Notes under the pieces: generated by a model
Told to the model about the DNA's origin: nothing
Database searches by the model: none
Seen by the model: the letters and a program-made list of their open reading frames with translations, nothing else
Made by a program: the position numbers and the translations under genes
Shown: piece after piece, positions 1 to 64,000 of the stretch
How the letters are laid out: each line of letters starts with the position of its first letter
Position numbering within the stretch: the first letter of the stretch is position 1
NCBI GenBank assembly: GCA_963931925.1
Contig: OZ007582.1
Span: forward strand, 32,289,230-32,353,229
Source of the DNA: Onchidella celtica
Taxonomy: Eukaryota; Mollusca; Gastropoda; Systellommatophora; Onchidiidae
Length of the DNA stretch: 64,000 nucleotides
Direction: 5' to 3'

Positions 1-68
1 GGTGGACGAATTTCCAGTTTGGAAATGGGATTGGTACAGAGAGAAGTATTTTCCTCTTCTAGGTTCTT

Positions 69-198
69 CCATTCATTCATTCATTTATCCATTCATTCAT
101 TCATTCATTCATTCATTCATTCATTCATTCATTCATTCATTCATTCATTCATTCATTCATTCATTCATGCATTCATTCATGCATCCATTCATTCATTC
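69..198. repeat. (ATTC)n tetranucleotide microsatellite
   Basis: About 130 bp of nearly pure ATTC/CATT repeats with a few interruptions near both ends. The open frames through it (HSFI-type peptides) are by-products of the repeat. Confidence 0.97.
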
Positions 199-2060
199 TG
201 AAACAATCTGAAAGATACAGAGAACTCGCCAGCCATTAAATAAATTATTAAATAGAATATTTTAGAATAAAAATCTTAAATAAATAAATATATTAATATA
301 CCCACAGTGTACTTTGTAAAATAAATTTATTTTAAAAATAACTCCTTTTATCTGCCAGGGCCGACAGACTTTTTCTGCCGGCCCAGCCATACAGGCAGAA
401 ACAATGGCCTCGGATGCCTATTGCACCCGGGACCACCCAACGCAGAGTTTTTATAAAGATCCCTGAAATTATGCTCTGCTGCGGGACTAGTCTTGATGCC
501 GCCAGGCTCCCTGGCGGCACCAGGAACTAAAGATCAAAATTCAAAAACCCTAGAGCCCTGCTAGGCCTTAATATCTTATTAATTGTTTTAACTGGGGCTC
601 TAGAGGAAAACAGTCAATTAGTGACATGTTTTATTGGCAATAAAGGGATCAAACTCCTGAAAGGGACAGTGTCCCAGAACTGCTGTCTACTTATCTCCCT
701 TCTTCTGTCACTTGTCTTGCCCTTGCCTTGGCACTCACCAGAAAATGAATAATATACCACGACCGGAAAAGACGAAGAACGAAGACAACAGAAAGAAAGA
801 AAGAAAAACAACAAACAAGAAAGAGAGAGACAATCAAGAACAGGGGGCCAACAACACTATGCTGAGGCCCCCGAGAAACAAACGAACTCATCGCGATACA
901 GAGAACTCTCGTGTCAGTGAATCAGAGGGTAGAAAAGAAAACAAAGCTGAGACCATTTTGTACTTCTTCCTTAACTCTAGTACATCTTAAGTTGCTTAGT
1001 GGTTGTTCTTACCATCAACTTGCTTTGTCTAACACATCTTATATATTATCATATCAAACGTTAGCCGTAATCGTTACCGTAAGCTCAAGTGCCAGTGAAA
1101 ACTGATTAAACTACAGATTATCTGTACTAGATGATGCCACTACAAGACAGACATTATGTCCAGACGTCAGCACTTTCCACGGTAAGAAAATTCCCACCCG
1201 AAAACAACATGCATTCTATTAGAAACCATCTGTTGAAGTCAGTGCCCATCTCTTTAGAAAACAAGCAAAGTGATTTGCTGCCTTCCCGGCTTAGTTTCAA
1301 TACTGAATCGCCTTACAACACATGGAAACATACTTGGCCCAGAGATGACAGTCAATAAGCTGACACATTAGTGGAGAAATCTCTACTGGAAGCGCCGTAT
1401 ATCTCCTGTCAGAACCAAATCGTCTATCACAATACCAGCAATGCCATCTGACAAACGAGACTAGGATAAGTCACCACATCGGTATACACCTGTAGTGCCC
1501 GATGGAGGAAGTCAATAAATGATGAATTGATTAACATAAGAGTTTTGGCAACGGAAATAGTTCCTACTTTGCTCCAGTCACGAAAACTTGAGTTTTACCA
1601 AAAACTGATTTCAAAATGGCTGTCCTCAGAATATCTTATTCAACCAAAGTCTCTGGACGCCTTCGTTCTCTGTAGACTGCATCACCTGTGATGTTACGCC
1701 AGTATCATAATCCACCAAAGTTGATGAATGCCACACTGTACAGTGTACCAAACTGCTGTAAAAATGTCATCGAAGTAGAAACAGCCTTTGACGCGTTTGC
1801 TGGTGAATGCCATTAACATCCCACGGATATCCCTACAGCCATGGGATACCAAATTCCCCTATATCTTCCAACGCCGACTTTTCTCTCTGAGACCAAGTTT
1901 TACTACAACAATAGATAAACCCAGGGACAATCACTAAAGAGCATAGGACAAGATCTGAGGAAACCCATTTTTTTTTAAAGTCACTGTTATATATATCTGG
2001 CTGGAAGGTGAGCAAGAATGTTGTCTTCAAGGAAATTCTGTGAGACACACATTTAACATG
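199..2060. other. Intergenic stretch, no gene recognised
   Basis: Only short unrelated open frames are present, with no recognisable domain. It contains a perfect hairpin at 497-519 (10-bp stem of TGCCGCCAGG and its complement, 3-nt loop) and an A/G-rich stretch at about 755-850. Nothing else stands out. Confidence 0.5.
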
Positions 2061-2066
2061 CGTGAG

Positions 2067-2141
2067 CGTGTGTGTGTGCGCGCAGGCGTGTGTGTGTGTG
2101 TGTGTTAAAAGTGCGCATGTTTGTGTGTGTTGTGTGTGTAT
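2067..2141. repeat. (TG)n-rich microsatellite
   Basis: Alternating TG/CG tract interrupted by short unique bases. Confidence 0.85.
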
Positions 2142-2590
2142 TTGTCCATTATTTATTTATTTCTCTAAAATGTGAAGAAGGACACCCGGCTCAGGATTAC
2201 AAAAATAAATTGTTTTCACCATAATTATTTTTGGCAATGTATTCAAGGGAAGCAACGCCGTTAATATTGGAAATCTAATTATTTACAAGGTTTTGTCCCT
2301 TGTTTTGGACCTTACACAACGTCCCGAAAGAGCCAGTGGCGTAAAAATGTTCCGGCAGTCAAGTTTGAACGATATTTTCATCCTTTTTTTCAAATTAATG
2401 TACATTTTTAATCCGATAGTGACATCCTTTAGCCGCGTACTGCATAGTTTAAATAATTTCAAAAATCAATCTCTAGTAAATTGCCACTATCATGATTAAA
2501 TGGATGTAGTTTTCAAACTTTCTCACGCGGCAAGTTGATGTGGGAAGTTGCAGCCATGACATGGAGAATTTTTTTAAACAACCGTTTTTG

Positions 2591-2643
2591 TTTGTTGGGT
2601 TGTTGTTGTTGTTGTTTGTTGTTGTTCCTGTTGTTGTTGTTGT

Positions 2644-2705
<62 letters not shown>

Positions 2706-2706
2706 G
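2591..2706. repeat. (TTG)n trinucleotide microsatellite
   Basis: Long GTT/TTG array, pure from about 2650 to 2706. It creates poly-V, poly-Q, poly-T and poly-N open frames on both strands, which are not genes. Confidence 0.97.
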
Positions 2707-3557
2707 CCCTGAATGATGATGAGAGGGCAAAAAATGCATAGTCTGTGATGGCTCCTGCCGTCATAGCCTGTAGGTTGAACTCGTTTCTCCCGTTGCAGTC
2801 TGTGCATTGTGTGAAGCTCACATGAACTCGCGAGGGGTTAGGTCCCGCTCGTCTGACAGAAACCGAAACCAGAATCAAAATAGAACGGATGGAAGCAGAA
2901 AAGATAACACAAATGTCAGGCCACTTCGTAGTTTATATAACTGTCCTTGTGTGAGATGTCTCAACTGCGCAAGACTGCTTTCTCGAGTATTGTATTTGTG
3001 AGTTTCCAGCTTATTAAAAATCCTATTGTTTAAAAAGAATTGTTTAACACTCTGAAGCTTTCTTCTTTGAAAGATGTTGCAAGATTTGTTGTTGATCTGT
3101 TTTGTTGTTGGTGGTGGTGGTGTTTGTGAATATCACTTGCACACAAAAACATGATAACAGTTTCATTTTAAATTCCTATTAAAGTGACAGTTTAGGATTG
3201 GTGATTAAACAAGACTGCGTGATGTATGTCTCATTATGCCAATCAAACCATGCTTTTGACAATTTGTATACCTGTTTGTCAGCCTTCTCCAATTGCACAG
3301 ATGTTGTCTCCCCAAACTGAGTGTAGAAATGTTTCAGATGACAGGAAAGAAGATTTCGTTCACCCGTCCTCGTTATTTCATTGAACACTGCAATTTCTTT
3401 CCTTGTCGTGTGAAAAAAAAAAAGATTAACTTAATCACGCTGACAAAATATGCCAAGTGACATTCAGATTTCCGCTATTTTTCAGAGTGCGTGCATTGCC
3501 TGTTACCGCTTTCCCACCTGAAGCTTGACAATCAGGAAGTTGAATCATCATCCTAAT
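2707..3557. other. Intergenic stretch, no gene recognised
   Basis: No open frame with a recognisable domain. A short GGT/GTT-rich patch lies at about 3089-3125. Confidence 0.4.
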
Positions 3558-3690
3558 GCAGTGGTTCTCAATCTATTTCGAGCAATCGCCCCTTTAGTCA
3601 CAAGTTGTTCATTTATCGCCCCTTTAATCTCCAATTGTTCATTTATCGCGTCCCCCCCCCCCCACCTCCTTTCCCTCAAAATCCCTACTC
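3558..3690 (+). mobile_element. Possible hAT-like transposon end fragment
   Basis: The motif CAGTGGTTCTCAATC at 3559 followed by a 'cgcccctttagtcac' block resembles the terminal region common to animal hAT elements and their MITEs. I see no matching second end nearby, so this is at most a fragment. It ends in a poly-C run near 3652. Confidence 0.3.
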
Positions 3691-3932
3691 AATTGATCAA
3701 ACCTAACAGATACATAAAAAAAAAAATTTCAATGATATTTATTTGCCATAAAACAGAAAAAAAAATAATTCTTTATCAAACTTCTGTGTGAGATGCTTGG
3801 AAAGAAAAAACTGAAATGTGAATTTTGCGAAACACTTAGCTGTAGAAAATACAAATAGGAAAAAAAATCCAGGTCAATCAGAAACATTTCAGTACCCCAG
3901 GTAATCTTCAAATAATAATATAATAATAACGG

Positions 3933-4700
<768 letters not shown>

Positions 4701-5064
4701 AGCTTGAAGTCTTCCATGCTTTTGGCGGACGGACGTGCTTTGGTGCTGCTAACGAAGCAAGAACTCGCAGCTAAGTAAACTGTTTCACTTCGTTCCTGTT
4801 GAAGTCTTTTCTTTTTTTTTTTTCACTTGAAAAAGGCGAAAGCCGAAAATTTGTGTATTTTCTGTCTTCTCTTTAGTTTGCTTTGTATTGTTTGGGTTTT
4901 ATTTCTCACGCGGGGCTTTGCAACATACAACCTTTTCTTTTTGCCCAATTTTGACTTTCTTACCTTGAATTATGCAGCACAGATTTTTTTTTTAAAAAGG
5001 ATTCCTTATGTCCATAAAGTTAAAAAATAACATATTTTTATATATTATAACATGTATATATATA

Positions 5065-5312
5065 TGTTGTGCCTAGATCCTGAAAATGCCTAAGTTCTTG
5101 AATTAGGCAGTTTTATGCCTAATTCGTGAAATAGGCAACAGCTGTGCCTAACTTGTGAAATCAATGTTAAATTTTGCCTAGATTGTGAAATTTCATGTTT
5201 TAGGCTGCCTAAGTCATGAAATTAGGCAAATTTTCATTTTAGGCACAACTACTCAACAATTTAGGCAATAATATCTTCAGAGTAGGCAAAATCCTTGCCT
5301 AATGTGTCAAGT
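5065..5312 (+). repeat. Left TIR of Ginger-like element
   Basis: Matches the reverse complement of 8049-8295 almost throughout. It contains over a dozen copies of GCCTA(A/G) or its complement TTAGGC in both orientations, spaced roughly every 15-25 bp and often flanking a 'tgaaa' block. This looks like an array of transposase-binding sites (inference). Confidence 0.9.
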
Positions 5313-5432
5313 CATCCGCCTGCGTGCGCATCTCTCACTACATTGCGTGATGTCCAAAAATAGAGAGTGAACACTTCCTCAGTCAAAACTACACATCAGC
5401 ACCTGACTTGTCAGTGTTAGCCAAATCCAGCC

Positions 5433-5810
5433 ATGGAAACTGAAAAGTTACAATTTCGTCTTCGTTTTGAGGAGCATCTTGAAAATGGAGGCTACACCAA
5501 ATTCTGTTTACCGGACCAGGAAACATACCAGACATGATTGACCAGTTAAGTGGTGCAGTTTCTGAAAAACACAGAAGTCTGTATTACCTGCGAAAAAAGT
5601 TCGAGATTATGGAAGTAGGAGGATTACAGAAAATCATCAAGGTAAGCCTTAAATACTGTACTATTTATTCCTTATTTGGCACATATACAGTACACACATC
5701 CACACACAAATACTCACACACACAGACACACACGCACAGACACACACACACACACTTACAATCATAAACACACAATAACACACTCATGCGTGCACATACA
5801 CATACAGAGA

Positions 5811-5847
<37 letters not shown>

Positions 5848-6063
5848 GAGTTAACAACACGTTCCAGTACAACACTCGCGCATGTGTCAATGTTAGTGTG
5901 TTTGTTTACTTTGTTTACTATTGGCGTGCTGTTGGGCTAAATTGAGAGAGAGAGAGACAGTAGTAGTAGTAGTAGTAGTAGTAGCAGCAGTAGTAGTAGT
6001 AGTAGTAGTAGTAGTAGTTATAGTAGTAGTAGTTCCATTGCAATATTATTTGTTCTCTTTCTT

Positions 6064-6096
<33 letters not shown>

Positions 6097-7712
6097 TTCT
6101 TTCTCTCTCTCTCTCTCTCTCTCCCTCCCTCTCTCACACACACACACCCACACATTTTTTTTTCTTTTCAGCTCAGGAAGAATCCGGATGACGGCATCCA
6201 ATACCTTCTGCCCAAGTTGGAAATTTTCGATGCTCTGTGGGATGCACACCTGTCAACTGGGCATTGAGGTGAGAAGAAGATGAGGTTCTTCATTGCTGAC
6301 AAGTACGACAATGTGACACAGAAGATGATAGCAGCGTTTGTCTCCAATTGCACAACTTGCCAGAAAAAGAAAACTAAGCCCAATAAGGGACTAGTTGTCC
6401 GACCACTGCAAACCAAAAACATCTTAGAGCGAGGTCAGGTCGACTTGATCGTGATGGAGTCTGCGCCTAATTGAGGATTCAAATACATCCTTAATTATCA
6501 AGATCATTTCTCGAAGTTCCTTTTTCTTCGTCCAATGACGACGAAGACGGCTGCAGAAACCGCCTACAACTTAATTGACATTTTTTGCATGATTACGCCA
6601 CCGACTGTGCTACAAAGTGACAACGGAAGGGAATTCACTGCTCACGTGATCAAAGAAATGATCGAGATATGGCCCGGACTCACCATCGTGCACGGATCCC
6701 CTCGTCACCCTCAGAGTCACGGATCTGTTGAGCGGTCCAACGCTGATGTCAAACAGATGCTGACAGCCTGGACCATCGACAACGACACAACTCAGTGGGC
6801 TGAGGGGCTAAGATTCGTCCAGCTGCAAAAAAACTCATCCCCTCATCGCAACCTGAACAATAGAACACCACTGGAAGTTTTCTGTGGCCGGAAGAAAACG
6901 TCTGGGCTTGAACGAACGTGCCAGCCAAAGGATGTCATCGCATGCTAGGAAAAGAAGAGGACCTTTTGGAAGTTCTGTCCAGAATGCAAGTTGCAGGTGG
7001 GCAGTGCGTTGAGCCTGGTGTAGCTGTGGATGAAAGTGATAAAGCAGCACCTGAAGAAGCCACAAGAGTCGAACCTGCTGATGGCAACGATGGTCTCTCT
7101 GAAAGTGGAGAGGCTGCCACTCCAAGTACAACTCTAGAACTCGGTCTACAAAATTCAACTGAAACTGATGCAGAGGTGGTGGGTGCAGTTGGAGGGGCCA
7201 CCACTTCAAGTACAGCTTCTGAAGACCATGCAAGCATCTTGACGCAGTGCAGACAAGATGCACGTGAAGGACAAGAAAAAAGCCGTGCTGAAATGCTGCG
7301 AACAACAAGAGACAAGCTTGTTCCACTTATGCAAGACGACTGCGTGCTGGTTCCAGTCAGTGAGTTTGATCGTGGGCGCCTTGATTGCAGAAACGTGCCT
7401 GGGGTGGCCCTGAAGGTTCACAACGACCTGTACCAAGTTGGCACCAAGCATGGCATCATAAACACTATGTTTTCTCGCAATCAAATTATTGAGGCCGATT
7501 TCCAAATTGTCACTGCTGACCAGGTGAAGGACACTGCCCTGCCAATGAGAACCAATGCTCAGCTTCACTCAAGACATGGAGGACAAGGATTCAAAAAATG
7601 TTCTTGCAATGGGAAGTGCGATACAGCCAGATGCAAGTGCAAGAAAGCAAAGAACTACTGCCATAGTCAGTGCCACCCAAACAATTCATCTTGTAAGAAC
7701 AAGAGCAAGTAA
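5433..7712 (+). pseudogene. Ginger-like integrase/transposase pseudogene
   Basis: Likely exon 1 runs from 5433 to 5641 (donor GTAAGC). Exon 2 starts at 6172 after a TTTTCAG acceptor; the intron between is filled with CA, GA, AGT and CT repeats. Exon 2 reads through a zinc-finger-like segment (TGH.., then NCTTCQKKK), then a DDE integrase core with D in GQVDLIVME, D in LQSDNGREF and E in SHGSVERSN. It ends with a charged linker and a cysteine-rich tail (CSCNGKCDTARCKCKK). Breaks: a frameshift near the end of exon 1 (about 5530), in-frame TGA codons at 6265 and 6472, and a frameshift at about 6900-6918 between the core and the tail. The resemblance is to KRBA2/SCAND3-type integrase-derived proteins. 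It lies between the TIRs, so it is the element's own transposase, not a host gene. Confidence 0.8.
5690..6150. repeat. Microsatellite cluster in transposase intron
   Basis: Successive CA (about 5690-5765), GA (about 5806-5848), AGT (about 5959-6032) and CT (about 6057-6145) tracts fill the intron. Confidence 0.93.
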
Positions 7713-8048
7713 GATAAGAAAATCGAGTGGATTTCCCTTTTTTGAAGCGTTACATTGGCCTTTTGTTTCTTGTTCTGTGACTTTATATTGACGTTTGGAA
7801 TTGGAACGTTTTGTTTGATGATAGATTGAATACTTGTGCCTCTCGTTTGAAGTATTCTAAAGTTGTGGTTGATGATACGTTTTTTTTTTTTGCTTTGAAA
7901 TTATGTGAAATTTGTCCTTCAACCCTACGGGTCTAATGTAGACTTGATCATTTGAAATTAAAAAAAAAAAACATTTCAAATGTTCACATTCTTTGTAACG
8001 TTATTTAATTTTATACACTGCACTTTAAAAGCACAACCTGGAAATTGA

Positions 8049-8295
8049 TTTGACACATTAGGCAAGGATTTTGTCTACTCTGAAGACATTATTGCCTAAA
8101 TTGTTGAGTAGTTGTGCCTAAAATGAAAATTTGCCTAATTTCATGACTTAGGCAGCCTAAAACATGAAATTTCACAATCTAGGCAAAATTTAACATTGAT
8201 TTCACAAGTTAGGCACAGCTGTTGCCTATTTCACGAATTAGGCATAAAACTGCCTAATTCAAGAACTTAGGCATTTTCAGGATCTAGGCACGACA
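8049..8295 (-). repeat. Right TIR of Ginger-like element
   Basis: Inverted copy of 5065-5312 with the same dense TTAGGC/GCCTAA motifs, differing by a few substitutions and small indels. Confidence 0.9.
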
Positions 8296-8639
8296 TATAT
8301 ATATGTATATATATATATATAATATATTATAACATAATTATTATATATATAACATATTGTTTATATATTTTTTCACTGAACTTTGAGAAAATGAAAGAAA
8401 AAAAAAAACAACTTGAGGCGGCTTGCTATTCTTAGAAGGATATTAAATTGCCCCTAGCTAGCTCTAATGACGACACAAGCAGCGTTACTTGTCATAGCAT
8501 GATAGACTACTTGTCCTACGATGATTATATCCTCGAAAAACTTCATGTTTATCAGTGACAGGACTTCAGGAGATCTACTACCTCAGCGGATATTGGTGGG
8601 GCCAATTCAGGTGTATCCGTAAGGGGTATGTGGGCGGTT

Positions 8640-9125
8640 GGTGGGTGCCGTCAGATTACGAAAAGCGTACATTAGAAAAGAGATAGAGAGGGGGGGGGGG
8701 AGACTTAGAGAAATCGGAGAGGGAGATAATAACAGATATCGGGGGTGAGAAGGGGAGGGAGAAGAGAGAGAAAGAGACAAAGGGCGATAGAGATGATAGA
8801 GAGAGTGGAAGATTGTGTATGAATATGTTTGTGTGTTTCCGGATAGAGAAAGAAAGTGAGAGAAATGTGAGAGAAAAAGTAAGAGAGATTATGAGAGATA
8901 ATAACAGAGAGATAGGGGAGAAAAGAGGAAGAGAGAGAGTGAGAGGGAAGGAACAAGAGAAAGAGAGAGAGTAACAGAGAGAAAGAGTCAGAGAGTGAAA
9001 GACAGAGCTAAAGAGAAAGAGAGTACATGATAGTGTGTGTGTGTGTGGCAGAGAGAGAGAGAAAGCGAGACAGTAAGAGAGGAGAATAATAGAGGACGAG
9101 AGGGAATGAAAAAGCGTGTTTCTGT
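8640..9125. repeat. GA-rich polypurine tract
   Basis: Imperfect GAGA repeats over about 480 bp with a poly-G run at about 8690 and short GT tracts. A similar tract at 34975-35200 follows the same preceding motif (GAAAAGCGTA), so the tract is part of the duplicated unit. Confidence 0.85.
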
Positions 9126-10100
9126 ATCTGTGTGTGTGTGTATGTATGTGTGGTTTACTTTAAAAATGTGCTGAGGTTTGACAGTCCTAAGGGCATGAAT
9201 CAGAAGTTATACAAAATATTCATTGTGGCACTGACTTAAAATAATTCAGATCGACCACTACTATTTTCTTCCTGGGGGAATAATAAATCGAAATTAATGA
9301 TTAAATTCAAGTGGGAACAGGTGAAACCAACTCAGCTCTTCTAGGTAATTTTCCCTTTGGACTCAACAATTTCTTTATACGTCCTGTTTCGGTCCTTGTC
9401 ATTCCAGGGGTTCTATTATGCTATAGAGCTGACTCAGCTGATTATTCAAAACATTTAAAATCAGTCTGAGTGATGCTGGTTCTCATTTAGTTCAGCTGCC
9501 TCTGCTTAGAACGACGAGAATTTTATATTAACTAGAGGAAATTTGGTATTGACGCAAAGGTTTCTACATTTTCATTAGCAGGATTGTATGTGTGACGGTC
9601 GTTACTCAAAGTTTACTTAGTCGTGTGATCTTAGCAGTGAAATGACCTGTGTGTATATTCTCTGTACAACTAGATCGAATAACTTCATTTCATTTGGCTG
9701 CCAGGAGACAAAACGTTTGTAAATCTTTCGGGTAACTTACTTTGTGTTAATGTTATTTTATTTTTTTTTATTCCGAGCTCATTGTACTTCTTTTCATGGG
9801 GTATCCGGTCAGTCAGTAAGTTTAACTTGTTGAAGGTGCTGATGTCTAAACCAGGTCTGTCAGTATTGTGTCATTCTGTTAGCTTTTTTTGGGTTTTGCC
9901 GTTTCAAAAAAGAAAAAAAAAGGAGTAGAAATAAGTTCTGTTACTGCAAAAATTAATGTTTGTTAATTCTCCTACATCGCCCTGGTCAGTACAGAACACA
10001 GACTAATAAATCAACCAGACTGGAAACACAAGCTTCGGGCTGTGTCGTTTTTTACGGAAGTTAATGAGATGCGGCCGTATAACCAACATGCCCGCCGCTC

Positions 10101-10110
10101 GGGAAATTCC
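10101..10110 (+). promoter_or_regulatory. Perfect kappaB-type motif inside the MITE
   Basis: GGGAAATTCC fits the NF-kappaB/Rel consensus GGGRNNYYCC. It lies about 930 bp upstream of the receptor start codon. Function is not shown by sequence alone. Confidence 0.4.
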
Positions 10111-10140
10111 GATTCTAGTTCATGACCTTTCGCTGTTTTA

Positions 10141-10148
10141 TGACGTCA
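10141..10148 (+). promoter_or_regulatory. Perfect CRE palindrome inside the MITE
   Basis: TGACGTCA is the full CREB/ATF palindrome, 30 bp after the kappaB-type motif and inside the same mobile insert. Confidence 0.4.
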
Positions 10149-11038
10149 CACAATGGGATCATCCAGTCTGGGTATTTTATTAGTCTGTGGTACAGAACCT
10201 AGAGGGAGAACTTCCCACCTTCCCGCTTCATCAAAAGAATCGTCCTCTGTTAGGCCAGATGCCACAACAATCATAAACTGCAGGGGTCGGCTCTAAGGTG
10301 GATGTTCATGTTAGGTAATCTTTTTATGTCATCGTTACTTGGATGGATGTATTGGACACATGAAAGCAAGCTAAGTCGTGGCAGATACTGTCAGGTTCAT
10401 CCCATTTTTACTTAATAGAAGGCTCGTCCCAATTTTGATTTTAAAAAAAAAAAACCTGTGGAGTTGCAGTAGGACTTGGAGCAAAGTTAAAATGTTGCAA
10501 AAGGTTCTATGTTGTAAACTCTCGCATCATACACAAGCAATGACAGATTTCCAATTCTTTTGTCTTTTGTTGTGTGTTACTTTATTGTTTACATCTAACG
10601 TGTTGCTTTGCACCATATAACCCCCTTCTACTTTTTCTCCATATTTTGCCGCTCATTCTCAATCACAGCTGTTCCAGCCATTGTTCTTGGTTTTATAATC
10701 TGGCAGCTCAACAGTAAAATAGTGTAAGACTTAAATTTAAAAATCTTTTGTCCAAATTGAACTAAAGTTATGAGTTATTTTGGACAATCCAAATGGGTCA
10801 TGATATTGCTTGTATGTATACAGATTTTATTTTGGATTTAAGGTCTCGATTCCATTTATCATTCATTGGACAAAGATATTGACAACGCAATGTTATACGA
10901 ACTCCTTTGCCTTAAATAAAAAACAATATTAAATATCTGTGACAGAAATGACATTATCTATTCAATATTCAAGTTACATATTTCTAATGACTTTGGTGTT
11001 GTCACGTATAAGAATTTCCTTATTTCACATCAGGTATT

Positions 11039-13127
11039 ATGAATAGACTTTCTGTCACTCTGGTACTGGTTCTGCAGACAGTTGGAACTCATGGGGCGGT
11101 TTATCCAACATGTTCTCCAGTGGCACTGGGTGAACCTTTCATTCAAACATGCTCTGGACAGTGGACAAAAGAAATAGAGTTCATATTCTTAAATTTGTTG
11201 TTGTCACGTTCTGATCATTCTTTATGTCCATGGTAGTTCTTTTTTATATATATAATATTCACAACGTTTCAGTTTCAAAATATTCTTTTCAGATGTTCCA
11301 TTCTTTGATGTACGAAAGTTAATACGTAAGTGCATTTCCTTATTTAGGACGTTGTCGTTTAAAGCTAACGAGGTCAAAGATATGTAAACACATACGTTTA
11401 CAGAGACGATTGCAATGTTTGAGTTTCACATTTACATTTTACTGAATTTGTTTTTTCTATCAATTAAATCCTTTCATAGATATTTACAATGGCAATTCCA
11501 TAACCTCACGGACGGCAGTGTCAACGGAGTGGCTACATGTTTCAGGGGTCGAGGATGTCGTCCTGTGACAGGTTACAATGCTACGATGAGTTTGACCTTA
11601 TCACACTTCAGCAGCAATCTTTTTATACACGCCATTAAACTGAGCCACAGAAACTTGACTTTCAATTGCTTCGCGGTGAAACAAAAAATGTTTATCCCAG
11701 GAGTTGTAAAGAAGTGTAGACTAGACGTTTTCAACAGAACAGATAATACATCATGTCAAGCCACGCCGCTACCAGGTCATGGAACTTCAATCTCTTGTAT
11801 TGTGCCATTCGTACCTGACGATTTCCATGTCACATGCAGAATAGAAAGTTTCTCACCCATGAACACTAACGGGACACAACAAGTCGTAGAATATTCCCAA
11901 AAGAACGATTCAGCTAACACACAAGCGGTGAATTGTTCTGTAGCACATTTTCCAAAACCACCGGGCACCTACAAGTACACGGCTCAAGTATTTTATGTAA
12001 CGGAGAAACAACTAACACCAATTAGTAAACTGTTTGAATTTGAGAATATTATCAAACCACATGATGCCAATGTCAGGCTTGAAGTGACCTTTCCAGATGA
12101 CGAAAACAGTGTTGTTTTTAAATGTATCGCTCAGGGCTATCTGTCTGTTCCAAACTTTCAATGGTACCTGGGGAATTCCCCAGACATGACGAGCGGTGAA
12201 ACTGAAATATGTATTGGTAATTCGCCTAACACCGGTCAGAATTCTTATACAAGGAAATCCAAATTTTCATTAAGGGTTTTAAGCAACAAGGCCAGTGTTT
12301 CTTGCGAGGTAAAAAGTACGTCCGCGACAATAAGAAAAATTATTAATGTATCTGACCTAATGCTGGGTAGTGAGACATTGGGTTCTGATTCATTGGTTTT
12401 TAAAGAAGAAAAAAACTCCGTGATTGAAAATATAACAGTAGTTGAAGAGGAAAGTGCCCAAATCTCCTGCCATATTATATCAGAGGACCCGAGTATAACT
12501 ACCATCATTGTGCAATGTTGGAGTCAGGACAAACGAGAATTATTTCATATATCAAGGCATCATAAATTATATCCCAATTCCTTAATATCGTTTAATATCC
12601 AGGGTAGGTCTGTATTTAACAACAGTGAATGTTACTGTGTAGCCAAAAATGAGAATCACTATAACATCTCGATGTTAACATTGAAAATAGTCGTATCTTC
12701 AGTCCAAGCTCCACGCACCAAACTGGGAGAACAGACGCAAAATGATGTAGAGGGACAATGGAACTTAACAACCCAAATAGTGAATTCAACAGAATGTCAA
12801 GACCAGATGAATTTCACAGATGTTGATGGAAGGAATTGTCCTGATTTGTTGTATATTCTAGCCGGAACGTTCGCCAACGCTTTGATCTCAGCTCTCATCG
12901 GCTGGGGATGTGCTCATCTTCGACCACAACGTTTACACATAGAACCTGCAGATACAGATACCCTGGAACGCGTCCAACAGCGTTTGCGGCTGCCATGTGC
13001 ACCGAGGCATTTCCTACACGAGGAGACACAAGAGGAGACACCAGAAGCTGATTTCATGCACTCAGAAGGAGTACCATATGAGGAACACAACTTAAGTGGG
13101 GCACATATTTCATGTTCTGAATGTTGA
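11039..13127 (+). CDS. Ig-like single-pass transmembrane receptor, 589 aa
   Basis: Two exons are inferred: 11039-11160 and 11480-13127. Exon 1 gives a signal peptide (residues 1-19, MNRLSVTLVLVLQTVGTHG) and the first strand of an Ig-like domain. The junction (weak donor ACA|GTGGAC, acceptor TTTCATAG) keeps frame, and the decayed copy at 43.9-44.5 kb has a donor and acceptor in the same phase. The extracellular part shows about four cysteine-paired Ig-like or fibronectin-like modules at roughly residues 21-118, 119-231, 232-332 and 350-447, with many N-glycosylation sequons. A stalk leads to a transmembrane helix (about 496-518) and a 70-residue acidic, tyrosine-poor tail. No kinase, TIR or clear ITIM/ITAM is seen. 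I do not recognise the family; it resembles the polymorphic membrane receptors of snail immune loci only in general layout. It converges on the FREP gene downstream. Its ligand is unknown. Confidence 0.75.
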
Positions 13128-13850
13128 AGGCCAAGCCGCCCGTTTTCTACAAAAACATCCTCTAAGGGGACTAACTAGAGGGATGAGGGGCGGAGCCCCG
13201 ACATACGAACACTCGTAAAGCTGAGTTCTTGCAGTATCCTTATAGTATACCTTAATTGGAACTCCACCTATGCAATCAGCCGCAATCTTAGACAAGGATG
13301 AACTACGTCCGTCCAAAAATATAGCACTCAGTAGATGTACATTTGATGTTACAGATTTGGCTTTCTAATTTGTATTTCTTTGCTTAGTATATCTCTACTT
13401 TATGGAAGAAAGAACACTTCTACACTTCCATTGAGAAATCGTATGCCCATATTAGCTAGTGACAACTCAAAGAAAAATGTTTTAAATTAATTTGTTACTA
13501 CTGAAAGAGTCCAGGACTCAGTGTGACGCTATGTGAAATTCTGTTGTACTGTTGCTTCAGTGTGAGGCTATGTGAAATTATTGGGTAATGTTGTAGATTT
13601 GCGTCAGTGTGAGACTATGTAAAGCTATTGGTAATGTGGCGGATTTAATTCAGTGTCAGTGTATGGTACAATTATTTGTAATGTTATACAATTGCTTTCA
13701 CGTGAGGCCATGCATAATGTTATAGATATACTTCAGTTTGAGGCCATGCAAATTGTACAGTTCTTCAGCATGTTGCAAGATAGAATTACTGGTATGTAAT
13801 GTTGTGAAGCATCTTGTGTAGAACTATGATATTAAATGTAGAATTTATTT
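13128..13850. other. 3' flank of receptor gene, degenerate repeats
   Basis: No gene seen. From about 13500 there are degenerate repeats of a 'cagtgtgaggctatgtgaaattattgg' theme that lead into the 37-bp minisatellite. I found no clear AATAAA signal close to the stop codon. Confidence 0.5.
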
Positions 13851-13851
13851 T

Positions 13852-14703
13852 GGTACTGACACTTCATGTGGTGCTACAGACAATTATTGGTACTGACAGT
13901 TCATGTGGTGCTACATATAATTATTGGTACTGACACTTCATATGGTGCTATATACAATTATTGGTACTGACACTTAATGTGGTGCTACATAATAATTATT
14001 GGTACTGACATGTCATGTGGTGTTACATAATAATTATTGGTACTGTCATTTCATGTGGTGCTACATATAATTATTGGTACTGACATTTCTTGTGGTGCTA
14101 CATATAATTATTGGTACTGACACTTCATATGGTGCTACATACTATTTATGGTGCTGACATTTCATGTGGTGCTACATATAATTATTGCGTACTGACACTT
14201 CATGTGGTGTTACATACAGTTATGGCTACTGACACTTCATGTGGTGCTACACATAATTATTGGTACTGACACTTCATATGCTGCTACATACAATTTATGG
14301 TGCTGACAGTTCATGAGGTGCTACATATAATTATTGCGTACTGACACTTCATGTGGTGTTACATATAATTATTGGTACTGACACTTCATGTGGTGCTACA
14401 TACAATTATTGGTACTGACACTTCATGTGGTGCTGCATATAATTATTGGTACTGACACTTCATGTGGTGCTACATATAATTATTGGTACTGACACTTCAT
14501 GTGGTGCTACATACAATTATTGCTACTGACACTTCATGTGGAGCTACATATAATTATTGGTACTGACACTTCATGTGGAGCTACATATAATTATTGGTAC
14601 TGGCACTTCATGTGGTGCTACATACAATTATTGCTACTGACACTTCATGTGGTGCTACATATAATTATTGGTACTGACACTTCATGTGGTGCTGCATACA
14701 AAT
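13852..14703. repeat. 37-bp minisatellite, about 23 copies
   Basis: Tandem units reading 'ggtactgacacttcatgtgg' followed by 'tgctacatataattatt'. Most are 37 bp with point differences. Diverged relatives continue to about 15200. Confidence 0.95.
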
Positions 14704-15297
14704 ACTAGAGCAAGTGAAAATGTTGAACTTACACTTCGATGTGAGGCTATATAACATTACTGGCATTATAACTACACTGGGAGACTATATAAAGTTATTG
14801 GTACTGGTACTTCAGGGTCAGGCTATTTAATATGACAGGTACTGTAAAATGGGTGTAAGGCCCTATAAAACTATTGAAACAGTTGTAAATCCACTGTAAG
14901 GATTTATACAATTTTGGGACTGTCTCTTCAGTGTAGGTCTATATAAAAGTATTGATACTGACACTTGATATGTGCTGCCATATAAATTTACTGTACTCTA
15001 ACTTCAGTGTCAGGCTATTATAAAAATGTGAGTACTGTAACATCAGTGTTAGGTTATACAAAATTATAGGTATTGTCACTTCAGTGTAAAGCTGTATAAA
15101 ATTATGGCCACTGTCACTTCAGCGTAAATTTGTATGAAATTATTGGTATGTAACTTTAGTGTGAGACCATACTAAATTACTGGTGTTGCATTTGGAAATG
15201 CCAAAATATGGCAGCATGGAAATTGCAGTGAAACTTCAATTGTCGTTTAGTTTAATAGAAAACATAAGTCAATACTGTCATTAAGTACTATGCTATA
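14704..15297. repeat. Degenerate continuation of minisatellite
   Basis: Loose repeats of 'cagtgt(a/g)aggctatataaaattattgg..act' with variable spacing. No coding potential. Confidence 0.6.
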
Positions 15298-15711
15298 TTA
15301 AGTAGATACATGTAAAAATGTTGAAATATAGGAAAATGCATTTGTATTAAGCTAGCATTAGAGCTAGTGAAAATGTTGAAATATAGGATAATGCGTTTGT
15401 ATTGCGCACTGTTTTTAATAGTAGAGCAAGTGAAAATGTTCAAATATGGGGAAATGCTTTTTTGTATCGGGTACTATTGCTAGTACTAGAGCAAGTGAAA
15501 ATGTTCAAATATGGAATCATGCATTTGTACTGTGTACTGTTTTTAATACTAGAGCAAGTGAAAATATTGAAATATGGGAAAATCCATTTTTGTATTGTGT
15601 ACCATTCCTAGTACCAGAGCACGTGAAAATGTTGAAATAATAATATAGGATAATGCTTTTGTATTGTGTACCATTGCTAGTATTAGAGCAAGTGAAAATG
15701 TTGAAATATAG
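15298..15711. repeat. 63-bp minisatellite, about 6 copies
   Basis: Units begin with AGAGCAAGTGAAAATGTT and are about 63-66 bp long. As 63 is a multiple of three, short open frames run through it; they are not genes. The array resumes at about 16724 after an inserted LTR. Confidence 0.9.
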
Positions 15712-16723
15712 TGTAATGGGGTGAACCATTACAGGGCTGAGAACAGAGCTCGCTGCAGTGGAAGGGAGATAAACCCGTTATTTTGACCAGTTGGACCACT
15801 GAATGTGGTCAAGGGGCAGTAACCATACAGAAACCATAGATAATCTCCCCTTATTGTTTATCGCGCACTTGACATGAGTCATGCAGTGCTGAGTAACATT
15901 GCCAACTGATGTACTCACTGCGCCAATTTTAAACCATAGTCTTAGCGTTGTCTGTATTGTCCAGGATTGGTCAATTTAAGTGACCATCCCTGGTGCCAGA
16001 AGTAGAAACTTGTTATGTATCACTACATTGTAAGTTTTGTTTAGTATTTATCTTGTTTAGTAATATTTTATTAAGATGGTGTATTTACAACCTACACGAG
16101 CGAGAGGGTAGCTTCTAAAAATGTTTTTATTTGTTTTAATGTTTTATTAGAATTTGCACTTAGTGAACTGTAAGGAGTAAATGGGTTGCGCGTGTTTCGG
16201 TGACGCTTAGATGATAGCGTGGGTCAGTCTGTTCCACCCAAGCCTTCAAGACAGCAGGACGTGTCATTGCGTCCAGACTAACATAAAAGTAAAAGAAGTT
16301 GTAATTAATATTTCAAGATTTGTGAAGTGCCAGCTCTGATGATGTAGATCTAGATCAAGGGTGAATTCATTTGGTTAATTCACCGCGCCTATCGGTTGGG
16401 TTTATTGTCTCGTTGGGTTTATCGTAATGTCTTGTTTATTGTATTGTCCTGGTTTAGTGTGGTTTATTGTCTTGTTTATTGTACTGTTTATTGTCTTGTT
16501 TATTATACTGTTTATTGTATTGTGTTTATTATTTGATTTGTTTTTTTCTTTTCTTTTTTAATAAAATTGGTGTCCTCTCAAAACCTGATAGTTTTGTTTG
16601 TATGTTTGTTTGTGTGAGATAGCTAGGGAGAACCACTCATGCCCGTCCCTGTTACAATTTTGGTGTCAGCAGTGGGATAGCTATTTAGGGAGAGCCCGCT
16701 CGGTTTACCCGTCCTGTGTTACA
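15712..16723 (+). mobile_element. Probable solo LTR with duplicated end, in minisatellite
   Basis: Starts TGTAATGG and ends GTTACA, interrupting the 63-bp repeat (which resumes with TAGGATGATGCATTTG). An internal end at about 16656 is followed by TTGGTGTCAGCAGTGGGAT, which looks like a gypsy/BEL primer-binding region, and then by a second copy of the LTR tail. The target duplication is at most 3-4 bp (TAG or ATAG). No coding part remains. Confidence 0.6.
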
Positions 16724-17690
16724 TAGGATGATGCATTTGTATTGAGCTAGCACTCAGAAAATGGATAATTATAATTTATGTGTTGATCTTGTACTAGAGA
16801 TAGAGATAATGATGAAATGTTGGAGATTTAATATATACATTAAGGAGACATTAAAGAAAGATAATGTTGAACACTCAGTAATTCATAATTCTGAAAGACA
16901 GTTGTTATGGGACAGTAGTAATTTTACGTAGTAAGCTATAGATGAGCAGAGGACACAACCCAGTATTTTCTCTATTCGGATTTGCAGTTAGGCCACGGTC
17001 CCCTAGCAACTGCAATTCTGGAAAGAACACTAGAGAAAGTGGAAATATTTCAAACTAATAAAATTGACTAAAAATTATGTCGCACTCTTCTTAGACCAGA
17101 TCCAAATGTTGTAGGTAGATCTATTAATTGCATGAAATCTTGATTTCTGTGCAGCCGTTCTTGTTGTTTTTTTCCTTGATACCAGTGTTTTGTACTCTTC
17201 CTTGATGAATTTGATCTTTCATTTTTTCTCCTATATAAGCTTGGCTTTAATGAACACTTTGTTACTGTTGATATTAAAGACCCAAGCATTTTCTGAGAAT
17301 GTTTAATCTCAAGACTGGATGACAGATTGGCTTAACTTTCAATTGCCAACATTTAGGCTGCTGTCAGTTGTCTGTGTGTATTCAATAAACTCGGACAATA
17401 TGACAATATCGATTCCATTCTGTCTGTTTTCCATAGATATTTGTCAGATAATGTAACTGTCATTGTATGATTTAAGAGAGATACACGAAAACGATTGTAC
17501 AGACGCTTCATTTTTACACATCAGATATCAATCCAGACATTCCTCTCCCATCGAGCAAAAAAAAAATCATAAACATTTGTCAGGCTTAAATCTATTTTAT
17601 TCTTCAATCAAATCGTAACATTTCTCATCGGAATCGTCATGGCACATTTTATTCACTTTGGTCTTGATTCTAATCTTGCTTACTCTTGTA
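16724..17690. other. No gene recognised
   Basis: A short remnant of the 63-bp repeat, then AT-rich sequence with no domain-bearing open frame. Confidence 0.4.
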
Positions 17691-17699
17691 CACACATAC

Positions 17700-17965
17700 A
17701 GGGAATGGGAGAGAGAGAGAGAGAATGAATGAGAGAGAGGGAGGTAGATAAGAGAGGGAGAGAGAAAAACAGAAAAACAGAGAGAGACAGAGCAAGAGAG
17801 AGAAAGGAAAAGAGTGACAAACAGAGAAATAGAAGGAGAAAGAGAAATAAATAAAAAGAGGGAGAACGAGAAATAGATAGAGCGAGGAAAGGGAGAGCGA
17901 AAGATAGAGGAGAAAGAGAAACAAAGAGTAAAAGAGAAAGACTGAGAGAGAGAGGGAAAAAACGA
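17700..17965. repeat. GA-rich polypurine tract
   Basis: Imperfect GAGA/GAAA repeats. The serine/leucine-rich minus-strand frames across it are artefacts. Confidence 0.85.
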
Positions 17966-18130
17966 AGGCAGAAGACCTCATTATGCAAGGTTCTGTTTGG
18001 GTGGTGGAGGCTGCTGTGCCTGAATCATGAGGGGAGTAATATTGTGGTTAGGTGAAATTTTTGTAGTCAATTGCATGATTGTAGGAAATAAATTTTCCAC
18101 AAAACACAAATGCTGAAAAATCATTTAGGT

Positions 18131-19055
18131 CTAGTTTCTGCTTCTGAACTTCATTTCGGTGGCGGAGAACGTGGCAGAGAAACTTTGTCCAATTTCATAC
18201 CACCAGATGGCGGACGCTTTACCGCTGATGCCCCAAACACCATTCAGGTTGACGTTAGTCCCGCGATTGAACCACCAGCCTGAATTGCAGAGTTTTCCCT
18301 CATCTGAGGAAATTAACATTAGATGGGGTGAAATAAGACTGATAAGAGTTGAGTTTAGGTGAGTTTGATACAAGATGGATCAGATGCGATAAACAACATA
18401 AGAGATACATAAATAAGATAATTTAAGACATTTTTTTATCCCCACAAAAAAAAAAAAAAAAAAAAAAGCACATGCATTTTTGAACATAATCTATTCCCTA
18501 AGCCTGTGACTCACGTGTAAATCATGGACACCACATTTATCTCTATGAGTTTTGTCATCATAACACAACAGGGCTGTTATCAGTTGGGAGAATTGTCAGA
18601 TAAAGAAAGTGTGGTTCAGTCATGATGTAGGTGTGAGAACTTCTGAGAAGAAACAGATGCGAGAGGTCTATAGAGGGCAATTACTGACATGTATGACACA
18701 TTGGTGGTGTAAGAGCACATTATGTTGTTAAAGTTCAAATAGACTCCATAATTGAACCAAAGGGAGTTTGCCACAATTGCTGGCCTGTGTGGCATCCAGG
18801 TTATCTCTCCAAAATCTACCCCCACCCCCACCCCCCACCAGCCACCCCCACCCCCCCCCCCCCGATATTTCAGAATTTCCCCCGGATAGTTTGGGATACC
18901 CCGTAATAACAATCCAAAAAATCTGAAATATTGGGGTTTATCCCCAGAAATATCTAATATCTCCCGGGATTAAAACGGGATGAGGTCTATTTGGTAATAA
19001 GTAAGCCGCATCCTATTCAATTTCCCTATTATGAATTATTACATCCCAGCTATTT

Positions 19056-19127
<72 letters not shown>

Positions 19128-22100
19128 GGGAGGTAGTTTCTCCCATCCCCCTTTCATCTTTTTTACTTCGTGTTCCTTTCCACCTACAATCTTTCTCTGC
19201 CACACATGTATACTCGTATGCAAACATTTAATGTCATTTTTATGCTGGGAAATAGTGAGAAACCGTCAAAGTATAGAACACATTATCGCTCTTGAGATGG
19301 GGTGGGGGGGGGGGGGGAAGACACACAGAGAGAGACAGAGAGAAAGAGAAAGAGAGAGACGGGGGTAGGGAGGGAGCAACGGACACAAAGAAATAAAGAG
19401 AGCAGAAACATGATTTAATACATGACCTGTGACAGTGTTAATTATGAGCAACGTTGTGTATTTTGGAGTAAAGGCAACAAACTTGGCACAGTTATAATAC
19501 ATTAACATACAATGATTTGAGCTGTAGTAATTAGTTCTCATGTTGACCCTGACAAAATAAACATCTATTTTCTCTTTACTATCATTAATATAATCATTGG
19601 AAAGATAAACACCATAAAAGCCTTTCCGGCAACGGTAGAGAGCTGCAGCGTTGGGGGGGGGGGGGGGGGGGATGGGGGTGGGAGCAAAAGCACCGTTTAA
19701 AATTGACGTAAGAGTATTATTCTATCTTTGTTAAAACACACTCTACAGTTGTTTCCTAGCGGCAAGAAAATGACAGGAGGGCCCCTTACACCTGACCTTT
19801 TGACACTGTCTCCCCCTTCCCCTCCCTCCAATAAAAACGTGTAAACCGACAAACATTTAACCTGTGAAACTTTAACACACAGTTAAACAAAAGTCCCGGG
19901 TGAATGGAATTAAAATTAAAATTAAAAAATGAACTAGGGAGTACGAATTATAATAAAGAAAATAATGTTCTAGCATATCCCAGGTTATCCGAGGGGGTTA
20001 AATTAGGATGGGGGCTATTCCAGGATGTCACACCGCATAAGTTCCATTGAGATAAGTGACAAGGTTCATTCGAACGTTATCAACTGGCGCGTTTATACAA
20101 CCGAGGTGTATTGCTCTGTGAGAGAAACAACAAACATCAGAAAAACACAAATTCACAGAAAACGTAGCTAATCTGGTCAGTTGTGTAAATCATAAATAGT
20201 TATAGATTAGTCTGAACTCACTACCGGTAGGTGATAGAAGCTTTTAAGCCACTATGTTTCGCGTCTGTCAGATAGCTGTCCAAATCGGTATTACAAGACG
20301 TGAAAGTAAGCAGAGTTTATGTTTTCTGGTGAGGTACTGAGAAATGTTTGCCACTGTATTTGTTATGCTAGACGACCCAGACGAGGAATTTTTAAAAAAA
20401 GGGAGTAAACCGACGAGAAAGAGGTGGATAATGGCAGTTACAAAATGGAGGATGTAGAGATCATACCTTGCCAAGGTCCATGGTCGTAGGTAGAGAAGGC
20501 AGCCCCGTTATTGAAAGACATGCCACTGCCTCTGTCGTCATAACCTTCTACTGTAAGAGTGTAGGTATCGCCTGGTCCAATAGAAAACGTCGGGTAGATA
20601 CGGGTATATCGGGTGCCGTTCGAGGCCAACACCATGTCCACACGGAGCTCATGATTTTTTCCACTGGCATCCAACAGACGTTTGATGTGTTTTAGTCCTA
20701 GCCAGTGCTCACCATTAATGGAGCCAAACCCATTTTCGTACTTACTGAAATTTCGGTAAAAATCCACGTTGCCCTCAAATCTTTTCTGGAAAATTGTCCA
20801 TGTTTCACTTGGGCTTTTGACATCACACAAAACCTTTAATGGTCCAAGATTGTCGGGGGCAAGTATGACCTCATGTTGACCTACAGGTAAAGTTACATCA
20901 CTGCAACTTTTGGAGCACACACTTTTGTTGCGAAGAAGAGCTAATTTCTCAGTGGCATCTCGTGCCAACTTTTCTGCTTTACCAAGACGATTTTCTAAGT
21001 CACTTTTGGTCTGGTTCAGGCGATTTTCTAAATCAGCTTTAGCGTGGTATATCTCTGCAAGACGGTCCACGAGCTGCTGAGGGCTCGGCTCCTCCCAGGT
21101 GACATATTTACGCCGGGACAGAAAAATTGGAAGTCCATCTGCATCATTTCCTGAAATTTCACAAATGTACACACCTGCTTGATCCACTCCGGGGATGATC
21201 CACCCCAAAGCAATGAAACCGTCATTAGAATCCAGAGATCCCTCAACAAAATCACTATCAGCTCCGGGTTTGACGGAAATATTGTGTCCAGTCTTAAGGT
21301 CTACCAGTAATTGCTCGGCCCCTTCATGTATTCTCAATATGGACAGGGAGCCCAGTATTGACATATTCAGAGCATTTGAATGACTGACCGAACAATTTAT
21401 GTCCAGCATTGGAGACAGGCCTACGGAAATTGTTTCTGGCATGATGAAGAATAAAAAGTCTTCTTTTTGCACCTGAAGTTTCAGTTCTTGTTTGGTGGAT
21501 GCTGACACGAGGTCTGAGTCCACACCGTAAGCTTCACATTTGTAATCCCCGTCAAGTTTGGTCTGAGCATTATACCAGTGGATCCGTAAGAAGCTAAAGA
21601 AAGATCCAGATGACGAAATCTCTCCACTCACTTCGGCATCCTGGACATGTGACACGGATCCATTCTGCTCGCCACAAGCATACAGAGAAGCAAGAGTCTG
21701 CCACTGGCCATTGACCAGCCTGAAAATGACTAAACTATTCAGATGAGTCAAATTGGTAGGGCTAAGACTACCAACATCGCAATGTAGATCAATCTCTTGT
21801 GGGTCTTCGTTGTAATAGAACGTGACTTGGCCATCTGGGAAATATAAAGGGTTAATTGATGAATGGACAGTTGTTTGCGGGGATGTACAGGTGGATGGAT
21901 GGAAGGATGAACGACGGGCGGGTTTATGGATAATTTGATGGATGGATCATGGATAGATTGATGGATGGCTGGATGGATGCACGAACCACAGTCCTGAAAA
22001 CCTATTCCTTTACTTTGGCCACCTGGCATTCTACTGGGACATCACAACCGGGATCAGCCAGGGGTCAAGGCACCTGCGATAGGCCTCGCTCAGCACGGAC

Positions 22101-24459
22101 TATTAAATGTTAGATTGGGTACTTTTATAAGAGATAAGATAAGAATCACTTTATTATCCCATGAGCGGAATACTCTTTCACAGAACCTTTAAGAGCACAT
22201 ACATAATAGGCATATATTACGCATCATTACATAAACATAACACAACTAAAAAAAACTCTATAGCAAACATACAAGAAGTGACATGGCAGGGAACCTTAGT
22301 AAAATGTGGCAGATATGTAGCTAAAGTGTCAGTTTGGGACAGATTGCGGGGAGCAAAAACGATCCCCAGTGTCTTTCTCTGTTTACCTTTATGTGCATTA
22401 TTCTGTTACTTGTGGATGATCCTGAAACTTGATGAAACAGGAGATGATGGCTGTCATTGACGATGGATATGTATTTCTTTACACAAGCAGTTTTGTTTTA
22501 TGTTCCACCGCCTTGCAATGCAACCGCAGCCGTCAGAATTAGTGGTGGGCAATGATTTGTCTTTTGGTAAGTCGAATCGATTCGAATCTGTGGGTTGTGT
22601 GATTCCTTTGATTCGAATCATTCGAATCACACGAAGAGCTAGATGAGGCCCTTGGCATGAGCGAAACATCATTCAAGTTAGTCAGCTTGTTAGTAACGAC
22701 AGGAAGTGAGTTATAAATAAAAATGATCTGAATCAATCGGCAAGCTACCCACTTCGAGAGACAGGCCAACAGACTAGGCTGAGATCATAGCAAAATGTTA
22801 TTTATTGACAGAAGCTTGCCATTCCATAGCCCATTACGAGCAAGGGAAGATAGGGTGCGAGCCGGCCACAGCACTTACTCAACTTGCTGGCGTTTTTTGT
22901 GTTTGTGTGTGTGTGTGGGGGGGGGGGGGGAGGGGGGTTAATCAATCTATTTGTTTATTCACCAAAATTAAAAATAAATTATCTGCACAGGAAGAGGGAG
23001 GAAGTAAATTACGGATCCCAGCCCGCATGTACGTCAGTCCGAGGTCAATTTGGATAGGAGTTCCGTGTTCTTCGCTGTATGTTTGTCCCAATAAATCCAC
23101 ACTTGACCTTCCAATCAAGTGCATGTTGGCATTGTATCGTCTTTGTCCATTATCACATCGTCGTGAGAACCTCTGGGAAATAAAATCTAATCTACCTTTT
23201 GTTGGTGAAAGATGGCAACATCGGAGGAAGTAACATATTATAGAACAGGAATAGAAGGAAAACATTGAAGCGAATGACAGAATGGGATGTTTTATCCGTT
23301 TTTTTTTTAAAGTCAGCTGTATTCGGTTTGTTTTTGGTTTTTTATAGTTTGTTATTGTTAATTTTTTTGCTCGAAAACAAATGAAATGGGATTAGTTTTT
23401 AATGGCGCGATGCAGAATTGGATACATGAGAAACCTTTCGACTTGGAGGTCAAAAACAATTATAGTAGTGGACTTGTGTGTGAAACAGAAAACGAGATTT
23501 CGATGATTCTGGAAAAATGGCACTACAATATGTCTGCGCACTTGATTGATTTTGACGTCTGCGGTAACATTTACTCTGGATACGTGAAGGGCAGTGCTTT
23601 GGTCACCCACCCCACACTTGTACACTTCCTCTTCCATACCTATCATGCTGCATCACACAGGCACTGGCGAATGGCTTCCCTGGACGACTCTAAATGCCAA
23701 CTCTTCTGTCTGTAAAGGAGACGTCAAATCGGCGCTCATCAGAAAACATCGTTGGTTTCCATTCTGCGCCCGGGCAACGAATATTTTTCTGGGCCCACAT
23801 TAATCTGTTGGGCATGTGACGCCTGGTGATGGATTGGCCAATGTGAGGACATCTGTTTAACAAGCCAGCGACATGAAGTTTGAGACGTACGGTATTTCCT
23901 CTGACAAGTCCTCGAGTTCCATGAGTTAGAGCCACTGTCCGGGCTTCCGTCTCGAGGCGATTCCGTAAATGTAACCGTCTTATCTGACGTTCTTGTGCAA
24001 GTGTTGTTATGCGTGATTGACCGGCCCTGAGGCTGTCAATGGTGATTCCTGTCGTCCAAACTCGCTGGTTCAACCTCACTATGGTGGACTGGCGACGATT
24101 AAAATGCCTTGCAGCTTCCCTGGTTGCCATTCGACTCCTGAGCATTCAAACCGCTTGCCATCGTTCTTGTGATGGCCATCGTGGCATGATAAAAAGTCTG
24201 AAAATTTTACTTTTGATGAAAACTGAAACTAGCGTTTTGCTACGAGAAACTTGCATAATGTGTGTACCAAATTTCACAGTTATACAATGTCATTTCACGT
24301 CAGATTTTGATCATCATCTGTAAAAAAAATTTCTAATCTTGTAAATATCTGTAAATCCACCTGTAAATATTCAACATTCTAGAACTACGTACCTGCTCGG
24401 TGAATGAAACAGAACAAAAGCACAAGCAGGTTCAGATATGTCAACTTTGACGGAGACAT
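18131..24459 (-). CDS. Fibrinogen-related protein FREP1, 3 exons, 535 aa
   Basis: Exons on the minus strand: 24459-24393 (signal peptide MSPSKLTYLNLLVLLFCFIHRA), 21834-20467 and 18303-18131. Both introns are phase 1 with GTACGT/TTCCCAG and GTATGA/TTCCTCAG ends, and the joined frame is open. Residues 24-145 form an Ig-like domain (Cys41 and Cys122, extra Cys76); about 150-262 a second one (Cys170, Cys247). About 273-323 is a coiled coil with an 11-residue NQTK-type repeat, and 328-535 a fibrinogen domain (SC..DV, VLCDV, WTIFQKRF, GEHWLGL, GWWF, NLNGVW). Known FREPs are secreted snail lectins that bind parasite or microbial surfaces and are upregulated on infection. Oddity: the C-terminal fibrinogen disulfide is incomplete (one Cys before GWWF, its partner replaced). 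Convergent with the receptor gene. Confidence 0.92.
18304..20466 (-). other. FREP1 intron 2 contents
   Basis: Holds a poly-A run (about 18447), C-rich runs (about 18816-18863), a GTT array (19058-19127), a poly-G and GA tract (about 19300-19370), a second poly-G (about 19652) and several 'cccggga(t)' palindromic motifs. It aligns in parts with the FREP2 intron but lacks its Helitron and TIR element. Confidence 0.7.
19058..19127. repeat. (GTT)n microsatellite in FREP1 intron
   Basis: About 23 pure GTT units. Poly-C, poly-V and poly-T open frames here are artefacts. Confidence 0.96.
21855..21992. repeat. GGAT-type degenerate repeat next to FREP1 exon 2
   Basis: Interrupted GGATGGAT/GATTGATGG units in intron 1 just upstream of exon 2. 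It is conserved in FREP2 at about 55200-55322 and gives a false N-terminal extension to the open frames. Confidence 0.85.
22524..22800. repeat. Palindrome-rich TTCGAA repeat, duplicated
   Basis: Begins GTGGTGGGCAATGATTTG and contains CGAATCGATTCGAATC (a perfect 16-bp palindrome) and GATTCGAATCATTCGAATC. It is nearly identical to 61699-61965 in the second unit. It may be a MITE or a SINE-like remnant; family not assigned. Confidence 0.45.
23392..24186 (-). pseudogene. Tc1/mariner-like transposase remnant in FREP1 intron 1
   Basis: From a start at 24186 the frame reads MPRWPSQERWQAV, hits a TGA, then continues with a paired-type DNA-binding region (REAARHFNRRQSTIVRLNQR) and a catalytic start (TMFSDERRFDVSF, first Asp). 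After 23690 the frame shifts; a piece around 23640-23480 (QVRRHIVVPFFQNHRN) still resembles the family, but the second catalytic Asp and the C-terminal part are not recognisable. The same remnant in unit 2 was therefore present before that part was duplicated. Confidence 0.75.
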
Positions 24460-24502
24460 TCCTTCCAAATCAAGAAAACAGGATCAGATGTACTGCGTGT
24501 TG

Positions 24503-24510
24503 TATATATG
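24503..24510 (-). promoter_or_regulatory. Candidate TATA box of FREP1
   Basis: On the minus strand TCATATATAC lies about 45 bp upstream of the ATG at 24459, a position that would allow a short 5' leader of about 15-20 nt. This is the only candidate core element I see. Confidence 0.4.
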
Positions 24511-24514
24511 ACTG

Positions 24515-26515
24515 CTGAGACAAAATGAAAGAACATGTTGTTATGTATACATAACGAGACGAGTGTGAGAGAGGCATTAATTGGAGAGGGGAAGTCGCCA
24601 CTTAGTGAGTAACATGTCGTACTTTGTCACGTTATATTTATACGCCCTTTGGTAAAGAAAAGCAAGTGTTGTTTTAATGAATACTTCAGTTTTGATACTT
24701 GTATTTCGTGCCACCTCGAGGCTCCCATCTTATCTCGTCGAGCTGTCTCATTATGTATTTCCTGTGTTCACATCCTGTTTTGGGTGCGACCTAATTTTCC
24801 CACTCGTATTATTATGTTCAGGGCCGTGGGAACAGGGGCAAAGCAAATAGGATTTTATTTCCCATCTCAAACACCAATATAAATCTGAATGCATGGGCTC
24901 GCCCCCCTCCCCCCCCCCCCTAAACCCACCTGGCAACTGCTGGCGTGTACTTACGTTAAGACCGGTCTGACTATGTTACATATCATGCGATTCCATCTAC
25001 TTCTCTCACAATCGTTTCATTATGTGCACATGCATAGGGTTGTAGGCAATGTTAAAATTGAAGAGCCCGCTATTCTGCTTTTGCCCTCGTGGATCCTCTG
25101 TGAATTTTAAACGAAATTCAACAAAAGACGTAATGCTTGCAATGTCCAGAAAGTTAAAATATACGAACATTGGCCATCGTCTCGTTTGCCTCTTAGTTCT
25201 AAGTGCATGGCTCATGAAATCCATGAAATCTACTCATCTTTTTGGTGTCAAAGTCCACGATTTCAGTTTTTGTAGTTTTCTTTCTCTGGCCCTTTCAACA
25301 CCTGTGCATCAAAGTGCATTGTACCTGAGTCGGTTCCACAGTTCGAGGACACATTGCTGTTGCCATATACTGCATCCCATAGAATTGTGGTTGAAATGAG
25401 ATTTTGGTTCATCTCTCTAACGTGAAATATCCGCTGGCACCCATTTCTGCTTTTCCTCCTTTTCTCCCCTCCATGTTGGTGAATTTCATAATGTCCCCCA
25501 CCGCTTTGTCTGTAGCAAAAAGACTGTCTGCAGACGGTGAGGAGTGAATGTAGCCACAGTTTACATACTGCTTGGCAGCTTTCTTGAAAAAAAATTTTTG
25601 TATCATTTTTCGCAAGCTGAGGACCATTATTTTGCTGCCATCCTTGGCTATATAATATATTATATCAGGACAGATTCATACGTTTCACTTAGGGGTCATC
25701 TTTGCTCCATTTACACAGTCTCCTTACTTTCGGGTCGCTTTACTCCGTTTGTAGTTGAAGACATTCAAACATCTTGACTTGGTTCATCACTTATTGCCTA
25801 ATCAACAGGTCATACTTCCAAAAACTGGTCAAAAGACACTGGTCCCAGTCCAGTGTGTACATAATGCACATTATCACTTCCCATTTCTTCAACATGTTCA
25901 GGCACTTCTGGAAAGGTGTACTGAAATGGCTCATCATCAGTTTCGTTTTCTCCCACTGAAGAGTTAACAATGACTTCAAATAAATTACAGAACATGTGAA
26001 ATTTCGTTAAAAAGAAATAATACAAAACTACAAAATCAAAAAACATCAATTCTCAGGTATTTTAGACCCGAAGGAATGAATCATGTTACGATAGTTGCTT
26101 CTACGCCTAGAACACAGCTGTTGTGCATGATATTCGAAAAAGCAGAGATCTAGTGCCAAAGTTGCACCATGAATGAATAATGAAAGGACAGTATGAGTAA
26201 CAGTGCAAAGTGATTGCCAAGAATGTTCTATTCATACAAGTAAATTCGTGCATTGATAGAATGGTGCCAAATTCATCGGTTTTCGTGTTTGTTTTGTTTT
26301 CTAATAAAATTTCTAATATCTCATAACTCTAGCCATCTGTCTGCCATTTGTACATTCACTCTTATGACAAAATATTTTATTACTAAAAAAGAGTTGAATT
26401 CTCAACTGTTACAGTGTGACATACACAGAATCCGATTGATGTATGAATGCTGGAAACTCCATAGTGGTACACAAGTAGCAACTAAGTATAGCGAATCCAT
26501 GTTCCAATAGAGAGA
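24515..26515. other. No gene recognised between the duplicated units
   Basis: Several short open frames occur without known domains. One minus-strand stretch (about 25975-25812) encodes an acidic peptide (GENETDDEPFQYTFPEVPE..) that could be a decayed exon, but nothing supports it further. A C-run lies at about 24905-24920. Confidence 0.4.
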
Positions 26516-26539
26516 GAAAGAGAAAGGGGGTGAAGAAAG

Positions 26540-26873
<334 letters not shown>

Positions 26874-28051
26874 TGTCACGAGTGGAGTGAGTGCAATTAA
26901 GGGGATTGCTACAGAGCGGGTGTAGAGTAAGAAGGGCTCACGGTAGGCAGGTAAGATAAGCGTGCTGTCGTGAGTAGTGGGGGGGTCTGAAGGAGGCGAA
27001 AGCGCTGTATTACTATCACTGCAAGTTAGAAGGTCCTACGGAACGGACCTGTGAATAAGAGCCCATCGGGCGGACATAAGGGGAGCAGTCGAGAAGACTA
27101 GTGAGAGAGTCTTTCCAGTGATGACTGGTACGTAGAACGTTGATTGATTATTATGATTGATGTATTATATTATATTCGTCTATTACCATGATGTAAATAA
27201 GTATATGTGAGGAATGTGGAAGTCCTTGATATTGGATATAGCAATGTGCGCCATGAGCGATAGATGAAGTGAGTTCATGGATTTGTAGCGCGAGTGAGTA
27301 GTGTGTACTCCGATGGAGGTGTGTTACCGTAAGATGTGTGGTGAGTGAAAGGTGAACTAGTGTGTGTACGCTTCGTGGGTTGTAAGGAGAGGTGGAGTGA
27401 ATAGAAATGGTAGGGTATTATACCAATGTAATGTTATTCTTGTAGGTGTCGAGGACGGGCCGCAGAGCCACCTCGATGAGCACAGGGGATAGGCCAGCAT
27501 AGGGCCGGAGGCCACACATAGGGCAGAAGTGAGGCTGTCAGTGCAGGACAGTAGAAGCACATAAAGTCGTGGCAGTCAGGCCACGGACAGGGACGTAGAT
27601 ATGAGCGTGAATGTGATAATGCACTATTGCCATGTGAGGGGAGAATGTACTATTGAAATGATAATGTCTATTGAAATGATAATGTGTTATTGCCCTGCTG
27701 AGGTGCTAGGGGAATGCTAAGGTGTATGACAATAGGAAGGTGATATTGAGAGACTGCGGTGCCAGTAAATTATTAATGTGCTATTAAGACCCTGAGGGGA
27801 GAGGCTGAGGCCGAAGTGCCTTTAGGAGTAACTACCGGATTGTGGATCCGAGGGAGAGTGTGTGTGAGAATAAGGCCGTTGTACGGCAGTTAATTGCAAT
27901 AATATAATGTATGTAATTGCGCTATTATCTGTATACTTATGTTTAATAAATGTGTGAGTCTGATGGATTGTTCTGTTAAGTGTTAACTTGTTTGTTCGTG
28001 ATTGTTGTCCTGTCATAACTTATTACATCTCCCAGTCTGGGATTTTTGACA
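26874..28051 (+). repeat. 5' LTR of element 1
   Basis: Starts TGTCACGAG and ends TTTTTGACA. A TTTAATAAATG polyadenylation signal lies at about 27940. Confidence 0.95.
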
Positions 28052-28067
28052 CTGGGGGCTCGTCCTG
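28052..28067 (+). promoter_or_regulatory. Primer-binding site, tRNA-Pro type
   Basis: TGGGGGCTCGTCC directly after the LTR matches the tRNA-Pro primer-binding site known from gammaretroviruses. Confidence 0.75.
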
Positions 28068-29012
28068 TTTACCTGTGGTCATTTTGACATGGTGTATTCG
28101 TTATATCTAGTTGTTTTTCTGTTGTGCTAGGAATTCGTGCTGTTGTCCTTGTTCGTGGGATGAATGGAAATTTCATGATGATATGATTTATGTATGTTTA
28201 TGAATAATAATATGTATTGATGTATGTATTTTGATGAATATGTATTAATGTGTACTTAAATTTCTGCAGAGTGTGTGTGCCAGCCTGAGGAGTCAAGCGG
28301 CCAGAGCTCCGATTAAGGGGAGGAGTTAAACTCAAAATTTGAAAGTTAAGTAAAAGTCAAAATTTTTGTGCCCTGGATTTTGGGCTGTTCCTTTAATCTG
28401 TCTTTTTCCCTGTTTTTGCTGTTTTTGTTGTCGTTATAGATTATACGGGCGGTGGCGCGGGTTTGCTGTGGTGAGCGTAGTTTGTCCTCTTCGGGAGGTG
28501 GGCTAATCTAGGAACTTCGTTCATCACAGTGAACAGTTCTGTAGGGACCTGTATTTTTGTTTAGATTGTGCCGTTCCATCTTCCTCGTTGTTTTAGGAAG
28601 ACGTCTCTCTTGTCCCTCTCTTACCTTTCTGTAGATACGTTCTTTTTTTTCAGACTCTGTTCTTGTTCGTACCTTGTAGTGTAATCGGCGTAGTTAGGTT
28701 GTATTTTTTTCCATTATATTTTCTTTTTTGTAGAAGCTTTGTCCTAGTCTGGTTCGTTGTCCTTGACGTACTTGTGGTCCTTCTACTGTATTTCTTCATT
28801 CTTGTCGTTTCTATTTTCTTTTATAATTAATAGTGCTATACATTTTATAGATATAGAATTAGTTGTGCTGTAAAGGTAAATTTCTGAATTGTATTTGAGA
28901 CAACTGGGTATTGTCATATCTGGGGTGACCTCAGGTCTCGGGTCGTATCGTTAGTGATCATACCGACAAGTTGGTCGTCTTATAATAGATACCATAACCA
29001 TAAATCTGTGAA

Positions 29013-31604
29013 ATGGCGGAACTCCAACAACTAATGAAGTTGGGTAAGGAACTTGGCCTGGAGGGAGAAGAGCTACGCGGCTGGATTAAAGAACAGCAGG
29101 CAGAAATGCGCGATGAGCGGGCTAAAGATAGAGAGAGAGAAAAAGAGGCTCAAGAGCGTCAACAAGAAAAAGAGGCTCAGGAGAGGGAGTTGAAGTTAAA
29201 GGAGATAGAAGCTCAAGAGCGGGAGACAGACGCGCGAGTAAGAATCGCAGAATTAGAAAGCAAAAAGAATACGCCAACGGAAACAGTTGAGCGGCAGGTA
29301 CACAATAAAGGTGGCGTTAGGATTAAGCTCCCTACGTTCGACGACCGGAAGGACGACATAGACGCCTTCCTTTACAGGTTCGAACTGAACGCACAATTGC
29401 AATGGGGGGAAAATAAGGAATTATGGGCCACGTACCTGGCGTCTCTATTGCAGGGGCGAGCGTTAACCTACTTTAAAGAGCTACAGCGCGAAGACGTGCA
29501 AGATTACGATAAGCTGAAAGCTTTGCTGCTTCGCCGATTTGCGCGTACCGAGGAATATTTCCGGGAGCAGTTTAGGCGAGCACGTGCAGATACCAGGGAG
29601 GACTTTGCTGCCTTCGTCGCGAGACTAACGGAGTATTTCGCGAACTGGGTAGACTTGGCGCATGTGGGCGCGGATTTTGCTAAACTGAAAGACCTAATGA
29701 TCCGTGACCAGCTGTACGCGTCGTGCCACAAAGATCTGGTGGCTTTCCTGAAAGAGAACGAACCCGCGACGGTGCAGGAGGCGTCTAAGTTGGCGGAAGC
29801 ATACCGTACGGCACATCCGTCCAAACCAGTCGCCAGGGCGTACGTCCAAGATGCTGGGTACGTCGCCGTTGTCGAAGGGTCGCCGGCAGGACTTAAGGAC
29901 AGGTCGCGTCAGCGTGGGGCCTATAGTGGGCAAGCCCAGGGGCAGCGTAGGGGCTATCACCAATCACCGGCATATGGATCCGGTAAGTTTGACCGAGCAG
30001 GAGGGCTAGGTCACGGTAATGGCCGGGGGCGATTTGTGACCTTTGCCGATGACCGACGGCATAGGGACTCTAGTTCCGGTCGCGATGGGTCACGGGGACC
30101 CAGGCCTAGTGCAGCACAGGGAGCTGGGTGTTGGACTTGCGGACGCGTGGGTCACTTTTCACGCGAGTGTAGGGCCGCGAAGTGTTGGAAAATCGGTAGA
30201 GCAGATCACATCAGCGTGAATTGCCCTGCAGGTAGGATAGCGGCGAACGTGGACAGTAGCTCCAGTCCATGTTCCCCAAATAAATTTCATCATGCGGCTG
30301 CGTGTGTTACATCGGACAACGGAGGCGGACAGTATTCTAAGTGTCCCAGTTGTGAGAAGTTATTATCTTCCGGTGTTTTACCTTGTGGGAGAAAGATCCC
30401 CGTTATAAATTCATGTCATACAGGAGGTGGTCTTAGGGTTTATCCGGGGTTTGTTGGGGACGAACCGGTCTCGGTTTTACGAGATACAGGATCTACCGTT
30501 GTGGGAGTGCATAGGGACTGCATTCGGGATTCACAGCTTACAGGTGAGACTGTCCCGTGCATCCAATTTTCGGGGGCCATTGAGAAATTACCCATGGCAA
30601 GAATAGTGATAGATACACCTTTCCTTAGCGGGGAAGTCGAAGCAGTCGTTGGTTGTTTTCCAGGCGCCCAGCTCATCATTGGGAATGTATCACGGGTAGT
30701 TTCCCCTTCCGATGAGAACGTGCAAGCATGGTCGCAATCAAAAGGTATTGACTTTTGCGCCGCGGTCGAAACACGTCGACGGGTAGCTGATAAAGATAAG
30801 ATTAGACCTTTGGCTACGCCAGCGGTCAACCTAGATATCACGCCAGAGCGCTTGGCGAGATTACAAAGGGAGGACCCATCATTAAACCCATGTTTTGGGG
30901 AAGCGCGAACCGAGAAAACGAGGAAATATAAAAACGGGTCATCTTCTTTTTTTGTCCAGGGGGGCATTCTGTTCCGTATGTACGTCACAGTGGCTTCCGT
31001 TCAAAAGCAGGTCGTCGTGCCACGGTCGTTGGTTGCTACAGTATTGCGTCTGGCCCATGATGTCCCATTAGCGGATCACATGGGAAGTGCTAGAACCAAG
31101 CAAAGAGTTCTGAAAAATTTTTATTGGCCGTCAGTATACAGAGATGTACGGTTATATTGTAAGACGTGCAGTGCGTGCCAAAAGACGACGCATAAGGGTC
31201 GTACACCCCAGGCTCCTCTTCAAAAGATCCCCACGGTTTCGGAACCGTTTAAAAAGGTTTCGATAGACCTTGTTGATTTAAGAGAAAGATTATCTTCAGA
31301 GCGCACTATGGCAGAAGAAGCTTCTAGTATCGCTTCGAAAAGAGCAAAAGACTATAAAGATAGAGGGTCCAAACTGAGAATTTTTAAGCCAGGAGACAAG
31401 GTCCTATTGTTGTTACCTACGGACCATAATAAGTTATTGATGACATGGAAAGGTCCTTATGTTATTGAGCAAGTTGTTTCGAAGGTAGATTACGCTATCC
31501 ACATTGATGGATCAGTAAAGGTTTTCCACGTTGATATGCTGCAGAGGTTTCATGAGAGACCAGAGTATCTGTATTCTCATACTGGTGTTGAAGGACATAC
31601 CTAA
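29013..31604 (+). CDS. Gag-protease-partial integrase polyprotein, element 1 (863 aa)
   Basis: Residues about 1-95 are a charged coiled coil. About 105-270 is a retrotransposon Gag domain. A CCHC knuckle (CWTCGRVGHFSREC) is followed by a second one that has lost a Cys (CWKIGRADH; element 2 has CWNCGRADH). The protease motif is LRDTGSTVVG. Next comes a linker and the integrase zinc-binding domain (HLAHD-like, FYWP, CKTCSACQ). Only the start of the integrase core survives (KKVSIDLVD); it is fused to the helix before the C-terminal chromatin-binding (GPY/F) module (LLMTWKGPYVIE). RT sequence follows in the +1 frame. Confidence 0.88.
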   Translation: MAELQQLMKLGKELGLEGEELRGWIKEQQAEMRDERAKDREREKEAQERQQEKEAQERELKLKEIEAQERETDARVRIAELESKKNTPTETVERQVHNKGGVRIKLPTFDDRKDDIDAFLYRFELNAQLQWGENKELWATYLASLLQGRALTYFKELQREDVQDYDKLKALLLRRFARTEEYFREQFRRARADTREDFAAFVARLTEYFANWVDLAHVGADFAKLKDLMIRDQLYASCHKDLVAFLKENEPATVQEASKLAEAYRTAHPSKPVARAYVQDAGYVAVVEGSPAGLKDRSRQRGAYSGQAQGQRRGYHQSPAYGSGKFDRAGGLGHGNGRGRFVTFADDRRHRDSSSGRDGSRGPRPSAAQGAGCWTCGRVGHFSRECRAAKCWKIGRADHISVNCPAGRIAANVDSSSSPCSPNKFHHAAACVTSDNGGGQYSKCPSCEKLLSSGVLPCGRKIPVINSCHTGGGLRVYPGFVGDEPVSVLRDTGSTVVGVHRDCIRDSQLTGETVPCIQFSGAIEKLPMARIVIDTPFLSGEVEAVVGCFPGAQLIIGNVSRVVSPSDENVQAWSQSKGIDFCAAVETRRRVADKDKIRPLATPAVNLDITPERLARLQREDPSLNPCFGEARTEKTRKYKNGSSSFFVQGGILFRMYVTVASVQKQVVVPRSLVATVLRLAHDVPLADHMGSARTKQRVLKNFYWPSVYRDVRLYCKTCSACQKTTHKGRTPQAPLQKIPTVSEPFKKVSIDLVDLRERLSSERTMAEEASSIASKRAKDYKDRGSKLRIFKPGDKVLLLLPTDHNKLLMTWKGPYVIEQVVSKVDYAIHIDGSVKVFHVDMLQRFHERPEYLYSHTGVEGHT

Positions 31605-32415
31605 TGTCGTGTCATTCTTTGACGATATAGCATGCCACACGTCGACATGGTCTGATCATATTCAGACACTAACAGTAATTTTTCAACGATTACGTCAATT
31701 TGGGTTAACTGCTAAACCCGCAAAGATGGATTTGGCATGTCCAGAGATAATATTCTTAGGACATATCGTGGGTAGAGGTGTTCAGAGACCTGAAGTAACA
31801 AAAATTGACAAGTTAGTAGGGTTGCAAATCCCTAAAACAAAGAAACAAGTCAGAAGCTTAGTGGGAATTTTAAATTACTACAGAAAGTTCATTCCAAATT
31901 TTTCCTCCTTGTCATCTTCTCTTACTGACCTTACTAAGAAGGGACAACCCGATAAGGTCCAGTGGACGTCTGAATGTCAGACATCATTTGATAATTTGGT
32001 GACAGCATTATCATCGTCACCCATTCTGATATTACCCGATTTTCGATCTAATTTTATCCTCAGAACGGATGCGTCGGACTCTGGTGTCGGCGCTTGTCTT
32101 CTACAGGAGAAGAACGAATGTCTCCATCCTGTATGTTATGTCAGTAGGAAGTTATTGCAGAGAGAAAGAAAGTATTCTGTGATAGAGCGTGAGTGTCTTG
32201 CCATTGTCTGGTCCGTCCAGAAATTGGGACGTTATCTCATGGGACGAGAATTTTGTATCCAGACAGACCACAAGCCACTGACATTTTTGTCGAAGAATCG
32301 TTCGTCCAGCCCACGTTTGTCTAGATGGGCATTGGCTTTACAGCCGTATACCTTCGTTATTCAACCAATTCCAGGAACCAGCAATCATATCGCCGACTAC
32401 CTTAGTCGAGCCTAG
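31605..32415 (+). pseudogene. RT C-terminal half and RNase H, element 1
   Basis: An open frame (31531-32415, meaningful from about 31595) begins almost at the RT catalytic box (FFDD, equivalent to YxDD). It continues through the RT thumb (FLGHIVG, VRSLVGILNYYRKFIPNF) and RNase H (RTDASDSGVG, ERECLAIVW, QTDHKPL, ADYLSRA stop). The RT fingers and first palm Asp are missing. It lies in +1 relative to the upstream gene and has no natural start. Confidence 0.88.
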
Positions 32416-32751
32416 GGGAAGATTTCAGGAGCTTATACATCGGAGGACAGGAACATTGACAGGATCTGTGTGAATGAGTCGACTTTAAAATATTGACATA
32501 ATAAATATGATATGAAGAATGGTTGAAAGGTTGAGTGGTTTTTGATTCTGTATTAAGTATTGTGATTAGTTAGCTATTCATGATGTGACACATATATGCA
32601 TATTGCAGACCATATTGATCCCCATATTTTCCCCTGATTTCGGTATTTTATATACTAGGGGAACGGCTAGGTCATTTTTTTAGTGTAGGTATTGCTCACG
32701 CTCACTCGTTGACAGTCATCTTGATGCGATTTGAAATTAATTGCATTAATT

Positions 32752-32770
32752 TTTTTGGGGTGGGGGATGA
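32752..32770 (+). promoter_or_regulatory. Polypurine tract of element 1
   Basis: GGGGTGGGGGATGA sits directly before the 3' LTR. Confidence 0.7.
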
Positions 32771-33948
32771 TGTCACGAGTGGAGTGAGTGCAATTAAGGG
32801 GATTGCTACAGAGCGGGTGTAGAGTAAGAAGGGCTCACGGTAGGCAGGTAAGATAAGCGTGCTGTCGTGAGTAGTGGGGGGGTCTGAAGGAGGCGAAAGC
32901 GCTGTGTTACTATCACTGCAAGTTAGAAGGTCCTACGGAACGGACCTGTGAATAAGAGCCCATCGGGCGGACATAAGGGGAGCAGTCGAGAAGACTAGTG
33001 AGAGAGTCTTTCCAGTGATGACTGGTACGTAGAACGTTGATTGATTATTATGATTGATGTATTATATTATATTCGTCTATTACCATGATGTAAATAAGTA
33101 TATGTGAGGAATGTGGAAGTCCTTGATATTGGATATAGCAATGTGCGCCATGAGCGATAGATGAAGTGAGTTCATGGATTTGTAGCGCGAGTGAGTAGTG
33201 TGTACTCCGATGGAGGTGTGTTACCGTAAGATGTGTGGTGAGTGAAAGGTGAACTAGTGTGTGTACGCTTCGTGGGTTGTAAGGAGAGGTGGAGTGAATA
33301 GAAATGGTAGGGTATTATACCAATGTAATGTTATTCTTGTAGGTGTCGAGGACGGGCCGCAGAGCCACCTCGATGAGCACAGGGGATAGGCCAGCATAGG
33401 GCCGGAGGCCACACATAGGGCAGAAGTGAGGCTGTCAGTGCAGGACAGTAGAAGCACATAAAGTCGTGGCAGTCAGGCCACGGACAGGGACGTAGATATG
33501 AGCGTGAATGTGATAATGCACTATAGCCATGTGAGGGGAGAATGTACTATTGAAATGATAATGTCTATTGAAATGATAATGTGTTATTGCCCTGCTGAGG
33601 TGCTAGGGGAATGCTAAGGTGTATGACAATAGGAAGGTGATATTGAGAGACTGCAGTGCCAGTAAATTATTAATGTGCTATTAAGACCCTGAGGGGAGAG
33701 GCTGAGGCCGAAGTGCCTTTAGGAGTAACTACCGGATTGTGGATCCGAGGGAGAGTGTGTGTGAGAATAAGGCCGTTGTACGGCAGTTAATTGCAATAAT
33801 ATAATGTATGTAATTGCGCTATTATCTGTATACTTATGTTTAATAAATGTGTGAGTCTGATGGATTGTTCTGTTAAGTGTTAACTTGTTTGTTCGTGATT
33901 GTTGTCCTGTCATAACTTATTACATCTCCCAGTCTGGGATTTGTGACA
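32771..33948 (+). repeat. 3' LTR of element 1
   Basis: Same length as the 5' LTR, with about four substitutions by eye. Confidence 0.95.
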
Positions 33949-34124
<176 letters not shown>

Positions 34125-35122
34125 TCTGTCCTCCATGTGCAATAAAGAAGTTAAAACATACTGAAAAAATGACATTGTTGCTCTAGTAATTGTTGTTACT
34201 GTCCATGGTGTTTTCTTGTTTTAAACCATGGATTATAGGGCGGGTGAAATTGATGGTACATCACGAACATGAATACATAGAATTGGATTAATGTTTTGTC
34301 CATAGAATCAAGAGCCGGTCAACCTGTTGTTATCATGAACTCCAGCTGAACCAAAACCATGACATAGTGTATTATGAACAGTCACAAGTTGAGTTGTTGT
34401 TGTTTTTTTTAATGTTTTGTTTTCTTTTGTTTTCTTTTGTTCAACAAACATGATAAAAGAGTCTGACGTCAAACCTTCACTCCTCTTCACCTTTTTCAAA
34501 TGCTCAGGTATGTTTGTGGACAAGTTCAGAGTACTTACCGTTTTCTCTTCTAGTGCACTCTGAGATGGTCGCTCAAAATACGAACATAAATGGATCTTTC
34601 TTACCCTGACTCGCGTAAACAGAGAGAGAAAGAAAAAAAGGTCGCACAGATAAAGGAAAAATAGTATTGCACTGTTTAACTGAACTTGAAGAAAAAGAAA
34701 CAAACCTTGAGGAAGCTCGCCAGTTTTTGAAGGACATCAAAATAATTGCCCTGGGTTAACTATGCTTACGTCGTATGAATAGTGACGTGTCATAACAAAT
34801 ATAAAGTACTAGATCTAGTTTTATTATTTTAAAAAATTCATTTTTTTGTGACCAAACTTTAGGACATCTATAACGTCATTAAGGGTTTGTCTTTTTCAGT
34901 GAGGCCCATTGAATCTATAAGATATATATGATCCGGGTTGGGGGGGGGGGGATGGATGGGTGCCCTTTCCGCACGAAAAGCGTAGTATAGAGAAGAGAGA
35001 GAGAAAGAGAGAATATTTGAGAGACAGTAAAAAAGAGAGGGGGAGAAAAGGAGGAACGAGAAGGAGAAGGAGAGAAAGAAAGAGGGAGAGAGTACCAGAC
35101 GGAGAGAAAAAGAGAAGGCACG

Positions 35123-35154
<32 letters not shown>

Positions 35155-35274
35155 TAAAAGGAAGAATGACAGAGAGAGAAAGAAAGAAATAGAGTGTGCT
35201 TGTGTATGTGTGTGTGTATGTGCCTGAGAAAGACAGATATATCGAATATCTACATCGAAAATATCTAACTACCT
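34125..35274. other. Duplicated flank of receptor unit 2, no gene
   Basis: Parts align with 8340-9160 of unit 1 ('cttgagg..gct' block near 34706 against 8411; GAAAAGCGTA near 34975 against 8659). Contains a poly-G run and GA-rich tract (about 34940-35200). No gene recognised. Confidence 0.6.
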
Positions 35275-35275
35275 C

Positions 35276-35348
<73 letters not shown>
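35276..35348. repeat. (CT)n microsatellite, left half
   Basis: Pure CT repeat, interrupted by element 2 and resuming at 42477. Confidence 0.97.
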
Positions 35349-35352
<4 letters not shown>

Positions 35353-36541
35353 ACGAGTGGAGTGAGTGCAATTAAGGGGATTGCTACAGAGCGGGTGTAG
35401 AGTAAGAAAGGCTCACAGTAGACAGCAAGTTAAGCGTGCTGTTGTGAGTAGTAGTGGGGGCGGGGTCTGAAGGAGGCGAAAGGGCTGTGTTACTATCACT
35501 GCAAGTTAGAAGGTCCTAGGGAGCGGACCTGTGAATAAAAGCCCATCGGGCGGACATAAAGGGGAAGCAGTCGAGAAGACTAGTGAGAGTCTTTCCAGTT
35601 ATGACTGGTATGTAGAACGTTGATTGATTATTATGATTGATGTATTATATTATATTCGTCTATTACCATGATGTAAATAAGTATATGTGAGGAATGTGGA
35701 AGTCCTTGATATTGGATATAGCAATGTGCGCCACGAGCGATAGATGAAAGTGAGTTCATGGATTTGTAGCGCGAGTGAGTAGTGTGTACTCCGATGGAAG
35801 TGTGTTACCGTAAGATGTGTGGTGAGTGAAAGGTGAACTAGTGTGTGTACGTTCAGGGGTTGTAAGGAGAGGTGGAGTGAATAGAAATGGTAGGATATTA
35901 TACCAATGTAATGTTATTCTTGTAGGTGTCGGGGACGGGCCGCAGAGCCACCTCGATGAGCACAGGAGATAGGCCAGCATAGGGCCGGAGGCCACACATA
36001 GGCCAGAAGTGAGGCTGTCAGTGTAGGACAGTAGAGGCACATAAAGTCGTGGCAGTCAGGTCACGGGCAGGGACGTAGATATGAGAGTGAATGAGATACT
36101 ATGTTGTTGCCATGTTGATAGGCTAGTGAACTGATATTATGTTGTTGCCATGTTGATGGCTATGGAAATAATAATGTGTTATTGCCCTGCTGAGGTGCTA
36201 GGGGAGTGCTAAGGTGTATGACAATAGGAAGGTGATATTGAGAGACTGCGGTGCCAGTGAATCATTAATGTACTATTAAGACCCTGAGGGGAGAGGCTGA
36301 GGCCGAAGTGCCTTTAGGAGTAACTACCGGATTGTGGATCCGAGGGAGAGTGTGCGTGAGAATAAGGCCGTTGTACGGCAGTCATTTCCATAATATAATG
36401 TATGTAATTGCGCTATTATATGTATAATTATGTTTAATAAATGTGTGAGTCTGATGGATTGTTCTGTTAAGTGTTAACTTGTTTGTTCGTGATTGTTGTC
36501 CTGTCATACTTATTACATCTCCCAGTCTGGGATTTGTGACA
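35349..36541 (+). repeat. 5' LTR of element 2
   Basis: TGTCACGAG...TTGTGACA; indel differences from the element 1 LTR. Confidence 0.95.
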
Positions 36542-36612
36542 CTGGGGGCTCGTCCGTTGTGACATTGGGGGCTCGTCCGTTGTGACATTGGGGGCTCGTC
36601 CATTGTGACTCG
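36542..36612 (+). promoter_or_regulatory. Triplicated primer-binding site
   Basis: The LTR end plus primer site (TGTGACA then TTGGGGGCTCGTCC) recurs three times in tandem with a period of about 23 bp, followed by a partial fourth copy (TGTGACTCGTCC). Element 1 has a single copy. Confidence 0.85.
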
Positions 36613-37518
36613 TCCATTTTCGTAATATTTAGTTGTAGTTAGTTAGTAGTAGGTATTTGTGCTGTCTTGTTCGTTGGATGAATGAACATTACATGATATG
36701 ATTTATGTATATTGATGAATATGTACTGATACATGTATTGCTATGAATAGGTATTAATGTGTATTTAAACTTTCCAGAGTGTGTGCGTGCAGCCTGAGGA
36801 GACAAGCAGCCAGAGCTCCGATTAAAGGGAGGAGTTTTACTCAAAATTTCGAAAGTTAAGTGAAATTCTGAAATTTTGTACCCTGGATTGAGGGCTGTCT
36901 TTTCTTCTGTCTTTTTCCGCTGTTTTTCTGTTTTCGTTGTAATTGATTATACGGGCGGTGGCGCGGGTTTGCTGTGTTGAACTTAGTTTATCCTTTTAAA
37001 AAGGTGTGGTAAACTTTGGAACTTCGTTCATCACAGCGAACAGTTCTGTAGGGACCTGTATTTTTGTTTAGATTGTAGCGTTCTATCTTCCTCGTTGTTT
37101 TAGGAAGACGTTTCTCTTGTCCCTCTTTCTACCTATCTATAGATACGTTCTTTTTTTTCAGACTCTGTTCTTGTTCGTACCGTGTTGTGTAATCGGCGTA
37201 GTAGGTTGTATTTTTTTTCCATTATATTTTCTTTTTTAGGTCTTTGTCCTAGTCTGGTTCGTTGTCCTTGACGTACTTGTGGTCCTTCTACTGAAATTCC
37301 TTATTCTTGTCTTTTCTACTCTTTTTTATTAGTAATAGTGCAGTACATTTTATGAATATAGAACTAGTTGTGCTGTAAAGGTAAATTTCGGAATTGTATT
37401 TGATACAAGTAGGTGTGGTTATATCTGGTGTGATCTCAGGTCTCTGGTCGTGTTGTTAGTGATCATACCGATAGGTTAGCCGGTTTTGTAATACATACCA
37501 TAACCATAAATCTGTGAA

Positions 37519-40116
37519 ATGGCGGAACTCCAACAACTAATGAAGTTGGGTAAAGAACTTGGCCTGGAGGGAGAAGAGCTACGCGGCTGGATTAAAGAAC
37601 AGCAAGCGGAAATGCGCGATGAGCGTGCTAAGGATAGAGAGCGTCAACAAGAAAAAGAGGCTCAAGAGCGACAGAGAGAAGAGGAAAGGGAGTTTAAGCA
37701 ACAGGAAAGAGAGGCTAAGACTCAGGAACAGGAAAGGGAGTTTAAGTTAAAGGAGTTAGAGGCTCAGCAACAGGAGAGGGAGTTAAAGTTAAAGGAGATA
37801 GAAGCTCAAGAGCGGGAGACAGACGCGCGAGTAAGAATCGCGGAATTAGAACTCAAAAAGAATGCGCCAACAGAAACAGTTGAGCGGCAGGTACACAATA
37901 AAGGTGGCGTTAGGATTAAGCTCCCTACGTTCGACGACCGGAAGGACGACATAGACGCCTTCCTTTACAGGTTCGAACTGAACGCACAATTGCAATGGGG
38001 GGAAAATAAGGAATTATGGGCCACGTACCTGGCATCGCTATTGCAGGGGCGAGCGTTAACCTACTTTAAAGAGCTACAGCGCGAAGACGTACAAGATTAC
38101 GATAAGCTGAAGGCTTTGCTGCTTCGCCGATTTGCGCGTACCGAGGAATACTTCCGGGAGCAGTTTAGGCGAGCACGTGCAGATACCAGGGAGGACTTTG
38201 CTGCCTTCGTCGCGAGACTAACTGAGTATTTCGCGAACTGGGTAGACCTGGCGCATGTGGGCACGGATTTTGCTAAACTGAAAGACTTAATGATCCGTGA
38301 CCAGCTGTACGCGTCGTGCCACAAAGATCTGGTGGCTTTCCTGAAAGAGAACGAACCCGCGACGGTGCAGGAGGCGTCTAAGTTGGCGGAGGCATACCGT
38401 ACGGCGCATCCGTCCAAACCAGTCGCCAGGGCGTACGTCCAAGATGCTGGGTACGTCGCCGTTGTCGAGGGGTCGCCGGCAGGACTTAGGGACAGGTCGC
38501 GTCAGCGTGGTGCCTATAGCGGGCAAGGCCAGGGGCAGCATAGGGGCTATCACCAATCACCGGCATATGGATCCGGTAAGTTTGACCGAGCAGGAGGGCT
38601 AGGTCGCGGTAATGGCCGGGGGCGAGTTGTGACCTTTGCCGATGACCGACGGCATAGGGACTCTAGTTCCGGTCGCGAGGGGTCACGGGGACCCAGGCCT
38701 AGAGCAGCACAGGGAGCGGAGTGTTGGACTTGCGGACGCGTGGGCCACTTTTCGCGCGAGTGTAGGGCCGCGAAGTGTTGGAACTGCGGTAGAGCAGATC
38801 ACATCAGCGTGAACTGCCCTGCAGGTAGGATAGCGGCGAACGTGGACAGTAGCTCCAGTCCATGTTCCCCAAATAAATTTCATCATGCGGCTGCGTGTGT
38901 TACATCGGACAACGGAGGCGGACAGTATTCTAAGTGTCCCAGTTGTGAGAAGTTATTATCTTCCGGTGTTTTACCTTGTGGGAGAAAGATCCCCGTTATA
39001 AATTCATGTCATACAGGAGGTGGTCTTAGGGTTTATCCGGGGTTTGTTGGGGACGAACCGGTCTCGGTTTTACGAGATACAGGATCTACCGTTGTGGGAG
39101 TGCATAGGGATTGCATTCGGGACTCACAGCTTACAGGTGAGACTGTCCCGTGCATCCAATTTTCGGGGGCCATTGAGAAATTACCCATGGCAAAAATAAT
39201 GATAGATACACCTTTCCTTAGCGGGGAAGTCGAAGCAGTCGTTGGTTGTTTTCCAGGCGCCCAGCTCATCATTGGGAATGTATCACGGGTGGTTTCCCCT
39301 TCCGATGAGAACGTGCAAGCATGGTCGCAATCAAAAGGTATTGACTTTTGCGCCGCGGTCGAAACACGCCGACGGGTAGCCGATAAAGACAAGATTAGAC
39401 CTTTGGCTACGCCAGCGGTCAACCTAGATATCACGCCAGAGCACTTGGCGAGATTACAAAGGGAGGACCCATCATTAAACCCATGCTTTGGGGAAGCGCG
39501 AACCGAGAAAACGAGGAGATATAAGAACGGGTCGTCCTCCTTTATTGTTCAGGCGGGCATTCTGTTCCGTAAGTATGTAACGGTGTCCTCCATTTTAAAG
39601 CAGGTCGTTGTGCCAGCGTTGCTGATCGCAACAGTATTGCATTTGGCGCATGATGTCCCATTAGCGGGTCATATGGGGATAGCTAGAACCAAAGAAAGGG
39701 TTCTTAAAAATTTTTACTGGCCATCGATCCACAGAGATGTGCAGGTCTATTGTAAGACGTGCAGTGCGTGCCAAAAGACGACGCATAAGGGTCGTACACC
39801 CCAGGCTCCTCGTCAGAATATAGCAGAAGAAGCTTCGAGTATTGCTTCAAAAAGAGCAAAAGACTATAAAGATAGAGGTTCCAAACTGAGAATTTTTAAG
39901 CCAGGAGACAAGGTCCTATTGTTGTTACCTACGGACCATAATAAGTTATTGATGACATGGAAAGGTCCTTATGTTATTGAGCGAATTGTTTCGAAGGTAG
40001 ATTACGCTATCCACATTGATGGATCAGTAAAGGTTTTCCACGTTGATAGGCTGCAGAGGGTTCATCAGAGACCAGAGTATCGCTATTCTCGTACTAGTGT
40101 TGAAGGACATACCTAA
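37519..40116 (+). CDS. Gag-protease-partial integrase polyprotein, element 2 (865 aa)
   Basis: Layout as in element 1: an expanded N-terminal coiled coil rich in QERE/FKLKE repeats, a Gag domain, two complete CCHC knuckles (CWTCGRVGHFSREC, CWNCGRADHISVNC), a protease (LRDTGSTVVG) and the integrase zinc-binding domain (CKTCSACQ). The integrase core is missing completely: the frame passes from TPQAPRQN straight to AEEASSIASKRAKDYK and the GPY/F module. It starts at the ATG after the leader, with the same AAATGGCGGAACTCC context as element 1. Confidence 0.88.
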   Translation: MAELQQLMKLGKELGLEGEELRGWIKEQQAEMRDERAKDRERQQEKEAQERQREEEREFKQQEREAKTQEQEREFKLKELEAQQQERELKLKEIEAQERETDARVRIAELELKKNAPTETVERQVHNKGGVRIKLPTFDDRKDDIDAFLYRFELNAQLQWGENKELWATYLASLLQGRALTYFKELQREDVQDYDKLKALLLRRFARTEEYFREQFRRARADTREDFAAFVARLTEYFANWVDLAHVGTDFAKLKDLMIRDQLYASCHKDLVAFLKENEPATVQEASKLAEAYRTAHPSKPVARAYVQDAGYVAVVEGSPAGLRDRSRQRGAYSGQGQGQHRGYHQSPAYGSGKFDRAGGLGRGNGRGRVVTFADDRRHRDSSSGREGSRGPRPRAAQGAECWTCGRVGHFSRECRAAKCWNCGRADHISVNCPAGRIAANVDSSSSPCSPNKFHHAAACVTSDNGGGQYSKCPSCEKLLSSGVLPCGRKIPVINSCHTGGGLRVYPGFVGDEPVSVLRDTGSTVVGVHRDCIRDSQLTGETVPCIQFSGAIEKLPMAKIMIDTPFLSGEVEAVVGCFPGAQLIIGNVSRVVSPSDENVQAWSQSKGIDFCAAVETRRRVADKDKIRPLATPAVNLDITPEHLARLQREDPSLNPCFGEARTEKTRRYKNGSSSFIVQAGILFRKYVTVSSILKQVVVPALLIATVLHLAHDVPLAGHMGIARTKERVLKNFYWPSIHRDVQVYCKTCSACQKTTHKGRTPQAPRQNIAEEASSIASKRAKDYKDRGSKLRIFKPGDKVLLLLPTDHNKLLMTWKGPYVIERIVSKVDYAIHIDGSVKVFHVDRLQRVHQRPEYRYSRTSVEGHT

Positions 40117-40927
40117 TGTCGTGTCATTCTTTGATGATATAGCATGCCATACGTCGACATGGTCTGATCATATTCAGACACTAACAGTAATTTTTCAACG
40201 ATTACGTCATTTTGGGTTAACTGCTAAACCCGCAAAGATGGATTTGGCATGTCCAGAGATAGTATTCTTAGGACATATCGTGGGTAGAGGTGTTCAGAGA
40301 CCTGAAGAAACAAAAATTGACAAGTTAGTAGGGTTGCAAATCCCAAAAACAAAGAAACAAGTCAGAAGCTTAGTGGGAATTTTAAATTATTACAGAAAGT
40401 TCATTCCAAATTTTTCCTCTTTGTCATCTTCTCTTACTGACCTTACTAAGAAGGGACAACCCGATAAGGTCCAGTGGACGTCTGAATGTCAGACATCATT
40501 TGATAATTTGGTGACAGCATTATCATCGTCACCCATTCTGATATTACCCGATTTTCGATCTAATTTTATCCTCAGAACGGATGCGTCGGACTCTGGTGTC
40601 GGCGCTTGTCTTCTACAGGAGAAGAACGAATGTCTCCATCCTGTATGTTATGTCAGTAGGAAGTTATTGCAGAGAGAAAGAAAGTATTCTGTGATAGAGC
40701 GTGAGTGTCTTGCCATTGTCTGGTCCGTCCAGAAACTAGGACGTTATCTCATGGGACGAGAATTTTGTATCCAGACAGACCACAAGCCGCTGACATTTTT
40801 GTCGAAGAATCGTTCGTCCAGCCCACGCTTGTCTAGATGGGCATTGGCTTTGCAGCCGTATACCTTCGTTATTCAACCAATTCCAGGAACCAGCAATCAT
40901 ATCGCCGACTACCTTAGTCGAGCCTAG
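40117..40927 (+). pseudogene. RT C-terminal half and RNase H, element 2
   Basis: Open frame 40043-40927, meaningful from about 40107. Same composition and same +1 frame relation as in element 1, beginning at FFDD and ending ADYLSRA. The same breakpoint in both copies means the deletion predates their transposition. Confidence 0.88.
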
Positions 40928-41283
40928 GGCAAGAGTTCAGGAGCTTATACATCTGAGGACAGGAACATTGACAGGATCTGTGTGAATAAGTCGACTTTAA
41001 AATATTGACATCATAAATATGATATGAAGAATGGTTGATAGGTTGAATGGTTTTTGATTCTGTATTAAGTATTGTGGTTAGTTAGCTATTCATGATGTGA
41101 CACATATATGCATATTTCAGGCCATATTGATCCCCATATTTTCCCCTGATTTCGGTATTTTATATACTAGGGGAACTGCTAGGTCAGTTTTTTTAGTGTA
41201 GGTATTGCTCACGCTCACTCGTTGACAGTCATCTTGATGCGATTTGAAATTAATTGCATTAATTTTTTTGGGGTGGGGGATGA

Positions 41284-42474
41284 TGTCACGAGTGGAGTGA
41301 GTGCAATTAAGGGGATTGCTACAGAGCGGGTGTAGAGTAAGAAAGGCTCACAGTAGACAGCAAGTTAAGCGTGCTGTTGTGAGTAGTAGTGGGGGCGGGG
41401 TCTGAAGGAGGCGAAAGGGCTGTGTTACTATCACTGCAAGTTAGAAGGTCCTAGGGAGCGGACCTGTGAATAAAAGCCCATCGGGCGGACATAAAGGGGA
41501 AGCAGTCGAGAAGACTAGTGAGAGTCTTTCCAGTTATGACTGGTATGTAGAACGTTGATTGATTATTATGATTGATGTATTATATTATATTCGTCTATTA
41601 CCATGATGTAAATAAGTATATGTGAGGAATGTGGAAGTCCTTGATATTGGATATAGCAATGTGCGCCACGAGCGATAGATGAAAGTGAGTTCATGGATTT
41701 GTAGCGCGAGTGAGTAGTGTGTACTCCGATGGAAGTGTGTTACCGTAAGATGTGTGGTGAGTGAAAGGTGAACTAGTGTGTGTACGTTCAGGGGTTGTAA
41801 GGAGAGGTGGAGTGAATAGAAATGGTAGGATATTATACCAATGTAATGTTATTCTTGTAGGTGTCGGGGACGGGCCGCAGAGCCACCTCGATGAGCACAG
41901 GAGATAGGCCAGCATAGGGCCGGAGGCCACACATAGGCCAGAAGTGAGGCTGTCAGTGTAGGACAGTAGAGGCACATAAAGTCGTGGCAGTCAGGTCACG
42001 GGCAGGGACGTAGATATGAGAGTGAATGAGATACTATGTTGTTGCCATGTTGATAGGCTAGTGAACTGATATTATGTTGTTGCCATGTTGATGGCTATGG
42101 AAATAATAATGTGTTATTGCCCTGCTGAGGTGCTAGGGGAGTGCTAAGGTGTATGACAATAGGAAGGTGATATTGAGAGACTGCGGTGCCAGTGAATCAT
42201 TAATGTACTATTAAGACCCTGAGGGGAGAGGCTGAGGCCGAAGTGCCTTTAGGAGTAACTACCGGATTGTGGATCCGAGGGAGAGTGTGCGTGAGAATAA
42301 GGCCGTTGTACGGCAGTCATTTCCATAATATAATGTATGTAATTGCGCTATTATATGTATAATTATGTTTAATAAATGTGTGAGTCTGATGGATTGTTCT
42401 GTTAAGTGTTAACTTGTTTGTTCGTGATTGTTGTCCTGTCATACTTATTACATCTCCCAGTCTGGGATTTGTGA

Positions 42475-42476
<2 letters not shown>
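41284..42476 (+). repeat. 3' LTR of element 2
   Basis: Equal in length to the 5' LTR and preceded by a GGGGTGGGGGATGA polypurine tract. Confidence 0.95.

Positions 42477-42517
<41 letters not shown>
42477..42517. repeat. (CT)n microsatellite, right half
   Basis: Continuation of the tract split by element 2. Confidence 0.95.
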
Positions 42518-42518
<1 letters not shown>

Positions 42519-42599
42519 ATTTAACAAATAACTAGAACTAGACTAATGCAATAAAAATTCATACTTCTTAACATAATTATTCGTTTTACATCTAATTTA

Positions 42600-43825
42600 G
42601 TTTTAAAAGTATACTGAGGTTTGACCGTTCCAAATGCATGAACACAAGTTATACAAAATATTCATACTTTTTCGGACTTTTAATCATTCAGATCGACCAA
42701 CACCATTCCCTTCCTCCGTGACTATCAAATCGAAATGAATGATAAAATTTGATAATACAACAATTCTTCAAGGTGATATTCTCTTTGGACTCGGCACTTT
42801 CTTTACACATCCTGTTTCGTTCCTTTTCATTCCAGAAGAGCTGTTATGCCACAGAGTTGACTCAGTTGACTATTCAAAACGTTTAAAAGCGACACTGATA
42901 CTCAGACTAGTCCAATTACCTCAGATTAGAACGACGATTCTACACTCTGGAGGGACTTTGGCAGTGGTATTGACCCACAATCATGTTTCTACATTTTCAT
43001 TAGCACGAGTGTGTGTGACGGTCATCATTCAAAGTTTACTTAATGGTGTGATCTTAACAGTGAATGACCTGTATGTATTATTCCGTGTACAACTAGATCC
43101 AATAACTTCATTTCATTTGGCTGCCAGGAGACAAAACGTTTGTAAATCTTTCGAGTAAAAGTGTTTACGTTAGTTTGCGTTAATATTTGTTTTTTAATTT
43201 CCGAGCTCACTGTACTTCCTTTCGGGGAGGGGGGGGGAGTACATTATCAGCGGGTGAACCTGCTTAAAGACGCTGCCAGGTTTGTCAGTATTGTATGCCA
43301 TTTTGTTGTTTTGTTTTGTTTTGTTTTTTAAAAAGAAGGAATAGAAATAAGGTCCAATACTGCAGATGTTTGCTAGTTTTCTATTAGCCCCCGGCCCTGA
43401 TCAGTACAGAACCTAGAGGTGAGCTCTTCCCACTTTCCCACTTCATCAAGAGAAGCGTCCGTTGTTAGACCAGATGATACACCAATCATAAAGGTAGATG
43501 TCTAAACTGCAGGGGTCCGATCTAAGGTGGCTGTTTATGTTAGCTAATCTTTTTATGTTATAGTTTCCTGGCTGCATGTAGTGAAAACTCGAAACCCGAG
43601 ATTAGTCATGGTAGATACTGTCAGGTTCATCCTGTTTCACTTACTAGAAGGCTCGACTCGATTTTAATAAAGAAACTGAAATCTGTGGAGTTGCAGTAGC
43701 GCTTGGAGAAAAATTAAAATGTTGCAAAAAGTTTTATGTTGCAAAGTCTGGCATTAGACACAAACAATGAAAGATTTCCAGTTGTGTTATGTTCTATAGT
43801 GTGATTACTTTATTGTTTACTTCTA
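42600..43825 (+). promoter_or_regulatory. Duplicated upstream region of receptor pseudogene
   Basis: Aligns by eye with 9170-10620 upstream of the intact receptor; it lacks the 192-bp MITE and ends where a deletion has removed the signal-peptide start. No coding sequence. Confidence 0.6.
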
Positions 43826-44020
43826 ACGTGGGGCTTTGCACCATACAATCTTACCTGTTGATCCACAGTGTCATCCAATGGCGGTGGGCGAACCTTTCAG
43901 TCAAACATACTCTGGACGGCAGTGTAGTGTTTGTTATTGGCATAGTTCTTGTTGTAATTCTTTTTTTGATCACTTTTTATATTTGTATGTGATTTGTTAA
44001 TCAGACAGTAATGTAAGTGA

Positions 44021-44038
44021 TGTCTCTCTCTCTCTCTC

Positions 44039-44113
<75 letters not shown>

Positions 44114-44145
44114 CCCCCCCCCCCTCTCTCTCTTTCTATCTGTCT
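44021..44145. repeat. (CT)n microsatellite
   Basis: Imperfect CT tract with a short poly-C run, in the pseudogene intron. Confidence 0.93.
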
Positions 44146-44225
44146 CACTCTCTCAATTCCAATACGGACAGATATACATTTTGAAATAGTTGTATTTTAT
44201 GTGATTTACGTATTATTCTACATAT

Positions 44226-44352
44226 GGTGCTTCATCATCATCATCATTGCCTTTCTCACCCCGGATCGGGGTATAGGCCACCAACAAACACTTTCCATCC
44301 CTCTCTATCATGGGCCAGTCTCTTTACATTATTCCAAGTCTTTCCGCTTCAC
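44226..44352 (+). mobile_element. SINE- or RTE-like 3' fragment
   Basis: CATCATCATCATTGCC followed by 'gggtataggccaccaac' and 'gggccagtctcttt' resembles a widespread molluscan repeat. Assigned from general resemblance only. Confidence 0.35.
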
Positions 44353-46244
44353 ATATGGTGCTTAGGAGATTATAAATGGTATTATTTTGTACGTAAGACG
44401 GTCTGACTTAAGTCTGCCAAGATTAGGAGTGTGTAAACACAATATTGTTACAGAGATAAGGGCAAAGTGCTTATTGCAATTTTGATCTGATATTCACTTT
44501 CCTACGACAGGTATGTAGAGTGGCCACTTCTTTATCTCAAGGATGGTACTACCAAGACAGTGGCAACATGTTTTAGGTATGGAAAAAGCTATGAGTTATG
44601 AGACCACTGATTTCAGCATTACATTCAGCACAGACAGTTTCTTATTGCCTTTCGTGAGCAACCTTCGCGTTCCTGTCATTAAACCGAGCCACAGAAATTT
44701 GATTCTAATTGGCGAATTATGAAATTAAACAATGACTTTCAGATAATACGAAAGTGTGGTTTAGTCGTTTTCAACAGAACAGATAACACATCATGTCAAG
44801 CCACGCCGTTACCAAGTCACGGAACTTCAATCTCATGTATTGTGCCATTCGTACCAGACAATTTCCCTGTCACATGCAGAATGGAAAGTTTCTCATCCAT
44901 GAACATTGGCGGTACAAAACAAGTGGTAGATCTAATGCTGGGCAGTGAGATATTGGGTCCTGATTCATTGGTTTTCAAAGATGAAAGAAACACCGTGATT
45001 GAAAATAATTATAACAATAGTTCAAGAGGAAAGCGCACTAATCTCCTGCCTTGTTACATCAGAGGGTCCGAGCATAACAAACATCATCGTACAATGTTGG
45101 AGTCAGGACAAACATAAATTAGTTGATATATACAAACACTCAATTTTTAGTAACTTTTTATATCCGCGGCACGTGTGAATTGAATAATAGTGAATGGGTG
45201 AGTTTGATATAACAAAGAAGATGGATCAATTTGAATCAAAGGGTAAAAACAATGTCGTAACGACAACAGAAGTAATTGCTCAGTCAACAAATAGACAGAG
45301 TTTTTCTGGAGAAGAAATTTCACATGCCAGAACGAATTTGTCCATGCATTCCACCCATAATTTAATTGGTGCATTTATTAGTATACTTCTGATTGTCGTT
45401 TTATGTATTCTGTAGGTAAGGAGAAGTATAACATTTACGAATGTTCGAGAGGACAGTCATCAAAGCACCGATTATGTGTACAAATATGTAACATCAAACA
45501 GTAGTCAGTGGGCGTCCAAACAGAAGTTCCAACTTTGAGAGAACCGCCAGCTATAGAGGATAATGTCCGTTCTCAGCCTTTGGATGGCGCCTGATTTGAA
45601 TTGAGAACTGCTGGAAATATTACAGCACATCACTCATATGGTTCTAATACTGAATCTCTATACATTACACGGAGACAGGTCGGGACTGATGAGGAAAGTC
45701 ATCAAGCAGAACCTTTAGAGGCAACATCTCTACTGGCAGCACCATATGCATCTTCTGCCATCTCCAATACTTCTCTCATTATTTCAGCCGTGTCATCTGA
45801 AGAAATTTACCATTACGAATCTCCTCGTCGTACATGGACGGAATCTTCTAACGGGAGTCAACAATTGTGTACACGTGACAACTAAGTCCTGTTGTGATGA
45901 TCGATGCATTGCAAGAAAGCTATTTGACACAGTATCCCTATACACCACCAACTGATATACACCACGAACTGAGATGTCTTTGGTGCTGATTATAGTGACA
46001 CTTATTGACACGATCGTGTTTTTCAGACAGCCCTTTTGTGTTCATGACATTATAGAAAGAATCTGCAGTACATCAGAACAAACCGTGATCTCTTCAAAAT
46101 AGTAACCGTGTGGTGATTATTCCAAGTTTGGTCAAATATTTATATGGAATGGTTTCATTTTACTTGACGTCACACGATTTGCAAACCTTTAAATTAATGT
46201 TTAGATTTCTAGTGGTACAAACAATTCGGACGAAGTGCTGCATG

Positions 46245-46318
46245 AATTATAGGGCTCTTCAATGGGGATTGGCGCTATATAAATGTACTTATATTATTAT
46301 TATTATTATTATGATAAT
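46245..46318 (+). mobile_element. SINE-like tail with (ATT)n
   Basis: GGCGCTATATAAATGTA followed by an ATT repeat is the common end of many animal SINE/LINE fragments. Confidence 0.4.
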
Positions 46319-47160
46319 GTTATTTACATTAACGAAAGAAATATATTGGTGGTTCTGAGACATATATCTTTTCTTAAACAAGGAATAAATGAAACAACCT
46401 TCTCTTCTAAGTTGTCAGGCAGAAAAGTCGAGTAAACAAATACAAAAAGAACTGGTCAAGTCCACCTCTCGTACACAGATCGTATAATGTTCCAAATTGC
46501 TTAAAAGTAATACACAGTGGCAACGTGTTCTTTTTCTGCATACATTCAACTTATTGAAATCTGGCTAACACTAAAAGCCTTCAGCATTTCCTATTTACAT
46601 ATTATGAGTTAATTGCTCTTCACACATGTATCTCCTTTAGCATTAAACTACATTATTTGTTATATTCTTCACGACTCGGGTTTTTCCCTTTTCCGTGATT
46701 GTGCAAACCTTCCCTATTCAATTTCAGTTGTTGATTTTAGCTGATTGTGAATGGATAGAAAATTTAACAAAACTCTGCTGCTTTTTTTTCTTTTGTATTT
46801 GTGAAAAGAATAATCATAATACTTGTGTACAGCATGCACAGTCTTGGCAGCCACAGAAGTCATAATGTTTGGTTAGGTGTTGACTGTACTTCTTGCTGTT
46901 CTGTGTAATTTCGAACAGAAAAGTAGGGAGTGCTGAAAGTTGATTGTGTAAACAGCTGGTGATGTACACAGACTGATTCAAAGTGATACATTCTAAGTGC
47001 ACAAACGACAGTGATGCTGATTAATTGTATTATAATTTATATACATGTATGTAATATATGTATAGGAATGTATGTATGGTAATATTATGGTTAAGTGAAT
47101 TCTTTTGCAACCAACTGCATGTACAAACTAAACTTTCCACAAAACACAGATAATTTAGGT
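46319..47160. other. Region between receptor pseudogene and FREP2, no gene
   Basis: AT-rich. Only the last 100 bp, the FREP2 3' flank, aligns with FREP1 (18040-18130). The minisatellites of the first unit are absent. Confidence 0.5.
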
Positions 47161-48901
47161 CTAGTTTCTGCCCCTGATCTTCATTTCTGTGGCGGAGAAC
47201 GTAACAGAGTAACTGTTTCCAATTTCCTTCCACCAGATGCCGGACATATTACCGCTGACACCCCAGACACCATTCAGGTTGGCGCGAGTCCCGCCATAGA
47301 ACCACCAGCCTGCACTGTCTTTTCTTTGGTTTGCCATATCTGAGGAAATTAACATCCGATGGGGTGTGATAAAATTGATATATGTGATGTGATAAGATGA
47401 GATAGCATGAGATAAGATCAGACCAGAAAAGGTGACATAATTCATGAGATGAGATGAGACAAATAATATAAAAGATAAATAAGATAAGTTAAAATTTTCA
47501 TTGATCCCCACAGAAATTAAAGGACATGAAGTTTCGCACACATCCACTTCTTAAGTCTGTGACTCAAGTCTAACTCAAAGTAGCTCCGAGTAAAAATATA
47601 AATTTGTCTATGAACAAATTTACGTCTATGAATTCTGTCTTCATAACACAACAAGTATTAGTTGGTAGAATTGTCAGATAAAGAAAGTGAGGTGCAGTCA
47701 CGATGTAGATGTAAGAACTTCTGATGAGGAAAGGATGTGAAAGGTTTAAACAAGGCATTTAAAGAGAGCTATAACACATTGGCAGTATGATCCACGTGTT
47801 GATGGACTCCACTACTGAACCAGATGAAGTTTGTCACAATTGCTCCCATCCCCAGATTATCCCCTCAAAATCTATATCCCTCGCCCCGATATCCCCGGGT
47901 AATCTAGGATATTCTTGAATAATCCGCGAATAATCTGGAATTTTATGGTATATTCTAGAACATCCTCCTTTATTGCTTTGTATTCCCCGGGATTAAAATA
48001 GGAGGGGGAATACTTGCCAGTTGGAATCAGCAGCCTATTTCAACTCCCAGGCCTTCCCCACTATGATTTATTGCACAACTATATTTTTTGTTTCAAAGGA
48101 TACCCTTTTTCGTCCTTTTCTTCGTATTCCTTTCCATCCTCAATACACCGCACACAAATACACACGCATACACGCACACATCTATTTATCTATATTAATA
48201 AAAGTGAAACTTTACGACAATTGCAGCGCGCCTTTCGCTACTCCTCTGTTAATGCTGATTCGGTGGCCCTCAGATATTGTACTAGGAAAGAAAAGAGTCT
48301 GGAATTGGGAGATCGACGCTGCAGGGCCAAAAGTACAGATTTGTGTTTTCAATATGCCTAGGCAAATATTATAATATTTCTTTTCCATTAACGCATGACG
48401 TTATCACTTCCTGCGATGTGTTCACTGGTTTGAATGGTGAGATTGAGTTGGACTATCAAGTATGAAACTTTGTGTTTCTCAATGTGCTAGGAAAAAGAAA
48501 GTGTCTGGAATTGGGAGATTGACGCTGCAGGGCCAAAAGTACAGGTTTGTGTTTTAATTATGCCTAGGAAAATATTATAATATTTCTTTTCCATTAACAC
48601 ATGACGTTATCACTTCCTGCGATGTGTTCACTAACGAAACAAACTAACCCGTGCGCAAATCATAGCCATTTGACGGATGTTGGCGGAACGCGTAGGACGT
48701 CAACGCGCAAAGGGAAAGCAGTAAAACGTATCTAAAAACAAACAAACAAAAATAAAATAAAGCTAAAGCCGTAAAGGAACAGGCAAAATGAAGCGGGCCC
48801 CAAATAAATCCATTTATCCCGGGCAGGGCCGGGAACTCAGCTAGTATATTACTAGATGACCAATTGGGCATTGCCCAGAATAAACAATAATGTGCTCCCC
48901 T

Positions 48902-48937
<36 letters not shown>

Positions 48938-51900
48938 ATAAAAGTAATAATCTAGGGTCTTGCTTCAGAACTCATGCGCACCAGAACACCACGCACCAAA
49001 CTGAACGCTTGATACGGTTACTTTTTATGGCATGCACGGTACTATATATATTACGAAACAAGCATGCAAATATACAGATGTTACATAGCAAATGAACATT
49101 GTTATTTTTTTTAAAATACATGCTTGAAGTAAACAACTTTTAATTATAGCCATCATCTTCCTTATCCCAATTGCCACCTTCCTGCCAAATTTAAGGCCTG
49201 AAGAGTGTATAGTTTGGTCAGTTAGTCATGCCAAAGGTTGCAAGTTACTGAAATATATAATAGATATGAAAAACGTTTTTGTGGTGTGAAAGGCTGTTGT
49301 TATAAGCACTTACGCACTCCAGGTGTTTTGCTGTAAGGACGAGGCCATAATATTACACGTCCTTATCCCTAACTCCGTCCTTATCTTCAACTCTTCAATC
49401 TTCTGTCGAATCCCTAACCCTGCCCCCTGCCCTTTCAAACAAAAAAACAGGAGGAAAAAAAAAAATATGAAAGAATAATTATTTAGTGTTGTTGTTAGGA
49501 GTATTTCGGGAGGAGCTCTCTATCTCTGGAGACACAAACGGCTTTAATATACGTACCCCTAGCAGAAAAACATGGGGACGTACGTATTTGTAAATACATT
49601 CGGTGGGACATAATTAGAAACCATCAAACTGCACAACAACACCGCTCTTGGGAGGGGGGAGGGAGAGAGGGGCGGGGATGGGGGGGGGGAACTGACAAGG
49701 GCATTTATCTTCATAAAAACACACTCTACAGTTGTTTCAATGTACTGTAGGTTAGAACCTTAGAAAGTGAAAAGAAAACGACTCGGGCACAATACTCTAA
49801 ACCTTTTGACATTATCTCCTCCTTCCCCTCCCTGAAATAAAAAAAAAAAACGTGTACAAAACAAGCACTTTAGTTGTGCAAGCTTGAGATAGAGATAAAC
49901 AATAATGCCTCGTGTATGGAATTAAAATTAAAAGTAGATTGAACCATTGAGGGGATATTGTATACTGAAATTGATCCACGGGACTTTAAATGGGATGGAG
50001 GATATTTCTGAACGTCATACCGCAATGATTATTAGGTCCACTAAGTTAAGTGAGAAGATTCATTCGAACGACATCAACTCGCGCGTTTACACGACCGGGA
50101 TGTCATTGTTCTGTAAGAGCAACAAAAAACATCAGAAAAACGCCAGTTCACTTAAATAATAAATTGTGTGCGCATGAGAAAACCCACAATGTGTCGCAAA
50201 TTCCCGAACCGAGCTGCAGCTTAATAAAGTCAAAAAACCGGTCCGAGGTCAAAATTGAGTTCTTTACTGAATCTCTGTCTTCAAACCTCCATAAGTTAGG
50301 AGACGAAGTGTTCTGGCGTAAAACTGTCTATAAATATTTTTTCAAAATTTATTTTCTGACCCACCCATGTCAAAATTTTCAAAATTTTGTCAAATTTTGT
50401 CAAATTTTTGCTCTGTGTTTGGATTGCTTGATCGCGCCACAATTGGGTCAAAACTGTACAATTTTTATACTAAATTAAAGGTCTTTTTCTCCTGCGTTCA
50501 ATGGAATGTACTGCGCATGAATCCAGAAAGGTCAAAGGTAGTGCGCATCCGTTTTGTAAACAGAAGTCAGCTGTTTTTATCCTGCGTCCATGACGACGAC
50601 TGTTCTCGTCATATTTCTACCTTTCTTCATCAAATTTTGTGTGCTGCTGCTTTCATTTGGACCAGAGAACCATCCCAGCTTATATCTGTGTCATTTCTAG
50701 TAACATTTTTGCTGGATTTGATTGATCAACGGCATTATGAACTTTGTGTAGTGGTAGAGCCCCGTGTTTTTACTCTGTACGGAAACGAGGCCCAGAACCT
50801 GAGTCTGAGAAATCGAAAGTAGACGTGCACTGTAAAATTTTATTCTTCTTTTTAACAGAGACCCTAATCATAATCTAGCACATTTCTTGATATTGTTGTA
50901 TCAGTATCAACCACTTGAAAGTGGAAAGAAACATTCTACTGAGAACATAAAAGAAGAAGTCAAGACTTTTATAAGCTCTATCTTATTAACAACATGGCTG
51001 CCAGTCTAAGCCGAGAAGCAGATGCGATGCAATGGGCAACGTAGCTACAAGAGAGGACTTAGTGGAACTAATCAAAGAGTATTTCTGCTCACAATCAAGT
51101 GAAGAAGAAGAGAGAGATCTGTCTGACATCGAGGATGATGATGAACCCTCAACGAGTAAGTGTAATACTTCAACTGTGATTAAAGATGTATTTCTGTACA
51201 CTGTAAGTAATTATAGATCTAGATCTAGATCTAGCTGTGGCTATTCACAGAGATCTATACAAAGTCAAGAAAATTTAGGCCCAACCCAAACTTATCCTAA
51301 CATCACCAACTGTAAACTTTTATGCTGGCTGAACAGAACTTCTCTCTTGAATAAATCTCGGCTAAACCTAGATAGAAAAAATCTAAAATGCTTTTAAATC
51401 TCTAAATCTAGATTCTTTCTTCTTCTTTCATTCACCAAATCCCGCAGACTTGTTCTTTTAAGAAATTCTACGGTTTTCTGCAGTTCTGGAAGAGCACCAA
51501 AGAGTTTGACATTCAGATCGGTGTGTTTGGGCCAATATAAGATAAGATAAGATAAGATAAGATAAATTTTATTCGTCCTTGTACAAGGCAATTTGTTTTG
51601 ATCATTGAATACATAACAATACAGTTACAGAAGCAGAAAGTATGATATATAGCGCACACACACACATATATACACACACACTAATAAATAAACAAAATTA
51701 ACAGTGCACACAATATGCTTCCCTAACTAAAACACATTGACCTGACACGCAGGACACAATTCAACTGTGCACAGATTACGATCAAGATGACGACATTATT
51801 GTAACATCCTAGTAGTACTGAGAAGAGTGTGCGGTTCTGCAATTATATGCTCTTCTAAATCTAGATAAGGCTAATAATAAATTTAGTTATAATCTTCGTG

Positions 51901-54900
51901 TTAACTGAAACTGTTCTACTACTTTAGATTTGTGAGACCGGTGCTAAGCCTGTAGATGATTTTTTTGTGAGTTGGGGGGGGGGGGGGGCTACAAAGTTGA
52001 TATCATTTAAATTTATATATTTTTTATCAAGTTAAAATCAATTTTATCATTCAAAACTGGCCTGGCTTTCTTTATAATTAAAATTTAGTGGGAGAACAAT
52101 CACTTTAAAGCTGTGACAACTAACCTTGATGATTTAAATTCCACAGCTCAAGGAAGGACACAGGCTGTTACAGAGAGATCAACAAGGGAGGCTGGTGAAG
52201 TCACTGATTCAGACAAAGGTAGTAGTGGGCTTCTTTTTTTTTCTTAATGAGTGTATGTGTTTGTGTTGTCACTGTTGTATAAGAGTTATTAAATTATGTT
52301 GGTGTCTTGAAATCAAACATGTATAAGGTGAATATTATGCATCGTCTTTTTAAACAATTAAATTTGCTTTTTTTATTTGATGGTTGAGGTAAGATTGATG
52401 GATGCATGAGGAGAATGGTTGAAACCTTAACTCATCCTGAAAGTAAAGAGGGGTGAACAAACAGAGTTCACATCATCACACAAGTTTTAATTGTAATGAT
52501 CTGACTTTAATGTATGTATTAAATTCCTTTTTCTTTATCTTTTAAATTAACAGTTTGTTGGTTCCCGACGCTATCCGCATATGGCCCAAAGTCGCTCCAT
52601 ATGCGGATAGCATCGGGCACTGACGAGTTTTACTATTTAACTCATGTTCATTCTCATTTGTTTTCTTTCTTTAATTCAATTCGATAGATGATATGGAATC
52701 AGTGACTGGGATAGAAGATTTGCCGGAGAGAATCATACCAAGCCACACCGATGTCCCTTCTGAAGCCCCTCATGTTGGTGAGATAGAAGGACACAAACCT
52801 TGGACATGCAAACATTTTGATGGGAGACCTGATCCTGCCTTTTTACTACATTTGACACACTTGTCTGTCTGATCTTGTATTTATGCCTCAAGCAACCCAT
52901 TTTACTTTCCTCAGCAACAATAGTGTTTGCAACCTGCACGGTTGCTTACTGTATTAATCATTTTTTTGTCTTAAAATCCATAAATACCTAATTAGCATAA
53001 ATCTGAATATGGAGAAATTATCTCTATTTCATTTACATCATTATGTTTCTTGTTGTTATTGTTGTTTTCAATAAGTAGCACTGTTTGAAATTCATCCTGA
53101 TGTTTCCAGAGATTTTTAAAGTGTTTGTGTGTCTGACATGATTGTTTTCTTAAAGTAAGACTGTGCTCAAAGTAGTTGAATGTCGTATTTACATTTTTTT
53201 TTAGTGTTCCAACTTTAAAAGCCATTTTCTCAAAAACTAAATTTTAGGACTTTGTTACTTTAAAATGCCATAACTTTGGTAAAAATGAGAATTTTAGATT
53301 CAAATAAAGACAAAAACTCTCAGAAATGATCCTTCTTTAAATATATGTCATTAACTCAAAAAATGTTTTTTTCGACATATCGTGGGTTTTCTCATGCACG
53401 CACACTGTTTGTCTCGTCAAATTCTGCAAATCACAAACAGTTGTAGTTGTCGGAAGGTAGGTGGTGGAAGCTTTTGAGCCACTATATGTCGTGTCTGAAA
53501 CAGTCAGATAGCTGTCTAAAATCGGTATTACAAGACAAGAAAGTGAGCAGAGTGTATGGTCAAAAATGTTCTCTGGTAAAATACTGTCAAATGTGTAACA
53601 CCGTATTTCTGGACCTAGACGAACCAGACGAGGAAATGAAAACAAAGAGGTAAATCGATGAGAAAGAAGTAGATAATGAAAGTTACAAAATAGAGGATAT
53701 AGAGATCATACATTGCTCAGGTCCGAGGTCGTAAGTAGAGAAGGCATGTCCGCTATTGGAAGACATTCCAAGACCTCCGTCGTCATAACCTGCTACTGTA
53801 AGAGTGTAGGTATCGCCTGGTCCAATAGAAAACGTCGGGTAGATACGGGTATACCGGGTACCGTTCGAGGTCAACACCATGTCCACACGGAGCTCATGAT
53901 TATTTCCACTGGCATCCAAGAGACGTTTGATGTGTTTTAGTCCTAGCCAGTGCTCACCATTGGTGGAGCCAAACCCATTTTCGTAGTCGCTGAAATTTCG
54001 GTAAAAATCCACGCTGCCGTCAAATCTTTTCTGAAAAATTGTCCAAGTTTCATTTGGGCTTTTGACATCACACAAAACTGTTAATGGTCCAAGATTGTCG
54101 GGGGTAAGTATGACCTCATGTTGACCTACAGGTAAAGTTAGATCACTGCAACTTTTGGCGCACACACTGTTGTTGCGAAGAAGAGCTAATTTCTCTGTAG
54201 CATCTTGTGCCAACTTTTCTGCTTTGCCAAGACGATTTTCTAAGTAAGTTTTTGTTTGGTTCAGCCGATTTTCTAAGTCAGTTTTGGTCTGGTTCAGGCG
54301 ATTTTGTAAGTCAGTTTTGGTCTGGTTCAGGCGATTTTGTAAGTCAGTTTTGGTCTGGTTCAGGCGATTTTCTAAGTCAGCTTTAGCATGGTATACCTCT
54401 GCAAGACGGTCCACGAGCTCCTGTGGGCTCGGCTCCTCCCAGGTGACATTTTTAAGCCGGGACAGAAAAATTGGAAGTCCATCTGCATCATTTCCTGAAA
54501 TTTCACAAATGTACACACCTGCGTGATCCACCCCTGGGATGCTCCATCCCAAGGCAATGAAACCTTCATTAGAATCTAGAGATCCCACAACAAAATCACT
54601 ATCAGCTCCGGGTTTGACGGAAATATCGTGTCCAGACTTAAGGTCTACCAGTAATTGCTCGACCCCTTCATGTATTCTCAATATGGACAGGGAGCCCAGT
54701 ATTGACATATTCAGAGCATCTGAATGACTGACGGAACAATTTATGTCCAGCATTGGAGACAGGCCTACGGAAATTGTTTCTGGCATGATGAAGAATAAAA
54801 AGTCTTCTTTTTGCACCTGAAGTTTCAGTTCTTGTTTGGTGGATGCTGACACGAGGTCTGAGTCCACACCGTAAGCTTCACATTTGTAATCCCCGTCAAG

Positions 54901-55178
54901 TTTGGTCTGAGCATTATGCCAGTGGATCCGTAAGAAGCTAAAGAAAGATCCAGATGACGAAATCTCTCCACTCACTTCGGCATCCTGGACATGTGACACG
55001 GATCCATTCTGCTCGCCACAAGCATACAGAGAAGCAAGAGTCTGCCACTGGCCACTGACCAGCCTGGAAATGACTAAACTATTCAGATGAGTCAAATTGG
55101 TAGGGCTAAGACTACCAACATCGCAATGTAGATCAATCTCTTGTGGGTCTTCGTTGTAATAGAACGTGACTTGGCCAT
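47161..55178 (-). CDS. Fibrinogen-related protein FREP2, 3' exons, signal exon missing
   Basis: Exons on the minus strand: 55178-53712 and 47339-47161, giving 547 residues plus the junction codon. Same splice ends and phase as FREP1 (acceptor TTCCCAG; donor GTATGA; acceptor TTCCTCAG). Domains: two Ig-like domains, coiled coil, fibrinogen domain. The large exon is exactly 99 bp longer than in FREP1, because the coiled coil has three more 11-residue NRLNQTKTDL-type units. The last exon reads DSAGWWFYGGTRANLNGVWG, so both cysteines of the usual C-terminal fibrinogen disulfide are absent. The first exon should lie upstream of 63184, where the duplication is cut by an LTR element, so it is missing or beyond the window. 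Expression therefore depends on sequence not seen here. Confidence 0.88.
48189..48844 (+). mobile_element. Non-autonomous Helitron, 656 bp
   Basis: Starts TCTATATTAATAAAAG and ends with a GC hairpin (CCCGG..CCGGG at about 48818-48833) followed by AACTCAGCTAG. It sits between A (48188) and T (48845), as Helitrons do, with no target duplication. No Rep/helicase is encoded. It contains two diverged copies of a block of about 150 bp (about 48279-48431 and 48489-48633). Confidence 0.85.
51535..51565. repeat. (ATAAG)n pentanucleotide, SINE-like tail
   Basis: AAGAT-type repeats followed by TTTTATTCGTCCTTGTACAAGG. Similar 'taagataagaatcactttattatccc' tails at about 22132 and 55476 suggest a dispersed short element. 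Confidence 0.5.
52564..52617. other. Strong hairpin, 21-bp arms
   Basis: Arms CCCGACGCTATCCGCATATGG (52564-52584) and its reverse complement with one mismatch (52597-52617), 12-nt loop. Possibly a mini-element end or a foldback; function unknown. Confidence 0.75.
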
Positions 55179-55199
55179 CTGGGAAATATAAAGGGTTAA

Positions 55200-55322
55200 T
55201 TGATGAATGGACAGTTGTTTGCGGGGATGTAGAGGTGGCTGGATGGATGGATGAACGGACGGGCGGGTTTATGGATAATTTGATGGATGGATCATGGATA
55301 GATTGATGGATGGCTGGATGGA
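55200..55322. repeat. GGAT-type degenerate repeat next to FREP2 exon
   Basis: Counterpart of 21855-21992. Confidence 0.85.
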
Positions 55323-55683
55323 TGCATGAACCACAGTCCTGAAAACCTATTCCTTTACTTTGGCCACCTGGCATTCTACTGGGACATCACAACCGGGATC
55401 AGCCAAGGGTCAAGGCACCTGCGATAGGCCTCGCACGGACTATTAAATGTTAGATTAGGTACTTTTATAAGAGATAAAATAAGAATCACTTTATTATCCC
55501 ATGAACAGAATACTCTTTCACAGAACCTTTAAGAGCACATACATAATAGGCATATATTACGCATCATTACATAAACATAACACGACTTAAAAAAAACTCT
55601 ATAACAAACATACAAGAAGTGACATGGCAGGGAACCTTAGTCAAATGTGGCACACATGTAGCTAAAGTGTCAGTTTGGGACAG

Positions 55684-56284
55684 TGTAGCATCTGCAAGCT
55701 ACCCCTTGCCCTCCCCCATTTTTCTTGTTATACTGGTGACTGAGCATGTGTTCACTTCTTTTTTTCTTTAATTTGTTGACGTTCGCCTGAGTGTACTCCG
55801 TGACCTTATCCTCCCTTCCTAGTGAGTAGTTGTTGGGTGATCGTAAATATTAGTATGTTCCCGAACATTCGATAACGTTGTGGATATAGAAGTTTACGCC
55901 AGATTTGGCCTTGAGTGATGTAACCTGGTGACGTATTGATACGTGATTGGTTAGTTTGTGTGTTCGGGCGAGAGCAGAGGTTACGTTTATTTCGGGAACT
56001 TTCTGTAGAAATGTTTATATTTATATATGGACCCATGTGAGTGGTTGGTCGGTGAGTAAGTGAGTTTTTCTTCTCTGTGGCGTAGGATATTTACTTGTTC
56101 GTTGGTACCTTCCTAGTATTTTATTGTTAAGATACAGTTATTAAACTTGAATATTATTTAATCGATCGTCGGATCTCGTGTTTATTTATTTTACAGCTGT
56201 AATAGTTTCGTTTTCTAAAGGGTTGTAGTTAGATAAACTAACTCCCCCCTACTATAACGTGCTAGAACAGCCTCGGCTGTTACA
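55684..56284. mobile_element. Solo LTR, 601 bp, with 5-bp target duplication
   Basis: TGTAGCATCTGC...GGCTGTTACA, flanked by GACAG on both sides (55679-55683 and 56285-56289). Unit 1 has the empty site TTTGGGACAGATTGCGG at about 22335. Family not assigned; no coding sequence. Confidence 0.9.
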
Positions 56285-56411
56285 GACAGACTGCGGGGAG
56301 CAAAAACGATCCTCTGTATCTTTCTCTGTTTACCTCCATGTGCATTATTCTGTTACTTGTGGATGATCTAGAAACTTGATGAAACAGGAGATGATGGCTG
56401 TCACTGACGAT

Positions 56412-56574
56412 TTGTGACAGTACATTGAGTGTTTACACAAAAGATCATTCAGAAGCATGTGTTGCTTAGGATGCAGCCATCTTTATTATGCGACCTTGAA
56501 CTCAGGTTCTTTTTTTACAGTGACATGCCAGGTTGCATTGTACAAGGTTGGCATATAACCCGCCATATATTACA
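56412..56574 (-). repeat. 3' LTR of element 4
   Basis: Near-identical to 61452-61624 apart from the missing outer TGTAATGTA bases. Confidence 0.88.
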
Positions 56575-57187
56575 TCCCCTTTGTTTTCTTTAAATCAACT
56601 AGTTGTTAGAACTAGATAACTAATAGAACAAAATCGATACACATTCATTCCATTCAACTGTCTTCCTTTACTTTATTTAAGTAACTTGCAAATTACTCCA
56701 TACATTTATATTCCCATCCGTTTACTGAAAGTACCGGGTATTACTTATATAATGCAATTCTCAGGTAATAATATTTATTTCAGACACCTTCGAACATCTG
56801 TCACTCTTTAACTGTTGTAACTATTTTAAAAATAAAGTTGATCATTATCTTTGGTCCATTAAAGCATTTGTAAGCTAAGCTCTATATCTTGAGCAAACAA
56901 AACAAACATGTTTCTAAAGGTAACCACAGAATGTTCAGTTCAATTGTGATCATGGTCAAGTGTTCATTTTCTTCTGCTTGACGAGATAGAAATAGTGTTT
57001 GCATGTATTCTAGTTCCATCATGATAGTTGATATTGTAATAAAGAGAATTATTTGTACCACTCTAAGAGTGTTAGTGTTATTATTGAACTGTGTGTGTGT
57101 GAAATCTGTTAGTGACCATTTACACTAGCCCATAATCTAATATGCTAAATGACCATGCCTACAACGTATACTTGTTGGGCTTCTTAA

Positions 57188-60100
57188 TTAAACGGCCACT
57201 TTTGGTAGTGTATGGTGTTGAGTATGAGGGTTGCGAACTCGACAACCGTGGGTTGCCGAGTTTGTAAGGTGAGTTTGAGAACTCGACAACCGTGGGTTGC
57301 CGAGTTTGTAAGGTGAGTTTGAGAACTCTCCTTTGGTGGGTGAGGTTTGACTTTGGTTCTCGACCCGTGGCTGCATAGTGTGTCCTGCTGAGCCACTTGT
57401 AGTTGAGTCTGGGATGTTGTCATTGTCATCAGTAGTCTCAGTATCAGTGTTTCCATCTGTGTCTACTGACTCTGTTAGTCTGCCTGCTTCTTTATTGGCT
57501 GACTCTGTTGACATTCTCAGGTGTGTTCTGTTCCTTCTGTAGATGTCTCCATCGGATTCGACATTATAGGATCTTGGATGGTTCTTGCTGATAACTCGTC
57601 CTGGGGTCCATGTCTTTCGTCCTGGAGTGGGAACTATTCTGACATGTTTGCCTTGGGGTAGGCCTTTGAGTTCCTTCACTTTTCTGTCATGATAGAATTT
57701 CTGCCTTGCCTTTTCTTGTGAGTAATGTTTCAGAAATGTTTTCTTTGATATTGTCTTTAGTTGATACATTTGATGCACTGCTGGCAGGAGATTTCTTAGT
57801 TTCCTACCCATCAAGATCTGCGCTGGTGATGCTTTGATTCCCTCTCTTGGTGTAGTGTTGTAATCCAAGATAGCCAGGTGTTGGTCTTTGCTCTTACTCC
57901 ACAGTCTTTTCACTATTTGGACTGATCTTTCTGCCATTCCATTTGCACTTTGATGATGTGGAGAGGCCTTGTTGTGGCTGATTCCATAACTCTCACAGAA
58001 TTCCCTGAAATCTTGGGATGTGAATTGTGATCCACAGTCAGTTGTTATCTTGGTGGGTATACCATGAACACTGAATTGTTGCTTGAGAAGTTGTATTGTT
58101 TCTCTACTTCTCAGACTGAGTAGTTTTGCTGTTTGGATAAATCTTGAATAATAATCCACAGTGATGAGGTAGTTCTGTGATTCAAATTCAAAGATGTCTA
58201 CTGAAATCTCTGCATATGGGAAACTTGGCACCTCGGTAGTCACCAATGGCTCTGCTGCTTGTTTGTTTTGCTTTTGTGCACACTTCTCACAGTTTCTCAC
58301 TGTTTCTTCTATATCTGCATTCATCGAAGGCCAATACAGTACTTCTCTTCCTCTTTGCTTACATTTCACAATGCCTAAATGACTTGAATGTATGAGGTTT
58401 AGCATGTCTTTCCTCAAACTGGGAGGCACCACTAGTCTTGTTCCTTTGACTATCACACCATTCATGATTGATAGCTCATCTCTGCTCTCATAGTATGGGG
58501 TGACTTGTGAGGGTACTTTGTTCTTTTCAGGCCATCCACTGAATATTGTGTGGTAAAGTTCTTTCAGTTCTATCTGAGTCTTCTCTTGGAACTGTTGGTA
58601 TTTCTCCTCAGAAATTGTGACAAAGTCACTGATCTTTATATGTTTCAAGTCCAGTTCATCTGCTTGTTCCTCAGGTGCAGGTAGGTAAGCTCTTGAAAGG
58701 GCATCTGGAACTTGCATGTCTTTCCCTCTTCGGTGCTGTATGTTGAGCGAGTACCACTGTACACTCAAGAGCATCCTTTGCAGTCTCATTGGTGCACTGA
58801 GGATCGGTTTCCTGAAAATCTGTTCTAGAGACTTGTTATCAGTGAAGATCAATGTTTCTTTCCCAAAGATGTAGCAATGGAATTTCTTGCACGCATGCAC
58901 AATTGCTGCCATCTCCTTTTCTATTTGGGCGTATCCCTGTTCTGCCTTGTTTAATGCTCTTGATGTGTAAGCCACTGGGTTACCTTCTTGAATTAATACT
59001 GCTCCCAGTCCTGTTGAGCTTGCATCACAGTGTATTTCTACTGGTTTCTTCACATCGAAGAATGCTAGTACCGGTGCTTTGGTGCAGAGTTCCTTCAGCC
59101 TGTGAAAGGCTTGGTCTTGCTCGCTTTGCCACTGAAACTCATTATCCTTCTTCAGAAGTTCTCTCAAAGGTTCATCCTCCTTGCTGAGATTAGGAATGAA
59201 CTTCCCAAGGTAGGTGATGAAACCTAAGAATCTTCTCAGTCCTTCTTTGTCTTCTGGCCTGGGCATTTCCTTGACAGCTCTGATCTTCTCTGGATCTGCC
59301 TTCAGGCCTTGTGCACTTATTATGTGCCCACAAAACTTGACTCTTGCTTGCCTTATTTGGACTTTATCCATGTTGAGTTTCAGGTTGTATTCATGGGCCC
59401 TTTGAAGTACTTTCTTCAGTATCTGGTCATGATGATTCATGTCCTTTCCAGCAATCAGTATGTCGTCCATCATTGCAAAAGCTCCATCAATTCCTTCTAT
59501 CATGTCATCCATGATTCTTTGAAAAATTTCTGGGCTACACTTCAGACCAAATGGTAACCGCAACCATTTGTACCGTCCCATAGGGGTGTTGAATGTTGTC
59601 AGGTTTGTGGACTCCTCGTCCAATTTGATTTGCATAAATCCATTTTTGGCATCTAGCTTTGAGAAGATTTGTGCTTCTGGAATTTCTCTGGCGATTTCTT
59701 CTACAGTCTTCATGGGGTGATGTTCTCCTCTGATAGCTGCGTTGAGGTCTTTAGGATCTAGACAGACTCTCACTTTATCATTCCTGACGCTCACTACCAT
59801 TGAGTTAACCCATTTGGTAGGGTCGTTCTGTCTTGTAATGAATCCTTCATCCTCCATCTCTTTGAGTTTTTCCACAATTTTCTCTTTCAAAGCAGGGGGA
59901 AACTTCCTACTTGGATGTACTACGCCTTTAGCATCTTCTTCCAGTTTGATGGTGTATTCGCCAGGGAGTAACCCAGTGTTACTGTGAATTTCGGGAAAAT
60001 CTCTCAAGACATTGTTATTTTCCTGAACTGTTTGCAGGTCATCTACTCTGTTGATCAGTCCAAGTTTCTCTGCGCTGTCACCTGACAAGATGTTCTCTGC

Positions 60101-61264
60101 GTTTCTTTGATCAATAATTTGAAAGTCAACTTGTAAATGTTTCCCTCTGCTCTGCCACTGTACAGGCAAAGTTATCTCTCCTACCGGTTGCATGATATGT
60201 CCGGAATATGTTTTCAAGACTTTAGTAGGCTTATCCAGATCTTCTTTGTGATCTTTCTTGATCCCTTTCCAGTCCTCCAAAGTGATTATATTGCATCTTG
60301 CTCCTGTGTCAATTCTGAATTGTACAGGTTTTCCTTTGACTGTGATGATTTCTTTCCACTTGTCTTTGCTTGTTAAGTTGTCTTGAATCGTGCATACCTC
60401 CAACAGGTTCAGTTGATCGATCATTTCTTCATGATCCTCATTATCTGTGTCGGAGCCTTCTTGCATCTCCAACTGATGCACTTTTTGTTGCAGTCTGCTT
60501 CTACACACTGCTCGCCAATGTCCTACTTTCTTACAGTATGTGCATACTGACTTGCTTGCCGGACATGTTTGCTGCCGATGCATCGGTGATTTTCCACAGC
60601 GCCCACATTGACTATTGGTGTTCATGTTCATGTTATAGCTAGGTCTTCTAGATTTGGTTTTGTGGTCTGGTTTTCTCCCTTCTCTGATCCGTGCGACTTC
60701 AACTTGTTTCTCTCGTAGTTGGTCCTTTTGACAGACCCTCAGTTGTAGCTGCTGCTTGGATTGTTCGTGTTGTTGACCCAATTCCATGGCTTTCTGCAGC
60801 GTCAAGGCTTCTCCTCTATCTAGCAATTTTTCTTGCAGTTTATGGTCATTGACACCATCAATTATGCAGTCAACCAGAATATCCTCCGTGTCTCCATATT
60901 CACAGTCTAGTAAAATCACCCTTAGATCTTTTACGAAACATGCGAATGTTTCATTCCCTTGTTTCCTGTTCTTGAGACGGTACCTCGCCAGCCTTTTGTT
61001 TTTCTTTGGTCGAGCATATTCAATGAATTTCTTAAACACTGTGTCAACTTTGTTACGTTCCTATTCCGTAAACGTAAATGTTTTGTAGATTTCTCTACCT
61101 TCCTCGTCTAGCCAAGTGCCAATCCATCCACACTTTTGTTCATCTGTGGCTGAATGCAGTGGACCATGGAAAACAAATTCGCAGTGCTCTTTGAATCTCA
61201 GAATTTCTTGATACAAGTCTGCTGCTTGAAAATCAATATTCGGTTGAGGAAAATTGAAGTTCAT
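57188..61264 (-). pseudogene. Gag-Pol of element 4 with one in-frame stop
   Basis: From the ATG at 61264 the frame reads 67 codons of Gag, meets one TAG (61061-61063) and continues in the same frame to 57188. Order: Gag capsid region, knuckles (CGRCGKSPMHRQQTC, CTYCKKVGHWRAVC), protease (FRIDTGARCN), RT (FSKLDAKNGFMQIKL, MMDDILIAG), RNase H (IHCDASSTGLGAVL, FTDNKSLE), integrase zinc finger (HSSHLG..CEKCAQK) and DDE core (D in ISVDIFEF, D in TTDCGSQF, E in NGMAERS). This is canonical Ty3/gypsy order. The C-terminal end is altered by a 44-bp tandem duplication. Apart from the stop it looks intact, so it is young or slightly damaged. Confidence 0.9.
57235..57322. repeat. 44-bp tandem duplication at end of element 4 Pol
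   Basis: Two adjacent units starting GAACTCGACAACCGTGGG. As 44 is not a multiple of three, the duplication shifts the C-terminal reading frame. Confidence 0.9.
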
Positions 61265-61451
61265 CTTGGCTCTATTAGTGTTAGGTTGTTTAGGCTTAAG
61301 TATTCGAACGAGTTTCTAGATCTAGATCTCTACTACACAGTCTATGGATTCGAAGCAAAAGGGTGCAGTTCTGCCAGAGAAGATACTAGATCTATGTCAG
61401 TCTAGGTCTATAACCATGTCTCTGTAGTGTGCAGGTTCGTTTCTGACACCA

Positions 61452-61624
61452 TGTAATGTATTTGTGACAATACATTGAGTGTTTACACAAAAGATCATTC
61501 AGAAGCATGTGTTGCTTAGGATGCAGCCATCTTTATTATGCGACCTTGAACTCAGGTTCTTTTTTTACAGTGACATGCCAGGTTGCATTGTACAAGGTTG
61601 GCATATAACCCGCCATATAATACA
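61452..61624 (-). repeat. 5' LTR of element 4
   Basis: 173 bp; on the minus strand starts TGTATTATATGGCGGG and ends TACATTACA. Confidence 0.88.
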
Positions 61625-63183
61625 GATATGTATTTCTTTACACAAGCAGTTTTGTTTTATGTTCCATCGCCTTGCAATGCAACCACAGCCGTCAGAATTA
61701 GTGGTGGGCAATGATTTGTCTTTTGGTAAGTCGAATCGATTCGAATCTGTGGGTTTTGTGATTCCTTTGATTCGAATCATTCGAATCACATGAAGAGCTA
61801 GATGAGGCCCTTAGCATGAGCGAAACATCATTCGATTTAGTCAGCTTGCTAGTAACGACAGGAAGTGAGTTATAAATAAAAATGATCTGAATCAATCGGC
61901 AAGCTAGCCACGTCGAGAGACAGGCCAACAGACTAGGCTGAGATCATAGCAAAATGTGATTTATTGACAGAAGCTTGCCATTCCATAGCCCATTACGAGC
62001 AAGGGAAGATAGGGTGCAAGCCGGCCGCAGCACCTACTTAACTTGCTGGCGTTTTGTGTGTGTGTGTGGGGGGGGGGGGGGTAATCAATCTATTTGTTTA
62101 TTCACCAAAATTAAAAATAAATTATCTGCATAGGAAGAGGGAGGAAGCAAATTATGGATCCCAGCCCGCATGTACGTCAGTCCGAGGTAAATTTGGATAG
62201 AATTTCCGTGTTCTTCGCTGTATGTTTGTCCCAGTAAATCCACACTTGACCTTCCAATCAAGTGCATGTTGCCATTGTATCGTCTTTGTCCATGACCACA
62301 TCGTCGTGAGAACCTCTGGGAAATAAAGTCTAATCTACCTTTTGTTGGTGAAGGATGGCAACATCGGAGGAAGTAACACATTATAAAAAAGGAATAGAAG
62401 GAAAACATTGAAGCGAATGACAGAATGGGATGTTTTATACGTTTTATTTTTAAAGTCAGCTGTAATCGGTTTGTTTTTGGTTTTTTTGTAGTTTGTTTTT
62501 GTTAATTTTTTTGCTCGAAAACAAATGAAATGGGATTAGTTTTTAATGGCGCGATGCAAAATTGGATACATGAGAAAACCTTTCGACATGGAGGTCAAAA
62601 ACAATTATAGTAGTGGACTTGTGTGTGAAACAGAAAACGAGATTTCGATGATTCTGGAAAAATGGCACTACAATATGTCTGAGCACTTGATTCATGTTGA
62701 CGTCTGCGGTAACATTCATTCTGGATACGTGAAGGGCAGTGCTTTGATCACCCACCCCACACTTGTACACGTCCTCCTCCATACCTATCATGCTGCATCA
62801 CACAGGCACTGGAGAATTGCTTCCCTGGAAGACTCTAAACGCGAACTCTTCTGTCTGTAAAGGAGACATCAAATCGGCGCTCATCAGAAAACATCGTTGG
62901 TTTCCATTCTGCACCCGGGCAACGAATATTTTGCTGGGCCCAGATTAATCTTTTGGGCATGTGACGCCTAGTGATGGATTGACCAATGTGGGGATATCTG
63001 TTCAACAAGCCAGCGACATGAAGTTTGAGACGTACGGTATTTCCTCTGACAAGTCCTCGAGTTCCATGAGTTAGAGCCACTGTCCGGGCCTCCGTCTCGG
63101 GGCGATTCCTTAAATGTAACCGTCTTATTTGACGTTCTTGTGCAAGTGTTGTTATGCGTGATTCACCGGCCCCTGAGGCTGTT
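61625..63183. repeat. Duplicated FREP intron 1 segment
   Basis: Nearly identical to about 22470-24040 (palindromic TTCGAA block, GT/G run, Tc1-like remnant). It stops abruptly at 63183 inside the transposase remnant. Confidence 0.9.
62543..63183 (-). pseudogene. Tc1/mariner-like transposase remnant, second copy
   Basis: Same decayed frame as at 23392-24186 (ESRITTLAQERQIRRLHLRN.., TMFSDERRFDVSF), truncated at its N-terminal side by the junction with an LTR element. Confidence 0.75.
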
Positions 63184-64000
63184 AATTGGCTTTGCAGCCG
63201 TATACCTTCGTTATTCAACCAATTCCAGGAACCAGCAATCATATCGCCGACTACCTTAGTCGAGCCTAGGGGAAGAGTTCAGGAGCTTATACATCGGAGG
63301 ACAGGAACATTGACAGGATCTGTGTGAACGAGTCGTCGACCTTAAAATATTGACATTATAAATATTATATGAAGAATGGTTGATAGGTTGATTGGTTTTT
63401 GATTCTGTATTAGGTATTGTGTTTTGTTAGCTATTGAGGATGTGATACATATATGCATAGTGCAGGGCATATTGATCCCCATATTTTTCCCTGAGTCCGG
63501 TATTTTATGTGCTAGGGGCATGGGTAGGTCATTTTTATGTAAGTATTGCTCACGCTCACTCGTTGACAGTCATCTTGATGCGATTTGAAATTAATTGCAT
63601 TAATTTTTTTGGGGTGGGGGATGATGTCACGAGCGAGTGAGCGAGGATCAGTAGTTACGAGAAGAGGGTTAGAATAAAGTTAACCCACGGGCCACGGGGT
63701 AAGGGAGAGCGTGTATGTTGTGAGTGGTGGGGATCTGAATGAGGCGAGAGCGCTGTATTACTATCACTGCACACTAAGACGTCCTAGAGAGCGGACGCAG
63801 GAGAAAGCCCCAGAGGGCGAACATAAGGAGAGCAGTCGGAAGACTTGGAGTAGTGTTTTTTCCAGTGATGACTGGTAGGTGGAACGATGATTGATAATTA
63901 TGATTGATGTATTATATTCGTCTATTACCATGATGTAAATAAGTATATGTGAGGAATGTGGAAGTCCTTGATACTGTATATAGCAATGTGCGCCATGAGC
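63184..64000 (+). mobile_element. LTR element 5, 5'-truncated, same family as elements 1 and 2
   Basis: Begins inside RNase H (LALQPYTFVIQPIPG..ADYLSRA, stop at 63267-63269), then the 3' region and polypurine tract, then an LTR starting TGTCACGAG at 63625 and running off the window. This LTR differs clearly from those of elements 1 and 2 (for example at 63632-63720), so it is an older or diverged member. Confidence 0.9.
63625..64000 (+). repeat. Partial LTR of element 5
   Basis: TGTCACGAG start; aligns with the first about 380 bp of the other LTRs with many substitutions and indels. Confidence 0.85.

Follow-up and report, generated by a model that had tools for sequence, protein, structure and literature searches.

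This locus raises the question of whether a membrane receptor and a soluble lectin that lie side by side, and have been copied together, form a single recognition system. Among the variable immune lectins of invertebrates, FREPs (fibrinogen-related proteins) are some of the best studied. The stretch analyzed (64,000 nucleotides from Onchidella celtica, hereafter the window) had been described in an earlier note as a duplicated cassette, in which a plus-strand Ig-like receptor gene faces a minus-strand FREP gene in both halves. Our reading, to which we assign a probability of about three in four, is that the array is part of a gastropod FREP cluster, in which a tandem two-gene unit has gone through birth and death of copies and through conversion of FREP exon 2.

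Extent of the tandem array

The window holds two units, copy A (from position 9159) and copy B (42602-63186). The direct duplication 9159-24040/42602-63186 comprises 11 common pieces of at least 60 bp that are collinear and share their orientation, their E-values running from 0 up to the 2e-9 of a 61-bp piece; when A was compared with B in 20 first-order Markov shuffles, the best E was 0.027. Three further units (C, D and E) lie to the right of the window. The duplication is hence real and larger than first described: at least five copies in the same orientation occupy 32.298-32.438 Mb of C16, each consisting of a plus-strand Ig-like single-pass receptor and a convergent minus-strand FREP with two putative IgSF domains. 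The repeated-cassette layout of the earlier note is right and reaches further, to an inverted pair at 31.95 Mb of C16 in addition to the five tandem units. The sequence comparison supports co-duplication of the two genes as a unit.

That the array could be an assembly artefact, or uncollapsed haplotypes set in a row, was considered, as exceptionally divergent haplotypes are reported from a snail immune cluster (PMC7494358). We regard it as very improbable: there are five units, intron 2 differs by 14-35% between pairs of them, and they carry private insertions, such as the element at 56410-61624, whose site is filled in B and empty in A. The assembly consists of 43 contigs.

The shared flanking repeats of the earlier note turned out to be two LTR retrotransposons (26870-33948 and 35349-42476), younger than the duplication and with nearly identical LTRs (99.6% and 100%); we rejected them as a cassette component. 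A stretch of FREP intron 1 is common to both units (minus strand, 22466-24040 in A and 61625-63186 in B, 95.5% identity); in A it overlaps an ORF that weakly matches a Tc3-type transposase (PF01498, 18.5 bits against a cut-off of 31.5), and in B its homology with A is cut off at a fragment of an LTR element (63185-64000). An Rfam search gave no match, a search of NCBIfam was uninformative, and Pfam searches with ten other ORFs of the window gave nothing approaching the cut-off.

Receptor and FREP genes of the units

Receptor A is complete and encodes 589 amino acids. Exon 1 (11039-11160, plus strand) contains the start codon, a signal peptide called by eye and hydropathy (MNRLSVTLVLVLQTVGTHG) and the start of the first Ig-like domain; it joins exon 2 through a phase-2 junction that keeps the reading frame continuous, and has counterparts in unit C and at 31.943 and 31.960 Mb of C16. 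Exon 2 (11480-13127, plus strand) encodes the remaining ectodomain, a transmembrane segment (LLYILAGTFANALISALIG, residues 497-515, hydropathy 1.86), a tail of about 72 residues that we call type S, and the stop. With one transmembrane segment, more than 50 residues on each side and an extracellular part exceeding half of the protein, receptor A has these features of the snail TM1 class, which PMC4361660 defines by one transmembrane segment, a long extracellular part and a tail of more than 50 residues.

The Ig-like character of the ectodomain is weakly marked. Pfam I-set and C2-set_2 scores are under the cut-off, receptor A alone had no PDB match at E 1, and a profile of 13 family members gave a weak match (E 0.0019) to antibody light-chain constant domains. 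Of 2772 and 2860 candidates selected out of about 5.8 billion proteins, none matched at E 0.001 and 10, respectively. As to the beta-strand-rich ectodomain that also characterizes TM1 receptors, the profile match is weak and the AlphaFold model poor (mean pLDDT 39.3); a Foldseek search with this model, which we set aside, ranked fibronectin-III and cytokine-receptor folds on top, with TM-scores of about 0.1-0.35 and Ig not favoured over fibronectin III. Comparison of the ectodomain with that of another receptor locus, L041, gave a dN/dS of 0.53, a pairwise value in which the branch of A is not isolated.

In unit B the receptor is a relic (43857-45885, plus strand), made up of an exon 1 remnant, a broken exon 2 (44511-45196) and a membrane/tail module of a second type, L (approximately 45250-45885). 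It lacks a 478-base stretch that in A spans the start codon together with the greater part of the signal exon, and shows in-frame stops, frameshifts and an internal loss of 465 bases. As unit C has both missing stretches, the losses occurred in B. Its membrane/tail part has no homology to that of A, and its tail resembles those of loci L039 and L040 at the DNA level (72%). With the signal exon gone and the frame disrupted, a functional receptor gene in B was rejected. The facing arrangement described for both halves therefore holds for A, and FREP genes are present in both, but what faces the FREP in B is no longer a receptor gene as such.

FREP A consists of three exons on the minus strand, with a stop-free spliced product of 535 amino acids. 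Exon 1 (24393-24459), with a 95% identical counterpart in unit C, encodes a signal peptide (MSPSKLTYLNLLVLLFCFIHRA), recognized by hydropathy and splice logic, and ends at the donor CAG^GTACGT in a fitting phase 1. Exon 2 (20467-21834) encodes two predicted IgSF domains (IgSF1 and IgSF2), a coiled coil and the N-terminal two thirds of the fibrinogen domain (Pfam Fibrinogen_C, PF00147, E 2.5e-24; top PDB match microfibril-associated glycoprotein 4, E 2.1e-24). Exon 3 (18131-18303), supported by alignment to P0001-P0005, supplies the C-terminal third of the domain and the stop. FREP B has an open exon 2 (53712-55178, minus strand; PF00147, E 2.8e-24) and an exon 3 (47161-47339, minus strand) that likewise encodes the C-terminal third and the stop. 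Exon modelling thus added the C-terminal fibrinogen exon in A and B and the signal-peptide exon in A. Judged by the large ORFs, the FREPs would end inside the fibrinogen domain, a truncation we rejected because a separate exon supplies the missing third. No signal exon is visible in B, where homology to A stops at the LTR fragment and the next 5000 bases are N.

The AlphaFold model of FREP A is otherwise useless (mean pLDDT 31.8, reaching 50 only at residues 264-297), but contains a helix at 252-303 that fits the coiled coil, and the coiled coil of B has three extra 11-residue repeats relative to A. FREP A itself has no match to the animal Ig models of Pfam; it aligns over its full length to P0002, in which the first domain scores just above the V-set_CD47 cut-off (21.5 against 21 bits), and both putative IgSF domains of FREP A contain stretches resembling DxGxYxC. 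The predicted organization of FREP A, from the signal peptide over two IgSF domains and an interceding coiled coil to the fibrinogen domain, is that of Biomphalaria glabrata FREPs. Unlike these, the array FREPs have a fibrinogen domain divided by an intron. The C-terminal fibrinogen part of FREP A lacks a cysteine pair kept in P0003-P0005, as do P0001 and P0002.

The receptors of C, D and E are broken as well, leaving an intact frame in one of the five tandem units (A). Three units (A, B and E) have an open FREP exon 2; in C and D it is broken, the frameshift in C being one base in a G run that could be a sequence error. In B and E an open FREP exon thus adjoins a receptor that is no longer intact; one in five against three in five are numbers too small for a statistical test. 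That receptor and FREP were kept together through duplication, as had been proposed, is accordingly true of the DNA and less so of the genes.

Exchange of exon 2 between units

FREP exon 2 has been homogenized across units whose introns have diverged, a footprint of gene conversion. Between A and B, fourfold sites in the 5′ part of exon 2 differ by 1.2% and intron 2 by 27.6%; corresponding values are 6-8% and 35.4% for B-C, and 5-6% and 26.1% for D-E. The A-D comparison shows the opposite pattern (27% in exon 2, 14.2% in intron 2). Silent divergence between A and B changes abruptly at position 21236, from 94/2271 (4.1%) on one side to 194/910 (21.3%) on the other (LRT 206.8; reached in 0 of 300 permutations). 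Intron 1 of A and B diverges by 3.2%, nearly like the exon; between A-C and D-E, intron 1 differs by 46-53% and can scarcely be aligned, so conversion cannot be judged there. The pattern of divergence shows that exon 2, together with a portion of intron 1, has been copied between units more than once, and we infer interlocus gene conversion or an equivalent recombination as the mechanism.

Unequal crossing-over combined with purifying selection on the exons might have produced these identities and made conversion unnecessary. Tandem units in the same orientation favour unequal exchange, which would yield part of the mosaic. Furthermore, from IgSF2 onwards nonsynonymous differences between A and B lie below synonymous ones (Fisher p = 0.0013), by which measure this part of exon 2 is under constraint, as selection on exons would have it. 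We nevertheless consider this explanation unlikely: homogenization reaches silent sites and not only amino acids, intron 1 of A and B comes close to the exon in identity, in contrast to the diverged intron 2, and the broken gene of unit D still has an exon 2 close to that of E.

Within the preferred reading, the sequence shows that the two-gene unit is present in at least five copies of the same orientation, which have since undergone birth and death. The receptor frame stays intact in A only, and retrotransposons inserted within units and between them; copying of exon 2 spread recognition-domain sequence over older backbones.

Receptor and FREP as possible partners

The genome-wide distribution bears on whether the two genes also belong together in function. 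The counts refer to loci found, each of the three genome searches having scored part of its candidates. All 21 FREP loci are on C16, 18 of them within 31.22-33.93 Mb. This clustering resembles that of B. glabrata, in which 39 of 40 FREPs are reported within about 5 Mb of one chromosome (the chromosome 13 cluster; PMC10903818). The receptor loci number 39, and 12 of them are on C5, where 0 of 125 fibrinogen-domain (PF00147) matches fall. No receptor lies within 230 kb of 15 of the 21 FREP loci; the remaining six have a convergent one, the nearest 5.3-8.8 kb away. Ten receptor loci are within 25 kb of a FREP and 29 are not. Receptors and FREPs are thus largely scattered, which goes against the linked recognition locus that had been proposed.

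For each of the six FREPs with a receptor closer than 25 kb, the nearest one is convergent; 33 of 5000 circular shifts of C16 reach the observed co-location of six, cases that are non-independent events. Five receptor loci lie within 25 kb of the FREP at 31.95 Mb, and two of these are not convergent with it. The uniform convergence and the circular-shift result leave room for selected linkage. The closeness of both genes is most simply an inherited ancestral neighbourhood, and does not in itself prove mutual binding.

Family knowledge predicts FREP A to be a secreted, multimerizing haemolymph lectin, with recognition by the IgSF domains, assembly by the coiled coil and ligand binding by the fibrinogen domain. 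Receptor A would sit on the surface of haemocytes or epithelium and signal via adaptors or its tail. It might then act as the membrane partner for targets coated by array FREPs, one receptor perhaps serving several FREPs, with linkage selected. The convergent neighbours, the intact frame of receptor A and the constraint seen in its comparison with L041 fit this proposal, and PMC4361660 raises the possibility that snail TM1 proteins recognize SmPoMuc-FREP complexes. The broken receptors in four of five tandem units, the FREPs that lie far from any receptor and the C5 receptors nevertheless make it improbable. The two proteins are also unrelated in sequence (best E 1.5 in a two-sequence comparison), and a common origin was rejected.

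Biomphalaria TM1 genes (GRC/PTC1, PTC2 and Ig-containing TM1) are likewise clustered and diverging, with one transmembrane segment and a long extracellular part, and clusters of the Ig-containing type are described in PMC10875847. Linkage to FREPs unit by unit distinguishes the Onchidella receptors from them. The available part of PMC10903818 mentions no receptor neighbours of B. glabrata FREPs, and among the literature matches listed no title or abstract opening refers to FREP-receptor linkage.

Among receptors whose ectodomains are similar, the membrane/tail part is one of two unrelated modules, S or L. L039 and L041, 20 kb apart, are 77% identical in the ectodomain and 21% in the membrane/tail part; such near-alike ectodomains with different signalling parts in neighbouring genes recall vertebrate Siglec-11/Siglec-16, whose ectodomains are reported to be held alike by gene conversion (PMC5701461). 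Unlike in vertebrate paired receptors, the tails of A and L041 (S) and of L039 and L040 (L) contain no ITIM or ITAM, and the S membrane segment has no basic residue, so opposite signalling is not apparent in these four. A paired-receptor-like family is conceivable, in which one Ig ectodomain lineage with exchangeable S and L modules became partly locked to FREPs by duplication. Its receptors would read targets coated by FREPs, and pseudogene units would donate sequence to working FREP exons by conversion; we see this as a long shot.

The array bears on the germ-line diversification of FREPs and on their candidate cell-surface partner. It provides a natural series of units in which conversion of a recognition exon can be measured relative to introns that have diverged, and one intact receptor adjoining an intact FREP emerges as a candidate. 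The switching of tails among similar receptors provides an invertebrate case with which paired receptors can be compared.

Receptor–FREP units in and beyond the window

Self-comparison of the window gave a direct duplication (9159–24040 and 42602–63186) whose common pieces are collinear and in the same orientation, with a lowest E of 0.027 among 20 first-order Markov shuffles, and the duplication claimed in the earlier note is thus borne out. Copies A and B, each a plus-strand receptor (in B a relic) facing a convergent minus-strand FREP gene (a fibrinogen-domain lectin with two IgSF domains), are about 74–83% identical in noncoding receptor-side stretches and FREP intron 2, and 93–97% identical on the FREP 5′ side. 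Between and within them are situated three LTR retrotransposons (26870–33948, LTR identity 99.6%; 35349–42476, 100%; 56410–61624, 98.8%) and an additional LTR-element fragment (63185–64000); the empty site of the third element is present in unit A. By Pfam, gag, protease and integrase zinc-binding parts precede the reverse-transcriptase/RNase H parts in the first element (28900–32500), which differs from the usual gypsy order and is the type of order found in Gmr1-like elements. The internal part of the second (37500–41000) is about 95% like the first. An ORF at 6475–7712 has an integrase-core match slightly below the cut-off (32.5 vs 32.6 bits) and is followed by a cysteine-rich ORF with no Pfam match. 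Minisatellites (a 37-bp unit in about 23 copies, plus 63/128-bp units) occupy 13850–15709, between receptor A and FREP A, and stretches resembling them are also found in units C, D and E.

FREP A is encoded by a signal exon (24393–24459), a large exon 2 (20467–21834) and a last exon (18131–18303), which join in phase to give 535 residues; exon 2 specifies two thirds of the fibrinogen domain as well as the two IgSF domains and the coiled coil. FREP A is 34–42% identical to five full-length relatives (P0001–P0005), which include two from Candidula unifasciata and one from Bradybaena similaris. The fibrinogen cysteine pair is lost in FREP A, FREP B, P0001 and P0002 and retained in P0003–P0005. 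In FREP B, exons 2 (53712–55178) and 3 (47161–47339) are open, and the coiled coil has three additional 11-residue repeats relative to A (54240–54345); its signal exon is not visible, as homology stops at 63186 and the 5000 bases directly past the window are N. Receptor B is a relic: it lacks 478 bases that in A contain most of the signal exon, including the start codon, and 465 bases of exon 2, carries stops and frameshifts, and has a membrane/tail part dissimilar to that of receptor A.

Further receptor–FREP pairs were sought in the assembly (1.14 Gb, 43 contigs), in which the window occupies C16:32289230–32353229, as the earlier note had suggested, and three more units (C, D and E) lie to the right of the window with order and strand as in A and B. 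In unit C, the receptor has an intact signal exon and four length changes that are not multiples of three, and the FREP has lost one base in IgSF1. Only the membrane/tail part of the receptor remains in unit D, where the FREP has one stop and one frameshift. The unit E receptor begins at residue 194 and has one frameshift and two stops; its FREP exon 2 is open. An inverted pair was found at 31.95 Mb. Its FREP is read in two frames; the match of the adjoining receptor runs as far as residue 222, and a tail is matched 1.4 kb beyond. The array may be longer than five units, the left flank and C16:32393230–32403229 lying outside the region read. No precedent for a repeated FREP–receptor unit was found in the parts of the open-licence literature searched.

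Mosaic divergence of the FREP genes

Silent divergence between FREPs A and B shifts at 21236 (support 21302–21218), within IgSF2, from 94/2271 (4.1%) on the 5′ side to 194/910 (21.3%) on the 3′ side (LRT 206.8; 0 of 300 permutations), and IgSF1 has zero synonymous changes over 81 sites. Over the five units, the pattern is a mosaic: exon 2 is similar within A/B/C and within D/E, although intron 2 diverges by 20–35% within A/B/C and by 26% between D and E. The closest pair in intron 2 is A–D (14.2%), yet these are 27% apart at exon 2 fourfold sites up to position 20640. The final 170 bases of exon 2 break the pattern (A–B 21%, A–D 8%, D–E 8%; 22–29 fourfold sites). Since silent sites and intron 1 are homogenised, selection on the protein cannot be the cause; copying between units is the likely source of the mosaic, to which unequal crossing-over may have contributed. 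The A–B comparison shows constraint on exon 2 from IgSF2 onward (p = 0.0013).

The last fibrinogen exon (18131–18303 / 47161–47339) is the fastest-diverging part between A and B, with one cysteine left in FREP A and zero in FREP B; the excess of its nonsynonymous (0.271) over its synonymous (0.197) divergence is not significant (p = 0.65).

Somatic gene conversion in FREP3 has already been described (PMC7588048, PMC10903818), and gene conversion is named among the sources of FREP diversity (PMC10875847). For exon-wise homogenisation over a FREP array with broken members, the open-licence literature searched gave no precedent in the parts covered.

The receptors and their tails

Exons 1 (signal peptide, 11039–11160) and 2 (11480–13127) of receptor A join in phase into 589 residues, with a single transmembrane segment (residues 497–515) and a tail about 72 residues long. 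Two stretches fall just under Pfam cut-offs (I-set, 18.8 vs 23.7 bits; C2-set_2, 18.8 vs 21), and receptor A as single query had no match in PDB. As the top matches of a 13-member family profile are antibody light chains, in the constant domain (best E 0.0019; best 60 of 2273 matches with E ≤ 1), the description "Ig-like" is supported, not strongly. Receptor A is intact, and its pairwise ectodomain dN/dS of 0.53 against L041, a family locus at 38.018 Mb, indicates that the family is constrained.

Two unrelated membrane/tail modules occur. Tail S is carried by receptors A, C, D and E, L041 and L051 (31.941 Mb), and tail L by receptor B and loci L039, L040 and L052; L042, L044 and L046 match tail L more weakly, and the other six of 12 relatives compared matched neither tail. 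L039 and L041, 20 kb apart, have 77% of the ectodomain in common and 21% of the tail, while tail identity reaches 53% for L041 vs A and 69% for L039 vs L040. Such discordance indicates that membrane/tail modules have been exchanged among receptors, for which the covered parts of the open-licence literature searched held no precedent. Clusters of single-pass immune genes, some Ig-bearing, are already described (PMC10875847, PMC4361660, PMC7494358). In layout the genes are like paired receptors, but the signalling patterns by which those are tested are missing, with no ITIM or ITAM in tail S or tail L; two of the 13 family proteins do show an ITIM pattern, L042 (SEYLAL) and, where it borders the membrane, L046.

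Genome-wide co-location

With matches merged by hand, we counted at least 21 FREP loci, some partial, all on C16, and at least 39 receptor loci (22 on C16, 12 on C5, 3 on C15, 1 each on C1 and C7), both lower bounds with 93/184 and 79/143 candidates scored. Clustering of FREPs is already known: in B. glabrata, 39 of 40 lie within about 5 Mb (PMC10903818).

The linked recognition locus suggested earlier is partly supported. Among the loci found, six of 21 FREPs have a receptor nearby, at 5.3–8.8 kb, and in all six the nearest is convergent; a FREP lies no more than 25 kb from 10 of the 39 receptor loci, eight of these being convergent. When receptor positions on C16 were shifted circularly, the observed number of FREPs with a receptor within 40 kb was reached in only 33 of 5000 shifts, which likewise counts for linkage. 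Against it, 15 of the 21 FREP loci found have no receptor locus within 230 kb, and none of 125 PF00147 matches listed is on C5 (150/177 candidates scored).

At C5:55.15–55.25 Mb there are nine merged receptor loci, seven of them open over 487–539 residues, on the contig with 0 of the 125 fibrinogen-domain matches listed. FREP and receptor loci some 230–260 kb apart on C16 (37.76 / 38.02–38.04 Mb; 12.70 / 12.93 Mb) may be old separated units or chance. Open-frame groups 25–30% like the FREP IgSF2 region, without a fibrinogen part, occur at C9:50.08–50.27 Mb, C3:1.2–2.3 Mb and C11:16.54–16.56 Mb, and are possibly other IgSF-lectin families.

Because the units are related by duplication, we read the co-location of FREPs and receptors as shared descent.
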